From NCBI GenBank assembly GCA_026874595.1, contig CM049313.1, positions 30,192,008 through 30,256,007 of the forward strand: 64,000 bases of DNA, read 5' to 3'. The position numbers and the translations under genes are program-made. Below the pieces are notes generated by a model. The model had not been told where the DNA came from, did no database searches, and saw only the letters and a list, made by a program, of their open reading frames with translations. Source of the stretch: Sipunculus nudus. Its lineage: Eukaryota > Annelida > Sipuncula > Golfingiida > Sipunculidae. Positions 1-64,000 of the stretch are shown here, one piece after another; positions within the stretch are counted from its first letter, which is position 1, and the number at the start of each line of letters is the position of its first letter.

Positions 1-152
1 GCAGATGTGTTGGTCTTGCACATAAATAGCTAGCAATAAAATTACCATCTTAAATCCTTAAGGTTAAGATCAATACACACATTTGTTGAGAGATTTACTA
101 TTCTCATTTGTCATTCCTCATACTTATTCATCCATTCCTTGTCCCCTTACAG

Positions 153-617
153 AAAATGGGCATCACACGGGAAGAAATACATTCCACTTACCTGTGCTAT
201 CAATTGATTAATAGCTGGCATGGCATACCTGTTGTTTCCACTCGTATGATTAACAATGACACAGTCCCCATACCTCAGCACGTTTATATATCGTTTTGGC
301 AATCATGGAAATTAAAACGCATGTTGCGTCACTGACTTCCTATTACGATTCTTACGATGAAACATCACGGCGTAGTGTATTTGGTTAACTTGTGTCCTAC
401 ACGGGAGGACCCCACTTCCTATGAAACGGACGTAGACAATAAAGTCGCTACAAATCCATTAAAAGTTCCGGGTCAGGCACTCAAAACAGCAATGTTTCCT
501 GCTGTACCTCCGTTCATGGCATCGTTGTCCACAATGTCCATGACGGATAATACACCGCATGCTACGTTGTATCCACTATCTGATAATGTATCATTAGATG
601 GTGCAATATCACGTTGA
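153..617 (+). other. Possible degraded terminal exon (very uncertain)
   Basis: A polypyrimidine stretch ends in ttacag at 147-152, and the frame that follows is open to 617 apart from one TGA at 333-335. The second half (357-617) encodes 86 residues rich in Ser, Thr and Pro, with no domain I recognise. Base composition is less AT-rich than the 3' side, which becomes strongly AT-rich right after the stop at 615-617, as at an exon/3'UTR border. An alternative frame (305-388, starting at an ATG) encodes a short Tyr/Asp/Ser-rich stretch. It could be the end of a host gene lying to the left, a pseudogene or chance. There is no family assignment. Confidence 0.2.
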
Positions 618-619
618 GG

Positions 620-2465
620 TTATTTACTTATGTGGCGTCTATTTAGAAAATTGTCGCTATATGTATATGTATATATATCTTTGTTATATGATACTGTCTT
701 TTATGATATTTCTTGATAATACATGACATAGGTAGCATTAATCTTGTTGTTACGATTGTACATATATATATTCTTATTGTTCCTTAATACGTGCATATTG
801 AAAAAAAAAAAAAACAATGAAAAAAAAATGTACAAAAGCTTTAAAATCACTAAAGAAAAAGGCTGTTTGACTACTAGTATGTATAATTTTTGCCTCTTTG
901 CAAATAAGCCATGCATATATCTGTATACTTATTATCCCTTATCATTATATCTTATGTGTAGTTAATCATCACTATATACCATGTGTAGATCTCATTGATG
1001 TATATTTATCCTGCATTATATTCTTATCATATTATGTATATTGGTCTTTTCATATGTATATTTAAATATATATATCTATATATGTATTTCCTTGTGATTG
1101 TACCTTCATGAAACTTATTGAATATTATCATACAATTAAGGGACAACTATTTTACCTTCTTGCTGTGTTACGATAAGATGTACTCCAACACACACAAAAA
1201 AATATATAAAAACAAAAAACAAACCCACTAGCATACTAGAGATAGCTACTAGTATATTGTATTATCCATGTTTCCTGATACTATATTGATGTTTATGGAT
1301 TGTACTGCCGCTGCAGCCAGTACTTTGATGCAATTTTTCATGTTATACTATTGATACTTCTTGTATTTTATATATGTCTATCATTATGATCATTATTGTT
1401 ATTATACATATATTCACCGATTTATCCTATTATTCTTGCTTACATTGTTCTAATGTTGTACACATTGTCCCCAGTGTGTTTTTCATTTTCCTGTGTATTT
1501 GACCCGGAGTTCAAATTTTGAGCCCCAGGGATATGTTATGTGGTAAGAGGTGTTAATATCTATTATAATTAATTACTGATTTTAACGCAATATTTTGGTA
1601 CACATAAGATCAGTTACCAGTTCAGCAGATGGAAAGACAGATAGATCGACAGAGAGAAATGATAATAGCCTAAATTGGTGTACCAACGCATTGTCTACCA
1701 TTGTAAGACAGGTGTTTGGATTCCGATCTCCATATGTCGGTTAGCATATAGGTTTAGAAAAGAAGCTGATAAATGAGTATTTTAATGGACATAAATTCTG
1801 AATGCAGACAACCAGTGATTACTATAGACTGGTATAATTGTTATAGCCATGTGAATGTAAACTTAATCAAGTAAGCCAAAATAGATTCTGTTATTATAGG
1901 CATCAGCAGAAGCCAGGTTTAGATCTGGATGACAGTGTAAAATGATATAAAAGTCAAAGGTACGGTGAATACCGGCCTGCGCATGAGGCAGTAATTTAGG
2001 ACAGGAAAAATGTACCAAAAGTGAGTCAGTAAGTAGCTGGGTCACACAGAATTGATCAGGAGACAAATATGTACCCTGAATATATTAATGACAGGAATAT
2101 AATGATATTACATGAGTTTTAGGTAAAACAAGGAAAAAGTTTGTGCGTAGGCGAAAGCCGAAGCCATATATGGTTATCTAAACATTCAGGTGCATCATAA
2201 TGATACATATCCAATATCCAATAGAAAAAGTGTAAGATGATGTAAAGGTTTGTGACGTAGTAATACTGATACAAAATCCTGTGTTGGGCTGGGAACTGGC
2301 AGACAGACCCACGCCATCATCAACATGTAAACCAAGACAACTGGAAATAAAACAGCACAATATCCAACTTGGACTGTCTCAGTTATTCACCTGACGCGCC
2401 GTGTGACTGTGTTATGGCCAGGGAAGAACTCCCCTAATTCCCCGTTGTAACACATGTACAGTTGA
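620..2465. other. AT-rich sequence without recognisable gene
   Basis: Only short open frames of chance length are present. There are A-tracts near 800-830 and 1195-1220 and several AATAAA-like strings, so part of it could be 3' UTR of the doubtful exon on the left. I see no repeat family used elsewhere in the window. Confidence 0.5.
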
Positions 2466-2468
2466 CAG

Positions 2469-2504
2469 ACGCCGCCATACCATCGTATTCGCTCACAGGT
2501 TTTT
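2469..2504 (-). repeat. D-family 5' terminus remnant
   Basis: The string gacgccgcc..ccatcgta..gctcacaggtt is a degraded version of the D-family end seen at 57341-57375 and, inverted, at 28080-28115. Only the terminal ~35 bp can be recognised. The sequence to the left is not D-like. Confidence 0.5.
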
Positions 2505-2510
2505 TAATCT

Positions 2511-2563
2511 GGCCTAGGCCGAATCAGAATTTCAATCTCGTCTAGGCGGATTTAAAATCCGCC
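2511..2563. other. Pair of short palindromes
   Basis: GGCCTAGGCC at 2511-2520 is a perfect 10-bp palindrome. At 2545-2563 two 9-bp arms (GGCGGATTT / AAATCCGCC) face each other across one A. They sit between a D-family remnant and a TA tract and have no assigned function. Confidence 0.6.
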
Positions 2564-2592
2564 TGGATTCTAATTTCGCCTGTTGCTACTGC

Positions 2593-2620
2593 ATATATAT
2601 ATATATATATATATATATAA
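2593..2620. repeat. (TA)n microsatellite
   Basis: Uninterrupted alternating T and A. Confidence 0.9.
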
Positions 2621-3129
2621 GATATCAATATGTAATACCCATCTTTTATTAATGTTTTATTTTGTTTCCTTAAATGTGTGGACACTGCCATTTAGCTCCT
2701 CCTTATGATTAACAAAACTATCACACTCGGCAATAACAACTGTAAGTAAAATGGTAATAGTTGAGATTTAACAAAAACAAATATCTGTCACATGCAACAT
2801 TAAAAGTATCTCACCTAAAAACATTAAATATTACAAAACAGATGTACAGATGTTAAGTTTCTGTAGGTAGTGGATCAGTAGAAGTACAAATGATTAAGTA
2901 ACACTTGAGAGAAATATATTACACCTTTTACACCCATATCTATTATGATATAATATTTCAGCTCTTTAATGATGTAGAACCAGTGCTTGACACATACCTC
3001 TGTAAAGATAAGTGGCAGCAAGTGTCCCCCCCCCTACTTTTGTTTATGGTAGAATTATTTTAATGAAGGTCAAAAAGATATTATAAACTTCAATGTATAT
3101 GTCCAATTAACATCTTAAAATAAATAGCT

Positions 3130-3138
3130 TTATATATT

Positions 3139-3172
<34 letters not shown>

Positions 3173-3201
3173 CATATATATATATACCTATATATATATA
3201 T

Positions 3202-3237
<36 letters not shown>

Positions 3238-3238
3238 G
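3130..3238. repeat. (TA)n-rich imperfect microsatellite
   Basis: About 110 bp of TA repeats with occasional G or C interruptions (tatatg, tacata). It can fold on itself over its whole length. Confidence 0.85.
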
Positions 3239-3652
3239 GTATTTTAGTGATTTATGCAGTCAATATTTTATATGTTCCAAGGAAACTGCCCTTATATGCT
3301 TCATACAGACCTAATATATTTTATTTTTCCAAAAAAAATGAAGGGGAGGCAACACACATCCAAAATCTCCATGCATAAAACACCAATCAAGCACGAATTG
3401 TTTGTTGATTGATGAAAGATATTTGGTACATGAAAGGTACACAGATGCATATATGGTCTGCCCCTTTGATATTCAGTGTATTGGTGTGTATTGTGCCCTT
3501 GTCTAACAGCAGCTGGTCCGAAGCACTTTTATGAAGTAAAATTTATAAATTTTATAGTAAAATTATATTATTTTTAGCATACGTATTATACACTTTGTAT
3601 TCTGAGAATTCTCAAAAATTTAGTACAGTGTTAAAACTCCATAATAACTATA

Positions 3653-3836
3653 AACAAGTGACCCATGGGTCATGACGCTCAGCTGACTGGGAAGGGATTC
3701 GCAAAAGGAAATTTTATCACCAGAATGGTAGTATATACCCATTCAACTGAAGCATCAAACAGATTAACCAACAGGCCAAGATTTAGTCTGTATTTATATA
3801 TCTCAAAAATTGAGAAAAATGTGTAAACTTTTAAAA
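3653..3836 (-). mobile_element. A-type element, 3' terminal fragment
   Basis: It begins with the conserved aacaag + TGACCCATGGGTCA palindrome + GCTCAGCTGACT module, which I interpret as the 3' terminus of the A superfamily. Homology is lost near the B-family end at 3837, so it is a fragment cut off by that element or by deletion. Confidence 0.6.
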
Positions 3837-4240
3837 CTAGAATACGGGTAACCGACAAGTGACTACATGTATCTGCCAAAATCGGATAGTGAGGCATGGA
3901 TTGAGTGGCAAGGGGAAATAGAGTAAGGTATGTTGCATATTAGCATGGATGTCTGCAGCCTAAATGTGTATGTAGGTTATGCCACCTACCACAAATCCAG
4001 AAATCTGTCCAAGTTATATACACCTGCAAAATTTTAGGCAGAAAAGTCAAACCACTACATGTATATGAGCGATTTTTGCCCATGGCAGACAAACAGAAGG
4101 ACTTGTGCAAAAATGGTGGCAGGTTGCGCCACCAATTTTGTGTCTGATTAAGAGCATTGTGAGATCTATACACATGCAAAATTTCAGGGGGATATGTCCA
4201 ACCAGTCCTGAGATATAAGCCTGAATGTCTGCAGCATTAA
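3837..4240 (-). mobile_element. B-family element, partial copy (B3)
   Basis: It starts with CTAGAATACGGGTA like B1 and B2. The first ~400 bp match them (gcatattagcatggatgtctgcagcc, aaaattttaggcagaaaagtcaaaccac). The hairpin arms are mutated compared with B1. The tandem core and the other terminus are absent. Confidence 0.7.
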
Positions 4241-4363
4241 CATAAATGTAGTACAGTATTACAGTAACTGTAATTCGTTATTATACCTTGCGCAGGGCCG
4301 CTGGCAGCAGTGAGGCTTGGTAGGCCATGGCCTCACCAATATTTTGGGCAAACAAGGATACAA

Positions 4364-6761
4364 AACAAGTGACCCATGGGTCATGAAGCTCAGCTGCCAA
4401 GCATGACCTGCGACATCATGGGCTGCAATTCACAACTTCTAGTAAAATTGTTGCAGAACCTATATGCCAATTTTGTTTAAACTTTCTACATTGCCATAAA
4501 TTCTTATCATATATGTCTGGTTAAAACATAGTGAATGATGGTCTGAGGCAAAATGTATGGTTGTTGAGCTATCAGGAACTAATCCCACAGCTTGCTCGAT
4601 ACCTGTCAGTCTCAAAAGGAATACCACACAGGCCACATTTAAGATCAAAATATAGCAAAAGATCAAGGAAATCCATGCAAGAATTATTGTGAAACGGGTG
4701 CTTCCATATTAATTTTTATTCAATACAAGCCAACTGCATGCACTGAGCTTTCATAAATGATGGTCATATTTATTAAGAAATCTTTGACCCAATGCAAGAT
4801 TACATTAATATACATCCCACTGCATTCACTTTATTAGTTCTTGAGATAATATGTTCTATAGGAATTTAAAGATGGCGTCCTAATGGCCATATTGGATTTC
4901 TGACAGGTCGGAAATTGAACAACAAACATCCTCTAAAAGGGACCAAACATCATAAAAAAATCACAGAAACTGTCCTGGCAAAAGGATTTCTAAAATGGCT
5001 ACCTGGCAGACATAATGGTTTTCTGGCAAGTCACACATCCTCCAATAAGACACTAAACTTGTAGCAATTGCTTCAAAGAATGTAACAGTTATGAATGTCC
5101 AAAACAATTCAAAAGGCATGATCAGGTTGGAGAGCTCTCATATCAGATTTATGAACATGCAAATGTAAAAAGTTCAAGTCCAATTTGTTTTAATTATCAG
5201 CTTGCTATTCAATGGGGTCAGCAGGGTAGGTAAACTGCAAAACCTAAAAGAAAAGAAATGCAGAAAGCATCACTAAGAGTCTTGTAATCAAATAAAGCCA
5301 TCCTAAATCCAGGTACAGACCCACATATTATCAGAACAAACACTTGCTGGTATATCTGATGATTTGTATAATAATATTCAGATATCTAGAAAACTAAGTT
5401 TATTGCTATGATTCCATGATATAAACTGCAAAATGTTCCCATCATTTTATAAATCAGTAGCTAAACTTAACACTTAACTCTCATAGTCTTAATGCCTGGC
5501 CAAAGCATTCCGGCAACAGTGTTTTTGTTATGCACTAATGATATATCCTTATCACTCCATGAGCTGATACAATAGGGAGTCATATTTCACAAGTGTCACT
5601 GACAATTATGGGCACATAGTGAGATGTACCAGTTGTGAGTGCCATATGGTTATATATACAAGAAAACAAGAAAAATAGAGATGGTCTACAAAATAAGTTA
5701 TTGTAAACATCCCTGACCTATGACCTTGGCCTTTTGCCCACATATCAACTGGATTCTTTCTAAATGATGGGTAACTACTAACCACTTACATCTGGCCGGG
5801 TGTAATTACTTAGCAACCAATGAGTGAATAACTTAGACCTGCAACCTTTAACCTCCTGACCAGCTGACCTCAAAATCAATTAGTTATTTCTTCATGCAAA
5901 AAGACCCATAAATATGAAGTTTGAATCAAATTCAGTGATACATAGATGTGGCATATGTGAAAGACTGAAGGTTTGGGTTGAACAGTTTCACTTGAAATAT
6001 GTTCACAAGCATTTAGAACAATATTGTGACCTTGACCTTTGACCTTTTGAACTCAACATCAATAGGCTTCTTCTCCTATTGGTAGGTAAGCCATATATGA
6101 CAGATGGAAAGTATAGATTGAAAAGTTTGCTGAAAATGACTCCATGCAAGAAGAGGGTGCTGTGAACTTGACCTTTGACCTCAAAATCAACAGGTCTTTT
6201 CCCCTGTAGGCAGAGAAGCGATATCAGTGCTGAAAGGTTTGGAATGAAAGGTCTAGCTTGAAATGTGTCCACAACCTTTTCAAAGAAGTGGATCCTGTGA
6301 CCCTAACCTTTGACCTTGTGACCTCAACATCTATAGGATTCTTCTCCCACTTAGTAGGTGAGCTATATGTAAAAGATGAAAGAATTGGGATGAAAGGTTT
6401 GGCTTAAAATGCATCCTGAGGCTTTTCAAAGAAGTTGGTTCTGTGACCTTGACCTTTGACCTTGTGACCTCAAAATAATTATGGTTCTTCCCCTGTTGGT
6501 AGGTGAGCTGTATGTGAAAGATGGAAGGTTTGGGATGAAAATTTTGGCAAAAAGAATTATTTCTGGGGGGTGCGAATTCGAGAATATAGGTCGCAGTGAC
6601 CTAATTTCAGGTTTGCAAGGAGATCTTTTTAGAACCTCTAAGACTGCATAGGGTTCTTGGCCCTAGCCCCTATGGTTACGATTTGTGCCCTGCTAACGGC
6701 CAGAGGGACAGACAAAGACCCATCGCTATAGCCCAGCATGACTGAAAGTCAGCTGAGCTAA
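4364..6761 (-). mobile_element. A-family minisatellite-cored element (A1)
   Basis: This is the first of three near full-length A copies (with 13044-16592 and 21965-24392). The left end is aacaag plus the palindrome TGACCCATGGGTCA and GCTCAG. The right end is ..AGTCAGCTGAGCTAA preceded by a stem-loop around GACTGAAAGTC. The inner arms GCTCAGCTGACT (family consensus) and AGTCAGCTGAGC are inverted repeats. The right half contains ~140-bp tandem units, each with TGACCTTTGACC-type motifs (6030, 6170, 6300, 6445). The open frames inside are short and only mirror the repeat unit, so there is no transposase. A1 is the most diverged of the three copies and lacks most of the GGAC-rich tract seen in A2 and A3. 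Confidence 0.8.
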
Positions 6762-7131
6762 AAAAACACACCCTCTCCCTCAGCAACACAATGAAATAGT
6801 ACCTCTATGACCAGTGTCTTCATGCACTGGTACTGTACTAATGTTGACAATTCAACTAAGAAGTTTCTACAAGTTGTCCATCAGTCTTTGTCCAGACTTG
6901 GCTACTCATCTGATACAGTCATACTGATTAAAGGCGGATAGAAACACACTTGCACAGGCCATATATATTTATATTTCTTACTTCGCCAGGACAAAACCGC
7001 CAGGACAGTGTTTTGTTTAAACTGGTTGCTAAAATGAGTGGTTGTTTAAACACAAGACCAGGATGCACTGGGTTGTCAACAACCCGCTTGTTTGTTGCCA
7101 AGTCTGGCCTATGTTATTTAAATTATTTAAA

Positions 7132-9113
7132 CTAGAATACGGGTAGTCGACAAGCGACTACTTGTATCCGCCTAAATCAGAGTGGAACGGGTGAAGTGTT
7201 GCATATTAGCATGGATGTCTGCAGCCAAATTGTGTATGTAGGTTGCGCTACCTACCAAAAAATCCAGAAAGCCGTCCAAGTTGTATACATATGCAAAATT
7301 TAAGGCAGATAAGTCAAACCACATTGTATATGAGCGATTTTTGCCCTTGGCAGACAAACAAATGGATGCTGTGCAAAAAAGGGTTGCAGGTGGTGCCACC
7401 AGTTTAGCGTATGATAAAGAGCTTTGTGAGAACTATACACATGCAAAACTTTGGCCCAATCGGTCAAACGGTTCCCAAGATGAGCTTGGATATCTGCTGC
7501 ATAAACTAGAATGCAGGTGGCGCCACCTGTCATAAAATCAAGAGAGCTGTCGGGGATGTATAAACTTGCAAAATTTTAGGCAGATATGTCAAACCACTGC
7601 CGAGATATGAGTGATTTTATCCCATGGCAGACAAACAGACGGGAGCTGTGCAAACATGGCTGCAGGTGGTGCCACCAGTTTTGCGTATGATAAAGAGCTA
7701 TATGAGATTTATACACATGCAAAATTTCGGCCCAATCGGTCAAACGGTTCCCTAGATATGAGCTTGGATGTCTGCAGCGTAAACTTGATTGTAGGTGGCG
7801 CCACCTGTCATAAAATCAGAAAAGCTATCCAGGATGTATAAGCATGCCGAATTTCAGGTGAATTAGTCAAACCACTGCAGAGATATGAGTGATTTTAACC
7901 CAAGGCAGACGAACAGATGGACACTGTGCAAACATGGTTGCAGGTGGCACCACCATTTTTTGTGTATGTTATAAAGCTCTCCAAGGGCTACATTTGTGCA
8001 AAAAAATTTTCCTGATTTGTCAAACGGTTCCTGAGATATGAGCTTGGATGTCTGCAGCATAAACGTGAATGTAGGTGGCGCCACCTGTCATAAAATCAGA
8101 AAAGCTATCCAGGATGTATACGCATGCCAAATTTCAGGTGAATTAGTCAAGTCACTGCAGAGATATGAGTGATTTTAACCTAAGGCAGACAAACAGATGG
8201 ACACTGTGCAAACATGGTTGCAGGTGGCGCCACCATTTTTGGTGTATGTTATAAAGCTCTCCAAGGGCTACATTTGTGCAAAAGAATTTTCCTGATCGGT
8301 CAAACGGTTCCCGAGATATGAGCTTGGATGTCTGCAGTGTAAACGTGAATGTAGGTGGCGCCACCTGTCATAAAATCAGAAAAGCTATCCAGGATGTATA
8401 CGCATGCCAAATTTCAGGTGAATTAGTCAAGTCACTGCAGAGATATGAGTGATTTTAACCCAAGGCCGACGAACAGATGGACACTGTGCAAACATGGTTG
8501 CAGGTGGCGCCACCATTTTTGGTGTATGTTATAAAGCTCTCCAAGGGCTACATTTGTGCAAAAGAATTTTCCTGATCGGTCAAACGGTTCCCGAGATATG
8601 AGCTTGGATGTCTGCAGCGTAAACGTGAATGTAGGTGGCGCCACCTGTCATAAAATCAGAAAAGCTATCCAGGATGTTTACGCATGCTGAATTTAAGGTG
8701 AATTAGTCAAGTCACTGCAGAGATATGAGTGATTTTAACCCAAGGCAGACGAACAGATGGACACTGTGCAAACATGGTTGCAGGTGGCGCCACCATTTTT
8801 GGTGTATGTTATAAAGCTCTCCGAGGGCTACATTTGTGCAAAAAAATTTTCCTGATCGGTCAAACGGTTCCCGAGATATGTGGGTTTATGTGTGGAAACA
8901 GACGCACAAACGGACGCAGAGCGCAGAGGAAAGGTCAGAGGTCAAAACAAAATCGGGGCGCAGCAGTTCACATGTGACCCGAACATAATCCCGGGTTTCG
9001 GAAAAAATTCCGCCCAGCGGTTACAGAGGAGTTCTCCGGACACCTACGCGGCGGCGGCGGCGGCGGCCAGCTGAAAACATAGTATCCGCAAAACTCTGTT
9101 TTGACGGATACAA
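7132..9113 (-). mobile_element. B-family minisatellite-cored element, full length (B1)
   Basis: The left end CTAG + 7 nt + hairpin (GTAGTCG, loop ACAAG, CGACTAC at 7143-7161) reads on the minus strand as hairpin, short spacer, CTAG followed by T. That is the canonical Helitron-type 3' end. The right end, read on the minus strand, starts TTGTATCCG, and its inverted copy CGGATACAA lies just inside the left hairpin. A GCG-repeat tract (9048-9067) lies about 45 bp from the right end. The core holds ~280-bp tandem units. No coding capacity is visible; open frames are repeat shadows. Confidence 0.8.
7470..8900. repeat. ~280-bp tandem repeat core of B1
   Basis: Units recur at 7794, 8073, 8353 and 8633 (spacing 279-280 bp), with more diverged units on the left. 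Each unit has two copies of the 12-bp palindrome GGTGGCGCCACC or a one-base variant, and a conserved gagatatgagcttggatgtc segment. The two central units are almost identical, which suggests recent amplification. Confidence 0.9.
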
Positions 9114-9199
9114 TAAGCTTTATTAATGAACAAACTAACCCCTGACAGTGTGCAGAGTGGTGGAAATAACCCCTGACCAGAATCTGGTTCAGCCACCAA

Positions 9200-9580
9200 T
9201 CTGCCAAAGGACTTTGTGGAAACCACACGTTTCACTACACCGGTCTATTTTCATCATCAGGTGAGAAATTGTTTCATTCCTTTAGTTTCTTACAGTTGCC
9301 TTGATAATTTCAGTCATTCATTCCCTTTACTTCCTATATTTCATCTAGTAACAGGTCTTAAGACTTGCAAAGTCATATTTTAGTGTTTTGTATATAATGG
9401 TACATATTGCCTTCAACTGTTTTCTATGTGTTTCTGTGTTTAAACTCTGTATCGCTTATATGTAATATATTTTGACCGCTAGTATTAATATTCATCAGGT
9501 AACTGTGTATATAAGACTCTGCCATAGGACTTTGTTGAAACCACACGTTTCACTACATTAGTCTATTTTCATCAGCAGGT
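9200..9580 (+). repeat. 63-bp direct repeat pair flanking ~255 bp
   Basis: 9200-9262 and 9518-9580 match except for a few bases (tctgcc..ggactttgt..gaaaccacacg...catcaggt). The left copy starts about 90 bp after the B1 right end. It may be a local duplication or the flanks of an unrecognised insertion. Confidence 0.75.
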
Positions 9581-10480
9581 CCATTAAAGGAGTTCAATGA
9601 CAATCATCATTTGTCCTTGTTTGTTCTGAGAGTGGTCCTGATCGGTGACGATGAATTCCTGCAACATCTGTCTGAGCCCCGCATTGGAGCTGGACCATTA
9701 CATACTTACATATATATATATATATAAAAGGGTTTATAAGTTGGATATATATGCTACAGACTTCTGTTTGTCGGAAGTGTCTAAATGCTTCATTCACCTG
9801 TTAAAAATTGGTCATTTGCTTACATGGTTTATATCAAACTGTGCAGTCAGTACAAGCCTACAGCTTTAATTGGCTTATGTAATATTTCTGGGCTGGTTCT
9901 TCTTATTCCCAAATGGTGACATTCTTGTAATTTTGTACAGTCAAGGTCAGATGGATAATAAGCAAAAGGAAAACAGTAGGCCTACCTCATTCCAGAAAAC
10001 TTTGTTAGTATTTACAATTTTAATGTTCCCTGGATCAATCACTATTTGTCTGAGTTAGAATCACATTTCAGGACCTAGAAATGGTTGCCACATCTAGGCA
10101 AAACTTTATTCCATTTAGGCAACATGGTCATAGTGCAACCCCGAATGGATGTATTGCAGTATTGTTACACTGTTCCATAAAGGCCTATGTATTAAAGATA
10201 CACCTCCTTCTTTTGTAACATTTTCATGAGTAAATGCATGTTTGAAATGATTCAAAAGAAGTTGGAACCCCTTTGATTTATACACAATGCCAAAAAACAT
10301 TTTTACTGGTTAAGTGTGTGAAAGGGATCTGACTGCTGTTGACGAATTATACAGTGTCTCCAAGAAACATGTCGGAAAGTAACTCTTTTTACTTTGTTTT
10401 TGCTACATTTTGCAAACTATTGCACCAGCTCAAATATTTTAACATGCAACAGTCATACACAGAGTCAATTTACAAGCATG
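9581..10480. other. Unassigned sequence
   Basis: No gene, family repeat or long palindrome is recognised. A short TA tract sits near 9708-9725. Confidence 0.5.
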
Positions 10481-10540
10481 TTTTTACAAGTACCTTTCCA
10501 TGAAGGACTTTTTTTACGAGTACCTTTCCATGAAGGACTT
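10481..10540 (+). repeat. Tandem duplication of a 30-bp unit
   Basis: 10481-10510 and 10511-10540 are identical except for one base (tttttac[a/g]agtacctttcc). Confidence 0.95.
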
Positions 10541-10874
10541 TTAAGTGGAGGGGAAAATTAACACAGTACGTATCATATAATTAAAGAATGTAAATAAATT
10601 GTTATTTATAGCACTATAGATCCTATTCTGGTCAATGAGTTTTATGCAGATGATCTTCAGTCAAGGTCAGCGGTGCTAAAGCACTTCTCTCTGAAGTTGT
10701 AAAGTCAGCTAAATTGATCAGCAATGCAAGTAGTGAGTGTTTGTTCAATTGTCTTCAAAAGAGTGAAAATGTACCTGCTTTCAACCCAGGAATGTATCCA
10801 GGATTTTTTCTGGGCGGGTCATGATCATAATATTTTGGACCTTTTCCAAGGGCCTGCGCAGGATTTTAGCCAAA

Positions 10875-10895
10875 GGGGGGGGGGGGGGGGGGGGG
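10875..10895 (+). repeat. Poly-G tract
   Basis: About 20 consecutive G. Similar G or C runs occur at 12478-12490, 13012-13027, 21448-21462, 25145-25154, 28669-28678, 33903-33914, 34550-34560 and 54245-54273. Confidence 0.95.
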
Positions 10896-10998
10896 AAGCT
10901 CACATGTAAATGCGAGGAATACTATAAAGTGGGAACCCCCTCCCAAGGTGAATGAGTTAAAAAATGTACATTATCTTTGGACTAAAGCTAAATGTTAA

Positions 10999-11474
10999 TC
11001 AAGGTTGCCAGCGGTCAGGGAAAAACTGGAAAATTCTTTGATATTTTGGGAAATCAGGGAAAAGTCAGGGAATTTTTAATGGCTGTGGCGGTCACATTTA
11101 GTTATCATGATGAAAGAGTTTGGCATCTCTGATAAAAATGTGGTTAGTTTGAAGGATTTACTCTAGTTTTCTTTAAAATTTTTGTACAAAAATCTAAGTC
11201 TGACAATGCAGAGAATGGATACACAATATATAACACCAACAATTAATGATCGATCGATTCTGTTCATGAGCAGTGAAATATAGAAAGCAGGATCTGATGT
11301 ATGATTCTGATGTTCTATACATTTTTCCACTGAAGCTCTAGCTGTAAAATGATGTTTTTGAAACCAAATTAATAATTTTTGCAATGATTTATACTTGAAA
11401 CCTAACTGAAAGTCATGGAATAGTCAGGGAAAAGTCAGGGAATTTAGTCAGAGTTAATTGCTGGCACCCTGTTA
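10999..11474. mobile_element. Possible small TIR element with gtcaggga motifs
   Basis: Left CAAGGTTGCCAGC and right GCTGGCACCCTG are inverted near-matches. Both ends carry repeated gtcagggaaaa and cagggaattt strings in the same orientation. The CAGGGTGCCAGC form is hAT-like, but no 8-bp target duplication is visible, so this is tentative. Confidence 0.35.
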
Positions 11475-12804
11475 TCCATGCGCCCACCCCTGTTAGTTAA
11501 AAAGTCAAAATGTGAAAGAATAATAACATAGTTTGTTGCTTGTAGCTCAAAGATAAACATTATAAACATGTAATTTCAGTATAAGCAAGGGCTTAAAGCT
11601 TTATCGTGTTCCTTATAAAGAATTTTTTTGTGTTTTTTTTTTTGTGGCAAATGAGGACTATGTTGCTAATTTGTTCCCTTGCTCTGCTTTCTTAAAATCA
11701 AAGAATATTTTACGGTATTGAAAAATGATGTCTTTTGTGTAGATAACATGCACAATTTTTTAACTGAATTTTGTATTTTTCCTGAAAAGTTTGCACATTT
11801 CCACACATATTCTATCCCAACCAATATTAAACATCTGGCCCATTGGCCATGACACTCAGGACCTTTGTTAATATTACATTAGAAGATTCTAGGCCCAACA
11901 GATACAATTGGTGCCCTGTCTGGATGTTCTAAATCATGCATGTCTTTGGCCTGTAGGTCTCAGTAAAAAGCCTTATTTCATCTTTCCCAGGATTTTTGCC
12001 TAGAACCTGCCTGTGTTGCGTTTGAAGATTCTAAACCTAACAGATACGGTTTCTGCTCAAATGACTGCTCAGAGATTGTGTGAGAAGTCTAAAATTTGGT
12101 GTTTGGATTCTATTTTTCTCAATCAATACATATATACAGGCTGTTTACAGGCACAAACACTAGGTAAGCTACTTGTGACCAATAGTTTGCCCAGGCTGTT
12201 CTCATGCTGTTCTTTATTGTGTTCAACAGTTGTGCATGAAAAGTGGCCTAAACTTTTGATCAAGAAAACAAAAGCAAGCTAGCCTAGGTCACAGGTCCAA
12301 TGTTGTTGTTCAAAATACAAAGCCTCAGTTTCTACTTGTTTTTGCCTATGCACAGAGTCAGAACTACTTTGCCTCAGGGGTGACAATCAATGCTCTCAAC
12401 CATCAATATTTTTTAGACAAACTTTAAACCATGACAGGTAAATTACTCGGAATAATAATCCAATGACACCAATTGACCCCCCCTCCCCCCTCTGCAAAAA
12501 TTCCTGGATCTGCGCCTGTTGGTAATGTGGCTATTCGATCAAATTATAAAGATTAATTTAAAAGCAGTGATTTTTTTTCAGTGATGGCTTTTTTTTCAGT
12601 TTTCTGGATATAATATGTTGATGTTCTGAATTTGACTGAAGTTAGATAAACCACGGCGGAATTCAACACCACACACTGACGTTACCTGAACCAATTACAG
12701 AACCTGTATCGAATGTGTAACAGTCAGGACTGTTGTGCCCCATACATAACACAAAATGAACTATGCATGAGCAGCAGCTTCCGATGAGGATTTTGTTTGT
12801 CCAA

Positions 12805-12836
12805 CCAAGGAGTTTATAGGACTATAAACTCCTTGG
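12805..12836. other. Perfect hairpin, 15-bp arms, 2-nt loop
   Basis: CCAAGGAGTTTATAG faces its exact reverse complement across only GA. No transcription unit is recognisable around it. The near-zero loop suggests a local inversion or snap-back duplication, or the junction of a foldback element. Confidence 0.9.
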
Positions 12837-13043
12837 TCCAACATAGCTACTAGAGGGTGTCATCCTATACTATTACTTAATTGAAATAGTTTTAACTAGG
12901 GCCTGTGCCTTATTAATACAACTAGATGAGCTTATTTGCAAAAGGTTTAAGCACCCTCTAACAATTTACAAAATTGGGAGCCCCAAAGAAATTTACTGAA
13001 CCGTTTTTAGCCCCCCCCCCCCCCCCCAAAAAAAAAAAAAAAA

Positions 13044-16000
13044 AACAAGTGACCCATGGGTCATGACGCTCAGCTGCCAAGCATGACCTGTGACATCATG
13101 GACTGAGATTCACAACTTCCAGTCAAATTTTGAAGAACCAATTTGCCAATTAGTTGAAAATTTTCTATGACAACAGAAATATATATCACCTATGTCTGGT
13201 TAAAACACAGTGAATAGATGGTCTGAGGAAAATGCATGATTGTTAAGCTTTCAGGGACTATTCCAACAGCTTGCTTGAAACCTGTCAGTCTCAAAAGGAA
13301 CACCACAATGGGCAAATATAAGATCAAAATATATAGCAAAAATCAAGGAAATACATGCAAGAATAATTGAGAAACAGGTGCTTCTGTATGAATTTTTATT
13401 CAATACAAGCCAACTGTAGTGCACTTTTATAAATGATGGTAATATTTATTCAGAAATATTTGACCCAATCCTTTACAAGATTACATAAATATACATCTAA
13501 CTGCATTCACTTTAACTGTTCTTGAGATAATATGATCAAAAGGAACTAGACATTTCTTGGCACCGCTGGTGCCATAGTATCGCCAGACAAATGAGGTTTT
13601 GTGGTATATTTTGAGGTTTTGACTTATAATGCTCACAGTGCTGTCAAGTGGCCCTTTTTAAGATATTCATGATTTTATGTTTTACCAAATATGGGAATAT
13701 TCAAGGTCAAGGTCACTCTCATAGTCACGGTCATGACCCCAAATCAATAAACTGCATTCCAAAATATCCAACATTTGAAAAAAAAATTTAATTAAAAAAA
13801 ATAATTTAAATTAAATTAAATTTCAAAAATTTAATTTAAAATTAAATATACCTCATTCCATAAACCATATCTATATACATGCATAACATAAAAGAAATCT
13901 GTCAATTACTGTTTGACTTATAATGCTCACAGTATATACTGTCAAGTGACAATGATGGGGTATTCAAAGGCGCAAAAAAACAAAAAAAGGACAACAGGTG
14001 GCACCACCTATCTTCTGCAAAAGACAAAACTATCCAAGATCTTCCGTCAACTTGATTTTTGGACCAATCCATGCATCCCTTTTTAAGATATTCATGATTT
14101 TATGTGATTTTCACCATATATGGTAATATTCAAGGTCAAAGCCACTCTCAAAGGAAAGGTCATGACCCCAATTTTAATATACATCATCCCATAACCCATA
14201 CCTATGTACATGCATAATATTAAAGAAATCTGTCAATCAGTTTTTGACTACTGTCAAATGGCAATGATGGGGGTATTAAACGGCACAAAAACAAGAAAAG
14301 GATACTAGGTGGCACCACGAGTTTCCGGTTCATGACATCACTATCCAAGATCTTTGTCCAACTTGATTTTTGGATAAATCCATGAAAGATTTCTTGAGAT
14401 ATTTAAGAATTTGTGTGATTTTCCCCAAAAATGGATCTATTCAAGGTCAAGGTCACTCTCCTAGTTGAGGTCATGACCCCATTTTAAATAGGCTTCGTCC
14501 TCTTACCTATAACTATTAATGTGTCAAGTTTGAAAAAGATCCTTGAAATATTTTTTGAGTTATTGTGTCCAAAAGAAATCTCTGCGGCGGCGGGGGCGGC
14601 GGCGGCGGCACAACCGTGCCTAAACCATAGTATCTCCAGACTATGTCTGGCGATACAATTAAAAGATGGTTGCCTGGTGGCCATATTGGACTTCTTACAA
14701 GTCTGAAATCAGACAACAAACATTCTCTAAATCGGACCAAACATTAAAGAAAAATTACTGAAACTGCACTGAAGAAAGAATTTCTAAGGTGGCTAACTGG
14801 CAGACATAATGGATTTCTGACAAGTATGACATTTGATATCCCACATTCTCCAATAAGAGACCAAATTTGAGGCAAATTATCCAGTAATGAATGCCCAAAA
14901 TAATTCAAAAGGCATGTCCAGGCCCTCATATCAGATATATAGATATGCAATTGTAAAAAGTGTAAGTCCAATATTTTTTATTATCACTCTGCTTTTCAAT
15001 GGAGTCAGCAGGGTAGGTAAACTGCCAAACCTGAAAGAAAAGAAATGCAGAAAGCATGACTAAGAGTCTTGAAATAAAACAAAAAGCCATCCTAAATCAA
15101 GGTACACATCCACATATTATGAGAACAAACACTTGCTTTTATATGTGGTGATATATATTAAAATATTCAGATATCTAGGAAACTAAGTTTATTGCTAGGA
15201 TTCCATAAAATAAACTGCAAAATGTTCCCATCATCTTATAAATCAGTAGCTAAACCTTAATACTATACTCTCATAGTCTTAATGCCTGGCTGAAGCATTC
15301 TGACAACAGTGTTTTTGTTATGAAGTAACTAGCTACTTATCACTCAGCCTTATCGCTTAATAGGCTGATACAAAAGGGAGTCATATGTCACCAGTGTCAC
15401 TCACAATTACAGCCACACAGGGAGATGTACCAGCTGGAGTGGGATGGTTATATATACAAGAAAAATAGAGATGGTCTATAAAATAAGTAATTGTGAACAT
15501 CCCTGACCTATGACCTTGGCCTTTTGCCCATATATCAACTGGATTCTTTCTAAATGATGGGTAACTACTAACCACTTAAATCTGGTGTAATTACTTGGCA
15601 ACCAATGGGTGAATAACTTTGACCTGCAACCTTTAACCTGCTGACCAGCTGACCCCAAAATCAATAAGTTATTTATTCAAGCAAAAAGACCCATAAATAT
15701 GAAGTTTGAGTCAAACTGAGTGATGCATAGATGTGGCATATGTGAAAGACTGAAGGTTTGGGTTGAACAGTTACACTTGAAATATGCTCACAAGCATTTA
15801 GAACAATTAAATATTGTGACCTTGACCTTTGACTTTTTGACCTCAACATCAATAGGTTTCTTCCCTTATTAGTAGGTAAGCGATATATGACAGATGGAAG
15901 GTACAGATTGAAAAGTTTGCCTGAAAATGACTCCACGCAGGAAGTGGGTGCTGTGAACTTGACCTTTGACCTCAAAATCAACAGGTCTTTTCCCCTGTTG

Positions 16001-16592
16001 GCAGAGAAGCGATATCAGTGCTGGAAGGTTTGGAATGAAAAGTCTAGCTAGAAATGTGTCCACAACCTTTTCAAAGAAGTGGATCCTGTGACCCTGACCT
16101 TTGACCTTGTGACCTCAAAATCTATAGGATTCTTCTCCAACTTAGTAGGTGAGCTATATGTGAAAGATCAAAGAATTGGGATGAAAGGGTTGGCTTAGAA
16201 TGCATCCACAGGCTTTTCAAAGAAGAGGCTCCTGTGACCTTGACCTTTGACCTTTTGACCTAAAAAGAATTACGGTTCTTCCCCTGTTGGTAGGTGAGCT
16301 GTATGTGAAAGATGGAAGGATTGGGATGAAAATTTTGTCTCAAAGAGTTATTTCTGGGGGGTGCAAACACACCCTATAACATCGAGAATATAGGTCGCAG
16401 TGACCTAATTTCAGGTTTGCAAGGAGATCTTTTTATAACCTCTAAGACTGCATAGGGTTCATGGCCCTAGCCCCTACAGTTATGATTTGTGCCCTGCTAA
16501 CGGACGGACAGCCGGCCGGACGGACAGACGGAAGGACGACGGACAAAGACCCATCGCTATAGCCCAGCATGACTGAAAGTCAGCTGAGCTAA
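13044..16592 (-). mobile_element. A-family element (A2), interrupted by C1
   Basis: It is collinear with A3 (21965-24392) at very high similarity from the aacaag + TGACCCATGGGTCA end to the AGTCAGCTGAGCTAA end, except for 1.1 kb at 13546-14658, which is a C-family insertion. The right part has the ~140-bp tandem module with TGACCTTTGACCT motifs, then the conserved gaatataggtcgcagtgacctaatttcagg segment and a GGAC/CCGG-rich tract at 16500-16550. It codes for nothing recognisable. It sits directly after a C/A homopolymer (13010-13043). Confidence 0.85.
13546..14658 (-). mobile_element. C-family element nested in A2 (C1)
   Basis: The ends CTAGACATTT + GGCACC/GGTGCC hairpin on the left and ..TGTCTGGCGATACAA on the right match C2 and C3. 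The GCG-type tract is at 14584-14609. A3 gives the uninterrupted site: aaggaa|ttaaaag at 22464-22473 becomes aaggaa-[C1]-ttaaaag. The element therefore lies between A and T without clear target duplication. The long DR1-containing tandem core of C2 and C3 is missing, leaving a shortened version with tcaaggtcaaggtcactctc modules. Confidence 0.85.
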
Positions 16593-17748
16593 AAAACACA
16601 TCCCTGTGTTCACAATGAGTGCCACCAGCTTGAAACAAATGGCTCAGTTTTTCAAGTAGAATAGCTGGACCTGGATAGATTTACGTCATGCACTTGGCAA
16701 AGTATTTGGACTCATTGCTGGTACCTGATCAATGACTGTCATTTATGTAATTGTGAAAAGGCCTTTGAAAAAAAATGTCTTTGGAAAAAATGTGGACCTT
16801 TTGAAAATCTTAGGGTAGTCGTACGACCCTCCCAACCCCCTCTAGCATACACCCAGGTACCCATGCAACCATGCATGGCACAAGAAGAGAATGAATAACC
16901 TGATGTTGCCTTATGTCCATAAGGATCAGGTGGACAGTCTTGATGTGACTGATGTTGCAAATGACTTTGTTAAAGGGTCAGAGCATATAGAATCTCCCTG
17001 TATGGAAAATTTAGCTGGTGTGACCACTCTAGATGCCCTGTGTTACAGAATACAGTAGCTACAATAATCTTTCTTTCATATTTCCTATAGATTAGGAAGT
17101 TCATCAGTCATCAGCGTATTTAGCGTCTGATAACAGGGCACATTTCTTAACCCTCTATGAATTAAGCCTTTCCTTTAACTGAAACATGAATAAAATAATG
17201 AGTTTTGTGAAAGATAATGAGAAAAGTTGGTTCTAGACTGGTCATTTGATTCAACTGACAACCTGAGCATTTCCTATTTAGAACTGTTAGTCACATTTTA
17301 ATTGTTTGCGTATATTTTTTAAGTGTAGGCCTATATGTGCACAGTATAGGGACATATTGGCCAGGCCTAGTGCTTGGCGATTATCAACGAGAATCGATTA
17401 TCGATTAATTGAATCGATGTTATGAAAATCTTCATTCTTGATTATCTTTTTTTATTCTCGAGAATCGGTCCACCCAATTCCCGGTGTTGACTTGTGCTGG
17501 AATATCGCCAATTTTCACACAGAGGGTAAGGTAATACAGTCAGGTTTGTGTGTCTCTATGTATGAAATATCTTTACCTGCAACTTTGAAAGTGTGTCCAC
17601 TGTCCACACCTGTTACCCAAAAACTCAAGCACATTTCATCGAACTGACAATGTCATTTTGACAATTGTCAAATTTTTTTCTGTTTGAGGGAGTGTGTGGC
17701 TTTGTGTAAGATGGAGTTTATAATATGTGTAAATTATAAACAATTATT
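16593..17748. other. Unassigned sequence
   Basis: There is no recognisable gene. Near 17376-17465 a cluster of ATCGATTATCGATTAAT and gagaatcg motifs with partial dyad symmetry may mark the subterminal part of an unrecognised element. Confidence 0.45.
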
Positions 17749-17992
17749 AACAAGTGACCCATGGGTCATTACACTCAACTGACTAAGGAAGACATTCACA
17801 AAAAAAATTTTTTTCTCTGAATGTCAAATTTTGTAGGTGGTAACCCTTTCAACTGTAGCATAGCTCAGAGAATATGAATAATAGAGACCTAAATTCAGGT
17901 TTCCAAGGAGATTTTTCGTGTGCCTCCTTGGATGTCAAGTTAGAAGATTCCAGGTGCAATGGTAACAATTAGTGCCCTGTTAATTGGGCCTA
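17749..17992 (-). mobile_element. E-type element, short terminal fragment (E3)
   Basis: It has aacaag + TGACCCATGGGTCA plus a diverged CTCAACTGACT arm, followed by one partial E unit (gagacctaaattcaggtttccaaggaga, ttagaagattccaggtgcaatgg). It then breaks off at ccctgttaattggg, so it is a terminal fragment. Confidence 0.65.
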
Positions 17993-19061
17993 ATCATCTA
18001 TAAAGCATGTTGAATAAACAGAAAAAATAGCTTCTTCCCTTTAAAATAAATCTGTAACTGCCAAAATATTGCCTTGAAACTGCTTGCTTACTCCTGTAAA
18101 GGAGTGCTTAAAACAGTGTATCAGGTGCGATTACAGGTGTCAACATAAACACAGAGCATTGGGCCATGTGCATTGCAGAGCCATAACATGTGTCAATCAG
18201 GAGATGCCTTGACTGACTTGGCCAGAAAATGTAATACATGTTCCTTCTGGCTAAAACATCACATGTTGAGGTTCATATTGGGACCTCCGGTCACATGGCT
18301 GTGTTATGGTAAACAGACACAAATTCATGAATCCATTCATGAATACATTTTGAAAGTATTTGCACTTTCATTCAAATACTTTCTTTTTACCTGTATCAGT
18401 ATTTGTATTCATTTTCATGAAGAACTACTGGATATTTGTATTCATATTCAAATACAATTATAAAGTATTCACTCAATGTCTCCTTTTTATACAGTTTCAG
18501 TCAAACGATACTGTTGAGAATCCAGGATATACAAATTTCACAAATACATACAACGATCATAAGTACCTGGTTTTATGGCTGTAATTAATAAAAGAAAACG
18601 ATTATATTCATCTTTGAATACTGTCACATCACTGTCTACACACTAAACATAGCAAGACACATGATCATTATTAACATTATAGACATCATAATGAAAACTT
18701 GTCTAAGAAATGATTTTTTATCACATTTGACTGAAATAAAAGGAATCAGTACTATAAATTTTGATTACTTACCTAGTATCACGTAACAGCTGATACAGCC
18801 ATGAGTCTAAATGTCATTAGTCAAACATATTGACATCTTTATTAGCATTTGTCTGAGTGATATTTTAAAGTTTTGACATATTTCAATTTTTTTTAAAATT
18901 TGTAATAAATATAAACCAACAAATTAAACACCTGGAAGAGACCTGGAAAGTTAGATTAATTTAATACAAGGGTTAACCTGTGTTATGTAACCCACTCCAG
19001 GCAGCTTGCTCAGCTTCCCCTAGCCCTGCCTTGGCTTTAGTGTATTGATGTTTACTGCTAA
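17993..19061. other. Unassigned AT-rich sequence
   Basis: No gene is recognised. 18315-18450 is rich in attcatgaat and atttgtattcat motifs with local dyads. 18975-19015 (gttatgtaacccactccaggcagcttg) is an inverted match to 25207-25245, a piece of segment X. Confidence 0.5.
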
Positions 19062-20735
19062 ACAAGGCTTCCAGGCCTAATGTGAACCTGTGCATTGGGA
19101 AATACACCAGGTATAATGCTTCAATGCTGGACCATTACTTTTCATGTATATGAACAATGCAAGTACTAAACATTTTGAATATGAAACAATTACACAAACA
19201 TCACTGCTGAAATTCTGGCATAGGTGCACACAACACAAAAAATGATTGTAGCTGGCACCACCCTTCTTGTATACAACAAAGCTATCAGAGATATATACAT
19301 ATGCCCAATTTCAGACTGATATATCAAACCCCTCCTGTGAAATAAGGAGGAAAACACTCTATGCGAAAAATATTTTAGGTGGCACCACCTGTCTTGTATA
19401 CGACAAAGCTATTCGATATATATAAATATGCCCAATTTCAGGCTGATATATCAAATTCCTCTGTAGAAATAAGCAGGCACATATACTGTGCAAAGCTCAT
19501 TGCAGGTGGCAAAACCTGTCTTGTGAACGAGAAAGCCATCAAAGACACATCGACTGGTAAAAATATCAGGCCAATACATCAAACTTACCTTGAGTCTGAT
19601 GCATGGGGCTGACCAGGCTTAGGTGAAAAAGGCAGTTGCCCCAAAAGAACTGTGACAAATTGCTGGGTCAGGCTACTGCACTGAGTGAACTCATGACCTG
19701 CACCTGGCTAGACTGAGTGAACTTTTGACCTGTACGTGGCTGCACTGAGTGAACTCTTGACCTGTTGCAAAATCTGACACAGTTGGCAGTCTGCCAAAGC
19801 TATAAATAGATCCAGGCTGAACTTTGGTGCCAAATCTGATGCAGTGGGCAGTCTGCCAACGATAGAATGCAGCTACTGCATCGAGTGAACTCCTGACCTA
19901 TACCTGGCTACACTGAGTGAACTCTTGACCTGTTGCCTAATCTGATACAGTTGGCAGTCTGTCAAAGCTATAAATAGATCCAGACTGACCTTTGGCCTGT
20001 TGCCAAATCTGAAATAGTAGCCACACCATTGCATAAGCTCACAGATTGGCTCCGCATGCAGCCCTGAGGGGCATGACACACATGAGGTGATCACACGATA
20101 CTCATTAGGTGTTCACATGTCACCCATGAGGTGATCACATGCCTTGTGTTTGGCTGCACTGATTGAACTCTTGACCTATATCTGGCTGCACTGAATGAAC
20201 TCTTGATCTGTTGCCAAATCTGAAACAGTTGGCAGTTTCTCAACCTATTTAAAGATACAGACACAATCTTGGCCTGTTGGTAAATCTGTTTACATATACT
20301 GAAAGACTTTGGATAAAATGCTTTTTTTCAAGCTGACATATTCATTAACTTTTGTCAAAATATCTAGAATAATAAAAGATGCAGTCCTTTCATTGTTAAA
20401 GGTTCAATAATTCTGCAAAAAATCATTCAAGTAAACTTGAACAAAGGCCAACTTAGAATAATTTTTGTGGAATGTTACAGAAGTTATAATTGAAACAATA
20501 ATTTTGTAGAAGAACACTATTGCAGTCCTCAGTTTGAAATAGACATAATAATGGCCATAGACCAACGTATGCTTTTCACGACTCAACCAAAAATCAACAA
20601 ACTCAATCTATTCTGATATGATTGAAAGAACCATGTCCTGGGATAATTCTTTGAAAAACTAAATGATTCAACTTGACAGTTCATCATAAACATTTTAACC
20701 TAAAAGAGGCTAAAATTATGAGGTTTTTGCCCATA
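19062..20735 (-). mobile_element. D-family element, partial inverted copy
   Basis: Read on the minus strand this stretch is collinear with 60436-62068 over ~1.6 kb. It includes the ctggtggtgcca units with aaattgggcatatgtatat, the repeated gagtgaactcttgacctgttgcc / ctataaatagatcc units (19680-20260), the low-copy stretch 20340-20700, and the end GAACCTGTG at 19084. Homology stops abruptly at 20735, where an aacaagggacc terminus begins, so a later insertion cut it off. It lacks coding content. Confidence 0.85.
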
Positions 20736-21732
20736 AACAAGGGACCAATGGGTCACATCGCTCAGCTGGATTTTGGAAAATATTAGTAACTGCAAAATAT
20801 TTTTATTTCTTTTGGTTTTTCATGTATATTATCATTAGAAAAGCTATGAGAAAATGGCCCTGCTAAAATGAAACTCTGTAAATTATAGAATAATGGACAT
20901 GAGCTAAACCATTTAGTGATGCACCAAGGGAACAAATAGGCCTATGGTAAGTGTTATATAAAAGTAACATTTCATAAACAAATAATGTGTGAAGGTAATT
21001 AAGTTTTCAAAAGTTAAATATATGGCCATATGAGTTAAATATTAATCCCACAAAGTTTGTCCAATATTCCTAATTTTAATACAAAGTTAACAGTATTATT
21101 CACACCTAGGCCCCGCCAACTTTAAGAGATATAAATGAAATGCTACAAAGTATTTATATCTTCTTAAATCTCGTCAGTTAGCACTTACATTAGATCCTAA
21201 TATTTTATCACATTTAAATATTAGGATTCAATTCCTAAATTTTATTTCTTAAAAAAAGTCAAATTTGTCCAAGTCTCATCAAAAAGAATTAGTTAACATT
21301 AAAATATAAGATTTATCTTGTTTATTAGTCCTGTGTATTGAAGGGGTGGGTGGGGGGAGGGGTCTCCGTTGTTACTGAGCGTTGCTGAAAAAAATGTTAA
21401 TTTTAAGATTCATCTAGTTCATAGTACAGGTCTGTCAACAGAAAGGGGTGGGGGGGGGGGGGAGAGAAAAAGGCTCCCTGTGGTATGGTATTAACTGCAG
21501 ACAGCCTGATCAAGCTTAACTCAGTGGAGCCTGGGGACCATAAAGAGCTGCACTGAATGACCTACAGTGACCAAAGTGGACTGCTTGACAATGTAAGGGA
21601 ATACAACAAGAACCTAAAAAAAAATTCAATAACTAGCCTAATTTTGCAGCTTTTATTTTCAAATTTCAGTTTTTAACAGATTAAATCCTTATGTGCACAT
21701 GCTGTGAAAATTATATCCACAGTACTTACAGG
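20735..21732 (-). mobile_element. A/G-type terminus and associated sequence
   Basis: aacaagggaccaatgggtcacatcgctcagctgg at 20736 is an imperfect A-superfamily 3' terminus placed exactly where D homology ends. The following 1 kb is AT-rich with G tracts. Its last part (21640-21732) matches 25310-25410 and 45190-45300 (tgctgtgaaaa..aacagtgcttacaggaaaa), a G-family segment. Confidence 0.5.
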
Positions 21733-21964
21733 AAAACAAGGGACCCATGGGTCATGGCGCTCAGCTTAAGTTTGAAATTTTTGCAAATGCAAAATATTCT
21801 ATTTTAATGTTTTTTATATTTATTTAAGCATATGAGAAGCTAAGAGTAAAGAGGCTCTCCTACTTGGTTATAGTAAAATTCTAAATATATGATTGCAAAC
21901 TAATACTCTGACAAGACTGTCATAAAGAAAATCAGTAAAAGTTTTGAAATACTGTGATGCATAT
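21733..21964 (+). repeat. Segment X, copy 1, left part
   Basis: It starts with aacaagggacccatggg. It is an inverted match to 44085-44318. Together with 24393-24640 it forms one host segment split by the A3 insertion. Confidence 0.75.
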
Positions 21965-24392
21965 GAACAAGTGACCCATGGGTCATGACGCTCAGCTGCC
22001 AAGCATGACCTGTGACATCATGGACTGAGATTCACAACTTCCAGTCAAATTTTGAAGAACCAATTTGCCAATTTGTTGAAAATTTTCTATGACAACAGAA
22101 ATATATATCACCTATGTCTGGTTAAAACACAGTGAATTGATGGTCTGAGGAAAATGCATGATTGTTAAGCTATCAGGAACTATTCCAACAGCTTGCTTGA
22201 AACCTGTCAGTCTCAAAAGGAACACCACAAAGGGCAAATATAAGATCAAAATATATAGCAAAAATCAAGGAAATACATGCAAGAATTATTGAGAAACAGG
22301 TGCTTCTGTGTGAATTTTTATTCAATACAAGCCAACTGTACTGCACTTTTATAAATGATGGTAATATTTATTCAGAAATATTTGACCCAATCCTTTACAA
22401 GATTACATAAATATACATCCAACTGCATTCACTTTAACTGTTCTTGAGATAAAATGATCAAAAGGAATTAAAAGATGGTTGCCTGGTGTCCATATTAGAC
22501 TTCTGACAAGTCTGAAATCAGACAACAAACATTCTCTAAATCAGACCAAACATTTAAGAAAAATTACTGAAACTGCACTGAAGAAAGAATTTCTAAGGTG
22601 GCTAACTGGCAGACATAATGGATTTCTGACAAGTATGACATTTGATATCCCACATTCTCCAATAAGAGACCAAACTTGGGGCAAATTATCCAGTAATGGA
22701 TGCCCAAAATAATTCAAAAGGCATGTCCAGGCCCTCATATCAGATTTATAGATATGCAATTGTAAAAAGTGTAAGTCCAATATTTTTTATTATCACTCTG
22801 CTTTTCAATGGAGTCAGCAGGGTAGGTAAACTGCCAAACCTGAAAGAAAAGAAATGCAGAAAGCATGACTAAGAGTCTTGAAATAAAACAAAAAGCCATC
22901 CTAAATCAAGGTACACATCCACATATTATGAGAACAAACACTTGCTTTTATATGTGGTGATATATATTAAAATATTCAGATATCTAGGAAACTAAGTTTA
23001 TTGCTAGGATTCCATAAAATAAACTGCAAAATGTTCCCATCATCTTATAAATCAGTAGCTAAACCTTAATACTATACTCTCATAGTCTTAATGCCTGGCT
23101 GAAGCATTCTGACAACAGTGTTTTTGTTATGAAGTAACGAGCTACTTATCACTCAGCCTTATCACTTAAAAGGGAGTCATATGTCACCAGTGTCACTCAC
23201 AATTACAGCCACACAGGGAGATGTACCAGCTGGAGTGGGATGGTTATATATACAAGAAAAATAGAGATGGTCTATAAAATAAGTAATTGTGAACATCCCT
23301 GACCTATGACCTTGGCCTTTTGCCCATATATCAACTGGATTCTTTCTAAATGATGGGTAACTACTCACCACTTAAATCTGGTGTAATTACTTGGCAACCA
23401 ATGGGTGAATAACTTTGACCTGCAACCTTTAACCTGCTGACCAGCTGACCCCAAAATCAATAAGTTATTTATTCAAGCAAAAAGACCCATAAATATGAAG
23501 TTTGAGTAATGCATAGATGTGGCATATGTGAAAGACTGAAGGTTTGGGTTGAACAGTTACACCTGAAATATGCTCACAAGCATTTAGAACAATTAAATAT
23601 TGTGACCTTGACCTTTGACTTTTTGACCTCAACATCAATAGGCTTCTTCCCTTATTGGTAGGTAAGCCATATATGACAGATTGAAGGTACAGATTGAAAA
23701 GTTTGCCTGAAAAAGACTCCACGCAAGAAGTGGGTGCTGTGAACTTGACCTTTGACCTCAAAATCAACAGGTCTTTTCCCCTGTTGGCATAGAAGCGATA
23801 TCAGTGCTGGAAGGTTTGGAATGAAAAGTCTAGCTTGAAATGTGTCCACAACCTTTTCAAAGAAGTGGATCCTGTGACCCTGACCTTTGACCTTGTGACC
23901 TCAAAATCTATAGGATTCTTCTCCAACTTAGTAGGTGAGCTATATGTGAAAGATCAAAGAATTGGGATGAAAGGGTTGGCTTAAAATGCATCCACAGGCT
24001 TTTCAAAGAAGAGGCCCCTGTGACCTTGACCTTTGACCTTTTGACCTCAAAAAAATTATGGTTCTTCCCCTGTTGGTAGGTGAGCTGTATGTGAAAGATG
24101 GAAGGTTTGGGATGAAAATTTTGTCTCAAAGAGTTATTTCTGGGGGGTGCAAACACACCCTATAACATCGATAATATAGGTCGCAGTGACCTAATTTCAG
24201 GTTTGCAAGGAGATCTTTTTATAACCTCTAAGACTGCATAGGGTTCATGGCCCTAGCCCCTACGGTTACGATTTGTGCCCTGCTAATGGACGGACGGCCG
24301 GACGGACGGCCGGACGGCCGGCACAACAGACGGAAGGACGCCGGACAAAGACCCATCGCTATAGCCCAGCATGACTGAAAGTCAGCTGAGCT
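21965..24392 (-). mobile_element. A-family element (A3), with known empty site
   Basis: The most intact A copy (2.43 kb). Its insertion point is defined by the inverted copy of the host at 44071-44100: there gatgcatat runs directly into aaaaaatttacag, while here gatgcatat is followed by gaacaagtgaccc and, 2.4 kb later, gagct joins aaaaatttacag. The core has four ~140-bp units with the AGGTCA-type motif (23600, 23745, 23880, 24027). The right-hand tract 24288-24335 is GGAC/CCGG-rich. No transposase frame is present. Confidence 0.88.
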
Positions 24393-25245
24393 AAAAATTT
24401 ACAGATGGACAGGCCAGAGGACAGAATGGACTAATACCTTTATTTCACTTTCAAAGGAATAATGCATTTAAGTTTATATATAAGCCTATTATTTAAGCAT
24501 ATCCACTTTTTCCATTAAAATAGTTTTTATCTGATTAATTTTTTTATTTACAAGTTTTATAAATTTGTAGTAAAAAACACCGAAAATATAAGTTAAAATA
24601 TTAGAATTCTAAGTTGCAATCATTATATATCCAGAGTATAGCTGTTATTGGGTCATATTATGCATACACATATATTTTCATTATTTTTAAATCACAAATG
24701 TAATGCCACAACATGGCATCTACAAGATTATTCCTTGAATCACTATTAAAAGGTTTTGCACATTGGAGTTTTCAGTACATGCTTAATCTTATTCACTGAA
24801 ATAAAATAAAAGATTCAGTAAATTTGGTAAAGTAAAAACATCTTTTTAAATAAGTATACACACTGTTGGTTAAATGAGGGACAAACAATATCATTATGCT
24901 AATTACAATCTAAGCTATAATTTCTTACTGGAATTAATAGTCAATTTCACACCTGGTGAAGTTTTTACTCTTCTCAAGTAAGGAATTACTTATCTAATGA
25001 ACATCCACACTTTCATAGCAATACACCACTTTGTGGACACAATTAAATGTGCACTTAAATCATTGTAACCCTGGTGGTAAATACAAAATCTAACATGTAG
25101 CATTGCATAGCCAAGAATAAAATGAAATACAGAAAATTATCTAGGGGGGGGGGGTGCGCAGGGCAGAGGGGAAGCCTGCTAGTAGTGGCCAAACTGAGCC
25201 AAGGCAAGCTGCCTGGGGTGGGTTACATAATGCAAGTGAAGGCTG
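24393..25245 (+). repeat. Segment X, copy 1, right part
   Basis: 24393-24500 is inverted relative to 43960-44085. 24540-24840 is inverted relative to 30340-30640. 24870-25200 is inverted relative to 28625-28990. The order is conserved, so X is an old low-copy segment present at least three times in opposite orientations. It contains a G tract at 25145-25154. Nothing coding is seen. Confidence 0.75.
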
Positions 25246-25269
25246 TACTACTGGGTGGGCTAGATGTAA

Positions 25270-27289
25270 ACAACATTTGACATGGTGTATGAAAATTTGA
25301 ATAAAAGCTACTCTTTTTTATCAATTCCTTTGAAATTTCAGATTTTAAAAGATTATATCCTTATGTATATATGCTGTGAAAATAAAATCAACAGTGCTTA
25401 CAGGGAAAAAACGTGCCATTGCCAAAATTGGACAAAATTTAAGGTATTGATTTTTTATTTATGCTAATAACTTGAAAAATTTGCAAAATTCAGATCTAAT
25501 TTTTGGTAAACAATTGAATCTGATTAAATAAAGTTATATTCCTGGAAAAAAAGTCTCCAGCTTCAGCAATTCTAATCTTAGGTGAGCAAATATATTTCTT
25601 GATTTTTTAAAAAGTGCATTATGTTTGAGCCCTTAACTTAAAAAGAAATACCCAATACTGACATCATTTCTGGCATGTGCATAGTGAATGTATAGAAAAA
25701 TATGTATATTATATATGATCAAAGTCAGATCAGTGGTTTTGATATTAGGCAGTCTTAAAGTGTAACAATGGGTTTTTAATGGAAAAATGAAGTTTTTCAT
25801 TAATATCTCAAAGGAATTAAGTCCTAGTGACTAAATTCTTGGCATGATAGGGGATTTTGGAGACATCTAACTGTATGCTAAATTTAAGGAACTTACAGCT
25901 GAAGCTCGGGAGCTGAGCTCTAGCAAACTGCATAACACTAGCTTGATGTAAACAATATGTGACATGGTGTGTGAAAACTTGAATAAAATCTTCAGTTTTT
26001 GATCAACTCGTTTCAAATGTTTGGTGTTAACAGTTGAAATGCTAACAAAAACATGCTTTGAAAATTAAATCCACAACTGTTACAGGAAAAAAACGTGCCA
26101 TGGTCAAAGTTGGGCAAAATTTAAGGTGCCAATTTTTATTTTTGCTAATATTTTAAAAAATTTAAAAGATTTTGATCTAATTTTGGGTATACAATTTAAT
26201 TTTGATTAATAAAAGTAATATTACTGGAAAAAAAGTGCTTAGCTTAAACAAGTTTTGTATTAAGTAATCAAATTTTATTCTTGATTATTTACAAAATGCA
26301 TTATGTTTGGGCCCATAACTTTTTTCATAACATAAATTATATAATACAGACCTAATTTCTGGCATGTTCATAGGAACTATATAGAGGATTATTTATGATA
26401 AATATGAGGAAAAACAGATGAGTGGTTTTGATATTAGGCAGTCCTGAAGTGTGAAAATAGGTTTTTAATAAAAAAATTGAGGTTTTTCCTTAATTTCTCA
26501 AAGGAACGAAGTCGCAAAGACCCAGTTTTCGGCTTGGTAGGAGATCTTGTGGACATCTAACATTATGCAGAATTTGGGATTCCTAGGTCTAACGGTTAAA
26601 AAACATGCCACATCTACGGACGGATGGACAATGGACAATGGACCATGACTGTAGCTCAGATGACTTATAGTCAGCTGAGCTAAAAACGTGCCGTGGCCAA
26701 AGTTAGGCAAAATTTAAGGTACCAATTTTTTATTTTTGCTAATATTTGAAAAAATTCAAAAGATTTTGATCTAATTTTGGGCATACAATTTAATTTTGAT
26801 TAATTAAAGTTATATTACTGGAAAAAAAGTCCTTAGTTTTAACATGTTTTGTGTTAAGTGATCAAATATCTTTCCTGATTTTTTACAAAATGCATTATGT
26901 TTGAGCCCATAACTTTTTTAAATTATATGATACAGTCCTTATTTCTGGCATGTACATAGGAACTATATAGAGGAATATTTTGGCAATTATGAGGAATAAC
27001 AGATGAGTTGTTTTAATATTAGGCAGTCCTGAAGTGTGAAAATAGGTTTTTAATTAAAAATTGAGGTTTTTCCATAATTTCTCAAGGGAACAAAGTCGCA
27101 AAGACCCAGTTTTCAGCTTAGTAGGAGATCTTGGGGACATCTAACATTATGCTGAATTTTGGATTCCTAAATCTTACGTTTTCAAAACGTGCCAGATTGA
27201 CGGACGGACGGACGGACTGACGGACAGACGGACAACTCAGACAATGGACCATGACTATAGCTCAGATGACTTATAGTCACCTGCGCTAA
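25270..27289 (-). mobile_element. G-family elements, ~600-bp tandem units with two termini
   Basis: Three diverged units share tttcaaattt, aaaaacgtgcca(t/g)ggccaaa, tgcattatgtttg(a/g)gccc, tctcaaaggaa and gacatctaac segments. Units end at 26683 and 27289 with a stem-loop: AGCTCAGATGACT and AGTCAGCTGAGCT form 13-bp arms with one mismatch around TAT. GGAC-type simple repeats precede each (26618-26635, 27196-27232). By analogy with A these are 5' ends read on the minus strand. No coding content. Confidence 0.75.
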
Positions 27290-27295
27290 AAATTG

Positions 27296-28119
27296 GTCAA
27301 TATAGGTGGCACCACAAAACCTGCAACTTCAAATATGAGTCATGTGACCAACATTTGCACAATACTTGGTAATGCTAGCTTCTTTCATTTCTGAGATTAC
27401 TAATTTGTGTAACTCCGCTAAAATTAACAAATGCACACCATTTGAACAAACTTGAAAGGGCTTGTCTCTGGGATCATTTCAGTAAAATATTGAAAAATTT
27501 GGCTGGACCGTTTACAAACAGAAGACATTTAAAGGTTTTTCAGCCTTTTTCCCTGAAAAAAATAAGCTAAATCCCACAACATTTTTTATGTGAAAGATTA
27601 TTGCATAAAATCTGGGGATGGTAGCTCCTGCTATACCTGAGAAATTATGGGTTAATATACAGATGACCAATGACCCTCGTACAAAAAGGTCAATGCAGGT
27701 GGCGCCACCAATACCTGAATTTCATATATGACTCATGTGACCAACACTGGCATAAAATTTGGTGATGATAGCTCCAGCCATTTCGGAGATTGAAATTTTA
27801 ATATGCTCTTTTGGACAGATAACAAAGTTTAACCTCCTGTAACTTGGCCAAAAATCTCTGAACGGGAACCATTCATACAAATTTAAGAGAGATTGTTCCA
27901 GGGATCATTTCTGTGAAATATTGGACAATTTGGATGGACAGGTTTCGTTTTTTTAGCTTTTTCTCTATAAAATCTATGAAAATGCAGAGTTTTTCAGATG
28001 GCTAATTTTTTAGATTAAATTTCACGATGCTAGCTTCAGTCGTTTTTTGAGATAGTATGGGTTAACGTACAGACGACAGACGCTGCCACAGCATTGCATT
28101 AGCTCACAGGTTCGCTAAA
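27296..28119 (-). mobile_element. D-family element, 5' part, inverted (D3)
   Basis: Read on the minus strand it begins TTAGCGAACCTGTGAGCT, then cgtctgtacgttaaccc, and is collinear with 57338-57640 and 58509-59060. It includes two ggtggcgccacc-type units (27303, 27697). At 27550-27600 it keeps the stretch that in 58960-60130 is interrupted by element F, so it supplies the empty site for F. Confidence 0.8.
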
Positions 28120-28480
28120 AATTACTACAAATGCAAATTGAATGCAAAATTATAATAAAGATATATCTCACTGATGGCAAAATCTTGAATTAAGAGTATG
28201 GATACCAATTCTTTATAATCCATGTACAGCTGTCTTTATATACCCACAGAGAGCTGTATACCTGTGATTGTAAACATTGCCTTGCATGAGGAATATCTAA
28301 AATCATAAATCTAAATTTTTTTTTCTGTGAAATATTGGACAATTTGGCTTAACAGTTTTGGAGAAGAAGATTTTTAAAGCTTTTTTAGCCTTTTCCCCTA
28401 TAAAATCTAAGAAAAAGCAGTTAGCCAAAAAATTAGTTAAATCCTATAGAGTTTTTTAGAGGACAAATTTTGATGTGTGG
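28120..28480 (-). repeat. D-flanking segment, inverted match to 58270-58510
   Basis: 28125-28320 is an inverted match to 58310-58505 (ggattataaa, ccatgtacagc, gtatacagctctctg). The homology outside the D terminus is therefore shared by both loci, and the duplication is larger than the D end itself. Confidence 0.7.
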
Positions 28481-28509
28481 CGCTGACTGTCCAGAACGGC
28501 CCAAGTTTA

Positions 28510-28616
28510 CCAGTCAATGAAATAAGAGGGTCAGAGAGTAGTAATTAGTTATGTAAGTTTCCGCGTGGTAGCAGTACCGACACTTAAGTGTGACACAGCG
28601 CCATTTCATTGACTGG
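28510..28616. repeat. 107-bp stretch with 14-bp perfect terminal inverted repeat
   Basis: CCAGTCAATGAAAT at 28510-28523 faces ATTTCATTGACTGG at 28603-28616. tggcgctg (28480s) and cagcgcca (28596-28603) add a second partial match. It could be a very small MITE or part of a larger one. No target duplication is recognised. Confidence 0.5.
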
Positions 28617-28624
28617 GCCAGTCT

Positions 28625-28990
28625 AGGCTTCCCTTCTTGGCGGGCTTCCCCTCTGCCCTGCAACCCACCCCCCCCCCCAGTTGGTGCATAAACTAGATGA
28701 ATGTTATAATTTTCTGTATTTGATTCATTCTTATTCTAGGCTTCTGCTACATTTTAGAATTTGTATTTTACCACCAGGGTTACGATGATAAAAGTGCACA
28801 TTGAATTGTGTCCACAAACTGGTGTATTGCTATGAAAGTGTGAATGTTCATCAGATAAGAAATTCCTTAGGCCTTACCTCAGAAGGGTAAAAACTTCACT
28901 AGGTGTGAAATTGAATATTAATTCCAGTACAGGTGAGATAGTAATTAGCATAATGATATTGTTTGTCCCTCATTCACCCAATAGTGATTA
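28625..28990 (-). repeat. Segment X, copy 3, first part
   Basis: Inverted match to 24870-25200 (gagggacaaacaatatcattatgct, tcaatttcacacc, ccctggtggtaaatac) with small indels. Confidence 0.75.
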
Positions 28991-29055
28991 TAAGTTTCTG
29001 TTGTAGCGCTCTCGGGATCTCTTGTACGGGGAAATAAGCTAAACACAAACAATAA

Positions 29056-30133
29056 CTAGAATACGGGTAGTCGACAAGCAACTACGTGTATCCGCCTAAA
29101 TCAGAGTGGAACGGGTGAAGTGAGGCATGGATTGAGCCGCAAGGGGAAATAGAGTGTTGCATATTAGCATGGATGTCTGCAGCCAAATTGTGTATGTAGG
29201 TTGCCCCCCCTACCACAAAATCAAGAAAGCCGTCCAAGTTGTATACATATGCAAAATTTAAGGCAGATAAGTCAAACCACTACATGTATATGAGTGATTT
29301 TAGCCCGTGGCAGACAAACAGATGGACGCTGAGCAAAAATGGTTGCAGGTGACGCCACCAGTTTTTCGTATGATAAAGAGCTATGTGAGAACTATACACA
29401 TGCAAAACTTTGGCCCAATCAGTCAAACGGTTCCCAAAATATGAGCTTGGATGTCTGCTGCATAAACTAGAATGCAGGTGGTGCCACCTGTCATAAAATC
29501 AAGAGAGCTGTCGGGGATGTATATACCTGCAAAATTTTAGGCAGATATGTCAAACCACTGCCAAGATATGAGTGATTTTATCCCATGGCAGACGAACAGA
29601 CAGGAGCAGTGCAAAAATGGCTGCAGGTGGCGCCACCAGTTTTGCGTAAGATGAAGAGCTATGTGAGATCTATACACATGCAAAATTTTGGCCCAATCGG
29701 TCAAACGGTTCCCGAGATATGAGCTAGGATGTCTGCAGCATAAACATGAATGTAGGTGGCGCCACCTGTCATAAAATCAGAAAAGCTATCCAGGATGTAT
29801 ACGCATGCCGAATTTCAGGTGAATTAGTCAAGTCACTGCAGAGATATGAGTGATTTTTACCCAAGGCAGACAAACAGATGGACACTGTGCAAACATGGTT
29901 GCAGGTGGCACCACCATTTTTTGTGTATGTTATAAAGCTCTCCAAGGGCTACATTTGTGCAAAAAAATTTTCCTGATCGGTCAAATGGTTCCCAAGATAT
30001 GTGGGTTTATGTGTGGAAACAGACGCACAAATGGACGCAGAGCGCAGAGGAAAGGTCAGAGGTCAATACAAAATCGGGGCGCAGCAGTTCACATGTGACC
30101 CGAACATAATCGTAAAATTCCGCCCAGCGGATA
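29056..30133 (-). mobile_element. B-family element, truncated (B2), inside segment X copy 3
   Basis: The left end CTAGAATACGGGTA + hairpin (one mismatch in the arm) matches B1. Three tandem units follow, and similarity to B1 continues to cgcccagcgg at ~30132. The G/C-rich tract and right terminus of B1 (9010-9113) are missing. X homology resumes on both sides (28990 and 30340), which shows insertion into a pre-existing X copy together with ~200 bp of other sequence. Confidence 0.75.
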
Positions 30134-30339
30134 TGTATAATACTGAGTGATTTATAGAAGAATTATTATGGCCCAACAAACACATGTACTGGGGTTGACT
30201 GTCCAGGGGGTTGACCACATGGTGTGACACACTATAGGGAACAGACTGGCCCACAGCATGGTTCTTCACATATAAATCTAATAGTACAGCTTGAACATAA
30301 ACAATTAAAAAGCATCACCTAATTAAGCTCTACCACACT

Positions 30340-30640
30340 TCATTTGAAAAAAAATATTTTTATTTTAACAAATTTACTGAATCTTTTATTTCAGTGAATA
30401 AAATTAAGCATGTACTGAAAACTCCAATGCACAAAACTTTTTAATTGTGATTCAAGAAATAATCTTGAAAATGCTATGTTACTGCATTATTTTCTTTTAA
30501 ATTCATTTTAAATATTCGTGATTTAAAATAATAAAATATATGTGTATGCATAATATGACCTGATATGAACTAATATCTGGAAATAATAATTCAACTTACA
30601 ATTCTTATATTTTCAGATTTTTTATTACAAATTTCAGGCC
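30340..30640 (-). repeat. Segment X, copy 3, second part
   Basis: Inverted match to 24540-24840 (aaatttactgaatcttttatttcagtgaata, tactgaaaactcca, attctt.tattttc). Confidence 0.75.
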
Positions 30641-31470
30641 TCCCACTCACTTTTGAGAATTTTTTTAATGATTTTATAACATTTTTTAAAGATTTTATGA
30701 CATTTTTATGCTCTTTACAAGCGCCTTTTATATGTTAGTTTATACTGTTCACATAGGTCCCTTATTTGCACATGATTATAACATAGGTAATACAGTTAAA
30801 AAAGCAGAAACCTGATTCTAAAGTTTGCAACTCCTACTCCTGGGACACTTGTAGGAGTCCCCAAACAAATGAGCCAGGAAGAACCCAAACGAGTTAGCTA
30901 GTAATGTTAATTATGATTCTTCCTAGGACTAGAGCATAAGAAGTTTATCCTTTTCCTCAAACTGGCCTTATTTTCTATATTTCCAGCACTGTTTTAAAAC
31001 AAAGATACAGAAAAACAGAAAATTATACTGTTACATTAAAAAAAGAATTCCTTTTTAAATCCTAACATTTTAAATTCTAGCACTCATTTAGATAGAAACC
31101 TCTTAATGGTTATATTAATCATTTGCAGCCTATATATAAACCATGCTGCTGATGCATGATTCAATAACTGTAACTGTCACAGTGCAGATGGGAAACCAGT
31201 TGAGTTCAGAACTCAACTAGTTGAGAAGGGATTTCCATTGCAACTAGTTGAGATAGGAATTCCCATCTCAACTGGCTATCTTCCAGGTGAGATGGGAATT
31301 ACCAGTTAAACAGTTAAGATTGGAAAAGTTTTTTATCAAATCTCAACTAGTTGACATTGGAATATTCCAATGTACATTTGTTCACACTGAGATATCCACA
31401 CATCAGCCAGTTTACTTTGGGATATCCTGAAATACACTAGTTTTCTTCAGAATTTCTGATTATTACAGCT
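30640..31470 (+). repeat. Segment Y, copy 1 (inverted relative to 35560-36055)
   Basis: It begins at ggcctcccac (30636), like the inverted copy at 36055. It contains a dense set of small palindromes: CAACTAGTTG several times, agttgagttc/gaactcaact at 31198-31218, and gggaattccc-like strings. Both copies keep the order gtcacagtg..agatggga, gatggaattcccatct-type repeats and gatatcc motifs. No coding content. Confidence 0.65.
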
Positions 31471-31479
31471 TATATATAA

Positions 31480-31934
31480 TTAGGTGAGACATTCTATTTT
31501 GAAGAATCCGTAAATACATTTCAACAGCAGAATATCTTACCCTTATTGTTAAGATTTATTTTCAGTTTCAATTTCTGTTAAGTGTACACAAGAATATCTG
31601 ATTATCTGTTAATTAAATGCTAGGGTGACAATACAGGGCCCACCTTAGAACACTAACCAGCTGAATAAAAGCATAGATATTAAAATTAATATATACATAT
31701 TTAGGGAATGAAACAGACTAGGAATTCATGTGTAGCAATTCCATAACTAAATTGTAATCACAATTAAATCTATGCAGTATGCAGCATTTACAATAAATAA
31801 TTAAAAAAAACTCAAGTATCTATTTACACTGATATGCACATTAAATGTAGAAAAAAAGTTTTATAGAGTAAATCTTTCAGCTTTACATGTTTAATGATAA
31901 TTCTAAAGTTATAAAAGCTTCATAGCATATAATG
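31480..31934. other. AT-rich sequence, nothing recognised
   Basis: No gene or family repeat was seen. Confidence 0.5.
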
Positions 31935-34690
31935 AAACAAATGACCCATGGGTCATGACCCTCAGCCAACTATCATGTTGAAAATATTTCCTTGCACAGG
32001 CAATTAATTAAGATAATGTTGAGGCATCATTGTTCATGCATCTTAGTTAAGTTCATCAAGACCCATAAGCACAACAATTTTGATGACAATCCAACCAGCA
32101 TTTCCTGAGGAATCTGGAAATTTGTGTGTATTTTGCATTATTTCTGGGGTGCTCGAAAATAACCCAAAACTCTGAGAATATAGGTCACAGTGACTGAATT
32201 TCAGGTTTCTGGGGAGAACTTTTGAGGAACACTCAGGATGTAAAGTAAGAAGTTTCTGGGCCAAATGGTTATGATTTGTGCCCTACTTTGGGATCAAATT
32301 TTCAATTATTCTGAGGGGTGCTTATAAGCCCCATAGCTAAGAAAATATGGGTAACAGAGACCTAATTTCAAGTTTCCAAAAATAGAGAAAAAAAATGTGT
32401 TAAATTTTTTTTTGAAGTCAAGGTGGCGCCATCAGTCTGCAGGAATTGAGGAAACACTCAATGATGCATATGCATGCATAGAATCATGCAGATCTATGCA
32501 CTAGTTGTTTAGATACCAGAGCTGTTGTATCAAATTTTAAGTTATTCTAGGGGGTACTTCTGAGCCTCGTAGATTGGACAATACAAGATGACAGAGACCT
32601 AATATCAGGTGTCCATGGAAATTTTTTATGGACCTCCTGGGATATCAAGAAAGAAGATTCCATATATGGTTATGATTTGTTTCCTGTAAACAGACAACTA
32701 CATCTTTGAAGGTCTCAAAAATAAAGATAAAAAGGCGTAAAAATGAAAAAAAGTCCAGGTGGTGCCACCAGTCTGCAGGAATTGAGGAAACACTCCATGG
32801 TGCATATGCATGCAAAGAATCATGCCAATCAATGCATTAGTTGTTCAGATATAAGAGCGTTTTAATACAATTATTAGTTATTCTGGGGGGTACTTCTGAG
32901 CCCCATAGCTCGGACAATATGGGTGACAGAGACCTAATTTCAGGTTTCCAAGGAGACTTTTTCATGGGCATTCCTGCAGGTCAAGATAAAAGATTCTAGG
33001 TCCAGTTATTACAATTTGTGCCCTGTTAACAGATGACCACATCTCCAAAGGTCTCAAAAACAAAGAAAAAAATACTAAAAAATAAAAAAGATGGCACCAC
33101 CAGTCTGCAGAAACTGATGAAACATTTAATGACCAATATCCATTCAAAGAATCATGGTGATCAATGCATTAATTGTTCAGATACTTGAGCTTTTGTATCA
33201 AATTTTTCATTATTCTGGGGGGTACTTTGGAGATCCATAGCTCGAAGAATATGAGAAACAGAGACCTAATTCCAAGTTTCCAAGGAGACTTTTCATGGAC
33301 CTCTCTGGATTTAAAGTTAGAAGATTCCAGGTCCAGCAGTTACAATTTGTGCCCTTTAACAGATAACTGCATCTATATTTAAGTTCTCAAAAATAGAGAA
33401 TAAAATGTAAAAAGTAAAAATAATACAGGTGGTACCACCAGTCTGCAGAAATTGATGAAACACCCCATGATTAATAACAATGCAAAAAAAATCATGGCGA
33501 TCAATGCAGTTGTTCAGATACTTGAGCTTTTGTATCAAATTTTACATAAATCTGGGGGGGTACTTTGGAGCTCCATAGCTTGAAAAATATGGGTAACAGA
33601 GACCAAATTCCAGGTTTCCATGGAGAATTTTCATAGACCTCTCTGGATGTAAAAATAGAAGATTCCAGGTCCAGCAGTTATGATTTGTGCCCTGTTAACA
33701 GATGACTGCATCTTTTTTGGTCTCAAAAATAGAGAACAAAAATCGTAAAAATTAAAAAAAATACAGACGGCGCCACCAGTCTGCAGAAACTGATGAAACA
33801 CTCCATGATCAATATACATGTAAAGATCATGGTGATCAATGCATTAGTTGTTCAGATACTTTTTTTTTTCAGATAGCTTTTGTATCAAATTTTTCATTAT
33901 TCTGGGGGGGGGGGGGTACTTCAGAGCCCCATAGCTTGAAGAATATGGGTGACAGAGACCTAATTTCAGGTTTCCAAGGAGACTTTTTCATTGGCGTTCC
34001 TGCAGGTCAAGATAAAAGATTCTAGGTCCAGTTATTACAATTTGTGCCCTGTTAACAGATGACCACATCTCCAAAGGTCTCAAAAACAAAGAAAAAAATA
34101 CTAAAAAATAAAAAAGATGGCACCACCAGTCTGCAGAAACTGATGAAACATTCAATGACCAATATCCATTCAAAGAATCATGGTGATCACTGCATTAATT
34201 GTTCAGATACTTGAGCTTTTGTATCAAATTTTTCATTATTCTGGGGGGGTACTTTGGAGATCCATAGCTCGAAGAATATGAGAAACAGAGACCTAATTCC
34301 GAGTTTCCAAGGAAACTGTTCATGGACCTCTCTGGATTTAAAGTTAGAAGATTCCAGGTCCAGCGGTTACAATTTGTGCCCTTTAACAGATAACTGCATC
34401 TATAAAGTTCTCAAAAATAGAGAAAAAAATGTAAAAAGTAAAAATAATACAGGTGATACCACCAGTCTGCAGAAATTGATGAAACACCCCATGATTAATA
34501 TCAATGCAAAAAAAATCATGGCTTTTGTATCAAATTTTTCATTATTCTGGGGGGGGGGGGTATTTCAGAGCCCCATAGCTTGAAGAATATGGGTAACAGA
34601 GACCTAATTCCAGATTTCCAAGGAGATTTTTCATGAACCTCTCTATATGTAAAGTAAGAAGATTCCAAGTCCAATTTGTGCCCTTGTTTT
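31935..34690 (-). mobile_element. E-family minisatellite element (E1)
   Basis: The left terminus is aacaaa + TGACCCATGGGTCA + a diverged arm (cctcagcc), A-superfamily type. The core has about seven ~340-bp units, marked by ccaccagtctgcag at ~32430, 32770, 33097, 33437, 33773, 34123 and 34463. Each has gaatatgggt(a/g)acagagacctaattycagg and agaagattc(c/t)aggtcca segments. 32960-33480 and 33990-34510 are nearly identical, giving a ~1.03-kb (three-unit) higher-order duplication. The right terminus is missing. Open frames here are repeat shadows. Confidence 0.8.
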
Positions 34691-35012
34691 AATAATAATA
34701 TAGTAACATATGACATGAAGGGTCATACAGCTTCTTCTGTGGAGCCTTCATCTGATGTAAACCTTGTTTTAAGAACATCAGCTGGAGAATGGAGACCACG
34801 GCTCATAAACAACAATGTACAATGAAAATTTAGCAGCAGTTTTTTTTCAAACTAGACTATATAAAAGTATAAAGGAATAAAACATTCATGTATCACTGCC
34901 ACAATATCATAATTTTACATATTTATTAATTATTATAACAAAATGATATTTTTTATTTTTATTTTATATATTTTATCCAGAATATATCTACAATTATAGC
35001 GTTGGTTTATTT

Positions 35013-35520
35013 ATGTATAAGATTAATTATGAAATGGTTCATTTAATTGTATTTGAATTATCCTGCAAATACTGGGATGTACATCATAACAGAATGAGAA
35101 GAATGCATTTTTTCCATGTACCAGTATGTAAAACTGCTGCCTTGAGTAAAACTTTACAATTCAAAGGGGCTGGAGTTTGGAACAATATGATTAAGATTAT
35201 AAGATTATTGATCCTTGTTGTACAATATCAACATTTAAACACTGTCTGACAGAATATTTTCCTCCATTTAAGAATCATTTTGATTATATTTTACTCCACT
35301 TTCATAATCAAATTATTATTTATAGTTTGTTTTCTCTAAAATTTTAGTTTTCTTATTGCACAGGGCACCATAAAACCTACTACATTTAATGATAATACTG
35401 AGAGGACATATACTCTGTGAGTCAGTCCTCTGTGTCACAGGAATAATCATATATAAAGGAACAATTTCATGTATGATGTATATATTCTTGTGGCAAATAA
35501 ATGAATTGAATGGAACTTAA
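35013..35520 (+). mobile_element. LINE 3' remnant (reverse transcriptase C-terminus and 3' UTR)
   Basis: 35070-35190 encodes FHVPVCKT..LSKTLQFKGAGVWNN, the shape of the C-terminal segment of many non-LTR reverse transcriptase proteins (H-P-x-x-x-T, then F/Y-x-G-x-x-x-W-N). After one apparent frame change near 35210, the expected STFK..L.EYF tail can be read. A ~270-bp 3' part ends in aataaatgaattgaatgg at 35497-35515, typical of CR1/Jockey-like tails with TTGAA-type simple repeats. The reverse transcriptase core and endonuclease are absent (5' truncation). The clade is not resolved. Confidence 0.65.
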
Positions 35521-35559
35521 TTTAAAAAAATTTGTTATAAAGTGTAAAACAATAAAACT

Positions 35560-36055
35560 GCAGACATATCTAGATATCCCAAAGTGAACTAGTGTATTTC
35601 AGGATATCCTAACGTAAACTGATTCACTTCAGGCAATCCCAATCTTAACCTATGTCAACTAGTTGAAACTGGAATAACAGTGACTATTCCCATCTCAGCT
35701 GTTTAGATTGGAATTCCCATCTCGACTGGTAAAGTTCCAAAAATCGAATGGATTCCCATCTACACTGTGACATACACACCATATTTATATGCAGCAGTTT
35801 AGGTCATGAATATCTCAACAGCTGTTAAGGATATTACATATGATATTTTCATGCTTTACAAGAAACAACTATTTTTACTCTTGCCCACACCCCACTTGTG
35901 TAAAATGCAATGCAAATATACACACATGATAGTTTGGGCACTATGTTATAGGGTAATAACAACAACATTTTATGATTTTGTTACTTATTTTATGCTATTT
36001 TATGCCAATTTGGGAAATTTTGAATTTTATGATTTTATGCCAGTGTGGGAGGCCG
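35560..36055 (-). repeat. Segment Y, copy 2
   Basis: Inverted relative to 30640-31470, about 500 bp recognisable (ggataggatatcc-type motifs, caactagttga, cccatct.cactgtga, ggcctcccac at 36045-36054). Confidence 0.65.
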
Positions 36056-36316
36056 GAAATTTATAAAACTTGTAAATTAAAAAAAATGAATCTGAAAAAA
36101 AGATTTATGGACAGGGATGGCCAGTAAGAGCCACCCCTGGCTTTAACTGCTGGCTAAAACCAGCTTTACTTCAAAAGTGGCCAATATAATAAAATGCCAA
36201 AAACCTAATAAATAACAATATTATCTTTAAAATGTTATTATTGTTATACAATTCAGGAAATACTTATGTAAATGATTTAAAATGACACAAGGTCAAGGAC
36301 ACAAATAAGACAAATA

Positions 36317-37387
36317 CAGTTGAGCCCACTTTGTGTCATATCGGTTAATAGTAAATCCCATTTATTGTCACATAAATCCGAAATCCCAAACCATTTCCTA
36401 TATAAACAATGGTAAATCTGACCATTTAATATCATGGAATATTGTCATAATCCCGTTTATTGTCATGCTTGGAACCATTGGCAGTGATACCAGTTCGCAG
36501 TTAATATCACATCAAACGCCAACATGGCAATCAACGAGGCGTCAGGCGTATCAAATGATCACATCTCCCACCTGTGTGCAGCAGGCAAGTGTAGTGACGC
36601 ATGCAGTTTACTCCCCATCCCTTATTTAAAGTCTTAAGATACCAAGATAATCAAGATCATTGCATTTCTTTGTTTGTTAACATTGGCAATGTTTGGGATC
36701 ACATGTCATACATAATGAACTCCTGGCCTTTGCAAGGCCGTGGTTTACACCTTGGTGACATTTCGTATATGAAGCACGAGCTGTAAACATTGCTTGCAAC
36801 TGGAAATCCCCCATGAGGGTCCACGAAAAGCTGAAGGTTTTGTGAGCGCTGGAGGAGATACCCGGTCCAAAACCTCAATCACGGCGAAACTTCAGAATGT
36901 TGACAATGGCATGACGATACCCTATCCCCGAATAGTCCTATCATAAAGACGATCATGGAAGTTTGAGTCATTAATAAGATATCTGGAAAATAACGTGCAA
37001 TAGTTAGGGAAAGAATCATCTAGTAAAATAGTTTGCCTATGCCTAACTTTATAACTGTGCGGCATATTTCCAGACATTTGACCTCATGACCCAGACGCTA
37101 CGTCCATTTCTGTGGCTAAGTCAGATTTTTGTCAGTTTGGCACAAAACTTACAGGAAATAAATTGTCAGATGCGCATAAACGTAATTTAATATGCAGTTG
37201 TGCATTAAAAAATTCATAAAAGTTTCTGTTTCCTTGTTATTGATGATTTATCTAAAATCATTTGAGACATAACGTTTCTTCTATGATTCAAAAGGACATC
37301 TCTGTTAAAGCCCGCATAATTTCACATCCTGGTTATTATCATAATTTATGCATGCACCACCGACATGACAATAAGCAAGCTTGACTG
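36317..37387. mobile_element. Non-autonomous pogo/Tc1-mariner-like element (1071 bp)
   Basis: The ends CAGTTGAGCCCACTTTGTG and (inverted) CAGTCAAGCTTGCTTATTG continue into TGTCATRTCGGT and are ~28-bp imperfect terminal inverted repeats, flanked by TA on both sides (36315-36316, 37388-37389). The younger hAT copy preserves the uninterrupted site with a single TA at 37774-37775 (ttatacca). Internal open frames have no transposase motif, so this is a MITE-like derivative. Confidence 0.8.
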
Positions 37388-37944
37388 TATACCAATTTAG
37401 CAAAGTATTAACAGTACTATAGGGGGAACCAAGGTTGGAGCAGTAATATTCATGCTTTTAACTGTAACTTTTTAACTTTTACAGTTGGTACGAATGTTTG
37501 ACTTTTGAAACAGGGTTGGTCGGTAAGAGCCAACCCCGGCTCTAACCGCTGGCTAAAGCGGGCTTTAACCAGCCCGGTCAATACTTCAAAAGTGGCTAAT
37601 ACCGGGTATTACCAGCTAATACTCCTGAATTTTAATATCAATATGCCCCAAACCAAATAAACAACAACAGCGTTATTTTAAAATGTTTTAATTGTTATAT
37701 TACGCCTGTTCATTGTACATTGTGCCAGGAAATACTAAAGTAAATTATTTAAAATGACACAAAACAAATCTTATACCAGTTTGGCAAGGTAGTACTGAGA
37801 CTGCAGGGGGAATCAAGTTTAATGTGCAGTAATATGCATGCTAATTTAACTGTAAAGATTTACAGTTTGTACAAATGCTTGGCTTGTCAAATGACATACG
37901 TTCTAAGATAAATGTCACAAGTAAGGTGCATCTCTGTGCCAGTC

Positions 37945-39428
37945 TCACCAATCCACCTCTTCACTCCCCCTGAGGGCCCGATAGCAGGCCACCAACTTGG
38001 CAGCCTACTGCAGACCAAGTCTGTTCCAGAGTTTGTTTTGGATGTGGCTAAAATTTGAAAAAAAAAAATGCGCTCTATAGATGCAGAACTGACAGGCATG
38101 CACAAGAGTTGTGTTGCTTTGTCACATAAATCCTGGTTAAATTAGTTAAGTTCTTTATACACTTCCACCACACAGCTGGTTTTGTCTTTGTGATAGCAGC
38201 CTCATGCAACAGTGACTTTGGAATATTGGTGGAGTCTGCAGTGAAGTTCAGTAAGTCAGGGTGGAGGTCAGGGCAGTATTGAAGCAGGTTTTCATGAGCA
38301 GCACTGATTTGATCTGTAAGAAGTTTCTTTCCTCTGTAGACTGGGTGGACCATGTTGGCCAGAAAGTGACTACTGGTCATTGCTTGGTTAAATCTTTTCT
38401 TAACCTTGTCCTTGTGGGGTTCAAGCTCTGGTTCACCAAGCAAGTCAAGCCATGCCTCACAAGCATCAGCAATGGTAGCACTGTCAGACTGAAGTTTGTG
38501 CAGCACAATTGCAATTGGCTTTAATTGTTGATAGAGATGTTTAGCTTCGTTGAAAAGGCCAACATTATGAAAAAGTTTCTGGATTCTCTCATCATCAGCA
38601 TCTTCATTCTGAGCTATGAGCAGAAGAACAAAAGGCAGGTTTGTCAAGTAAGTCTCTATACATTTCAGCTGACTATACCACCTGGTCTCAGCTGGCAGTT
38701 GTGGCTTGACCGATCCTCCAATAGCATCAAGAAGAGCACTAGGGGTGTGATGATTTCTAAAATATTTGTTTATTTCTACTCTTTGATTTACAACTGCTGA
38801 AGGTGTCACATCCTGACCAAGAAGATATAACCATTGGGATGAACATCCATAGACTGTGAGCTTCTGGTCATGTTCCTTTATAGCTGCTCGTGTGACTTCA
38901 ATCTTTTTTTCATTGTCAGTGACAAAAGCAATAACTCTGCAGTCAAGGTCTGAGGCTTGGGTTAGGGCATCTTTTGCTGTTGATGTACAGTAGGATGCTG
39001 TCTTCCTGTTAGCTCCAGTTTCTGTGGAGGACAGGAAGAACGACTTCTCTCCAGTATGTAGGCTGCTAGCAATCACTGGACTGTTATGGATATCACTCCA
39101 CTCGTCTTGTGTCAGAGTGACATTTCTGCCCTCAAGTTCAGTCTTCATATGTTGTGTTACCTATCATGCACCCTGTTCAACAGATCACCAGCAAGTTGCT
39201 TTCTTGATGGCGGCTTGTAACCAGGCCGTAGCATATGCACCAAACGCAGGAACTCCGGATGAGAAGCCACACTGAAAGGGATGTTGCAAGCAAAAAACAT
39301 TCTTGCGACTTGTTCATCAAGCCCTCTTTAGTTTTAGCATTGGTTGTCATCCCAAAATTGGATACAGAAGTCTGTAGAAGTTTTGCACACTTGGATGGGG
39401 GCTCATCAGCTGTTGCAGATTCATTCTT
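37945..39428 (-). pseudogene. hAT transposase, main exon (catalytic and dimerisation domains), decayed
   Basis: hAT transposases cut and paste DNA with an RNase H-like DDE fold and dimerise through a C-terminal domain. The exon begins after an acceptor (tttcag) at 39429-39430, with KNESATADEPPSKCAKLL. About 39325 the frame shifts to HMLRPGYKPPSRKQLAGDLL, and near 39160 shifts again into the long block LTQDEWSDIHN, SSLHTGEKSFFLSSTETG, FVTDNEKK, PAETRWYSQL (the conserved RW). After a T9-type run (38058-38068) the dimerisation motif SSASIERIF is followed in another frame by NKLWNRLGLQ, an internal TAG (38005-38007), AAKLVACYRALRG and a terminal stop at 37945-37947. Three frameshifts and one nonsense codon make this inactive. 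The family assignment is firm; similarity to vertebrate ZBED-type proteins is expected. Confidence 0.92.
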
Positions 39429-42283
39429 CTGAAATGAATGGAAAAGTACATGTATTAAACTAGACATTTCTTGGCACCGCAGGTGCCAGAGTATCCCCAG
39501 ACATAGTAGGCCCCCCCCTTTAAGAATAGATCCCCATTTTTAGCAGCATATACTGACATATTTCTTCCATCTAACAATCCACAATCTTGTTGAAGATGTT
39601 GGACCTTGATCTTTTTAAAGATGTGTCCTGTGACCTTGACCTTTGACCTCATGACCCCAAAATCAATTCGGGTCTTGCTTTTCCAATGGGACATATGCAA
39701 GTCAAGTTTGAAATCTATACATCAATAAAGCAGGAATTATCATCCAGAATCTAATTTTTGGACAGACAGCTCCTGTGACCTTCACCTTTGACCTTGTGGC
39801 CTCAAAATTGATAGGGTTCTTCCTCTCTTGGCAGGTGAACTATATGTGCAAGATGAAAGATCTGAGATGAAATGTTTGGCTGAAAATGCATCCACAATCT
39901 TTTTTAAACAAGTTTCCTGTGACCTTGACCTTTGACCTAATGACCCCAAAATCAATTTGGGTCTTGCTTTTCCAATGGGTCAAATACAAGTCAAGTTTGA
40001 AATCCATACATCAATAAAAGCAGGAATTATCATCCAGAAACTAATTTTTTGACAGATGGCTCCTGTGACCTTCATCTTTGACCTTGTGACCTCCAAATTG
40101 ATAGGGGTCTTTCACTCTTGGCAGGTGAACTATATGTGCAAGATGAAAGATCTGAGATGAATTGTTTGGCTGAAAATGCATCCACAATCTTTTAAAACAG
40201 GTTTCTTGTGACCTTGACCTTTGACCTCATGACCCCAAAATCAATTCGGGTCTTGCTTTTCCAATGGGACATATACAAGTCAAGATTGAATTCCATACAT
40301 CAATAAAAGCAGGAATTATCATCCAGAAACTAATTTTTGGACAGATGGCTCCTGTGACCTTCACCTTTGACCTTGTGAGCTCCAAATTGATAGGGGTCTT
40401 CCACTCTTGGCAGGTGAACTATATGTGCAAGATGAAAGATCTGAGATGAATTGTTTGGCTGAAAATGCATCCACAATCTTTTTAAACAGGTTTCATGTGA
40501 CCTTGACCTCTGACCTCATGACCCCAAAATCAATTCGGGTCTTGCTTTTCCAATGGGACATATACAAGTCAAGATTGAAATCCATACATCAATAAAAGCA
40601 GGAATTATCATCAAGGAACTAATTTTTGGACATATGGCTCCTGTGACCTTCACCTTTGACCTTGTGACTTCAAAACTGATAGGGGTCTTCCCCTATTGGC
40701 AGATGACTTATATGTGCAAGATGAAAGGTCTGAGATGAATTGTTTGGCTGAAAATGCATCCACAATCTTTTAAAACAGGTTTCTTGTGACCTTGACCTTT
40801 GACCTCATGACCCCAAAATCAATTCGGGTCTTGCTTTTCCAATGGGACATATACAAGTCAAGATTGAATTCCATACATCAATAAAAGCAGGAATTATCAT
40901 CCAGAAACTAATTTTTGGACAGATGGCTCCTGTGACCTTCACCTTTGACCTTGTGAGCTCCAAATTGATAGGGGTCTTCCACTCTTGGCAGGTGAACTAT
41001 ATGTGCAAGATGAAAGATCTGAGATGAATTGTTTGGCTGAAAATGCATCCACAATCTTTTTAAACAGGTTTCATGTGACCTTGACCTCTGACCTCATGAC
41101 CCCAAAATCAATTCGGGTCTTGCTTTTCCAATGGGACATATACAAGTCAAGATTGAAATCCATACATCAATAAAAGCAGGAATTATCATCAAGGAACTAA
41201 ATTTTGGACAGATGGCTCCTGTGACCTTCACCTTTGACCTTGTGACCTCCAAATTGATAGGGGTCTTCCACTCTTGGCAGGTGAACTATATGTGCAAGAT
41301 GAAAGATCTGAGATGAATTGTTTGGCTGAAAATGCATCCACAATCTTTTAAAACAGGTTTCCTGTGACCTTGACCTTTGACCTCATGACCCCAAAATCAA
41401 TTCGGGTCTTGCTTTTCCAATGGGTCAAATACTATCATAGGAAAGGTCATGACCCCAATTTAAATAAACATCATCCCATAACCCATACCTATGTATATGC
41501 ATAATATAAAAGAAATCTTTCCATTAGTTTTTGACTTATAATGCTCACAGTACTGTAAGGTGGCAATGTTGAAGGTATTAAACGGCACTAAAACAAGTAA
41601 AGAATAATAGGTGGCGCCACCAGTTTCTGGAACATGACAACACTATCCAAGATCATCCATCAAGTTGATTTTGGGATAAATCCATGCAAGATTTCTTGAG
41701 ATATTAAAGAATTTGTGTGATTTTCACCAAAGTTGGACCTATTTTAAGGTCAAGGACACTCTCCTAGTAAAGGTCATGACCTCATTTTAAATAGGCGTTG
41801 TCCTCTTACCCATTTCCATACATATACCAAGTTTGGTAAAGTTCTGTGAAATATTTTTTGGGTTATCGCGCCAACAAGATTTATATGCGGTGGCGGCGGC
41901 GGCGGGACCAGTATGAAAACATAGTATCCCCCGACTTTGTCTGGGGATACAATTAAATAACTGCATGGTTTGTTATCTACCAGAGAGAGAGGCATTTTAA
42001 CCTTACTAAGGGTAGAGCCTGTTCATTAAATAGCATATATAAATAGATCATGAAAAAATCAGAGAATATTTAGAGAAAAGAATAAACCAGTGTTTTGTAC
42101 ATTTGATTAAGAAATTTGGCTGAGTTTTTTTTAATGATACTTATTAGCTACTAAAACCCATTAACTTACTCTTTATTATATGCATATCATTTTGAATATA
42201 CCAAATATTTTGTGACTGGTGGATTACATTCTATTGCTGCAGTTTAATAAATATTACTTGACAGTTGTAATATAACAACTTAC
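39429..42283 (-). other. Intron of the hAT transposase gene
   Basis: Bounded by GTAAGT and TTTCAG on the minus strand. All but ~360 bp is the C2 element (39460-41952), which starts only ~30 bp from the acceptor. Confidence 0.8.
39460..41952 (-). mobile_element. C-family element (C2) in the transposase intron
   Basis: Left CTAGACATTTCTT then GGCACC-GCA-GGTGCC (39473-39487). Read on the minus strand this is hairpin, 9 nt, CTAG, then T. The right end GTATCCCC..TGTCTGGGGATACAA (41926-41952) is a hairpin whose outer arm recurs inverted at 39494-39506 (GTATCCCCAGACA). The GCG tract is at 41887-41906. The core has about seven 286-291-bp units (markers at 39649, 39935, 40225, 40513, 40803, 41091, 41382). 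Each unit is a dimer of ~144-bp halves carrying TGACCT-type motifs. 40264-40840 and 40842-41418 are nearly identical. No coding capacity. Confidence 0.88.
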
Positions 42284-42499
42284 CTGATCTGAATCATGGT
42301 CATGTGGTTTCTTCAAGTCAGCTGAACCACTGCAAAGTGATCTTTTTGGATCTTGCTTCCTTGCACTTGGGCATTTCTCTCTGTGAGCTCGCAGCCGTAT
42401 GACTCTATTACTGATTTCAGACTTGCAGCCTTTACATATAGCATTTGTTGCTCCCTCATCTATATCATAGAAGTTCCAGACAGGGTCCTTTGGCCTCAT
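42284..42499 (-). pseudogene. hAT transposase exon 1, BED-type zinc finger
   Basis: Seventy-two codons from ATG at 42497-42499 to a consensus donor (CAG|GTAAGT, donor bases 42278-42283). VWNFYD followed by CKGCKSEIS and RAHREKC gives the Cys-x2-Cys ... His-x4-Cys arrangement of a BED finger, the DNA-binding module that recognises transposon ends in this family. It joins in phase 0 to the acceptor at 39429. The exon itself is intact. The 2.85-kb intron is mostly the inserted C2 element. Confidence 0.88.
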
Positions 42500-43960
42500 C
42501 TTAGAATTTGTGATGATAACAGTTGGATTACAGAATGGATAAGTTGTTAGACTTAAAAATTTCCACCTTTAATATAGGCAAATCTAATCATCCATGAACA
42601 CTTAAATCCCTCCCACATCTCTGTGGCAGCCTATCACTAAATGTCACAGTTCATGTCCCACACCAAGGCCCAATATCAAAGCTTTGTACCAGAAAGTCTT
42701 TGATAATCAGAAGTTAAGATCAAACATACAGCAATAATAAGCTAGCATGGAGTATAAGTCCAGGCAAGACTGAAATTGACTCAAAACTGACTCTGAGGTT
42801 GCTCAATTAATCTCCATTCCCATAGCCTCTGGGTAAACATCCTTTAATGATGCAAGTCAGTATTGTAAAACAAATAATGATTATCAGGGAGCCATAAAGT
42901 GGAACAAGTTTTGTGCTCAAGATCATCTCAAGATTAATTAAGTTTGGTCACATAACTGTTTCCCTTCCACCTGTCCAAGCATTAACCACATGGTTCACTG
43001 CACTAGTCCAGAGGTAGGCTTCATGTATCTTGTATTATAGCCACTACTTTAGAGCCCATGTAAAAAAGTGTTTAGTATGAATGGTTTGTCAGATGATCAG
43101 TATATCACTGCATCTACTTAAGACCCTGAGTAATAAAGTAAATTGTATGAATAATTTGTCAGATGACCAGTACACTGAATGGTATCAGCCAGTATTAGCC
43201 GGTTAAAGCCAGTTAAAGCCACCGGCCCGGTCAATATGAGTAAAAGCCGGCTTTTGGCCAACCCTGTTTTGAAATGACATAAGTTCAATGATAAATGTCA
43301 CAAATAAGGTGCTTCACTGTGCCAGTCTCATAAGAATCTCTCTGTACCTGATAGCAGACCACCAACTTGGGGGCCTATCACAAAATGTCACAGTTCATGT
43401 CCCACACCAAGGCCCAATATATCAAAGCTTTCTACCGGAAAGTCTTTGGTAATTAAAAGTTAAGATCAAACTTACAGCAATAATAAGTTAGCATAGAGTT
43501 TAAGTCAAGGCTAAACTGAAATTGACTCAAAACTGACTCTGATTTTGTTCATTTAATTAATCTCCACCCCATACCTTCTAGGTTAACAACTAAACATCCT
43601 TTTATGATACAAGTCAATATTGTAAAACAAACAATGATTATCAGGAAGCCATTAAGTGGATCCAGTTTTGTGCTCAATATCATATGAAGACTAACAAAGT
43701 TTGGTCACATAACTGTCACGCTTCCACCTGTCCATCTAGTAACCACATGGTTCACTGCACTAGTAAGTCCAAAGTTAGGCTTTGTATCGGTTATCTTATA
43801 TTACAGCCACTATTTTAAAGCCCAATTAAAAAAGTGTACATTATGAATGGTTTGTCAGATGACCAGTATATCACTGAAACTATTTTAAAGCCTGAGTAAA
43901 AAAAATATTGTATGAATGATTTGTCAGATGAACAGTACATTAAATTCCATAAATTATGGA

Positions 43961-44318
43961 AAAAGTGGACATGCTAAAAAAAAGTAGGGTTTAATATAAA
44001 CTAAAATGCATTATTCCCCTGAAAGTGAAATAAAGGTAAAAGTCCATTCTGTCCACTTGCCTGTCCATCTGTAAATTTTTTATATGCATCACAGTACCTC
44101 AAATCTTCTACTGTTTTTCTTCATGACAGTCATGTCAGAGTTTTAGTTTTGCAATCATATATTTAGAACTTTACTATAACCTGGTGGGAGGGCCATTTCC
44201 TCTTACCTCATCTTATGCTTATATTTATGAAAAACATTACAATTGAAAACAGCATATTTTGCATTTGCTAAAATTTCAAACTTCAGCTGAGTACCCCGAC
44301 TCATGGGTCCCTTGTTTA
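43961..44318 (-). repeat. Segment X, copy 2
   Basis: Inverted copy of 21733-21964 plus 24393-24500, contiguous here, so it documents the site before A3 inserted. It ends at 44318 with an aacaagggaccc-type terminus and abuts a G-family fragment. Its other side (36060-36110) lies beyond the hAT insertions. Confidence 0.8.
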
Positions 44319-44695
44319 AAAAGTGCATTATGTTTGGGCCCATAACTACAAAACATTACACAATACTGACCTAATTTTTGGTATGTACATAGAAAATTTA
44401 TGTAATAATATGCATACTAAATATGATCTAAAACAGATAGTGGTTTTCATATTAGAATGTCCTCAAGTGTAACGATGGGTTTTTTAATGGGAAATGGTTT
44501 TTCCATAATATCTCAAAGGAACCAAGTCCCAGTAATCCAATTTTCTGTATGGTACATCTTTTGGGGGACATCTAACTGAATGCAAAATTTTTTATTTGGT
44601 CTTATGGTTTCAAAATGTGCCCTGTTGACAGACAGCTGGACGGATGGACAAAGGACCACTACTATAGCTCAGATGACTTATAGTCAGCTGAGCTA
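44319..44695 (-). mobile_element. G-family terminal fragment (G2)
   Basis: aaaaagtgcattatgtttgggccc, tctcaaaggaaccaagt and gacatctaactg match 25610-26683. It ends in the same 13-bp stem-loop AGCTCAGATGACT-TAT-AGTCAGCTGAGCT at 44665-44693, with a short GGAC-type tract before it. Confidence 0.75.
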
Positions 44696-45826
44696 ATAAT
44701 CAACTGCATCCTTGTCTATCATTAATTTGCTTCATATAATCCCTAAAAGTAAACAATTTTATTTTATTATCTATTTTTCATTTTTATGATTGAAATGAAA
44801 AATACCCAATGGTGACTGCATGGTGTCATTTAGAATACATTTTCGGCTATCAATGGAAGATCCATAAACCATTAGTAATGGCAAGGTAATTTCCTGTTAC
44901 TCATTAACTATAAAATTTCTTTTCCATTAATTTTTCTTAAAGTTATTATAAACCAATAAATTTTTTTTAGATTATTGTTTATTGTTATGTTTTTGGCCAA
45001 AACAACTACTAGAAATGGGGGTTGGACAGTTAGATCCAGTTGAAGCCACCCAAAAGCTAGCTGGTTACAGAGTATGCCTCGTTTCAAGCATGCATAATTG
45101 GCCTGAAAGGTCAACAAGAGGACACACATAGGGGTTTCAGTATAGCCTAGGTGAGACATGGTCTCATAAAAATTTTAATAAAAGCTACAGTTTTTGGTCA
45201 ATTCCTTTCAAATTTCAGAATTTAGAAGCTGAGATCATTATGTAGGTATGATGTGAAAATTAAATCAACAGTGCTTACAGGGAAAAAAAACATGCCATGG
45301 CCAAATTTGGGCAAAATTTAAGGTACTGATTTTATATTTATGCAAATAACATATAAAATTTGTTCAATGTCACTTCTTTGGAGTGCATTTGAAAATGATC
45401 TTGCCCCGTGATAGAGCAGTGAGGTCGAAATAAATCTGAAGAAATCTTATGGGAATGCATACATACTCACTCAACCCAATTTCTTTTGGCTATTTCAACA
45501 CACAAACGCACCCCCTGTATAGACACCCCCTGGTCTCTATTATAATACTGGGGGTTGAAGCAAGTCATGGCACGGCGGCCTGATATCTGCCGGCAAAACT
45601 GTGAATTGGATACTGTAAATACTCGTTTAAGCCCCGTTGTTCTGTATGCAAAGGGTACACTGAACACTAAGGTTAAATTGAACACAAAGTGACAGGTATA
45701 GTTGAAAGAATATTTCAGAATATTTTTCTGTGAGAAATATTTATAAATGTCATCAATATCCATAGTTTTTGTCCAGGTAATTTAGGCGAACAAAAAATCG
45801 TTTGCCTAATGTGCCCATGCCTGCAT
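44696..45826. other. Mixed unassigned sequence with a G-family piece
   Basis: 45175-45345 matches the G segment at 25300-25445. 44700-45170 and 45380-45826 show no recognised gene or repeat. The latter is less AT-rich (45480-45650) but has no convincing open frame. Confidence 0.5.
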
Positions 45827-46182
45827 GCAAAGAATCATGGTGATCAATGCATGAGTTGTTCAGATACTGGAGCTTTTGTATCAAAATTTCAATTATTCTG
45901 AGGGAGGGTACTTCTGAACCCCATAGCAAAGAGGATATGGGTAACACAGACCTTATTTCAGGCTACCAAGAAGATTTTTCAAATACCTCCCTGGATAACA
46001 ATTTAGAAGATTCTAGGTGCAATGGTAATGATTTGGGACCTGTTAAATTGCAAATATATCTTTGAAGGTCTCAAAAACAAAAATTTTAAGAAAATTTGTA
46101 AAATTTTGAAAAAAAATCCAGGTGGTGCCACCATTCTGCAGGAACTGATAAAACAGTCCATGATGAATGTGCATGCAAAGAA

Positions 46183-46853
46183 GCCAAAGAAGGATACCGG
46201 TCAACCTGTACCCAAGTCATCTCGTACTCAATTGGGGTCATCTTGTACCCCTAGACAAGTCATCTTGCAACCTGAAGCAAGTCATCTCTTATTTATACAT
46301 GAATTCTATACTATGGTGGCCCCATCCACATTGTGCGCTTCAGTACATACCTTGCTTGCACATTTCTTAATTTCTGGGTAATGCACAACATTTTGTAAAG
46401 TATTCAACTTTATCCTGCAAAACGATTTTACACTTACACTCTGCCCAGTGGCTACTTGCAAGTTTTCCCCATACAACATGAGAGTTTGTTTTCCTGTCTG
46501 TTAATAAACAAATGCATACTTTGTCTTTATAATTAAATATACAGGGACTTTTTATGAATTCGTTGAAACACCTCTTCTCTTAAATTTTTTATACCTGTTA
46601 CTTTTCATAGATATCTTATTAATTTTGCTCTAAATAAATCTGAAGGCAATATAAACTGGTCTTCTGGTCTTCTCTGAATTTAATATTTAAAAATAAATTT
46701 CAAAAGTACTTATACCCTACAGGCCCTTAGGAAACAGAGTTGCTGAACACAAATGTGTTTATTATTATGATTAGTTCTAAACCAAATATATAACAGCTCC
46801 TTTTATTTGTTGATCACTTTAAAACCCCATGCTTCTCTTACAATCTGGGTGGA

Positions 46854-46907
<54 letters not shown>

Positions 46908-47024
46908 TTGTTATTTTTTTCTTCTGCAGTCTGGTTATACACTGGTTTAAGGGTACGAGATCACCTATTTGGGTACGAGATAACTTATGTACGAGATGAC
47001 TTGGGTACGAGGTGACCAGAAGCC
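46183..47024. mobile_element. TIR element nested in E2 with 9-bp target duplication
   Basis: Ends are ~65-bp imperfect inverted repeats built from GTACCCAAGTCATCTCGTAC-type motifs (46197-46275 and 46945-47017). TGCAAAGAA occurs at 46174-46182 and 47025-47033, and uninterrupted E units contain tgcaaagaatcatgg, so it duplicates the target. A 9-bp duplication suits Mutator-like elements. No transposase is seen. Confidence 0.7.
46862..46902. repeat. (TA)n microsatellite
   Basis: About 40 bp of pure TA inside the TIR element. Confidence 0.95.
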
Positions 47025-47990
47025 TGCAAAGAATTATGGTAATCATGAATGCATGAGTTCTTCCGAAACTGGAGGATTTGTATCAAATTTTTAATAATAT
47101 TGAGGGGTACTTACAAGCCCTATATCTGGAAGGATATGGTTAACAGTAACCTAATATAAGGTTTCCAAGGAAATTTTTCATTGACTTCCCTGGATGTCAA
47201 ATTAGAACATTCTAGATTGAATGGTTATGATTTGTACCCTGTTAAAGTATGACACATATTTTAAGGTCTAAAATAAAGAGAAACAAATGCGTAAAAATTT
47301 GAAAAAAAAATCCAAGTGGTGCCACCAGTCTGCAGGAACTGATGAAACAGTCCATGATCAATATCCATGCAAAGAATCATGGTGTTCAATGCATTAGCTG
47401 TTCAGATACTGGAGCTTTTGAAACAAATTTTCAATTATTCTTGGGGGAACTTCCCGAGCCCCATAGCTCACGGGATATGGGTAAGAGAGACCTAATTTCA
47501 TGTTTCCATGGAGATTTTTCATGGACCTCCCAGGATGTGAAGTTCGAAGATTCTAGGTCCAATGGTTACGATTTGTGCCCTGTTAACGGACAACCACATT
47601 TGAAGGTCTCAAAAATTGAGAAAAAATGCGTAAAAATTGGATAAAATCCAGTGGGCACCACCAGTCTGCAGGAACTGATGAATCATGGTGATCAATGCAT
47701 TAGTTGTTAAGATGCTGGAGCTTTTGTATCAAATTTTTAATTATTCAGGGGGGAGGGGGGTACTTCTGAGTAACATAGCTCAGAGGATATGGGTAACAGA
47801 GACGAAATTTCTGATTTCAAAGGAGATTTTTTATGGACCTCCCTGGATGTGAAGTTAAGAAGATTCCAGGTCCAGCAGTTACAATTCGTTGCCTGGTTTC
47901 ACACAGACAGAGGAACGGACATACAAACAGATGCTGGACAAAGAGTGATCGTTATGGCTTAGATGACTTTTAGTCAGCCGAGCTAAATAC

Positions 47991-48778
47991 TCTCACTGTA
48001 TGGATATCGGACTCAATATATGGCAGGGCCTAATAATACTTTAATTGGGCTAGTGGCCGATATGTCCCTGAACCATGTGCACATCCATTCCTGTGTTATT
48101 GTTGTAAACTTTCAGTGATTGAAAATATGAATGGGATGCATGGCCCCAAAAGCGCCATGTGGAGGTATATATTCCATACAATTATTTTAGGCTGTTGCTA
48201 TAGGTCCGGATCCGGACACCAATCATACATGCTAAAGTTCGGGCACTTACTATGAGCATGCGCACTGTAGTGACACTGCCCAACCGATTATTGGAGCTAA
48301 TTTTCCAGCACCGATTGACGGACATACCAGAACATTGGCTATTCTGGCATTTATAAATCAATATAAATTTCATTTTATTCTAATTGTAGCACTTTATGTA
48401 GTACTTTCTAGAAAATATCCATAGACCTTGAGATCTGCAAAATAACCAAAGACTTTTCATAAAATGTGACAGAAGCGAACTGCTAAATTTCAAATTGACC
48501 ATGACCTAAGCATGTTTAAAATTTATATGTATAGCAGTACTCACAAATTAATGTTTAAACTAAAGACCTATATAAATGTATGTTCATTGTTTATAGGTTT
48601 GAGATGAAGTCCATATATGATGAAGAAATGTATTTAGGTCTACTTGTAGTTTAACATGTTAAGAAATTAATGAAAATTGATTAATGTTATTGGCTTCATT
48701 AATAAATTTCTATATGCACGTAGGCCCATAACTTCAGAGTTCATCCATAATTTGCACAGAGTATTACTCATATTGCTG
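47991..48778. other. Unassigned sequence
   Basis: No gene is recognised. TCCGGATCCGGA at 48205-48216 is a perfect palindrome. A similar aataggtccgga..ctggacac string recurs at 49415-49438, on the other side of the foldback element. Confidence 0.5.
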
Positions 48779-48788
48779 ATGTACCATT

Positions 48789-49327
48789 TAGACTGGTTCC
48801 CTGCTCTATTATGGCCCTCAGCCAAGCATAGAGACAGGCGTACAACGCCATCTTAAGTACTCCCAGTTGCAACTTCTGACTTACCTGTAGACTGGTTCCA
48901 ACTCCAGTCTGCACGCTCATACTGATTGTCATGGACTTTCACGCGATTGTGGCTGGTTATCCGTGAAGATTTCTTATAAAATTACTTTCTTTAGTTATTT
49001 ATAGTTTCCAAATATTGAAAAATGAGTTGTTGCACAAACATTGACTGATGGATGTATAGATGATACGATATACTGAATATTTGATATTCCACTGTACGTG
49101 GCATTGGTTTATTACCAATATCTATTAATCTAATGATAAATGTGTCACACGAATTGTACATCCAACTTTTGACAACTTCTCTGAGCAACGAAATGCTTAT
49201 TTTTATCATATATAAATCATACTTGAGTTGGAACCAATCTGCCGGGAGTCCTGAAGATGGCGTTGTACACCCGTCTCTATGATTGGCCTAGAGCAGCGGT
49301 GCCATAATAGAGCGGGGTACCAGTCTA
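48789..49327. mobile_element. Foldback/Mutator-like MITE with 10-bp target duplication
   Basis: The ends TAGACTGGT.CCC run inverted for ~110-120 bp (48789-48910 and 49225-49327; shared gctctattatgg, tagagac, gtacaacgccatctt, gttccaactc). They are flanked by ATGTACCATT (48779-48788) and ATGTACCGTT (49328-49337). Long terminal repeats with a 9-11-bp duplication are typical of Mutator-like non-autonomous elements. No transposase is seen. Confidence 0.8.
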
Positions 49328-49337
49328 ATGTACCGTT

Positions 49338-50473
49338 ATGTATTTACTTTTGGCTTTTCAATTAACTGCGTAAAAGTGCGAACCGGAAATAGTCCGTACC
49401 TTTAGCTCTTGGGCAATAGGTCCGGAGCTCTGGACACTCCGATTATTTTATGAAGATTTGCCAGAAAAGTTTGTAATATGCTACTATTTAGCATCTAAAT
49501 TTTTTCAACTTTTCCCCACGGACCCCCTCAGCAATACTTAGTGCCTGCGGCGCTTGCTCGAAGATCAAGATTGCCTGTCCAGTATGAAATAGCTTCCGAT
49601 GGGCCTGTTGCGTGGCTTTTTTTTTTTTTTTTTGGCAAAGACTGATTCAGAGTTGATTTTAATCAGACTGAATCATGCCTAGAATAATAAAAATGTCACC
49701 TCTGTTTCGGCCGTTCGCTGTTCCATTGAGGCTCTCTGTAAAAAAACTTCTGTTCCACCCCAGGCCCCCTGGTTTCAGTTTCCCACCTGACCAAATGTGG
49801 GAGCAGTGATGTGCAGCCCACAGTGAACTCCGCCACCTAGGCAGCCGGTCACACGGTCTAAAACCGGGCCAAAGTCCAATCACGATGCACTCAGGTCTGT
49901 CTGTCACAGCTGTTCGGCTTCATTCATATCACCAGACTAGGTCAATCGACCATGTTGTAACGTTCGTAAAGGAATGAATATACAAACAAGCTGGGTCAAC
50001 TAGACAACTAGCAATACCAAACCAGGGATTAACATCTACCACTGCCCGATCGGTTCGACATTTTACTGTTTTTCGAAACTGACCCATTAATTTTACCAGA
50101 ACTGACAGGAACTGACTTTAAAATATATTAAATTACATTTAAATTACACTACTTTTATATTTTATATTCTCAGACAATGTGAAACATTGTAATACAGTTG
50201 CAACAAAACAAACACTATAAAATACAATTTTTCCTTTTAACAGTTATGTTTTTTTGTAATAATCCAAATATTTGTTCAGTTTTTAAAAAAGTTTCAAGTT
50301 TTATGTAAAGCATGCAATTTCATGTAATTACATTGGGACAAATATTGTTTCCTCGGTAAAATTATTATATTTTCAACTTCATTTTCAAAACAATTTAGGC
50401 AATGCTTTTACATTGGGTGCGACACCAATATTAAAATCGAACAGAACGCCTGGCGCCAAAAACTGGTGATTAA
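49338..50473. other. Less AT-rich stretch with possible short first exon
   Basis: 49660-49960 is clearly richer in G and C than its surroundings and contains CpG and CCAAT (49876-49880). A 44-codon frame (49675-49809, plus) starts MPRIIKMSPLFRPF and is rich in Pro, Phe and Arg, but matches nothing I know. It could be a promoter or first exon of a gene outside the recognisable area. From ~50100 the sequence is AT-rich again. Confidence 0.25.
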
Positions 50474-53020
50474 CTAGACATTTCTTGGCACCGCAGGTGC
50501 CAGAGTATCCCCAGACATAGTAGCCCCCCCCCCCCCCTTTAAGAACAGACCCCCAATTTTGGCAGCATATACTGACACTTGGCATATTTATTGTTTCTTC
50601 CATCTAACAATCCACAATCTTGTTGAAGATGTTGGTCCTGTGACCTTGATCTTTTTAAAGATGTGTCCTGTGACCTTGACCTTTGACCTCATGACCCCAA
50701 AATCAATTTGGGTCTTGCTTTTCCAATGGGACATATGCAAGTCAAGTTTGAAATCTATACATCAATAAAAGCAGGAATTATCATCCAGAAACTATTTTTT
50801 TTTACAGGTGGCTCCTGTGACCTTCACCTTTGACCTTGTGACCTCACAATTGATAGTATTCTTCCTCTCTTGGCAGGAGAACTATATGTGCAAGATGAAA
50901 GATCTGAGATGAAATGTTTGGCTGAAAATACATCCACATCTTTTTAACGATGTGTCCTGTGACCTTGACCTTTGACCTCATGACCCCAAAATCAATTTGG
51001 GTCTTGCTTTTCCAATGGGACATATACAAGTCAAGTTTGAAATCCATACATCAATAAAAGCAGGAATTATCATCCAGAAACTAATTTTTGGACAGATGGC
51101 TCCAGTGACCTTCACCTTTGACCTTGTGACCTCAAAATTGATCGGGGTCTTCCACTCTTGGCAGGTGAACTATATGTGCAAAATGAAAGATCTCAGATGA
51201 ATTTTTGGCTGAAATTGCATCAACAACCTTTTTAAAGATGTATCCTGTGACCTTGACCTTTGACCCCATGACCCCAAAATCAATTTTGGTCTTGCTTTTC
51301 CAATGGGACATATGCAAGTCAAGTTTGAAAACCACACATCAATAAAAGCAGGAATTATCATCAAGAAAATAATTTTTGGACAGATGGCTCCTGTGACCTT
51401 CACCTTTGACCTTGTGACCTCAAAATTGATAGGGTTCTTCCTCTCTTGGCAGGTGAACTATATGTGCAAGATGAAAGATCTGAGATGAAATGTTTGGCTG
51501 AAAATGCATCCACATCTTTTTAAAGATGTGTCCTGTGACCTTGACCTTTGACCTCATGCCCCCAAAATCAATTTTGGTCTTGCTTTTCCAATGGGACATA
51601 TACAAGTCAAGTTTGAAATCCATACATCAATAAAAGCAGGAATTATCATCCAGAAACTAATTTTTGGACAGATGGCTCCTGTGACCTTCACCTTTGACCT
51701 TGTGACCTCAAAATTGATAGGGGTCTTCCACTCTTGGCAGGTGAATGGTATGTGCAAGATGAAAGATCTCAGATGATTTTTTTGGCTGAAATTGCATCCA
51801 CAACCTTTTTAAAGATGTGTCCTGTGACCTTGACCTTTGACCTCATGACCCCAAAATCAATTCAGGTCTTGCTTTTCCAATGGGTCAAATACAAGTCAAG
51901 TTTGAAATCCATACATCAATAAAAGCAGGATTATCATCCAGAAACTAATTTTTGGACAGATGGCTCCTGTGACCTTCACCTTTGACCTTGTGACCTCACA
52001 ATTGATAGGGGTCTTCCACTCTTGGCAGGTGAACTATATGTGCAAGATGAAAGATCTCGGATGATTTTTTTGGCTGAAATTGCATCCACAACCTTTTTAA
52101 AGAGGTTTCCTGTGACCTTGACCTTTGACCTCATGACCCCAACATCAATTCAGGTCTTGCTTTTCCAATGGGTCAAATACAAGTCAAGTTTGAAATCCAT
52201 ACATCAATAAAAGAAGGAATTATCATCCAGAAACTAATTTTTGGACAGATAGCTCCTGTGGCCTTGACCTTTGACATTGTGACCCCAAAATTTCTATGGA
52301 TCATCCAATATTGGCAAGTGAGCTATATATTCAAGATGGAAGACCTGGGATGAAAGTTTGGCTTAAAATGCATCCACAGTATATTTTAAAATGCCAGTCC
52401 AGTGACCTTGACCTTTGACCTCATGACCCTCGAACCTATAGGGTTCTTACTTTAGTGGTGGGCCATACATAAGTCATGTTTGAAATCTATATGGCTATCA
52501 ACACTGGAGATATCATAAGAGGAGTGTGATTTTCACCATATATGGCAATATTCAAGGTCAAGGCCACTAACATAGGAAAGGTCATGACCCCAATTTAAAT
52601 AACCATCATCCCATAACCCATAGCTATGTATATGCATAATATAAAAGAAATCTGTCCATTAGTTTTTGACTTATAATGCTCACAGTACTGTAAGGTGGCA
52701 ATTTTGGGAGTATTAAACGGCATGAAAACAAGTAAAGAATAATAGGTGGCGCCACCAGTTTCTGGAACATGACAACCCTATCCATGATCTTCCATCAACT
52801 TGATTTTAGGATAAACCTATGCAAGATTTCTTGAGATATTAAAGAATTTGTGTGATTTTCCCCAAAATTGGACCTATTCAAGGTCAAGGACACTCTCCTA
52901 GTAAAGGTCATGACCTCATTTTATATAGGCGTCGTCCTCTCACCCATATCTATACATATACCAAGTTTGGTAAAGTTCCGTGAAATATTTTTTGGGTTAT
53001 CGCGCCAACAAGATTTATAT

Positions 53021-53051
<31 letters not shown>

Positions 53052-53098
53052 GACCGGTATGAAAACATAGTATCCCCCGACTTTGTCTGGGGATACAA
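50474..53098 (-). mobile_element. C-family element (C3)
   Basis: Same ends as C2: CTAGACATTTCTT + GGCACC-GCA-GGTGCC on the left, GTATCCCC..TGTCTGGGGATACAA at 53070-53098 on the right, and the longest GCG tract at 53021-53051. The core has about seven ~288-bp units (50689 to 52417), then a non-repeated part shared with C1 and C2 (cattttaaata..ggcgtcgtcc, ggtggcgccaccagtttctgg at 52746). It is flanked by A on the left and T on the right. No coding content. Confidence 0.88.
53021..53051 (+). repeat. (GCG)n microsatellite of C3
   Basis: About ten GCG units. Orthologous tracts in B1, C1 and C2 are 19-26 bp and interrupted, so this one has expanded or is youngest. Confidence 0.95.
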
Positions 53099-53550
53099 TA
53101 ATTAATTACAGTCGATTCATTCATTGCATGGAAAGTATTTTTGACATTTTGAACTCTGGGGAAAAAATCTCTTCAAATAGAAATCCATCAACACCCTGTC
53201 GGATATCCCATTATTTGGATAAAAACACCCCTCTGTGTAAGTGGGTGACCCCAGCTGTAGTGACAGCCAATCAGAACAACTCCCGGCCCGAGCACCCAAA
53301 ACTAGGCTAAAGATAATTCGCCTCGACCACTTTGACCTCAAACGGATGTCGAACCTGTATAGTAACGTTAGTAGCCTGCTGCTACAGTTTGAAATCTTTA
53401 CAGTCCCTCGAGGACTGGCAGTATCATCAACTTGCGTGGACAATACATTATCTCTTCTCAGTACCTATTTTAACTCCTACTTTTCCCTATAGATGTCTCT
53501 ACACTCATATCAACTATTCTAACATAAACAACTACTTAACATCAGAAGTC
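53099..53550. other. Unassigned, moderately GC stretch
   Basis: Overlapping open frames of 74-108 codons on both strands exist at 53083-53556, but none has a recognisable motif, and frames open on both strands argue for chance. Confidence 0.35.
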
Positions 53551-53625
53551 GCCTGAATCGGGAATCGAACCTACGATCTCTAGACTAGGAGCCCCTACAC
53601 GCTAATAAGTGAGCCGTGAAGACGA
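53551..53625 (-). tRNA. tRNA-like sequence (tRNA pseudogene or SINE head)
   Basis: On the minus strand the B box GGTTCGATTCC (53561-53571) lies in a potential T arm. Upstream are a possible anticodon arm (ctcctagtctagagatcg) and a D-arm/A-box-like region (53595-53615). The acceptor stem does not close convincingly, and no T-run terminator follows. It is more likely a decayed tRNA or tRNA-derived SINE head than an active gene. The isoacceptor is not assigned. Confidence 0.4.
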
Positions 53626-53639
53626 GATACCAGCATTGG

Positions 53640-54495
53640 CGATTTTTGTTCATTTATATCTGTGATTGAAGCGCCATCTATCGCGAAAACGGGGAACCAT
53701 TTACTATTTGAACAGGAGAGCCCTCACACCCAGTCTAGGCGGGGCACCCAGGTTCCCCGGACCCCTCCTCCTCTAATATAATAAACTTTAGTTATGAGCA
53801 AAATTAAATACGGGAGTTCTCAGGAAAATTATATGTATCGGCCTTTGTCAGGAAACTATTTATTATGCGACACCCGTTGTGCATAAGGTCCGTACCGGCG
53901 GTAGGCTGCAGCCCGGTTAATAGTTCTGCCAACTGGTCTAACCCTGCAAACATGAAGCTGCAGGTAGGTGGGGTGTTTATCAGTGATTATAGGGGATGTC
54001 CTGCCTGCAGAATATGTCCAAAAGTAGAGGGGCGTGGCAGCATTACGGTGAATATGTATAGCATGAGATGTAGCATGACGAGTGCTCCTGAACTCGGCTT
54101 TTTCCAGCTTGGATTAGCGTTTTTCTGTTATGTTTCCCAAACCCCTACAAAGGTCCATCTAATAAAATTTACTTGTCTTTAATACGATATATAGAGATCT
54201 TGTATCCCATAGACGGATCCAGAGGGGGGTATATTGGGCACGTGCCCCCCTCCCCCCCCCCCTCCCCCCCCCCTTTAAGCTTTCAAATATGTAACCGTAG
54301 ATCTTCAGTGTCACAGGGTAGGTCATTTAAACAGCTAGTTTGTCCATCAGATTAAATATATGTTAGGAATTTGAACTTTAATTTGCTACTCTCTAACTTC
54401 TAAACCAGTATATAACTTGAATCATTTGTATTTGTAGGTAATCCTGTTGTATCTTTTTGATATACACCTATAGGATTTGCAAGAAAATGACCCTT
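53640..54495. other. Unassigned sequence with C-rich tract
   Basis: No gene is recognised. 54205-54275 (ggatccagaggggg ... C runs) resembles the G/C-run termini at 10800-10900 and 12470-12515 and may be a relic of the same repeat. Confidence 0.4.
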
Positions 54496-54499
54496 TCAC

Positions 54500-57315
54500 G
54501 AGCACTTTTCAAGTCGTCATGTGGTTATTTACGAGTCGCTAAATGATTTTGCGAGTGTCAAGTGTTCATTTGCGAGTCGCTTAATGATTTTGCAAGTGGT
54601 CAAGTGGTCATTTGCGAGTCGCTAAATGATTTAAGCGAGTCGTCATGTGGTTATTTATGAGTCGCTAAATGATTTTGCGAGTCGTCAAGTTGTCATTTGC
54701 GAGTCGCTTAATGATTTTAGCGGGTCGTCAAATGTTTCTTTATGAGTTGCATAATGATTTTGCGAGTTGTCAAGGGGTCATTTGCGAGTCGCTAAATGAT
54801 TTAGCAAGTGGTCATTTGCGAGTCGCTAAATGATTTTCTGGCAAGTGGTCATGTGGTAATTTATGAGTCACTAAATGATTTAACAAGTCGTCAAGTGTTC
54901 ATTTGTGAGTTGCTAAATGATTATGCAAGTGGTCAAGTGGACATTTACGAGTCCCTAAATGATATTCTAAAGTCGTCATGTGGTTATTAATGAGTCGCTA
55001 AATGACTTTGCGAGTCGTCAAGTATTCATTTACGAGTCGCTTAATGAATTTGCAATTTGTCAAGTGGTCATTTTCGAGTCGCTAAATGATTTTAGCGAGT
55101 CGTCATGTGGTTATTTATGAGTCGCTAAATGATTTTGCGAGTCGTCAAGTTGTCATTTGCGAGTCGCTAAATGATTTCAGCGGGTCGTCAAGTGTTTCTT
55201 TATGAGTTGCATAATGATTTTGCGAGTTGTCAAGGGGTCATTTGCGAGTCGCTAAATGATTTTGCAAGTGGTCATTTGCGAGTCGCTAAATGATTTTCTG
55301 GCAAGTGGTCATGTGGTAATTTATGAGTCACTAAATGATTTTGCAAGTCGTCAAGTGTTCATTTGCGAGTTGCTAAATGATTATGCAAGTGGTCAAGTGT
55401 CATTTACTAGTCCCTAAATGATTTTCTAAAGAGTCGTCATGTGGTTATTAATGAGTCGCTAAATGATTTTGCGAGTCGTCAAGTATTCATTTACGAGTCG
55501 CATAATGATTTTGCAAGTGGTCAAGTGGTCATTTGCGAGTCACTAAATGAGTTTAGCGAGTCGTCATGTGGTTATTTACGAGTCGCTAGATGATTTTGCG
55601 AGTCATCAATGTGTCATTTGCGAGTCGCTAAATGATTTTAGTGGGTCGTCATGTGTTTATTTATGAGTTGCTAAATGATTTTGCGAGTTGTCAAGGGGTC
55701 ATTTGCGAGTCGCTAAATGATTTTGCAAGTGGTCAAGTGGTCATTTGCGAGTCGCTAAATGATTTTCTGGCGAGTGGTCATGTGGTTATTTATGAGTCGC
55801 TAAAGGATTTAGCAAGTCGTCAAGTGTTCATTTGCGAGTCGCTTAATGATTTAAGCGGGTCGTCAAGTGTTACTTTATTAGTTGCATAATGATTTTGCGA
55901 GTTGTCAAGGGGTCATTTGCGAGTCGCTAAATGATTTTGCAAGTGGTCATTTGCGAGTCGCTAAATGATTTTCTGGCAAGTGGTCATGTGGTAATTTATG
56001 AGTCACTAAATGATTTTGCAAGTCGTCAAGTGTTCATTTGCGAGTTGCTTAATGATTATGCAAGTGGTCAAGTGGTCATTTGCGAGTCCCTAAATGATTT
56101 TCTAAAGAGTCGTCATGTGGTTCTTAATGAGTCGCTAAATGATTTTGCGAGCCGTCAAGTATTCATTTACGAGTCGCATAATGATTTTGCAAGTGGTCAA
56201 GTGGTCATTTGCGAGTCACAATATGATTTTAGCGAGTCGTCATGTGTTTATTTACGAGTCGCTAGATGATTTTGCGAGTCATCAATGTGTCATTTGCGAG
56301 TCGCTAAATGATTTTAGCGGGTCGTAATGTGTTTATTTATGAGTTGCTAAATGATTTTGCGAGTTATCAAGGGGTCATTTGCGAGTCGCTAAATGATTAT
56401 GCAAGTGATTTTTTACGAGCCCCTAAATGATTTTCTAAAGAGTCGTCATGTGGTTATTAATGAGTCGCTAAATGATTTTGCGAGTCGTCAAGTATTCATT
56501 TACGAGTAGCTTAATGAATTTGCAAGTGGTCAAGTGGTCATTTGCGAGTCGCTAAATGATTTTCTGGCAAGTGGTCATGTGGTTATTTATGAGTCACTAA
56601 ATGATTTTGCAAGTCATCAAGTGTTCATTTGCGAGTCGCTAAATGATTATGCAAGTGGTCAAGTGGTCATTTACGAGTCCCTAAATGATTTTCTAAAGAG
56701 TCGTCTTGTGGTTATTAATGAGTCGCTAAATGATTTTGCTAGTCGTCAAGTATTCATTTACGAGTCGCTTAATGATTTTGCAAGTGGTCAAGTGGTCATT
56801 TGCGAGTCACTAAATGATTTTAGCGATACGTCATGTGGTTATTTACGAGTCGCTAGATGATTTTGCGAATCGTCAAGTGTTCCTTTGCAAGTCGCTAAAT
56901 GATTTTGCAAGTGGTCATTTGCGAGTTGCTAAATGGTTTAAGCGAGTCGTCAAATGAATATTTACGAGTCGCTAAATGATTTTGGCGAGTCGTCATTTGG
57001 TTATTTATGAGTCGCTAAATGATTTTGCGAGTCGTCAAATGGTCATTTGCGAGTCGCTAAATGATTTTGCAAGTGGTCAAGTGGTCACTTGCGAGTCGCT
57101 AAATGATTTTCTGGTGAGTGGTCATTTGGTTATTTATGAATCGCTGAATGGTTTTGCGAGTCGTCAAGTGGTCATTTCCGAGTCGCTAAATGATTTTGCG
57201 TGTCGTTAAGTGAATATTTGCGAGTCGTTAAAGTATTTTAGCGAGTCGTCATGTGGTTATCTACGAGTCGCTAAATGGTTTTGCGAGTCATGAAGTGGTC
57301 ATTTGCAAGTTGCTA
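54500..57315 (+). repeat. 42-bp minisatellite (about 65 units) with ~461-bp higher-order period
   Basis: The unit is built from two ~21-bp halves, catttgcgagtcgctaaatg and attttgcgagtcgtcaagtggt, both containing gcgagtcg. Diagnostic variants (gggtcgtc..gagttgc..gcgagttgtcaagggg) recur at ~54720, 55182, 55642, 55857 and 56318. Spacings are mostly 460-462 bp, i.e. 11 units. Because 42 is divisible by 3 the array is open in-frame for long stretches (up to 112 codons, 14-residue period). This is a by-product; I see no start context, conserved frame or stop placement suggesting a protein. Confidence 0.93.
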
Positions 57316-57337
57316 TGACATCTCTGTAAATAGTTTT

Positions 57338-58508
57338 TTAGCGAACCTGTGAGCTTATACGATGGTGTGGCGTCGTCCGTCGTCTGTACGTTAACCCATA
57401 CTATCTTGTAAACGGCAAGAGTTAGCATCACGAAATTTCATGCATAAAAAAAAATAGTCATCTAAAAATTCTATCGGATTTTGCTTATTTTTTTGGCTAA
57501 CTGCATTTTTTTAGATTTTATAGGGAAAAAGCTAAAAAAAAAGCTTTTAATCTCAGAAAAGGCTGGAGCTATCATCACCAAATTTTATGCCAATATTGGT
57601 CACATGAGTCATATCTGAAATTGAGGTATTGGTGGCGCCACCTGCATCGGCCTTTTTTGTACGGGGTGATCAGTGCCCGTATCATACTGACGGCTACTAA
57701 ACATTTCTTCTCTGAAACCATATGGCCAAATTGTTTTATATGGCACAGAAATGATCCTAGGGTAGTGCTTTCTGAAGTTTGTCCAAATGGTCTCAGTTCA
57801 GTGACTTTTGGCTGAGTTATGGGAAGCTGAATTTAGTCATATGTCATAACATCCCATTTTAGCTCAGTGGCTACAAAGATCTTCTTCTCAAAAACCACTT
57901 GGCCAAATTCTTAAATCTCACACATTATTATCCTGAGATGTTGATAATTCAAGTTTGTTCAAATGGTTTTTGTTCAGCGATTTTTGGCTGAGTTATTTTC
58001 CCATATGAGTTATAAACCTGTAAAACGTGTTTTTACTGATGCCACTGAGGCCAATTTGTTTAATATTTTACAAGAATAATCCTCGAATAATTCTTATAAT
58101 AATTGTCTTTATGGTTCCAAAGAATGAATTTTGGCTGAATTATAAAGATTGAATTGAGTCATTTTTCCATATATGTTAGCTGTGTGAAGCACATACATAC
58201 AGCCTAGCACCTGTTTATCAGCATCCGTTACATCATGCCACTAGACATTTAGATTTCAGGTTATCTATGGTTAATATTGAAAAGAATGTTTTTAAAAGCT
58301 TTTTAAAAATGTAGATTTATGACTTTAGATATTCCTCATGCGAGGCAATCTTTACAATCAGAGGTATACAGCTCTCTGCTTGTGGGTATAAAAAGACGGC
58401 TGTACATGGATTATAAATAATTGGTATCCATACTCAGTTAAAGAATTTGCCATCAGTTAGATGCATCTGTATTATAATTTTGCATTCAATATGCATCTGT
58501 AGTAATTT
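57338..58508 (+). mobile_element. D-family element, 5' part (D1)
   Basis: The end TTAGCGAACCTGTGAGC is followed by a GTCC/GTCG-rich stretch and cgtctgtacgttaaccc. One ggtggcgccacctgcat unit lies at 57629. Several ~190-bp units follow (ggccaaattgtt, tttggctgagtta). It is interrupted or joined at 58509 by a second D end. Confidence 0.75.
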
Positions 58509-61500
58509 TTAGCGAACCTGTGATCTAATGCGATGGTGTGGCGGCGTCCGTCGTCTGTACGTTAACCCATACTATTTCGAAAACGACTAGAGCTAGCATC
58601 ATGAAATTTAATGCAAAAATTAGCCATCTTAAAAACACTGCATTTTCTTAGATTTTATAGAGAAAAAGCTAAAAAAAAAAATTAAAAATCTTCTCCTCCG
58701 AAACGGTCAAGCCAAATTGTTCAATATTTCGCAGAAATAATCTTTTATACCATTTCTCTCAAGTTTGTTTGAATGGTTCAAGTTCGGTGAATTTTGGTCG
58801 AGTTACAGGAAGTTGAACTTAGTCATCTGTCCAAAAAAGCATACTAAAATGACAGTCTCAGAAACGCCCAGGGCTATTATCACAAAATTTTATACCAGTG
58901 TTGGTCACATGAGTCATATATGAAATTCAGGTATTGGTGGCGCCACCTGCATTGACCTTTATTTGTACGCTATTGCCCCATAATTTCTCAGGAATGGCCG
59001 GAGCTACCATCCCCAGATTTTATGCAATAATCGGTCACATATCAAATGTTGTGGGATTCAGCTTATTTTTATGCCCCCGCCACAAAGTGGCCGGGGCATA
59101 TAGTTTTACCCATGTCCGTCATTCCGTCATTCCGAAATCAAACAGATGTACGGACTTTTTTTCGCAATGCCTGCAGATATTGGCCTGATTTTTGGTGTGT
59201 GGGCAGATAATGACCAGTTACAGATCGAGTGCGCGTTTCGTTGCAGTTGACCTACTTTTGACCGTTTTACGCCTCCTAAACTTAGAAAATTTCATGAAAA
59301 ATAGAAATTTTCATGACAAAAACACATGTACGGACTTTTTTTCGCAATGCCTGCAGATATTAGCCTGATTTTTGGTGTGTAGGCAGAGAATGACCAGTTA
59401 CAGATCGAGGTAGCGTTTCGTGGCAGTTGACCTACTTTTGACCGTTTTACCGCTCCTAAACTTAGAAAATTTCATGAAAAATAGAATTTTTATGACAAAT
59501 ACACATGTACGGATTTTTATTCGCAATGCCTGCAGATATTGGCCTGATTTTTGGTGTGTAGGCAGATAATAACCAGTTACAGATCGAGGTAGCGTTTCGT
59601 GGCAGTTGACCTACTTTTGACCGTTTAACGGCTCCTGAACATAGAATATTTCATGAAAAATATAAACTTTCATGACAAATACACATGTACAGACTTTTTT
59701 CGCAATGCCTTTAGATATTGGCCTGATTTTTGGTGTGTGGGCAGATAATGACCAGTTACAGATCAAGTTCGCGTTTCTTCCCAGTTGACCTACTTTTGAC
59801 CGTTTTACGGCTCCTATTTTTGACCATATGACAGATCCTGAACATAGAAAATTTCATGAAAGACAGAAATTTTTATGTAAAATGCACATGTATGGACTTT
59901 TTTCACAATGCCTGCAGATAATGGCCTGATTTTTGGTGTGTTGTTTGATAATGACCCGTTACAAATCGAGTTTGCATTTTGCCCTTGTTGACCTAATTTG
60001 ACCATACGACACCTCCTGAACTTAAAAAAATTTACAAAATTTAACAAATGTTTCTAATTTGCCCCAGGCGGGGGCATTCGTGTCGTTCCGACACATCTAG
60101 TTTACTATCTGCATTTACTTAGATTTTATAGGGGAAAAGCTGAAAAACCTTTAAAAATCTTCTTCTTGTAAACGGTCCAGCCAAATTGTTCAATATTTTA
60201 CAGAAATGATCCCAGAAGCAAGCCCTCTCAAGTTTGTTAAAATGGTTTGCACTTCATGAATTTTTGTGGAGTTACACGAATTTGAACTTAGTCAAATGGC
60301 CAAGTAAGCATACTGACATAGTAATCTCAGAAATGAAAGAATATAGCATGACCAAGTATTGTGCAAATGTTGGTCACATGACTCATATTTGAAGTGGCAT
60401 ATTTTGTGGTGCCACCTACATTGACCTGTTTTTTATGGGCAAAAACCTCATAATTTTAGCCTCTTTCAGCTTAAAATGTTTATGATGAAACTGTCAAGTT
60501 GAATCGTTCAATTTTTCAAAACAATTATCCTAGGACATGGTTCTTTCAATCATATCAGAAAAGCTTTTGTTGGTCTTATGGCCTTATTATGTCTTATTCA
60601 AACTGAGAACTGCAAAACTGTTCTTCTACAAAATTATTGTTTCAATTATAACTTCTGTAACATTGCACAACAATTATTCTTAGGTGGCCTTTGTTAAAGT
60701 TAACTTGAATGATTTTGGCAGAATTATTGGACCTTTAACAAAGAAAGGACTGCATCTTTTATTATTCTAGATATTTTGATAAAAAGTTTATGAATATGTC
60801 AGCTTGAAAAAAAGCATTTTAGCAAAAGTCTTTCAGTATGTGTAAACAGATTTACCAACAGGCCAAGATTGTGTCTGTATCTTAAAATATGTTGAGAAAC
60901 TACCAACTGTTTCAGATTTGGCAACAGATCAAGGATTCATTCACTGCATCCAGATATAGGTCAAGAGTTCAATCAGTGCAGCCAAGCACAAGGCATGTGA
61001 TCACCTCATGGGTGACATGTGAACACCTCATGGGCACCATGTGATCACCTAATGGGTGTCATTCCCCTCTGGGCAGGGCCCCTGCATGAGCTTATTCAAT
61101 GGTGTGGCTACCATTTCAGATTTGACAACAGGCTAGAGGTCAGTCTCGATCTATTTATAGCTTTGGCAGACTGCCAACTGTATCAGATTAGGCAACAGGT
61201 CAAGAGTTCACTCAGTGCAGCCAGGTATGGGTCAGGAGTTCACTCGATGCAGTAGCTGTATTCTATTTATAGCTTTGGCAGACTGCCCACTGCATCAGAT
61301 TTGGCACCAAAGTTCAGCCTGGATCTATTTATAGCTTTGGCAGACTGCCAACTGTGTCAGATTATGCAACAGGTCAAGAATTCACTTAGTGCAGCCAGGT
61401 ACAGGTCAAAAGTTCACTCAGTCTAGCCAGGTGCAGGTCATGAGTTCACTCAGTGCAGTAGCCTGAGCCAGCAAATTTGTCACAGTTCACTCGGGGCAAC

Positions 61501-62070
61501 TGCCTTTCTCACCTAAGCCTGGTTAGCCCCATGCATCAGACTCAAGGTAAGTTTGATGTATTGGCCTGATATTTTGACCTGTCTATGTGTCTTTGATGGC
61601 TTTCTCGTTCACAAGACAGGCGTCGCCACCTGCGATGACTTTTGCACAGTGTATGTACCTGCTTATTTCTACAGAGGAATTTGATATATCAGCTTGAAAT
61701 TGGGCATATATATACATATCGAAAAAACTTTGTCATATCAAAAACTGGTGGTGCCACCTCCAATAATTTTGGCACAGTGTTTCCCTGCTTATTTTCAGGA
61801 GGGGTTTGATATATCAGTCTGAAATTGGGCATATGTATATATCTATGATAGCTTTGTTGTATACAAGACTGGTGGTGCCAGCTACAGTCATTTTTGTGTT
61901 GTGTGCACCCATGCCTGAATTTCAGCAGTGATATTTGTGTAATTGTTTCTTATTCAAAATGTTCAGTTTTTGCATTGTTCATATACATGAGAAGTAATGG
62001 TCCAGCGCTGAAGCATTATACTTGGTGTATTTCCCAATGCACAGGTTCGCATTAGGCCTGTAGGCCTTTT
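58509..62070 (+). mobile_element. D-family element, near full length (D2), with nested F
   Basis: It starts with TTAGCGAACCTGTGATC. Inside it are ggtggcgcc/ggtggtgcc units (58936, 60413, 61750), the low-copy part 60540-60840, and the gagtgaactcttgacct / ctataaatagatc units (60920-61460). It ends with CACAGGTTCGC (62040-62050), inverted relative to the start, then AGGCCT-GT-AGGCCT (62054-62067), which can pair, then a T run. That matches the 3' layout of families B, C and F. The part from 60436 onward is duplicated in inverted orientation at 19062-20735. No coding content. Confidence 0.75.
59071..60101 (+). mobile_element. F-family element nested in D2
   Basis: 5' ATGCCCCCGCCAC-AAA-GTGGCCGGGGCAT hairpin (59071-59099, one mismatch), then a GTCCGTC/ATTCC simple tract, five ~181-bp units (starting near 59145, 59326, 59505, 59686, 59888), and the 3' module GGCGGGGGCAT + TTC + GTGTCG-TTC-CGACAC + ATCTAG followed by T. 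Comparison with D3 (27560-27600, inverted) and D1 (57480-57520) shows insertion inside a T run of the D sequence. No coding content. Confidence 0.88.
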
Positions 62071-63280
62071 TTCATCATTTACACGTGACCACGGTTTATA
62101 GATAACATACTTTTCCAGATGAATCTGATTTAAACACTTAACAACTAAACCGGAAGTTAGGCAACTATATCGGCATATAATTACTAGTATGTATACGTAT
62201 ATAGCCCACCTGACAAGATATATATCTGCTGAATTTAGGACTAGAACCTTTTCACAAATATGGAATATAACTGCATGCGCTGGAATAACCCTGCATAACA
62301 AAAAATTAATTTACAAGTATATTTTGTACAAAGACCTATGACTGGTGGTGAAACACTCAATAATGTTTTTAGTTGCGTCTGTTAATCGTCTTCGGATCAA
62401 TTTTGTCATATATTACAATATATTCATATAACGAAGACTTTTCTCATATAGAGAATATTTAATAAGAGGATGTGAATTCCGTCGAGTGCTGAAGTAGGTG
62501 TGATGGTCTCCTGAAAGCGTGAGTACTGATATTTTCACTGATATCGTGGTCTTGATATTGTCTAGGCGTATCCTTGATGTCCGCCGGTTAATATAGTGAG
62601 CTCTGGTCCCTGCAGCTCTGGTCCGATTACGTAAGCAGTCAGGGGATGCCACCAGCGCGGTGATGCTGACCCCTTGACTACTACTGTGGTTTAGTGACCA
62701 GTAAGGCACACTAATACCCCATATAGTTATACATATATACAGCGTATTTCCTACTCAAGGATATTCCTTATTTGTGAGCAGGTTCCAATTCCTTACTCTT
62801 GTGGCTACAGGTCATAAGGTGGGCACCGTTTTCATCCTTTTGAAGATGTGTGCATTCTCTAGTTGTTAAGTGATTCAGTTTATAATAGATTCACCTTATT
62901 ACGCTCCAAGTTCAATTCAACTTTAAGTTAACCGTAGCCAGTAATTACTTCACAGTTGGTCTATAATTAAGTGTTATGAGAGATTGCATTGCACTTGCAG
63001 TAATTAAGGCCAAAAAACAAGTATGGGTCTTGGGGACCGCCCGCTGTTATTTTCATGCTTTTGATCATATGATATTTTTATCGAAACATACAAAAAAACA
63101 CCCGCCCGCCCGCACTGATTTACGACAAAAGTGCTCGAGTAACATACCTTTTTTTTGGCCAAATGTATTGTTATAGATAATTCTATATTGCATTCGATTC
63201 GATCCAGCAAATATGATATTTTTTTTTATTTATTCATCTTGTACAACTGATATTTCTAACTGGAATTAAAACTTGCGAGG

Positions 63281-63336
<56 letters not shown>

Positions 63337-64000
63337 TTCAATCCCCCCCCCCCCACTTTTACTCTGGCTAGGCCAGATAACGGTATCAGCGCCATGCAGT
63401 CTTACAGCCACTGTTTCGTTCAGGTTCTCAGTCTTGTCTTTTAAAAGTATAAGTTTAGAGTAAAGATAATTAAGGAATAGCATCCAGAGGCTAAATTCCA
63501 GTTGTCTGTATATTATATACTATCCAGTTATGGCGTTATGTACATGGTGCAAACCTGTATAGCTTGTATTCTGAATAAACCTGCCTTGAATTCACCTTCA
63601 AGTGTGCAGGTGACAGTAAATCTGCAGGTCGGCACCCCTGACAATATATACGACCTTTACATTTATATGTAACAAAATGAAATTCCATTGGTTCACCAAG
63701 GCTATTTGTACTTTATTTTATCTTTTAAATGGTATATGGTATTGTATACGTACGATATATATCTGTTACATACATCCACCTATAGGGGATTGGCCCACTG
63801 GCCAGCTACCCAGAACTAAATTTTTGTATCAAGTATAGGCCTAAAGGTATACTGCTTAGCTTCACAGTACAAACATACAGACAAACACCTATATAAAGGC
63901 GTATAAGTGAAGCCGTGTTTCAACTTGTTTCCACATGACACTGTAATACACCGCATATTATACGTCAATTTAAGAACTTAATTTGCCTATTTCAGTATTG
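62071..64000. other. Unassigned sequence
   Basis: No convincing gene. A 98-codon minus frame at 62413-62709 is Arg/Ser/Thr-rich without a motif. A homopurine/C-rich mixture occurs near 63095-63112. Confidence 0.4.
63286..63334. repeat. (TA)n microsatellite followed by C run
   Basis: About 48 bp of pure TA. A run of about 11 C follows at 63344-63354. Confidence 0.95.

Follow-up and report, generated by a model that had tools for sequence, protein, structure and literature searches.

Identification of repeat families with a common terminal plan

Several repeat families lie side by side in one stretch of the Sipunculus nudus genome, raising the question of whether they belong to a single class of transposon and which machinery moves them. 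The window, i.e., the whole stretch of DNA analyzed, spans 64,000 nt (GCA_026874595.1, CM049313.1:30,192,008-30,256,007, forward strand). The original prediction assigned five families (A, B, C, D, and F) to non-autonomous Helentron/Helitron2-like elements, a classification that is well supported by their anatomy, by empty sites without a clear target duplication, by TT targets, and by a coding element with the same ends. It is highly probable that the families are HINE-type elements, protein-less Helentron derivatives within the Helitron superfamily of rolling-circle transposons. Elements with A-type ends, including a further family, G (32.4-34.5k and 47.0-48.0k), are as follows.

A1, 4366..6760, minus strand: non-autonomous, A-type ends, monomers related to the 146-bp unit; bounded by homology breaks among three copies
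A3, 13046..16591, minus strand: second A copy, split by C3
A2, 21968..24393, minus strand: third A copy; empty site 44000-44159
An, 20738..27285, minus strand: A-type insertion within D2, containing A2 and repeated A-type 5′ ends; empty site 60356-60508
Second A-type 3′ end, 3655..3675, minus strand: earlier taken as the start of A
A-prime 5′ end, 44616..44694, minus strand
G1, 31938..34675, minus strand: ∼336-bp tandem array at 32420-34510
G2, 47013..47987, minus strand: A-type 5′ end and G monomers, collinear with d:14-584 (72%)

Elements of the remaining families are listed below.

B1, 7132..9113, minus strand: 5′ TTGTATCCG hairpin, (GCC)n, 280-bp array, 3′ hairpin and CTAG, then TT
B2, 29056..30133, minus strand: ∼90% to B1 over the best stretch; 5′ end diverged
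Bs, 3837..4363, minus strand: short B copy abutting the A1 3′ end
C1, 39460..41952, minus strand: 5′ TTGTATCCCCAGACA hairpin, (GCC)n, 289-bp array, 3′ arm, hairpin and CTAG, then TT
C2, 50474..53098, minus strand
C3, 13546..14657, minus strand: sits in A3; empty sites 22388-22546 and 4795-4943
D1, 58511..62068, plus strand: 5′ AGCGAACCTGTG, 3′ CACAGGTTCGC and palindrome; end CCTT, then TTTT
D2, 19064..28116, minus strand: split by An; end CCTT then G, or CCTTG then TTT
D3, 57340..58304, plus strand: 5′ part only, upstream of D1
F, 59071..60100, plus strand: 5′ ATGCCCCCGCC hairpin, 179-bp array, 3′ arm, hairpin and CTAG, then TT

The inverted arm pairs quoted in the original prediction for A, B, C, D, and F are all present as exact reverse complements. 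They exceed chance in 10 of 10 elements from the five families, with only 0.0001-0.0048 of 20,000 random end pairs reaching the inverted-arm score of each (copies within one family are not independent). In C3, the same base change occurs in both arms relative to C1 and C2. The arms are asymmetric, lying 0-2 nt from the 5′ end and 18-31 nt from the 3′ end as counted by hand. Boundaries of A, C, and F were taken from homology breaks or empty sites, while the previously quoted arms helped to place the 5′ boundaries of B1 and D. Two earlier boundaries required correction. Pairing of an A arm at 3677 with one at 6747 was wrong, as three copies place the A end at 4366, and D, described as one element at 57341-62070, is a composite of D3 (starting at 57340), D1, and F nested in D1 (F empty site, reverse complement of 27503-27637).

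Tandem cores were found in all five families as claimed, with units of 146 bp in A (∼2 copies, detected in A2 and A3 but not in A1), 280 bp in B, 288-289 bp in C, 124-127 bp in D, and 179 bp in F. The G/C-rich simple repeat predicted near every 5′ end is, by eye, plain in A, B, and C, while D and F have short or weak versions of it. The 3′ termini read CTAG in B, C, and F, CTTG in A, and CCTT or CCTTG in D, with a palindrome 0-9 nt upstream of the terminus across families. Ends common to B and C take the form TTGTATCC...CTAG; F ends take the form ATGCCCCCGCC...CTAG, and D ends begin AGCGAACC. In A1, the ends consist of a 5′ TAGCTCAGCTGACT hairpin and a 3′ palindrome with CTTG, then TT. Description of the families as “unrelated” was too strong, as B and C share ends and monomers are common to A and C and likewise to B and D.

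An A-type 3′ end with one mismatch at 31938, ∼0.5 kb from array G1, is assigned to G1 by position only, and in G2 the A-type 5′ end is part of the copy. For A-prime, no 3′ end of its own was found in the window. The window has 161 frames of ≥66 aa, and the 104 that were scanned, which exclude mostly frames within arrays, gave no Rep or helicase match. Scanning the window for Rfam families and tRNAs, a PDB search with a DUF659 frame, a search for the A 3′ end in one viral collection, and a literature search with six sequence strings (0 papers) likewise returned nothing.

Hairpins at the element termini

The original prediction proposed a 5′ hairpin in all five families. Folding of 36-nt ends placed A, B, C, and F at ≤0.0022 of 4,000 random stretches, and the hairpin was not supported for D, whose three 5′ ends gave 0.86, 0.17, and 0.38 in the same test. 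A stricter ungapped score supported only C (0.007) and F (0.004), with values of 0.09 for B, 0.26 for A, 0.95 for D1, and 0.61 for D2; this score is too strict for bulged stems. The 3′ hairpin claimed to follow the inverted arm was borne out by folding in B, C, F, and D1 (0.007 to 0.035) and was weak in energy in A (∼0.13) and D2 (0.26), although the A hairpin is a perfect 14-nt palindrome.

The window was also scanned for hairpins followed by CT[AT]G and TT. It holds 19 such sites, whereas 20 sequences produced by first-order resampling averaged 3.45 and never exceeded 9; for stems of ≥6, the window count was 10 and the resampled mean 0.9 (maximum 2). By our reading, 12 of the 19 sites are family ends and 7 are not. 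The Helitron2 anatomy of a 5′ arm 0-2 nt from the end, a 3′ arm upstream of the hairpin, and two hairpins (the 5′ one by folding) was seen in A, B, C, and F; in D, the 5′ hairpin was not supported.

Insertion sites and target preference

The search for paralogous empty sites covered 13 elements and succeeded for four, A2, An, C3, and F. These four filled/empty pairs revealed no target duplication beyond 1-2 ambiguous Ts, in agreement with the original prediction, which had named clear duplications of 2-11 bp as contrary evidence. Filled sites carry two extra Ts for An, one for F, and two for C3, such that TT duplication or T-run slippage is indistinguishable from element-borne Ts. A further C insertion, in locus z, compared with its uninterrupted paralogue in locus b1, displays the same pattern. 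A candidate empty site for Bs was rejected, its chimera match resting on the neighboring A-type end. TT follows the A-type 3′ end in 10 of 10 window occurrences with ≤5/21 mismatches. Genome-wide, the C 3′ end has 2459 exact copies, with TT next in 2374 (96.5%) and 0 for a reversed-pattern control.

Non-coding copies with inverted arms at both ends could also be MITEs with short inverted repeats, moved by a DDE cut-and-paste transposase, and Pearl, an element of bivalves, was initially classed as a MITE (PMC7492417, in excerpt). The asymmetry of the arms, the lack of a fixed-length or otherwise clear duplication in the four pairs, and the presence of A-type ends on a Rep/PIF1 element (see below) make this explanation very improbable overall, and for the A type it is largely refuted.

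A coding element with A-type ends

The original prediction called for autonomous Rep/helicase copies with the same ends, and one was found for the A type. The genome holds at least 143 Helitron_like_N matches. Element d (14.2 kb, contig C17) carries A-type ends near d:16 and d:14175, placed by its arms and by similarity to A in this single copy, with ∼15 bases of 5′ flank covered. Its 2342-aa frame matches Helitron_like_N (2.3e-27), PIF1 (2.7e-23), and Exo_endo_phos (1.9e-4), the last at 21.7 bits, below the Pfam cut-off of 24.5. A close relative, element e (2420 aa), has a clear Exo_endo_phos_2 match (2.6e-8; 34.2 bits versus a cut-off of 27.4). An endonuclease C-terminal to Rep/helicase, a Helentron trait, is present in e, with the d match under cut-off; by comparison, Helitron2 is described without an endonuclease (PMC4067079, in excerpt).

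Seven 5′ and six 3′ A-type ends of the window match d; A1 matches it at both ends. Over the last 35 nt of the 3′ end, d and A1 are identical at 33 of 35 positions (next best place 19; reversed control 19). At this end, similarity is limited to the final ∼35 nt and the sequences diverge further in, unlike in HINE/DINE-1 elements and Helentrons (PMC4067079, in excerpt). The G1 monomer is homologous to the 5′ region of d and e. Given the A-type ends of d together with its Rep-type, PIF1, and weak endonuclease matches, and the clear endonuclease of e, the sequences identify A, A-prime, and G as putative HINE-type passengers of a Helentron.

Search for partners of the other families

One of eight 20-kb loci has both A-type ends (d). 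A second, g, has the A-type 3′ end only; its frame stops shortly after the helicase domain, and the scanned part gave no endonuclease match. Ends of the B/C, D, or F type were found on no Rep element in these eight loci, nor did 30 short Rep loci (L009-L038) yield a partner, their sole match to any family being an F insertion. This F copy, beside Rep in L036, was rejected as a helper end, as it points away from Rep. Other arm candidates of 9-13 bp flanking Rep in the 20-kb loci match no window family and were informally taken as chance.

The canonical Helitron (Helitron1) combination of 5′ TC, 3′ CTRR, and an A^T target was seen in no family; a TC start was seen in none, and a CTAG 3′ end is confined to B, C, and F. 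An alternative with some appeal is that a canonical Helitron or proto-Helentron, rather than a Helentron, moves B and C, which have 5′ TT, 3′ CTAG, and an A^T target. The Phytophthora proto-Helentron has 5′ TT, 3′ CTAG, and insertion between A and T (PMC4067079, in excerpt), as do the B1, C1, C2, and C3 ends and the C3 empty site; the B/C hairpin lies 7-9 nt upstream of CTAG, and oyster elements combining Helitron and Helentron features have been described (PMC7992393, in excerpt). However, B and C possess a 5′ hairpin and arms, which canonical Helitrons lack, and the frequency of TT after CTAG in C exceeds what an A^T target needs. The sole degenerate canonical-looking locus read (L010 and L055, 7.4 kb) was rejected as a partner, its ends not matching B/C. 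On balance this origin is unlikely, and a Helentron source is preferred for B and C as well.

The original prediction further proposed one rolling-circle machinery for all families. Their common plan, the CT[AT]G/TT-like 3′ ends, and the occurrence of the same monomers across terminal classes are consistent with this proposal. In opposition, terminal sequences differ between classes, coding elements were found with A-type ends only, and divergent Helentron lineages (d/e/z, g, and alpha) coexist in the genome. A shared machinery is supported only within the A-type class (A, A-prime, An, and G); as the loci read yielded no partner with ends of the B/C, D, or F type, a single machine for all is unproven and appears rather improbable. 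The involvement of several machineries is no less likely than that of one.

Discussion

Read in the rolling-circle direction, each element opens at a T-run or TT with a short arm, from which A, B, C, and F form a 5′ hairpin. Next come the simple repeat and the tandem array, then an inverted copy of the arm, a palindrome 0-9 nt before the terminus, and T-rich target beyond. A Helentron Rep may nick the 5′ end and peel off and copy one strand, with the 3′ palindrome stopping copying and pairing of the two arms marking the element end. The d/e lineage or a close relative would move A, G, and A-prime; d/e or other Helentron lineages may move B/C, D, and F.

The basic plan is already published for Cg_HINE of the Pacific oyster, which has a 5′ subTIR and complementary inverted repeat, a microsatellite, a satellite-like array, a 3′ subTIR and palindrome, a T-rich/TT target without target duplication, and several families with unrelated ends (PMC7492417, in excerpt). 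In the oyster, each repeat cluster is tied to one specific flank pair and 0 of 10 autonomous Helentrons were relatable to HINEs, whereas here related monomers lie between different ends (A/C and B/D) and a coding element has A-type ends. HINE/DINE-1 elements and Helentrons likewise have subTIRs, a 3′ stem-loop, a TT target, and a Rep/helicase/endonuclease partner sharing ends (PMC4067079, in excerpt), and Helitron2 shares the asymmetric arms, the 5′ hairpin formed from the 5′ arm, and a 3′ arm that precedes the hairpin at 20-30 bp from the end (PMC3627910, in excerpt). Like B, C, and F, certain oyster Helitrons have both a CTAG 3′ end and subTIRs, but they start with 5′ TC, only one has a microsatellite, and no autonomous element was found for them (PMC7992393). 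Non-canonical Helitrons of Fusarium oxysporum have asymmetric inverted repeats, with hairpins at both ends in some subgroups, but other end sequences and another target (PMC5148889, in excerpt).

Between TTGTATCC...CTAG ends lies the 146-bp type monomer in C and the box-type monomer in B; AGC-type ends enclose the same two, with the 146-bp type in A and the box type in D. A tentative reading, which we hold to be somewhat less probable than its opposite, is that Helentron terminal modules and satellite modules reassort as independent cassettes, one satellite being spread by several machineries at once. Satellite-bearing HINEs are abundant in oyster genomes, yet neither of two oyster papers reports a helper (PMC7492417, PMC7992393). 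A coding Helentron-type element with matching ends and its passengers in one genome make the helper question testable, and satellite units and transposition ends here seem to be mixed between families.

A coding element with A-type ends

The searched genome comprised 1,426,538,692 bases in 153 contigs, with the window at G000:C8:30192008-30256007. Helitron_like_N gave at least 143 genome matches, and 10 of the 143 listed lay in open frames longer than 1,600 aa. Eight loci of 20 kb each and 30 more of 3.4–3.6 kb each were examined. A coding element, whose existence elsewhere in the genome the original prediction had supposed, was found for one terminal class at one of these loci (d), where a 2342-aa frame is flanked by A-type ends (the class of A, G, the insertion An inside D2, and a further 5' end, A-prime). 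Its boundaries are predicted from its arms (subterminal inverted repeats) and its likeness to A.

Coding element d
C17:35619654-35639653, locus; predicted ends ∼14.2 kb apart; 5' TTTTTAAGCTCAGCTGACTGTAAGTCATCTGAGCTATAG; 3' GTCAGCTGAGCATCATGACCCATGGGTCACTTG, then TTTTT

The frame matched Helitron_like_N, PIF1, DUF6570, Herpes_teg_N, and, below threshold, Exo_endo_phos; a relative, e, 89–93% identical to d across two main coding stretches, has an Exo_endo_phos_2 match above cut-off. Over its final 35 nt, A1 matches d at 33 of 35 positions (19 at the next best place and 19 for the reversed control), and d aligns with seven window 5' ends (A1, A2, A3, A-prime, 26686, 27295, and G2) as well as six window 3' ends. 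The window G satellite shares ∼72–82% identity with d and e in their 5' region, and G therefore looks like a shortened d-type element.

Within the window, no Rep or PIF1 match was detected in 104 scanned frames (10 + 94) of the 161 of at least 66 aa, the remainder being mostly array frames. A DUF659 frame and a sub-threshold BED zinc finger lie on the minus strand (38078-39160 and 42257-42568, two pieces separated by C1), perhaps a hAT-like gene or relic.

Further Rep-bearing loci comprise g, a second lineage 68% identical to d with an A-type 3' end (27/35 identical) and no endonuclease seen in its scanned part; z, a broken relative of d (87%); and another lineage, the alpha loci a1, a2, b1, and b2, of which b1 has PIF1, OTU, and endonuclease matches and is similar to b2 across almost the entire 20 kb. 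Window families recur at Rep-bearing loci: B in e and within d, one C copy in z, and one F copy each ∼3 kb past the g 3' end and at L036. Rep loci L023, L024, and L025 (G000:C7:48.53-48.59 Mb), all lying within ∼62 kb and 99.8–99.9% identical, represent a local amplification, and three others, each on a separate contig (L019, L020, and L028), share 99% identity.

Terminal structure of the window families

All five arm pairs originally predicted were found in the window. Several copies each of A, B, C, and D were delineated by window self-comparison, boundaries of A and C being set independently of the arms and those of F from its empty site (a paralogue lacking the insertion).

Family ends in rolling-circle orientation (minus strand: A, B, C, G, D2; plus strand: D1, F)
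A: AGCTCAGCTGACT...CAGCTGAGC-TGACCCATGGGTCACTTG, preceded by TTTT, followed by TT
B and C: TTGTATCC...GGATAC...hairpin...CTAG, preceded by A, followed by TT
D: AGCGAACCTGTG...CACAGGTTCGC-palindrome-CCTT(G), preceded by TTTT
F: ATGCCCCCGCC...GGCGGGGGCAT-hairpin-CTAG, preceded by TTTTT, followed by TT

Inverted arms exceeded chance in 10/10 elements. The 5' hairpin predicted for all five families was above chance on folding for A, B, C, and F but not for D, and by a stricter ungapped score only for C and F. A hairpin with CT[AT]G and then TT was ∼5 times commoner in the window than in resampled sequence, family ends making up 12 of 19 sites. TT directly follows all 10 A-type 3' ends in the window (≤5 of 21 mismatches allowed), and a T-run precedes 9 of 11 arms listed for L001-L008, elsewhere in the genome (L001 and L002 being the same place).

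Insertion sites

Joined flanks of 13 elements were compared with the window, and four matched uninterrupted paralogues.

Empty-site identity and insertion target
A2: 89%; TTTT^TT
An: 91%; T-run
C3: 96% and 83%; AA^TT
F: 75%, empty copy with a deletion; T-run

As predicted, no clear target duplication was evident, the filled A2 site having no extra base relative to its empty site. One extra T was present at the filled site of F and two at those of An and C3; these may be element-borne, duplicated, or due to slippage. The C copy in z again showed two extra Ts relative to the uninterrupted paralogue in b1. The 18-letter C 3' end occurs 2459 times genome-wide, 2374 with TT (reversed-pattern controls, 0). 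Relative to C1 and C2, C3 carries one base change present in both 5' and 3' arms, with no corresponding change in the inner 5' hairpin arm; this one event is consistent with the arm-to-arm pairing proposed for Helitron2 (PMC3627910).

Ends and satellites in combination

Contrary to the original description, the families are not fully unrelated: B and C have common 5' ends and (GCC)n, and monomers are homologous in the same orientation between A and C (z 61) and between B and D (z 40; each versus 60 shuffles), so that ends and satellites are mixed two by two. Two elements also required redrawing. The A arm at 3677 had been paired with 6747; the three-copy element instead ends at 4366, and 3655 is a different A-type 3' end, with a short B copy between the latter and the 4366 end of A1. 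D, taken as one element, is composite, with F inside. D1 (58305-58510) and D2 (28117-28320) share ∼205 bp of sequence (89%) preceding the D 5' arm, possibly through composite or 5'-extended transposition; D3 and the 3' flanks differ. Directly upstream of D3 lies a 42-bp minisatellite of ∼67 copies (54512-57315).

Monomers of B, C (3' part), D, and G together contain 26 occurrences of a 12-bp box, GGTGGYRCCACC, whose surroundings are weakly similar.

Positions of the box
7389-8783, 13997, 19378, 27698, 29477-29904, 32758, 33428, 41610, 46121, 52745, 57631, 58936, 61747

In two B monomers (7506 and 29467) the box is followed by CATTCTAG and TTT, similar to B's own 3' end, hinting at element 3' ends as a possible source of satellite units.

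Relation to published elements

The window families are ordinary in kind, and their classification as HINE-type elements is well supported. The same terminal plan is described for oyster Cg_HINE (PMC7492417), HINE/DINE-1 (PMC4067079), and Helitron2 (PMC3627910), HINEs being protein-less derivatives of Helentrons, and oyster elements with CTAG and subterminal inverted repeats have been named possible intermediates (PMC7992393). In the literature surveyed, including passages of PMC11136912, PMC10294476, and PMC8268682, no link was found between a mollusc HINE and a coding Helentron. What extends beyond the published oyster picture is a coding partner with ends of the same type and the presence of related satellites between different ends.
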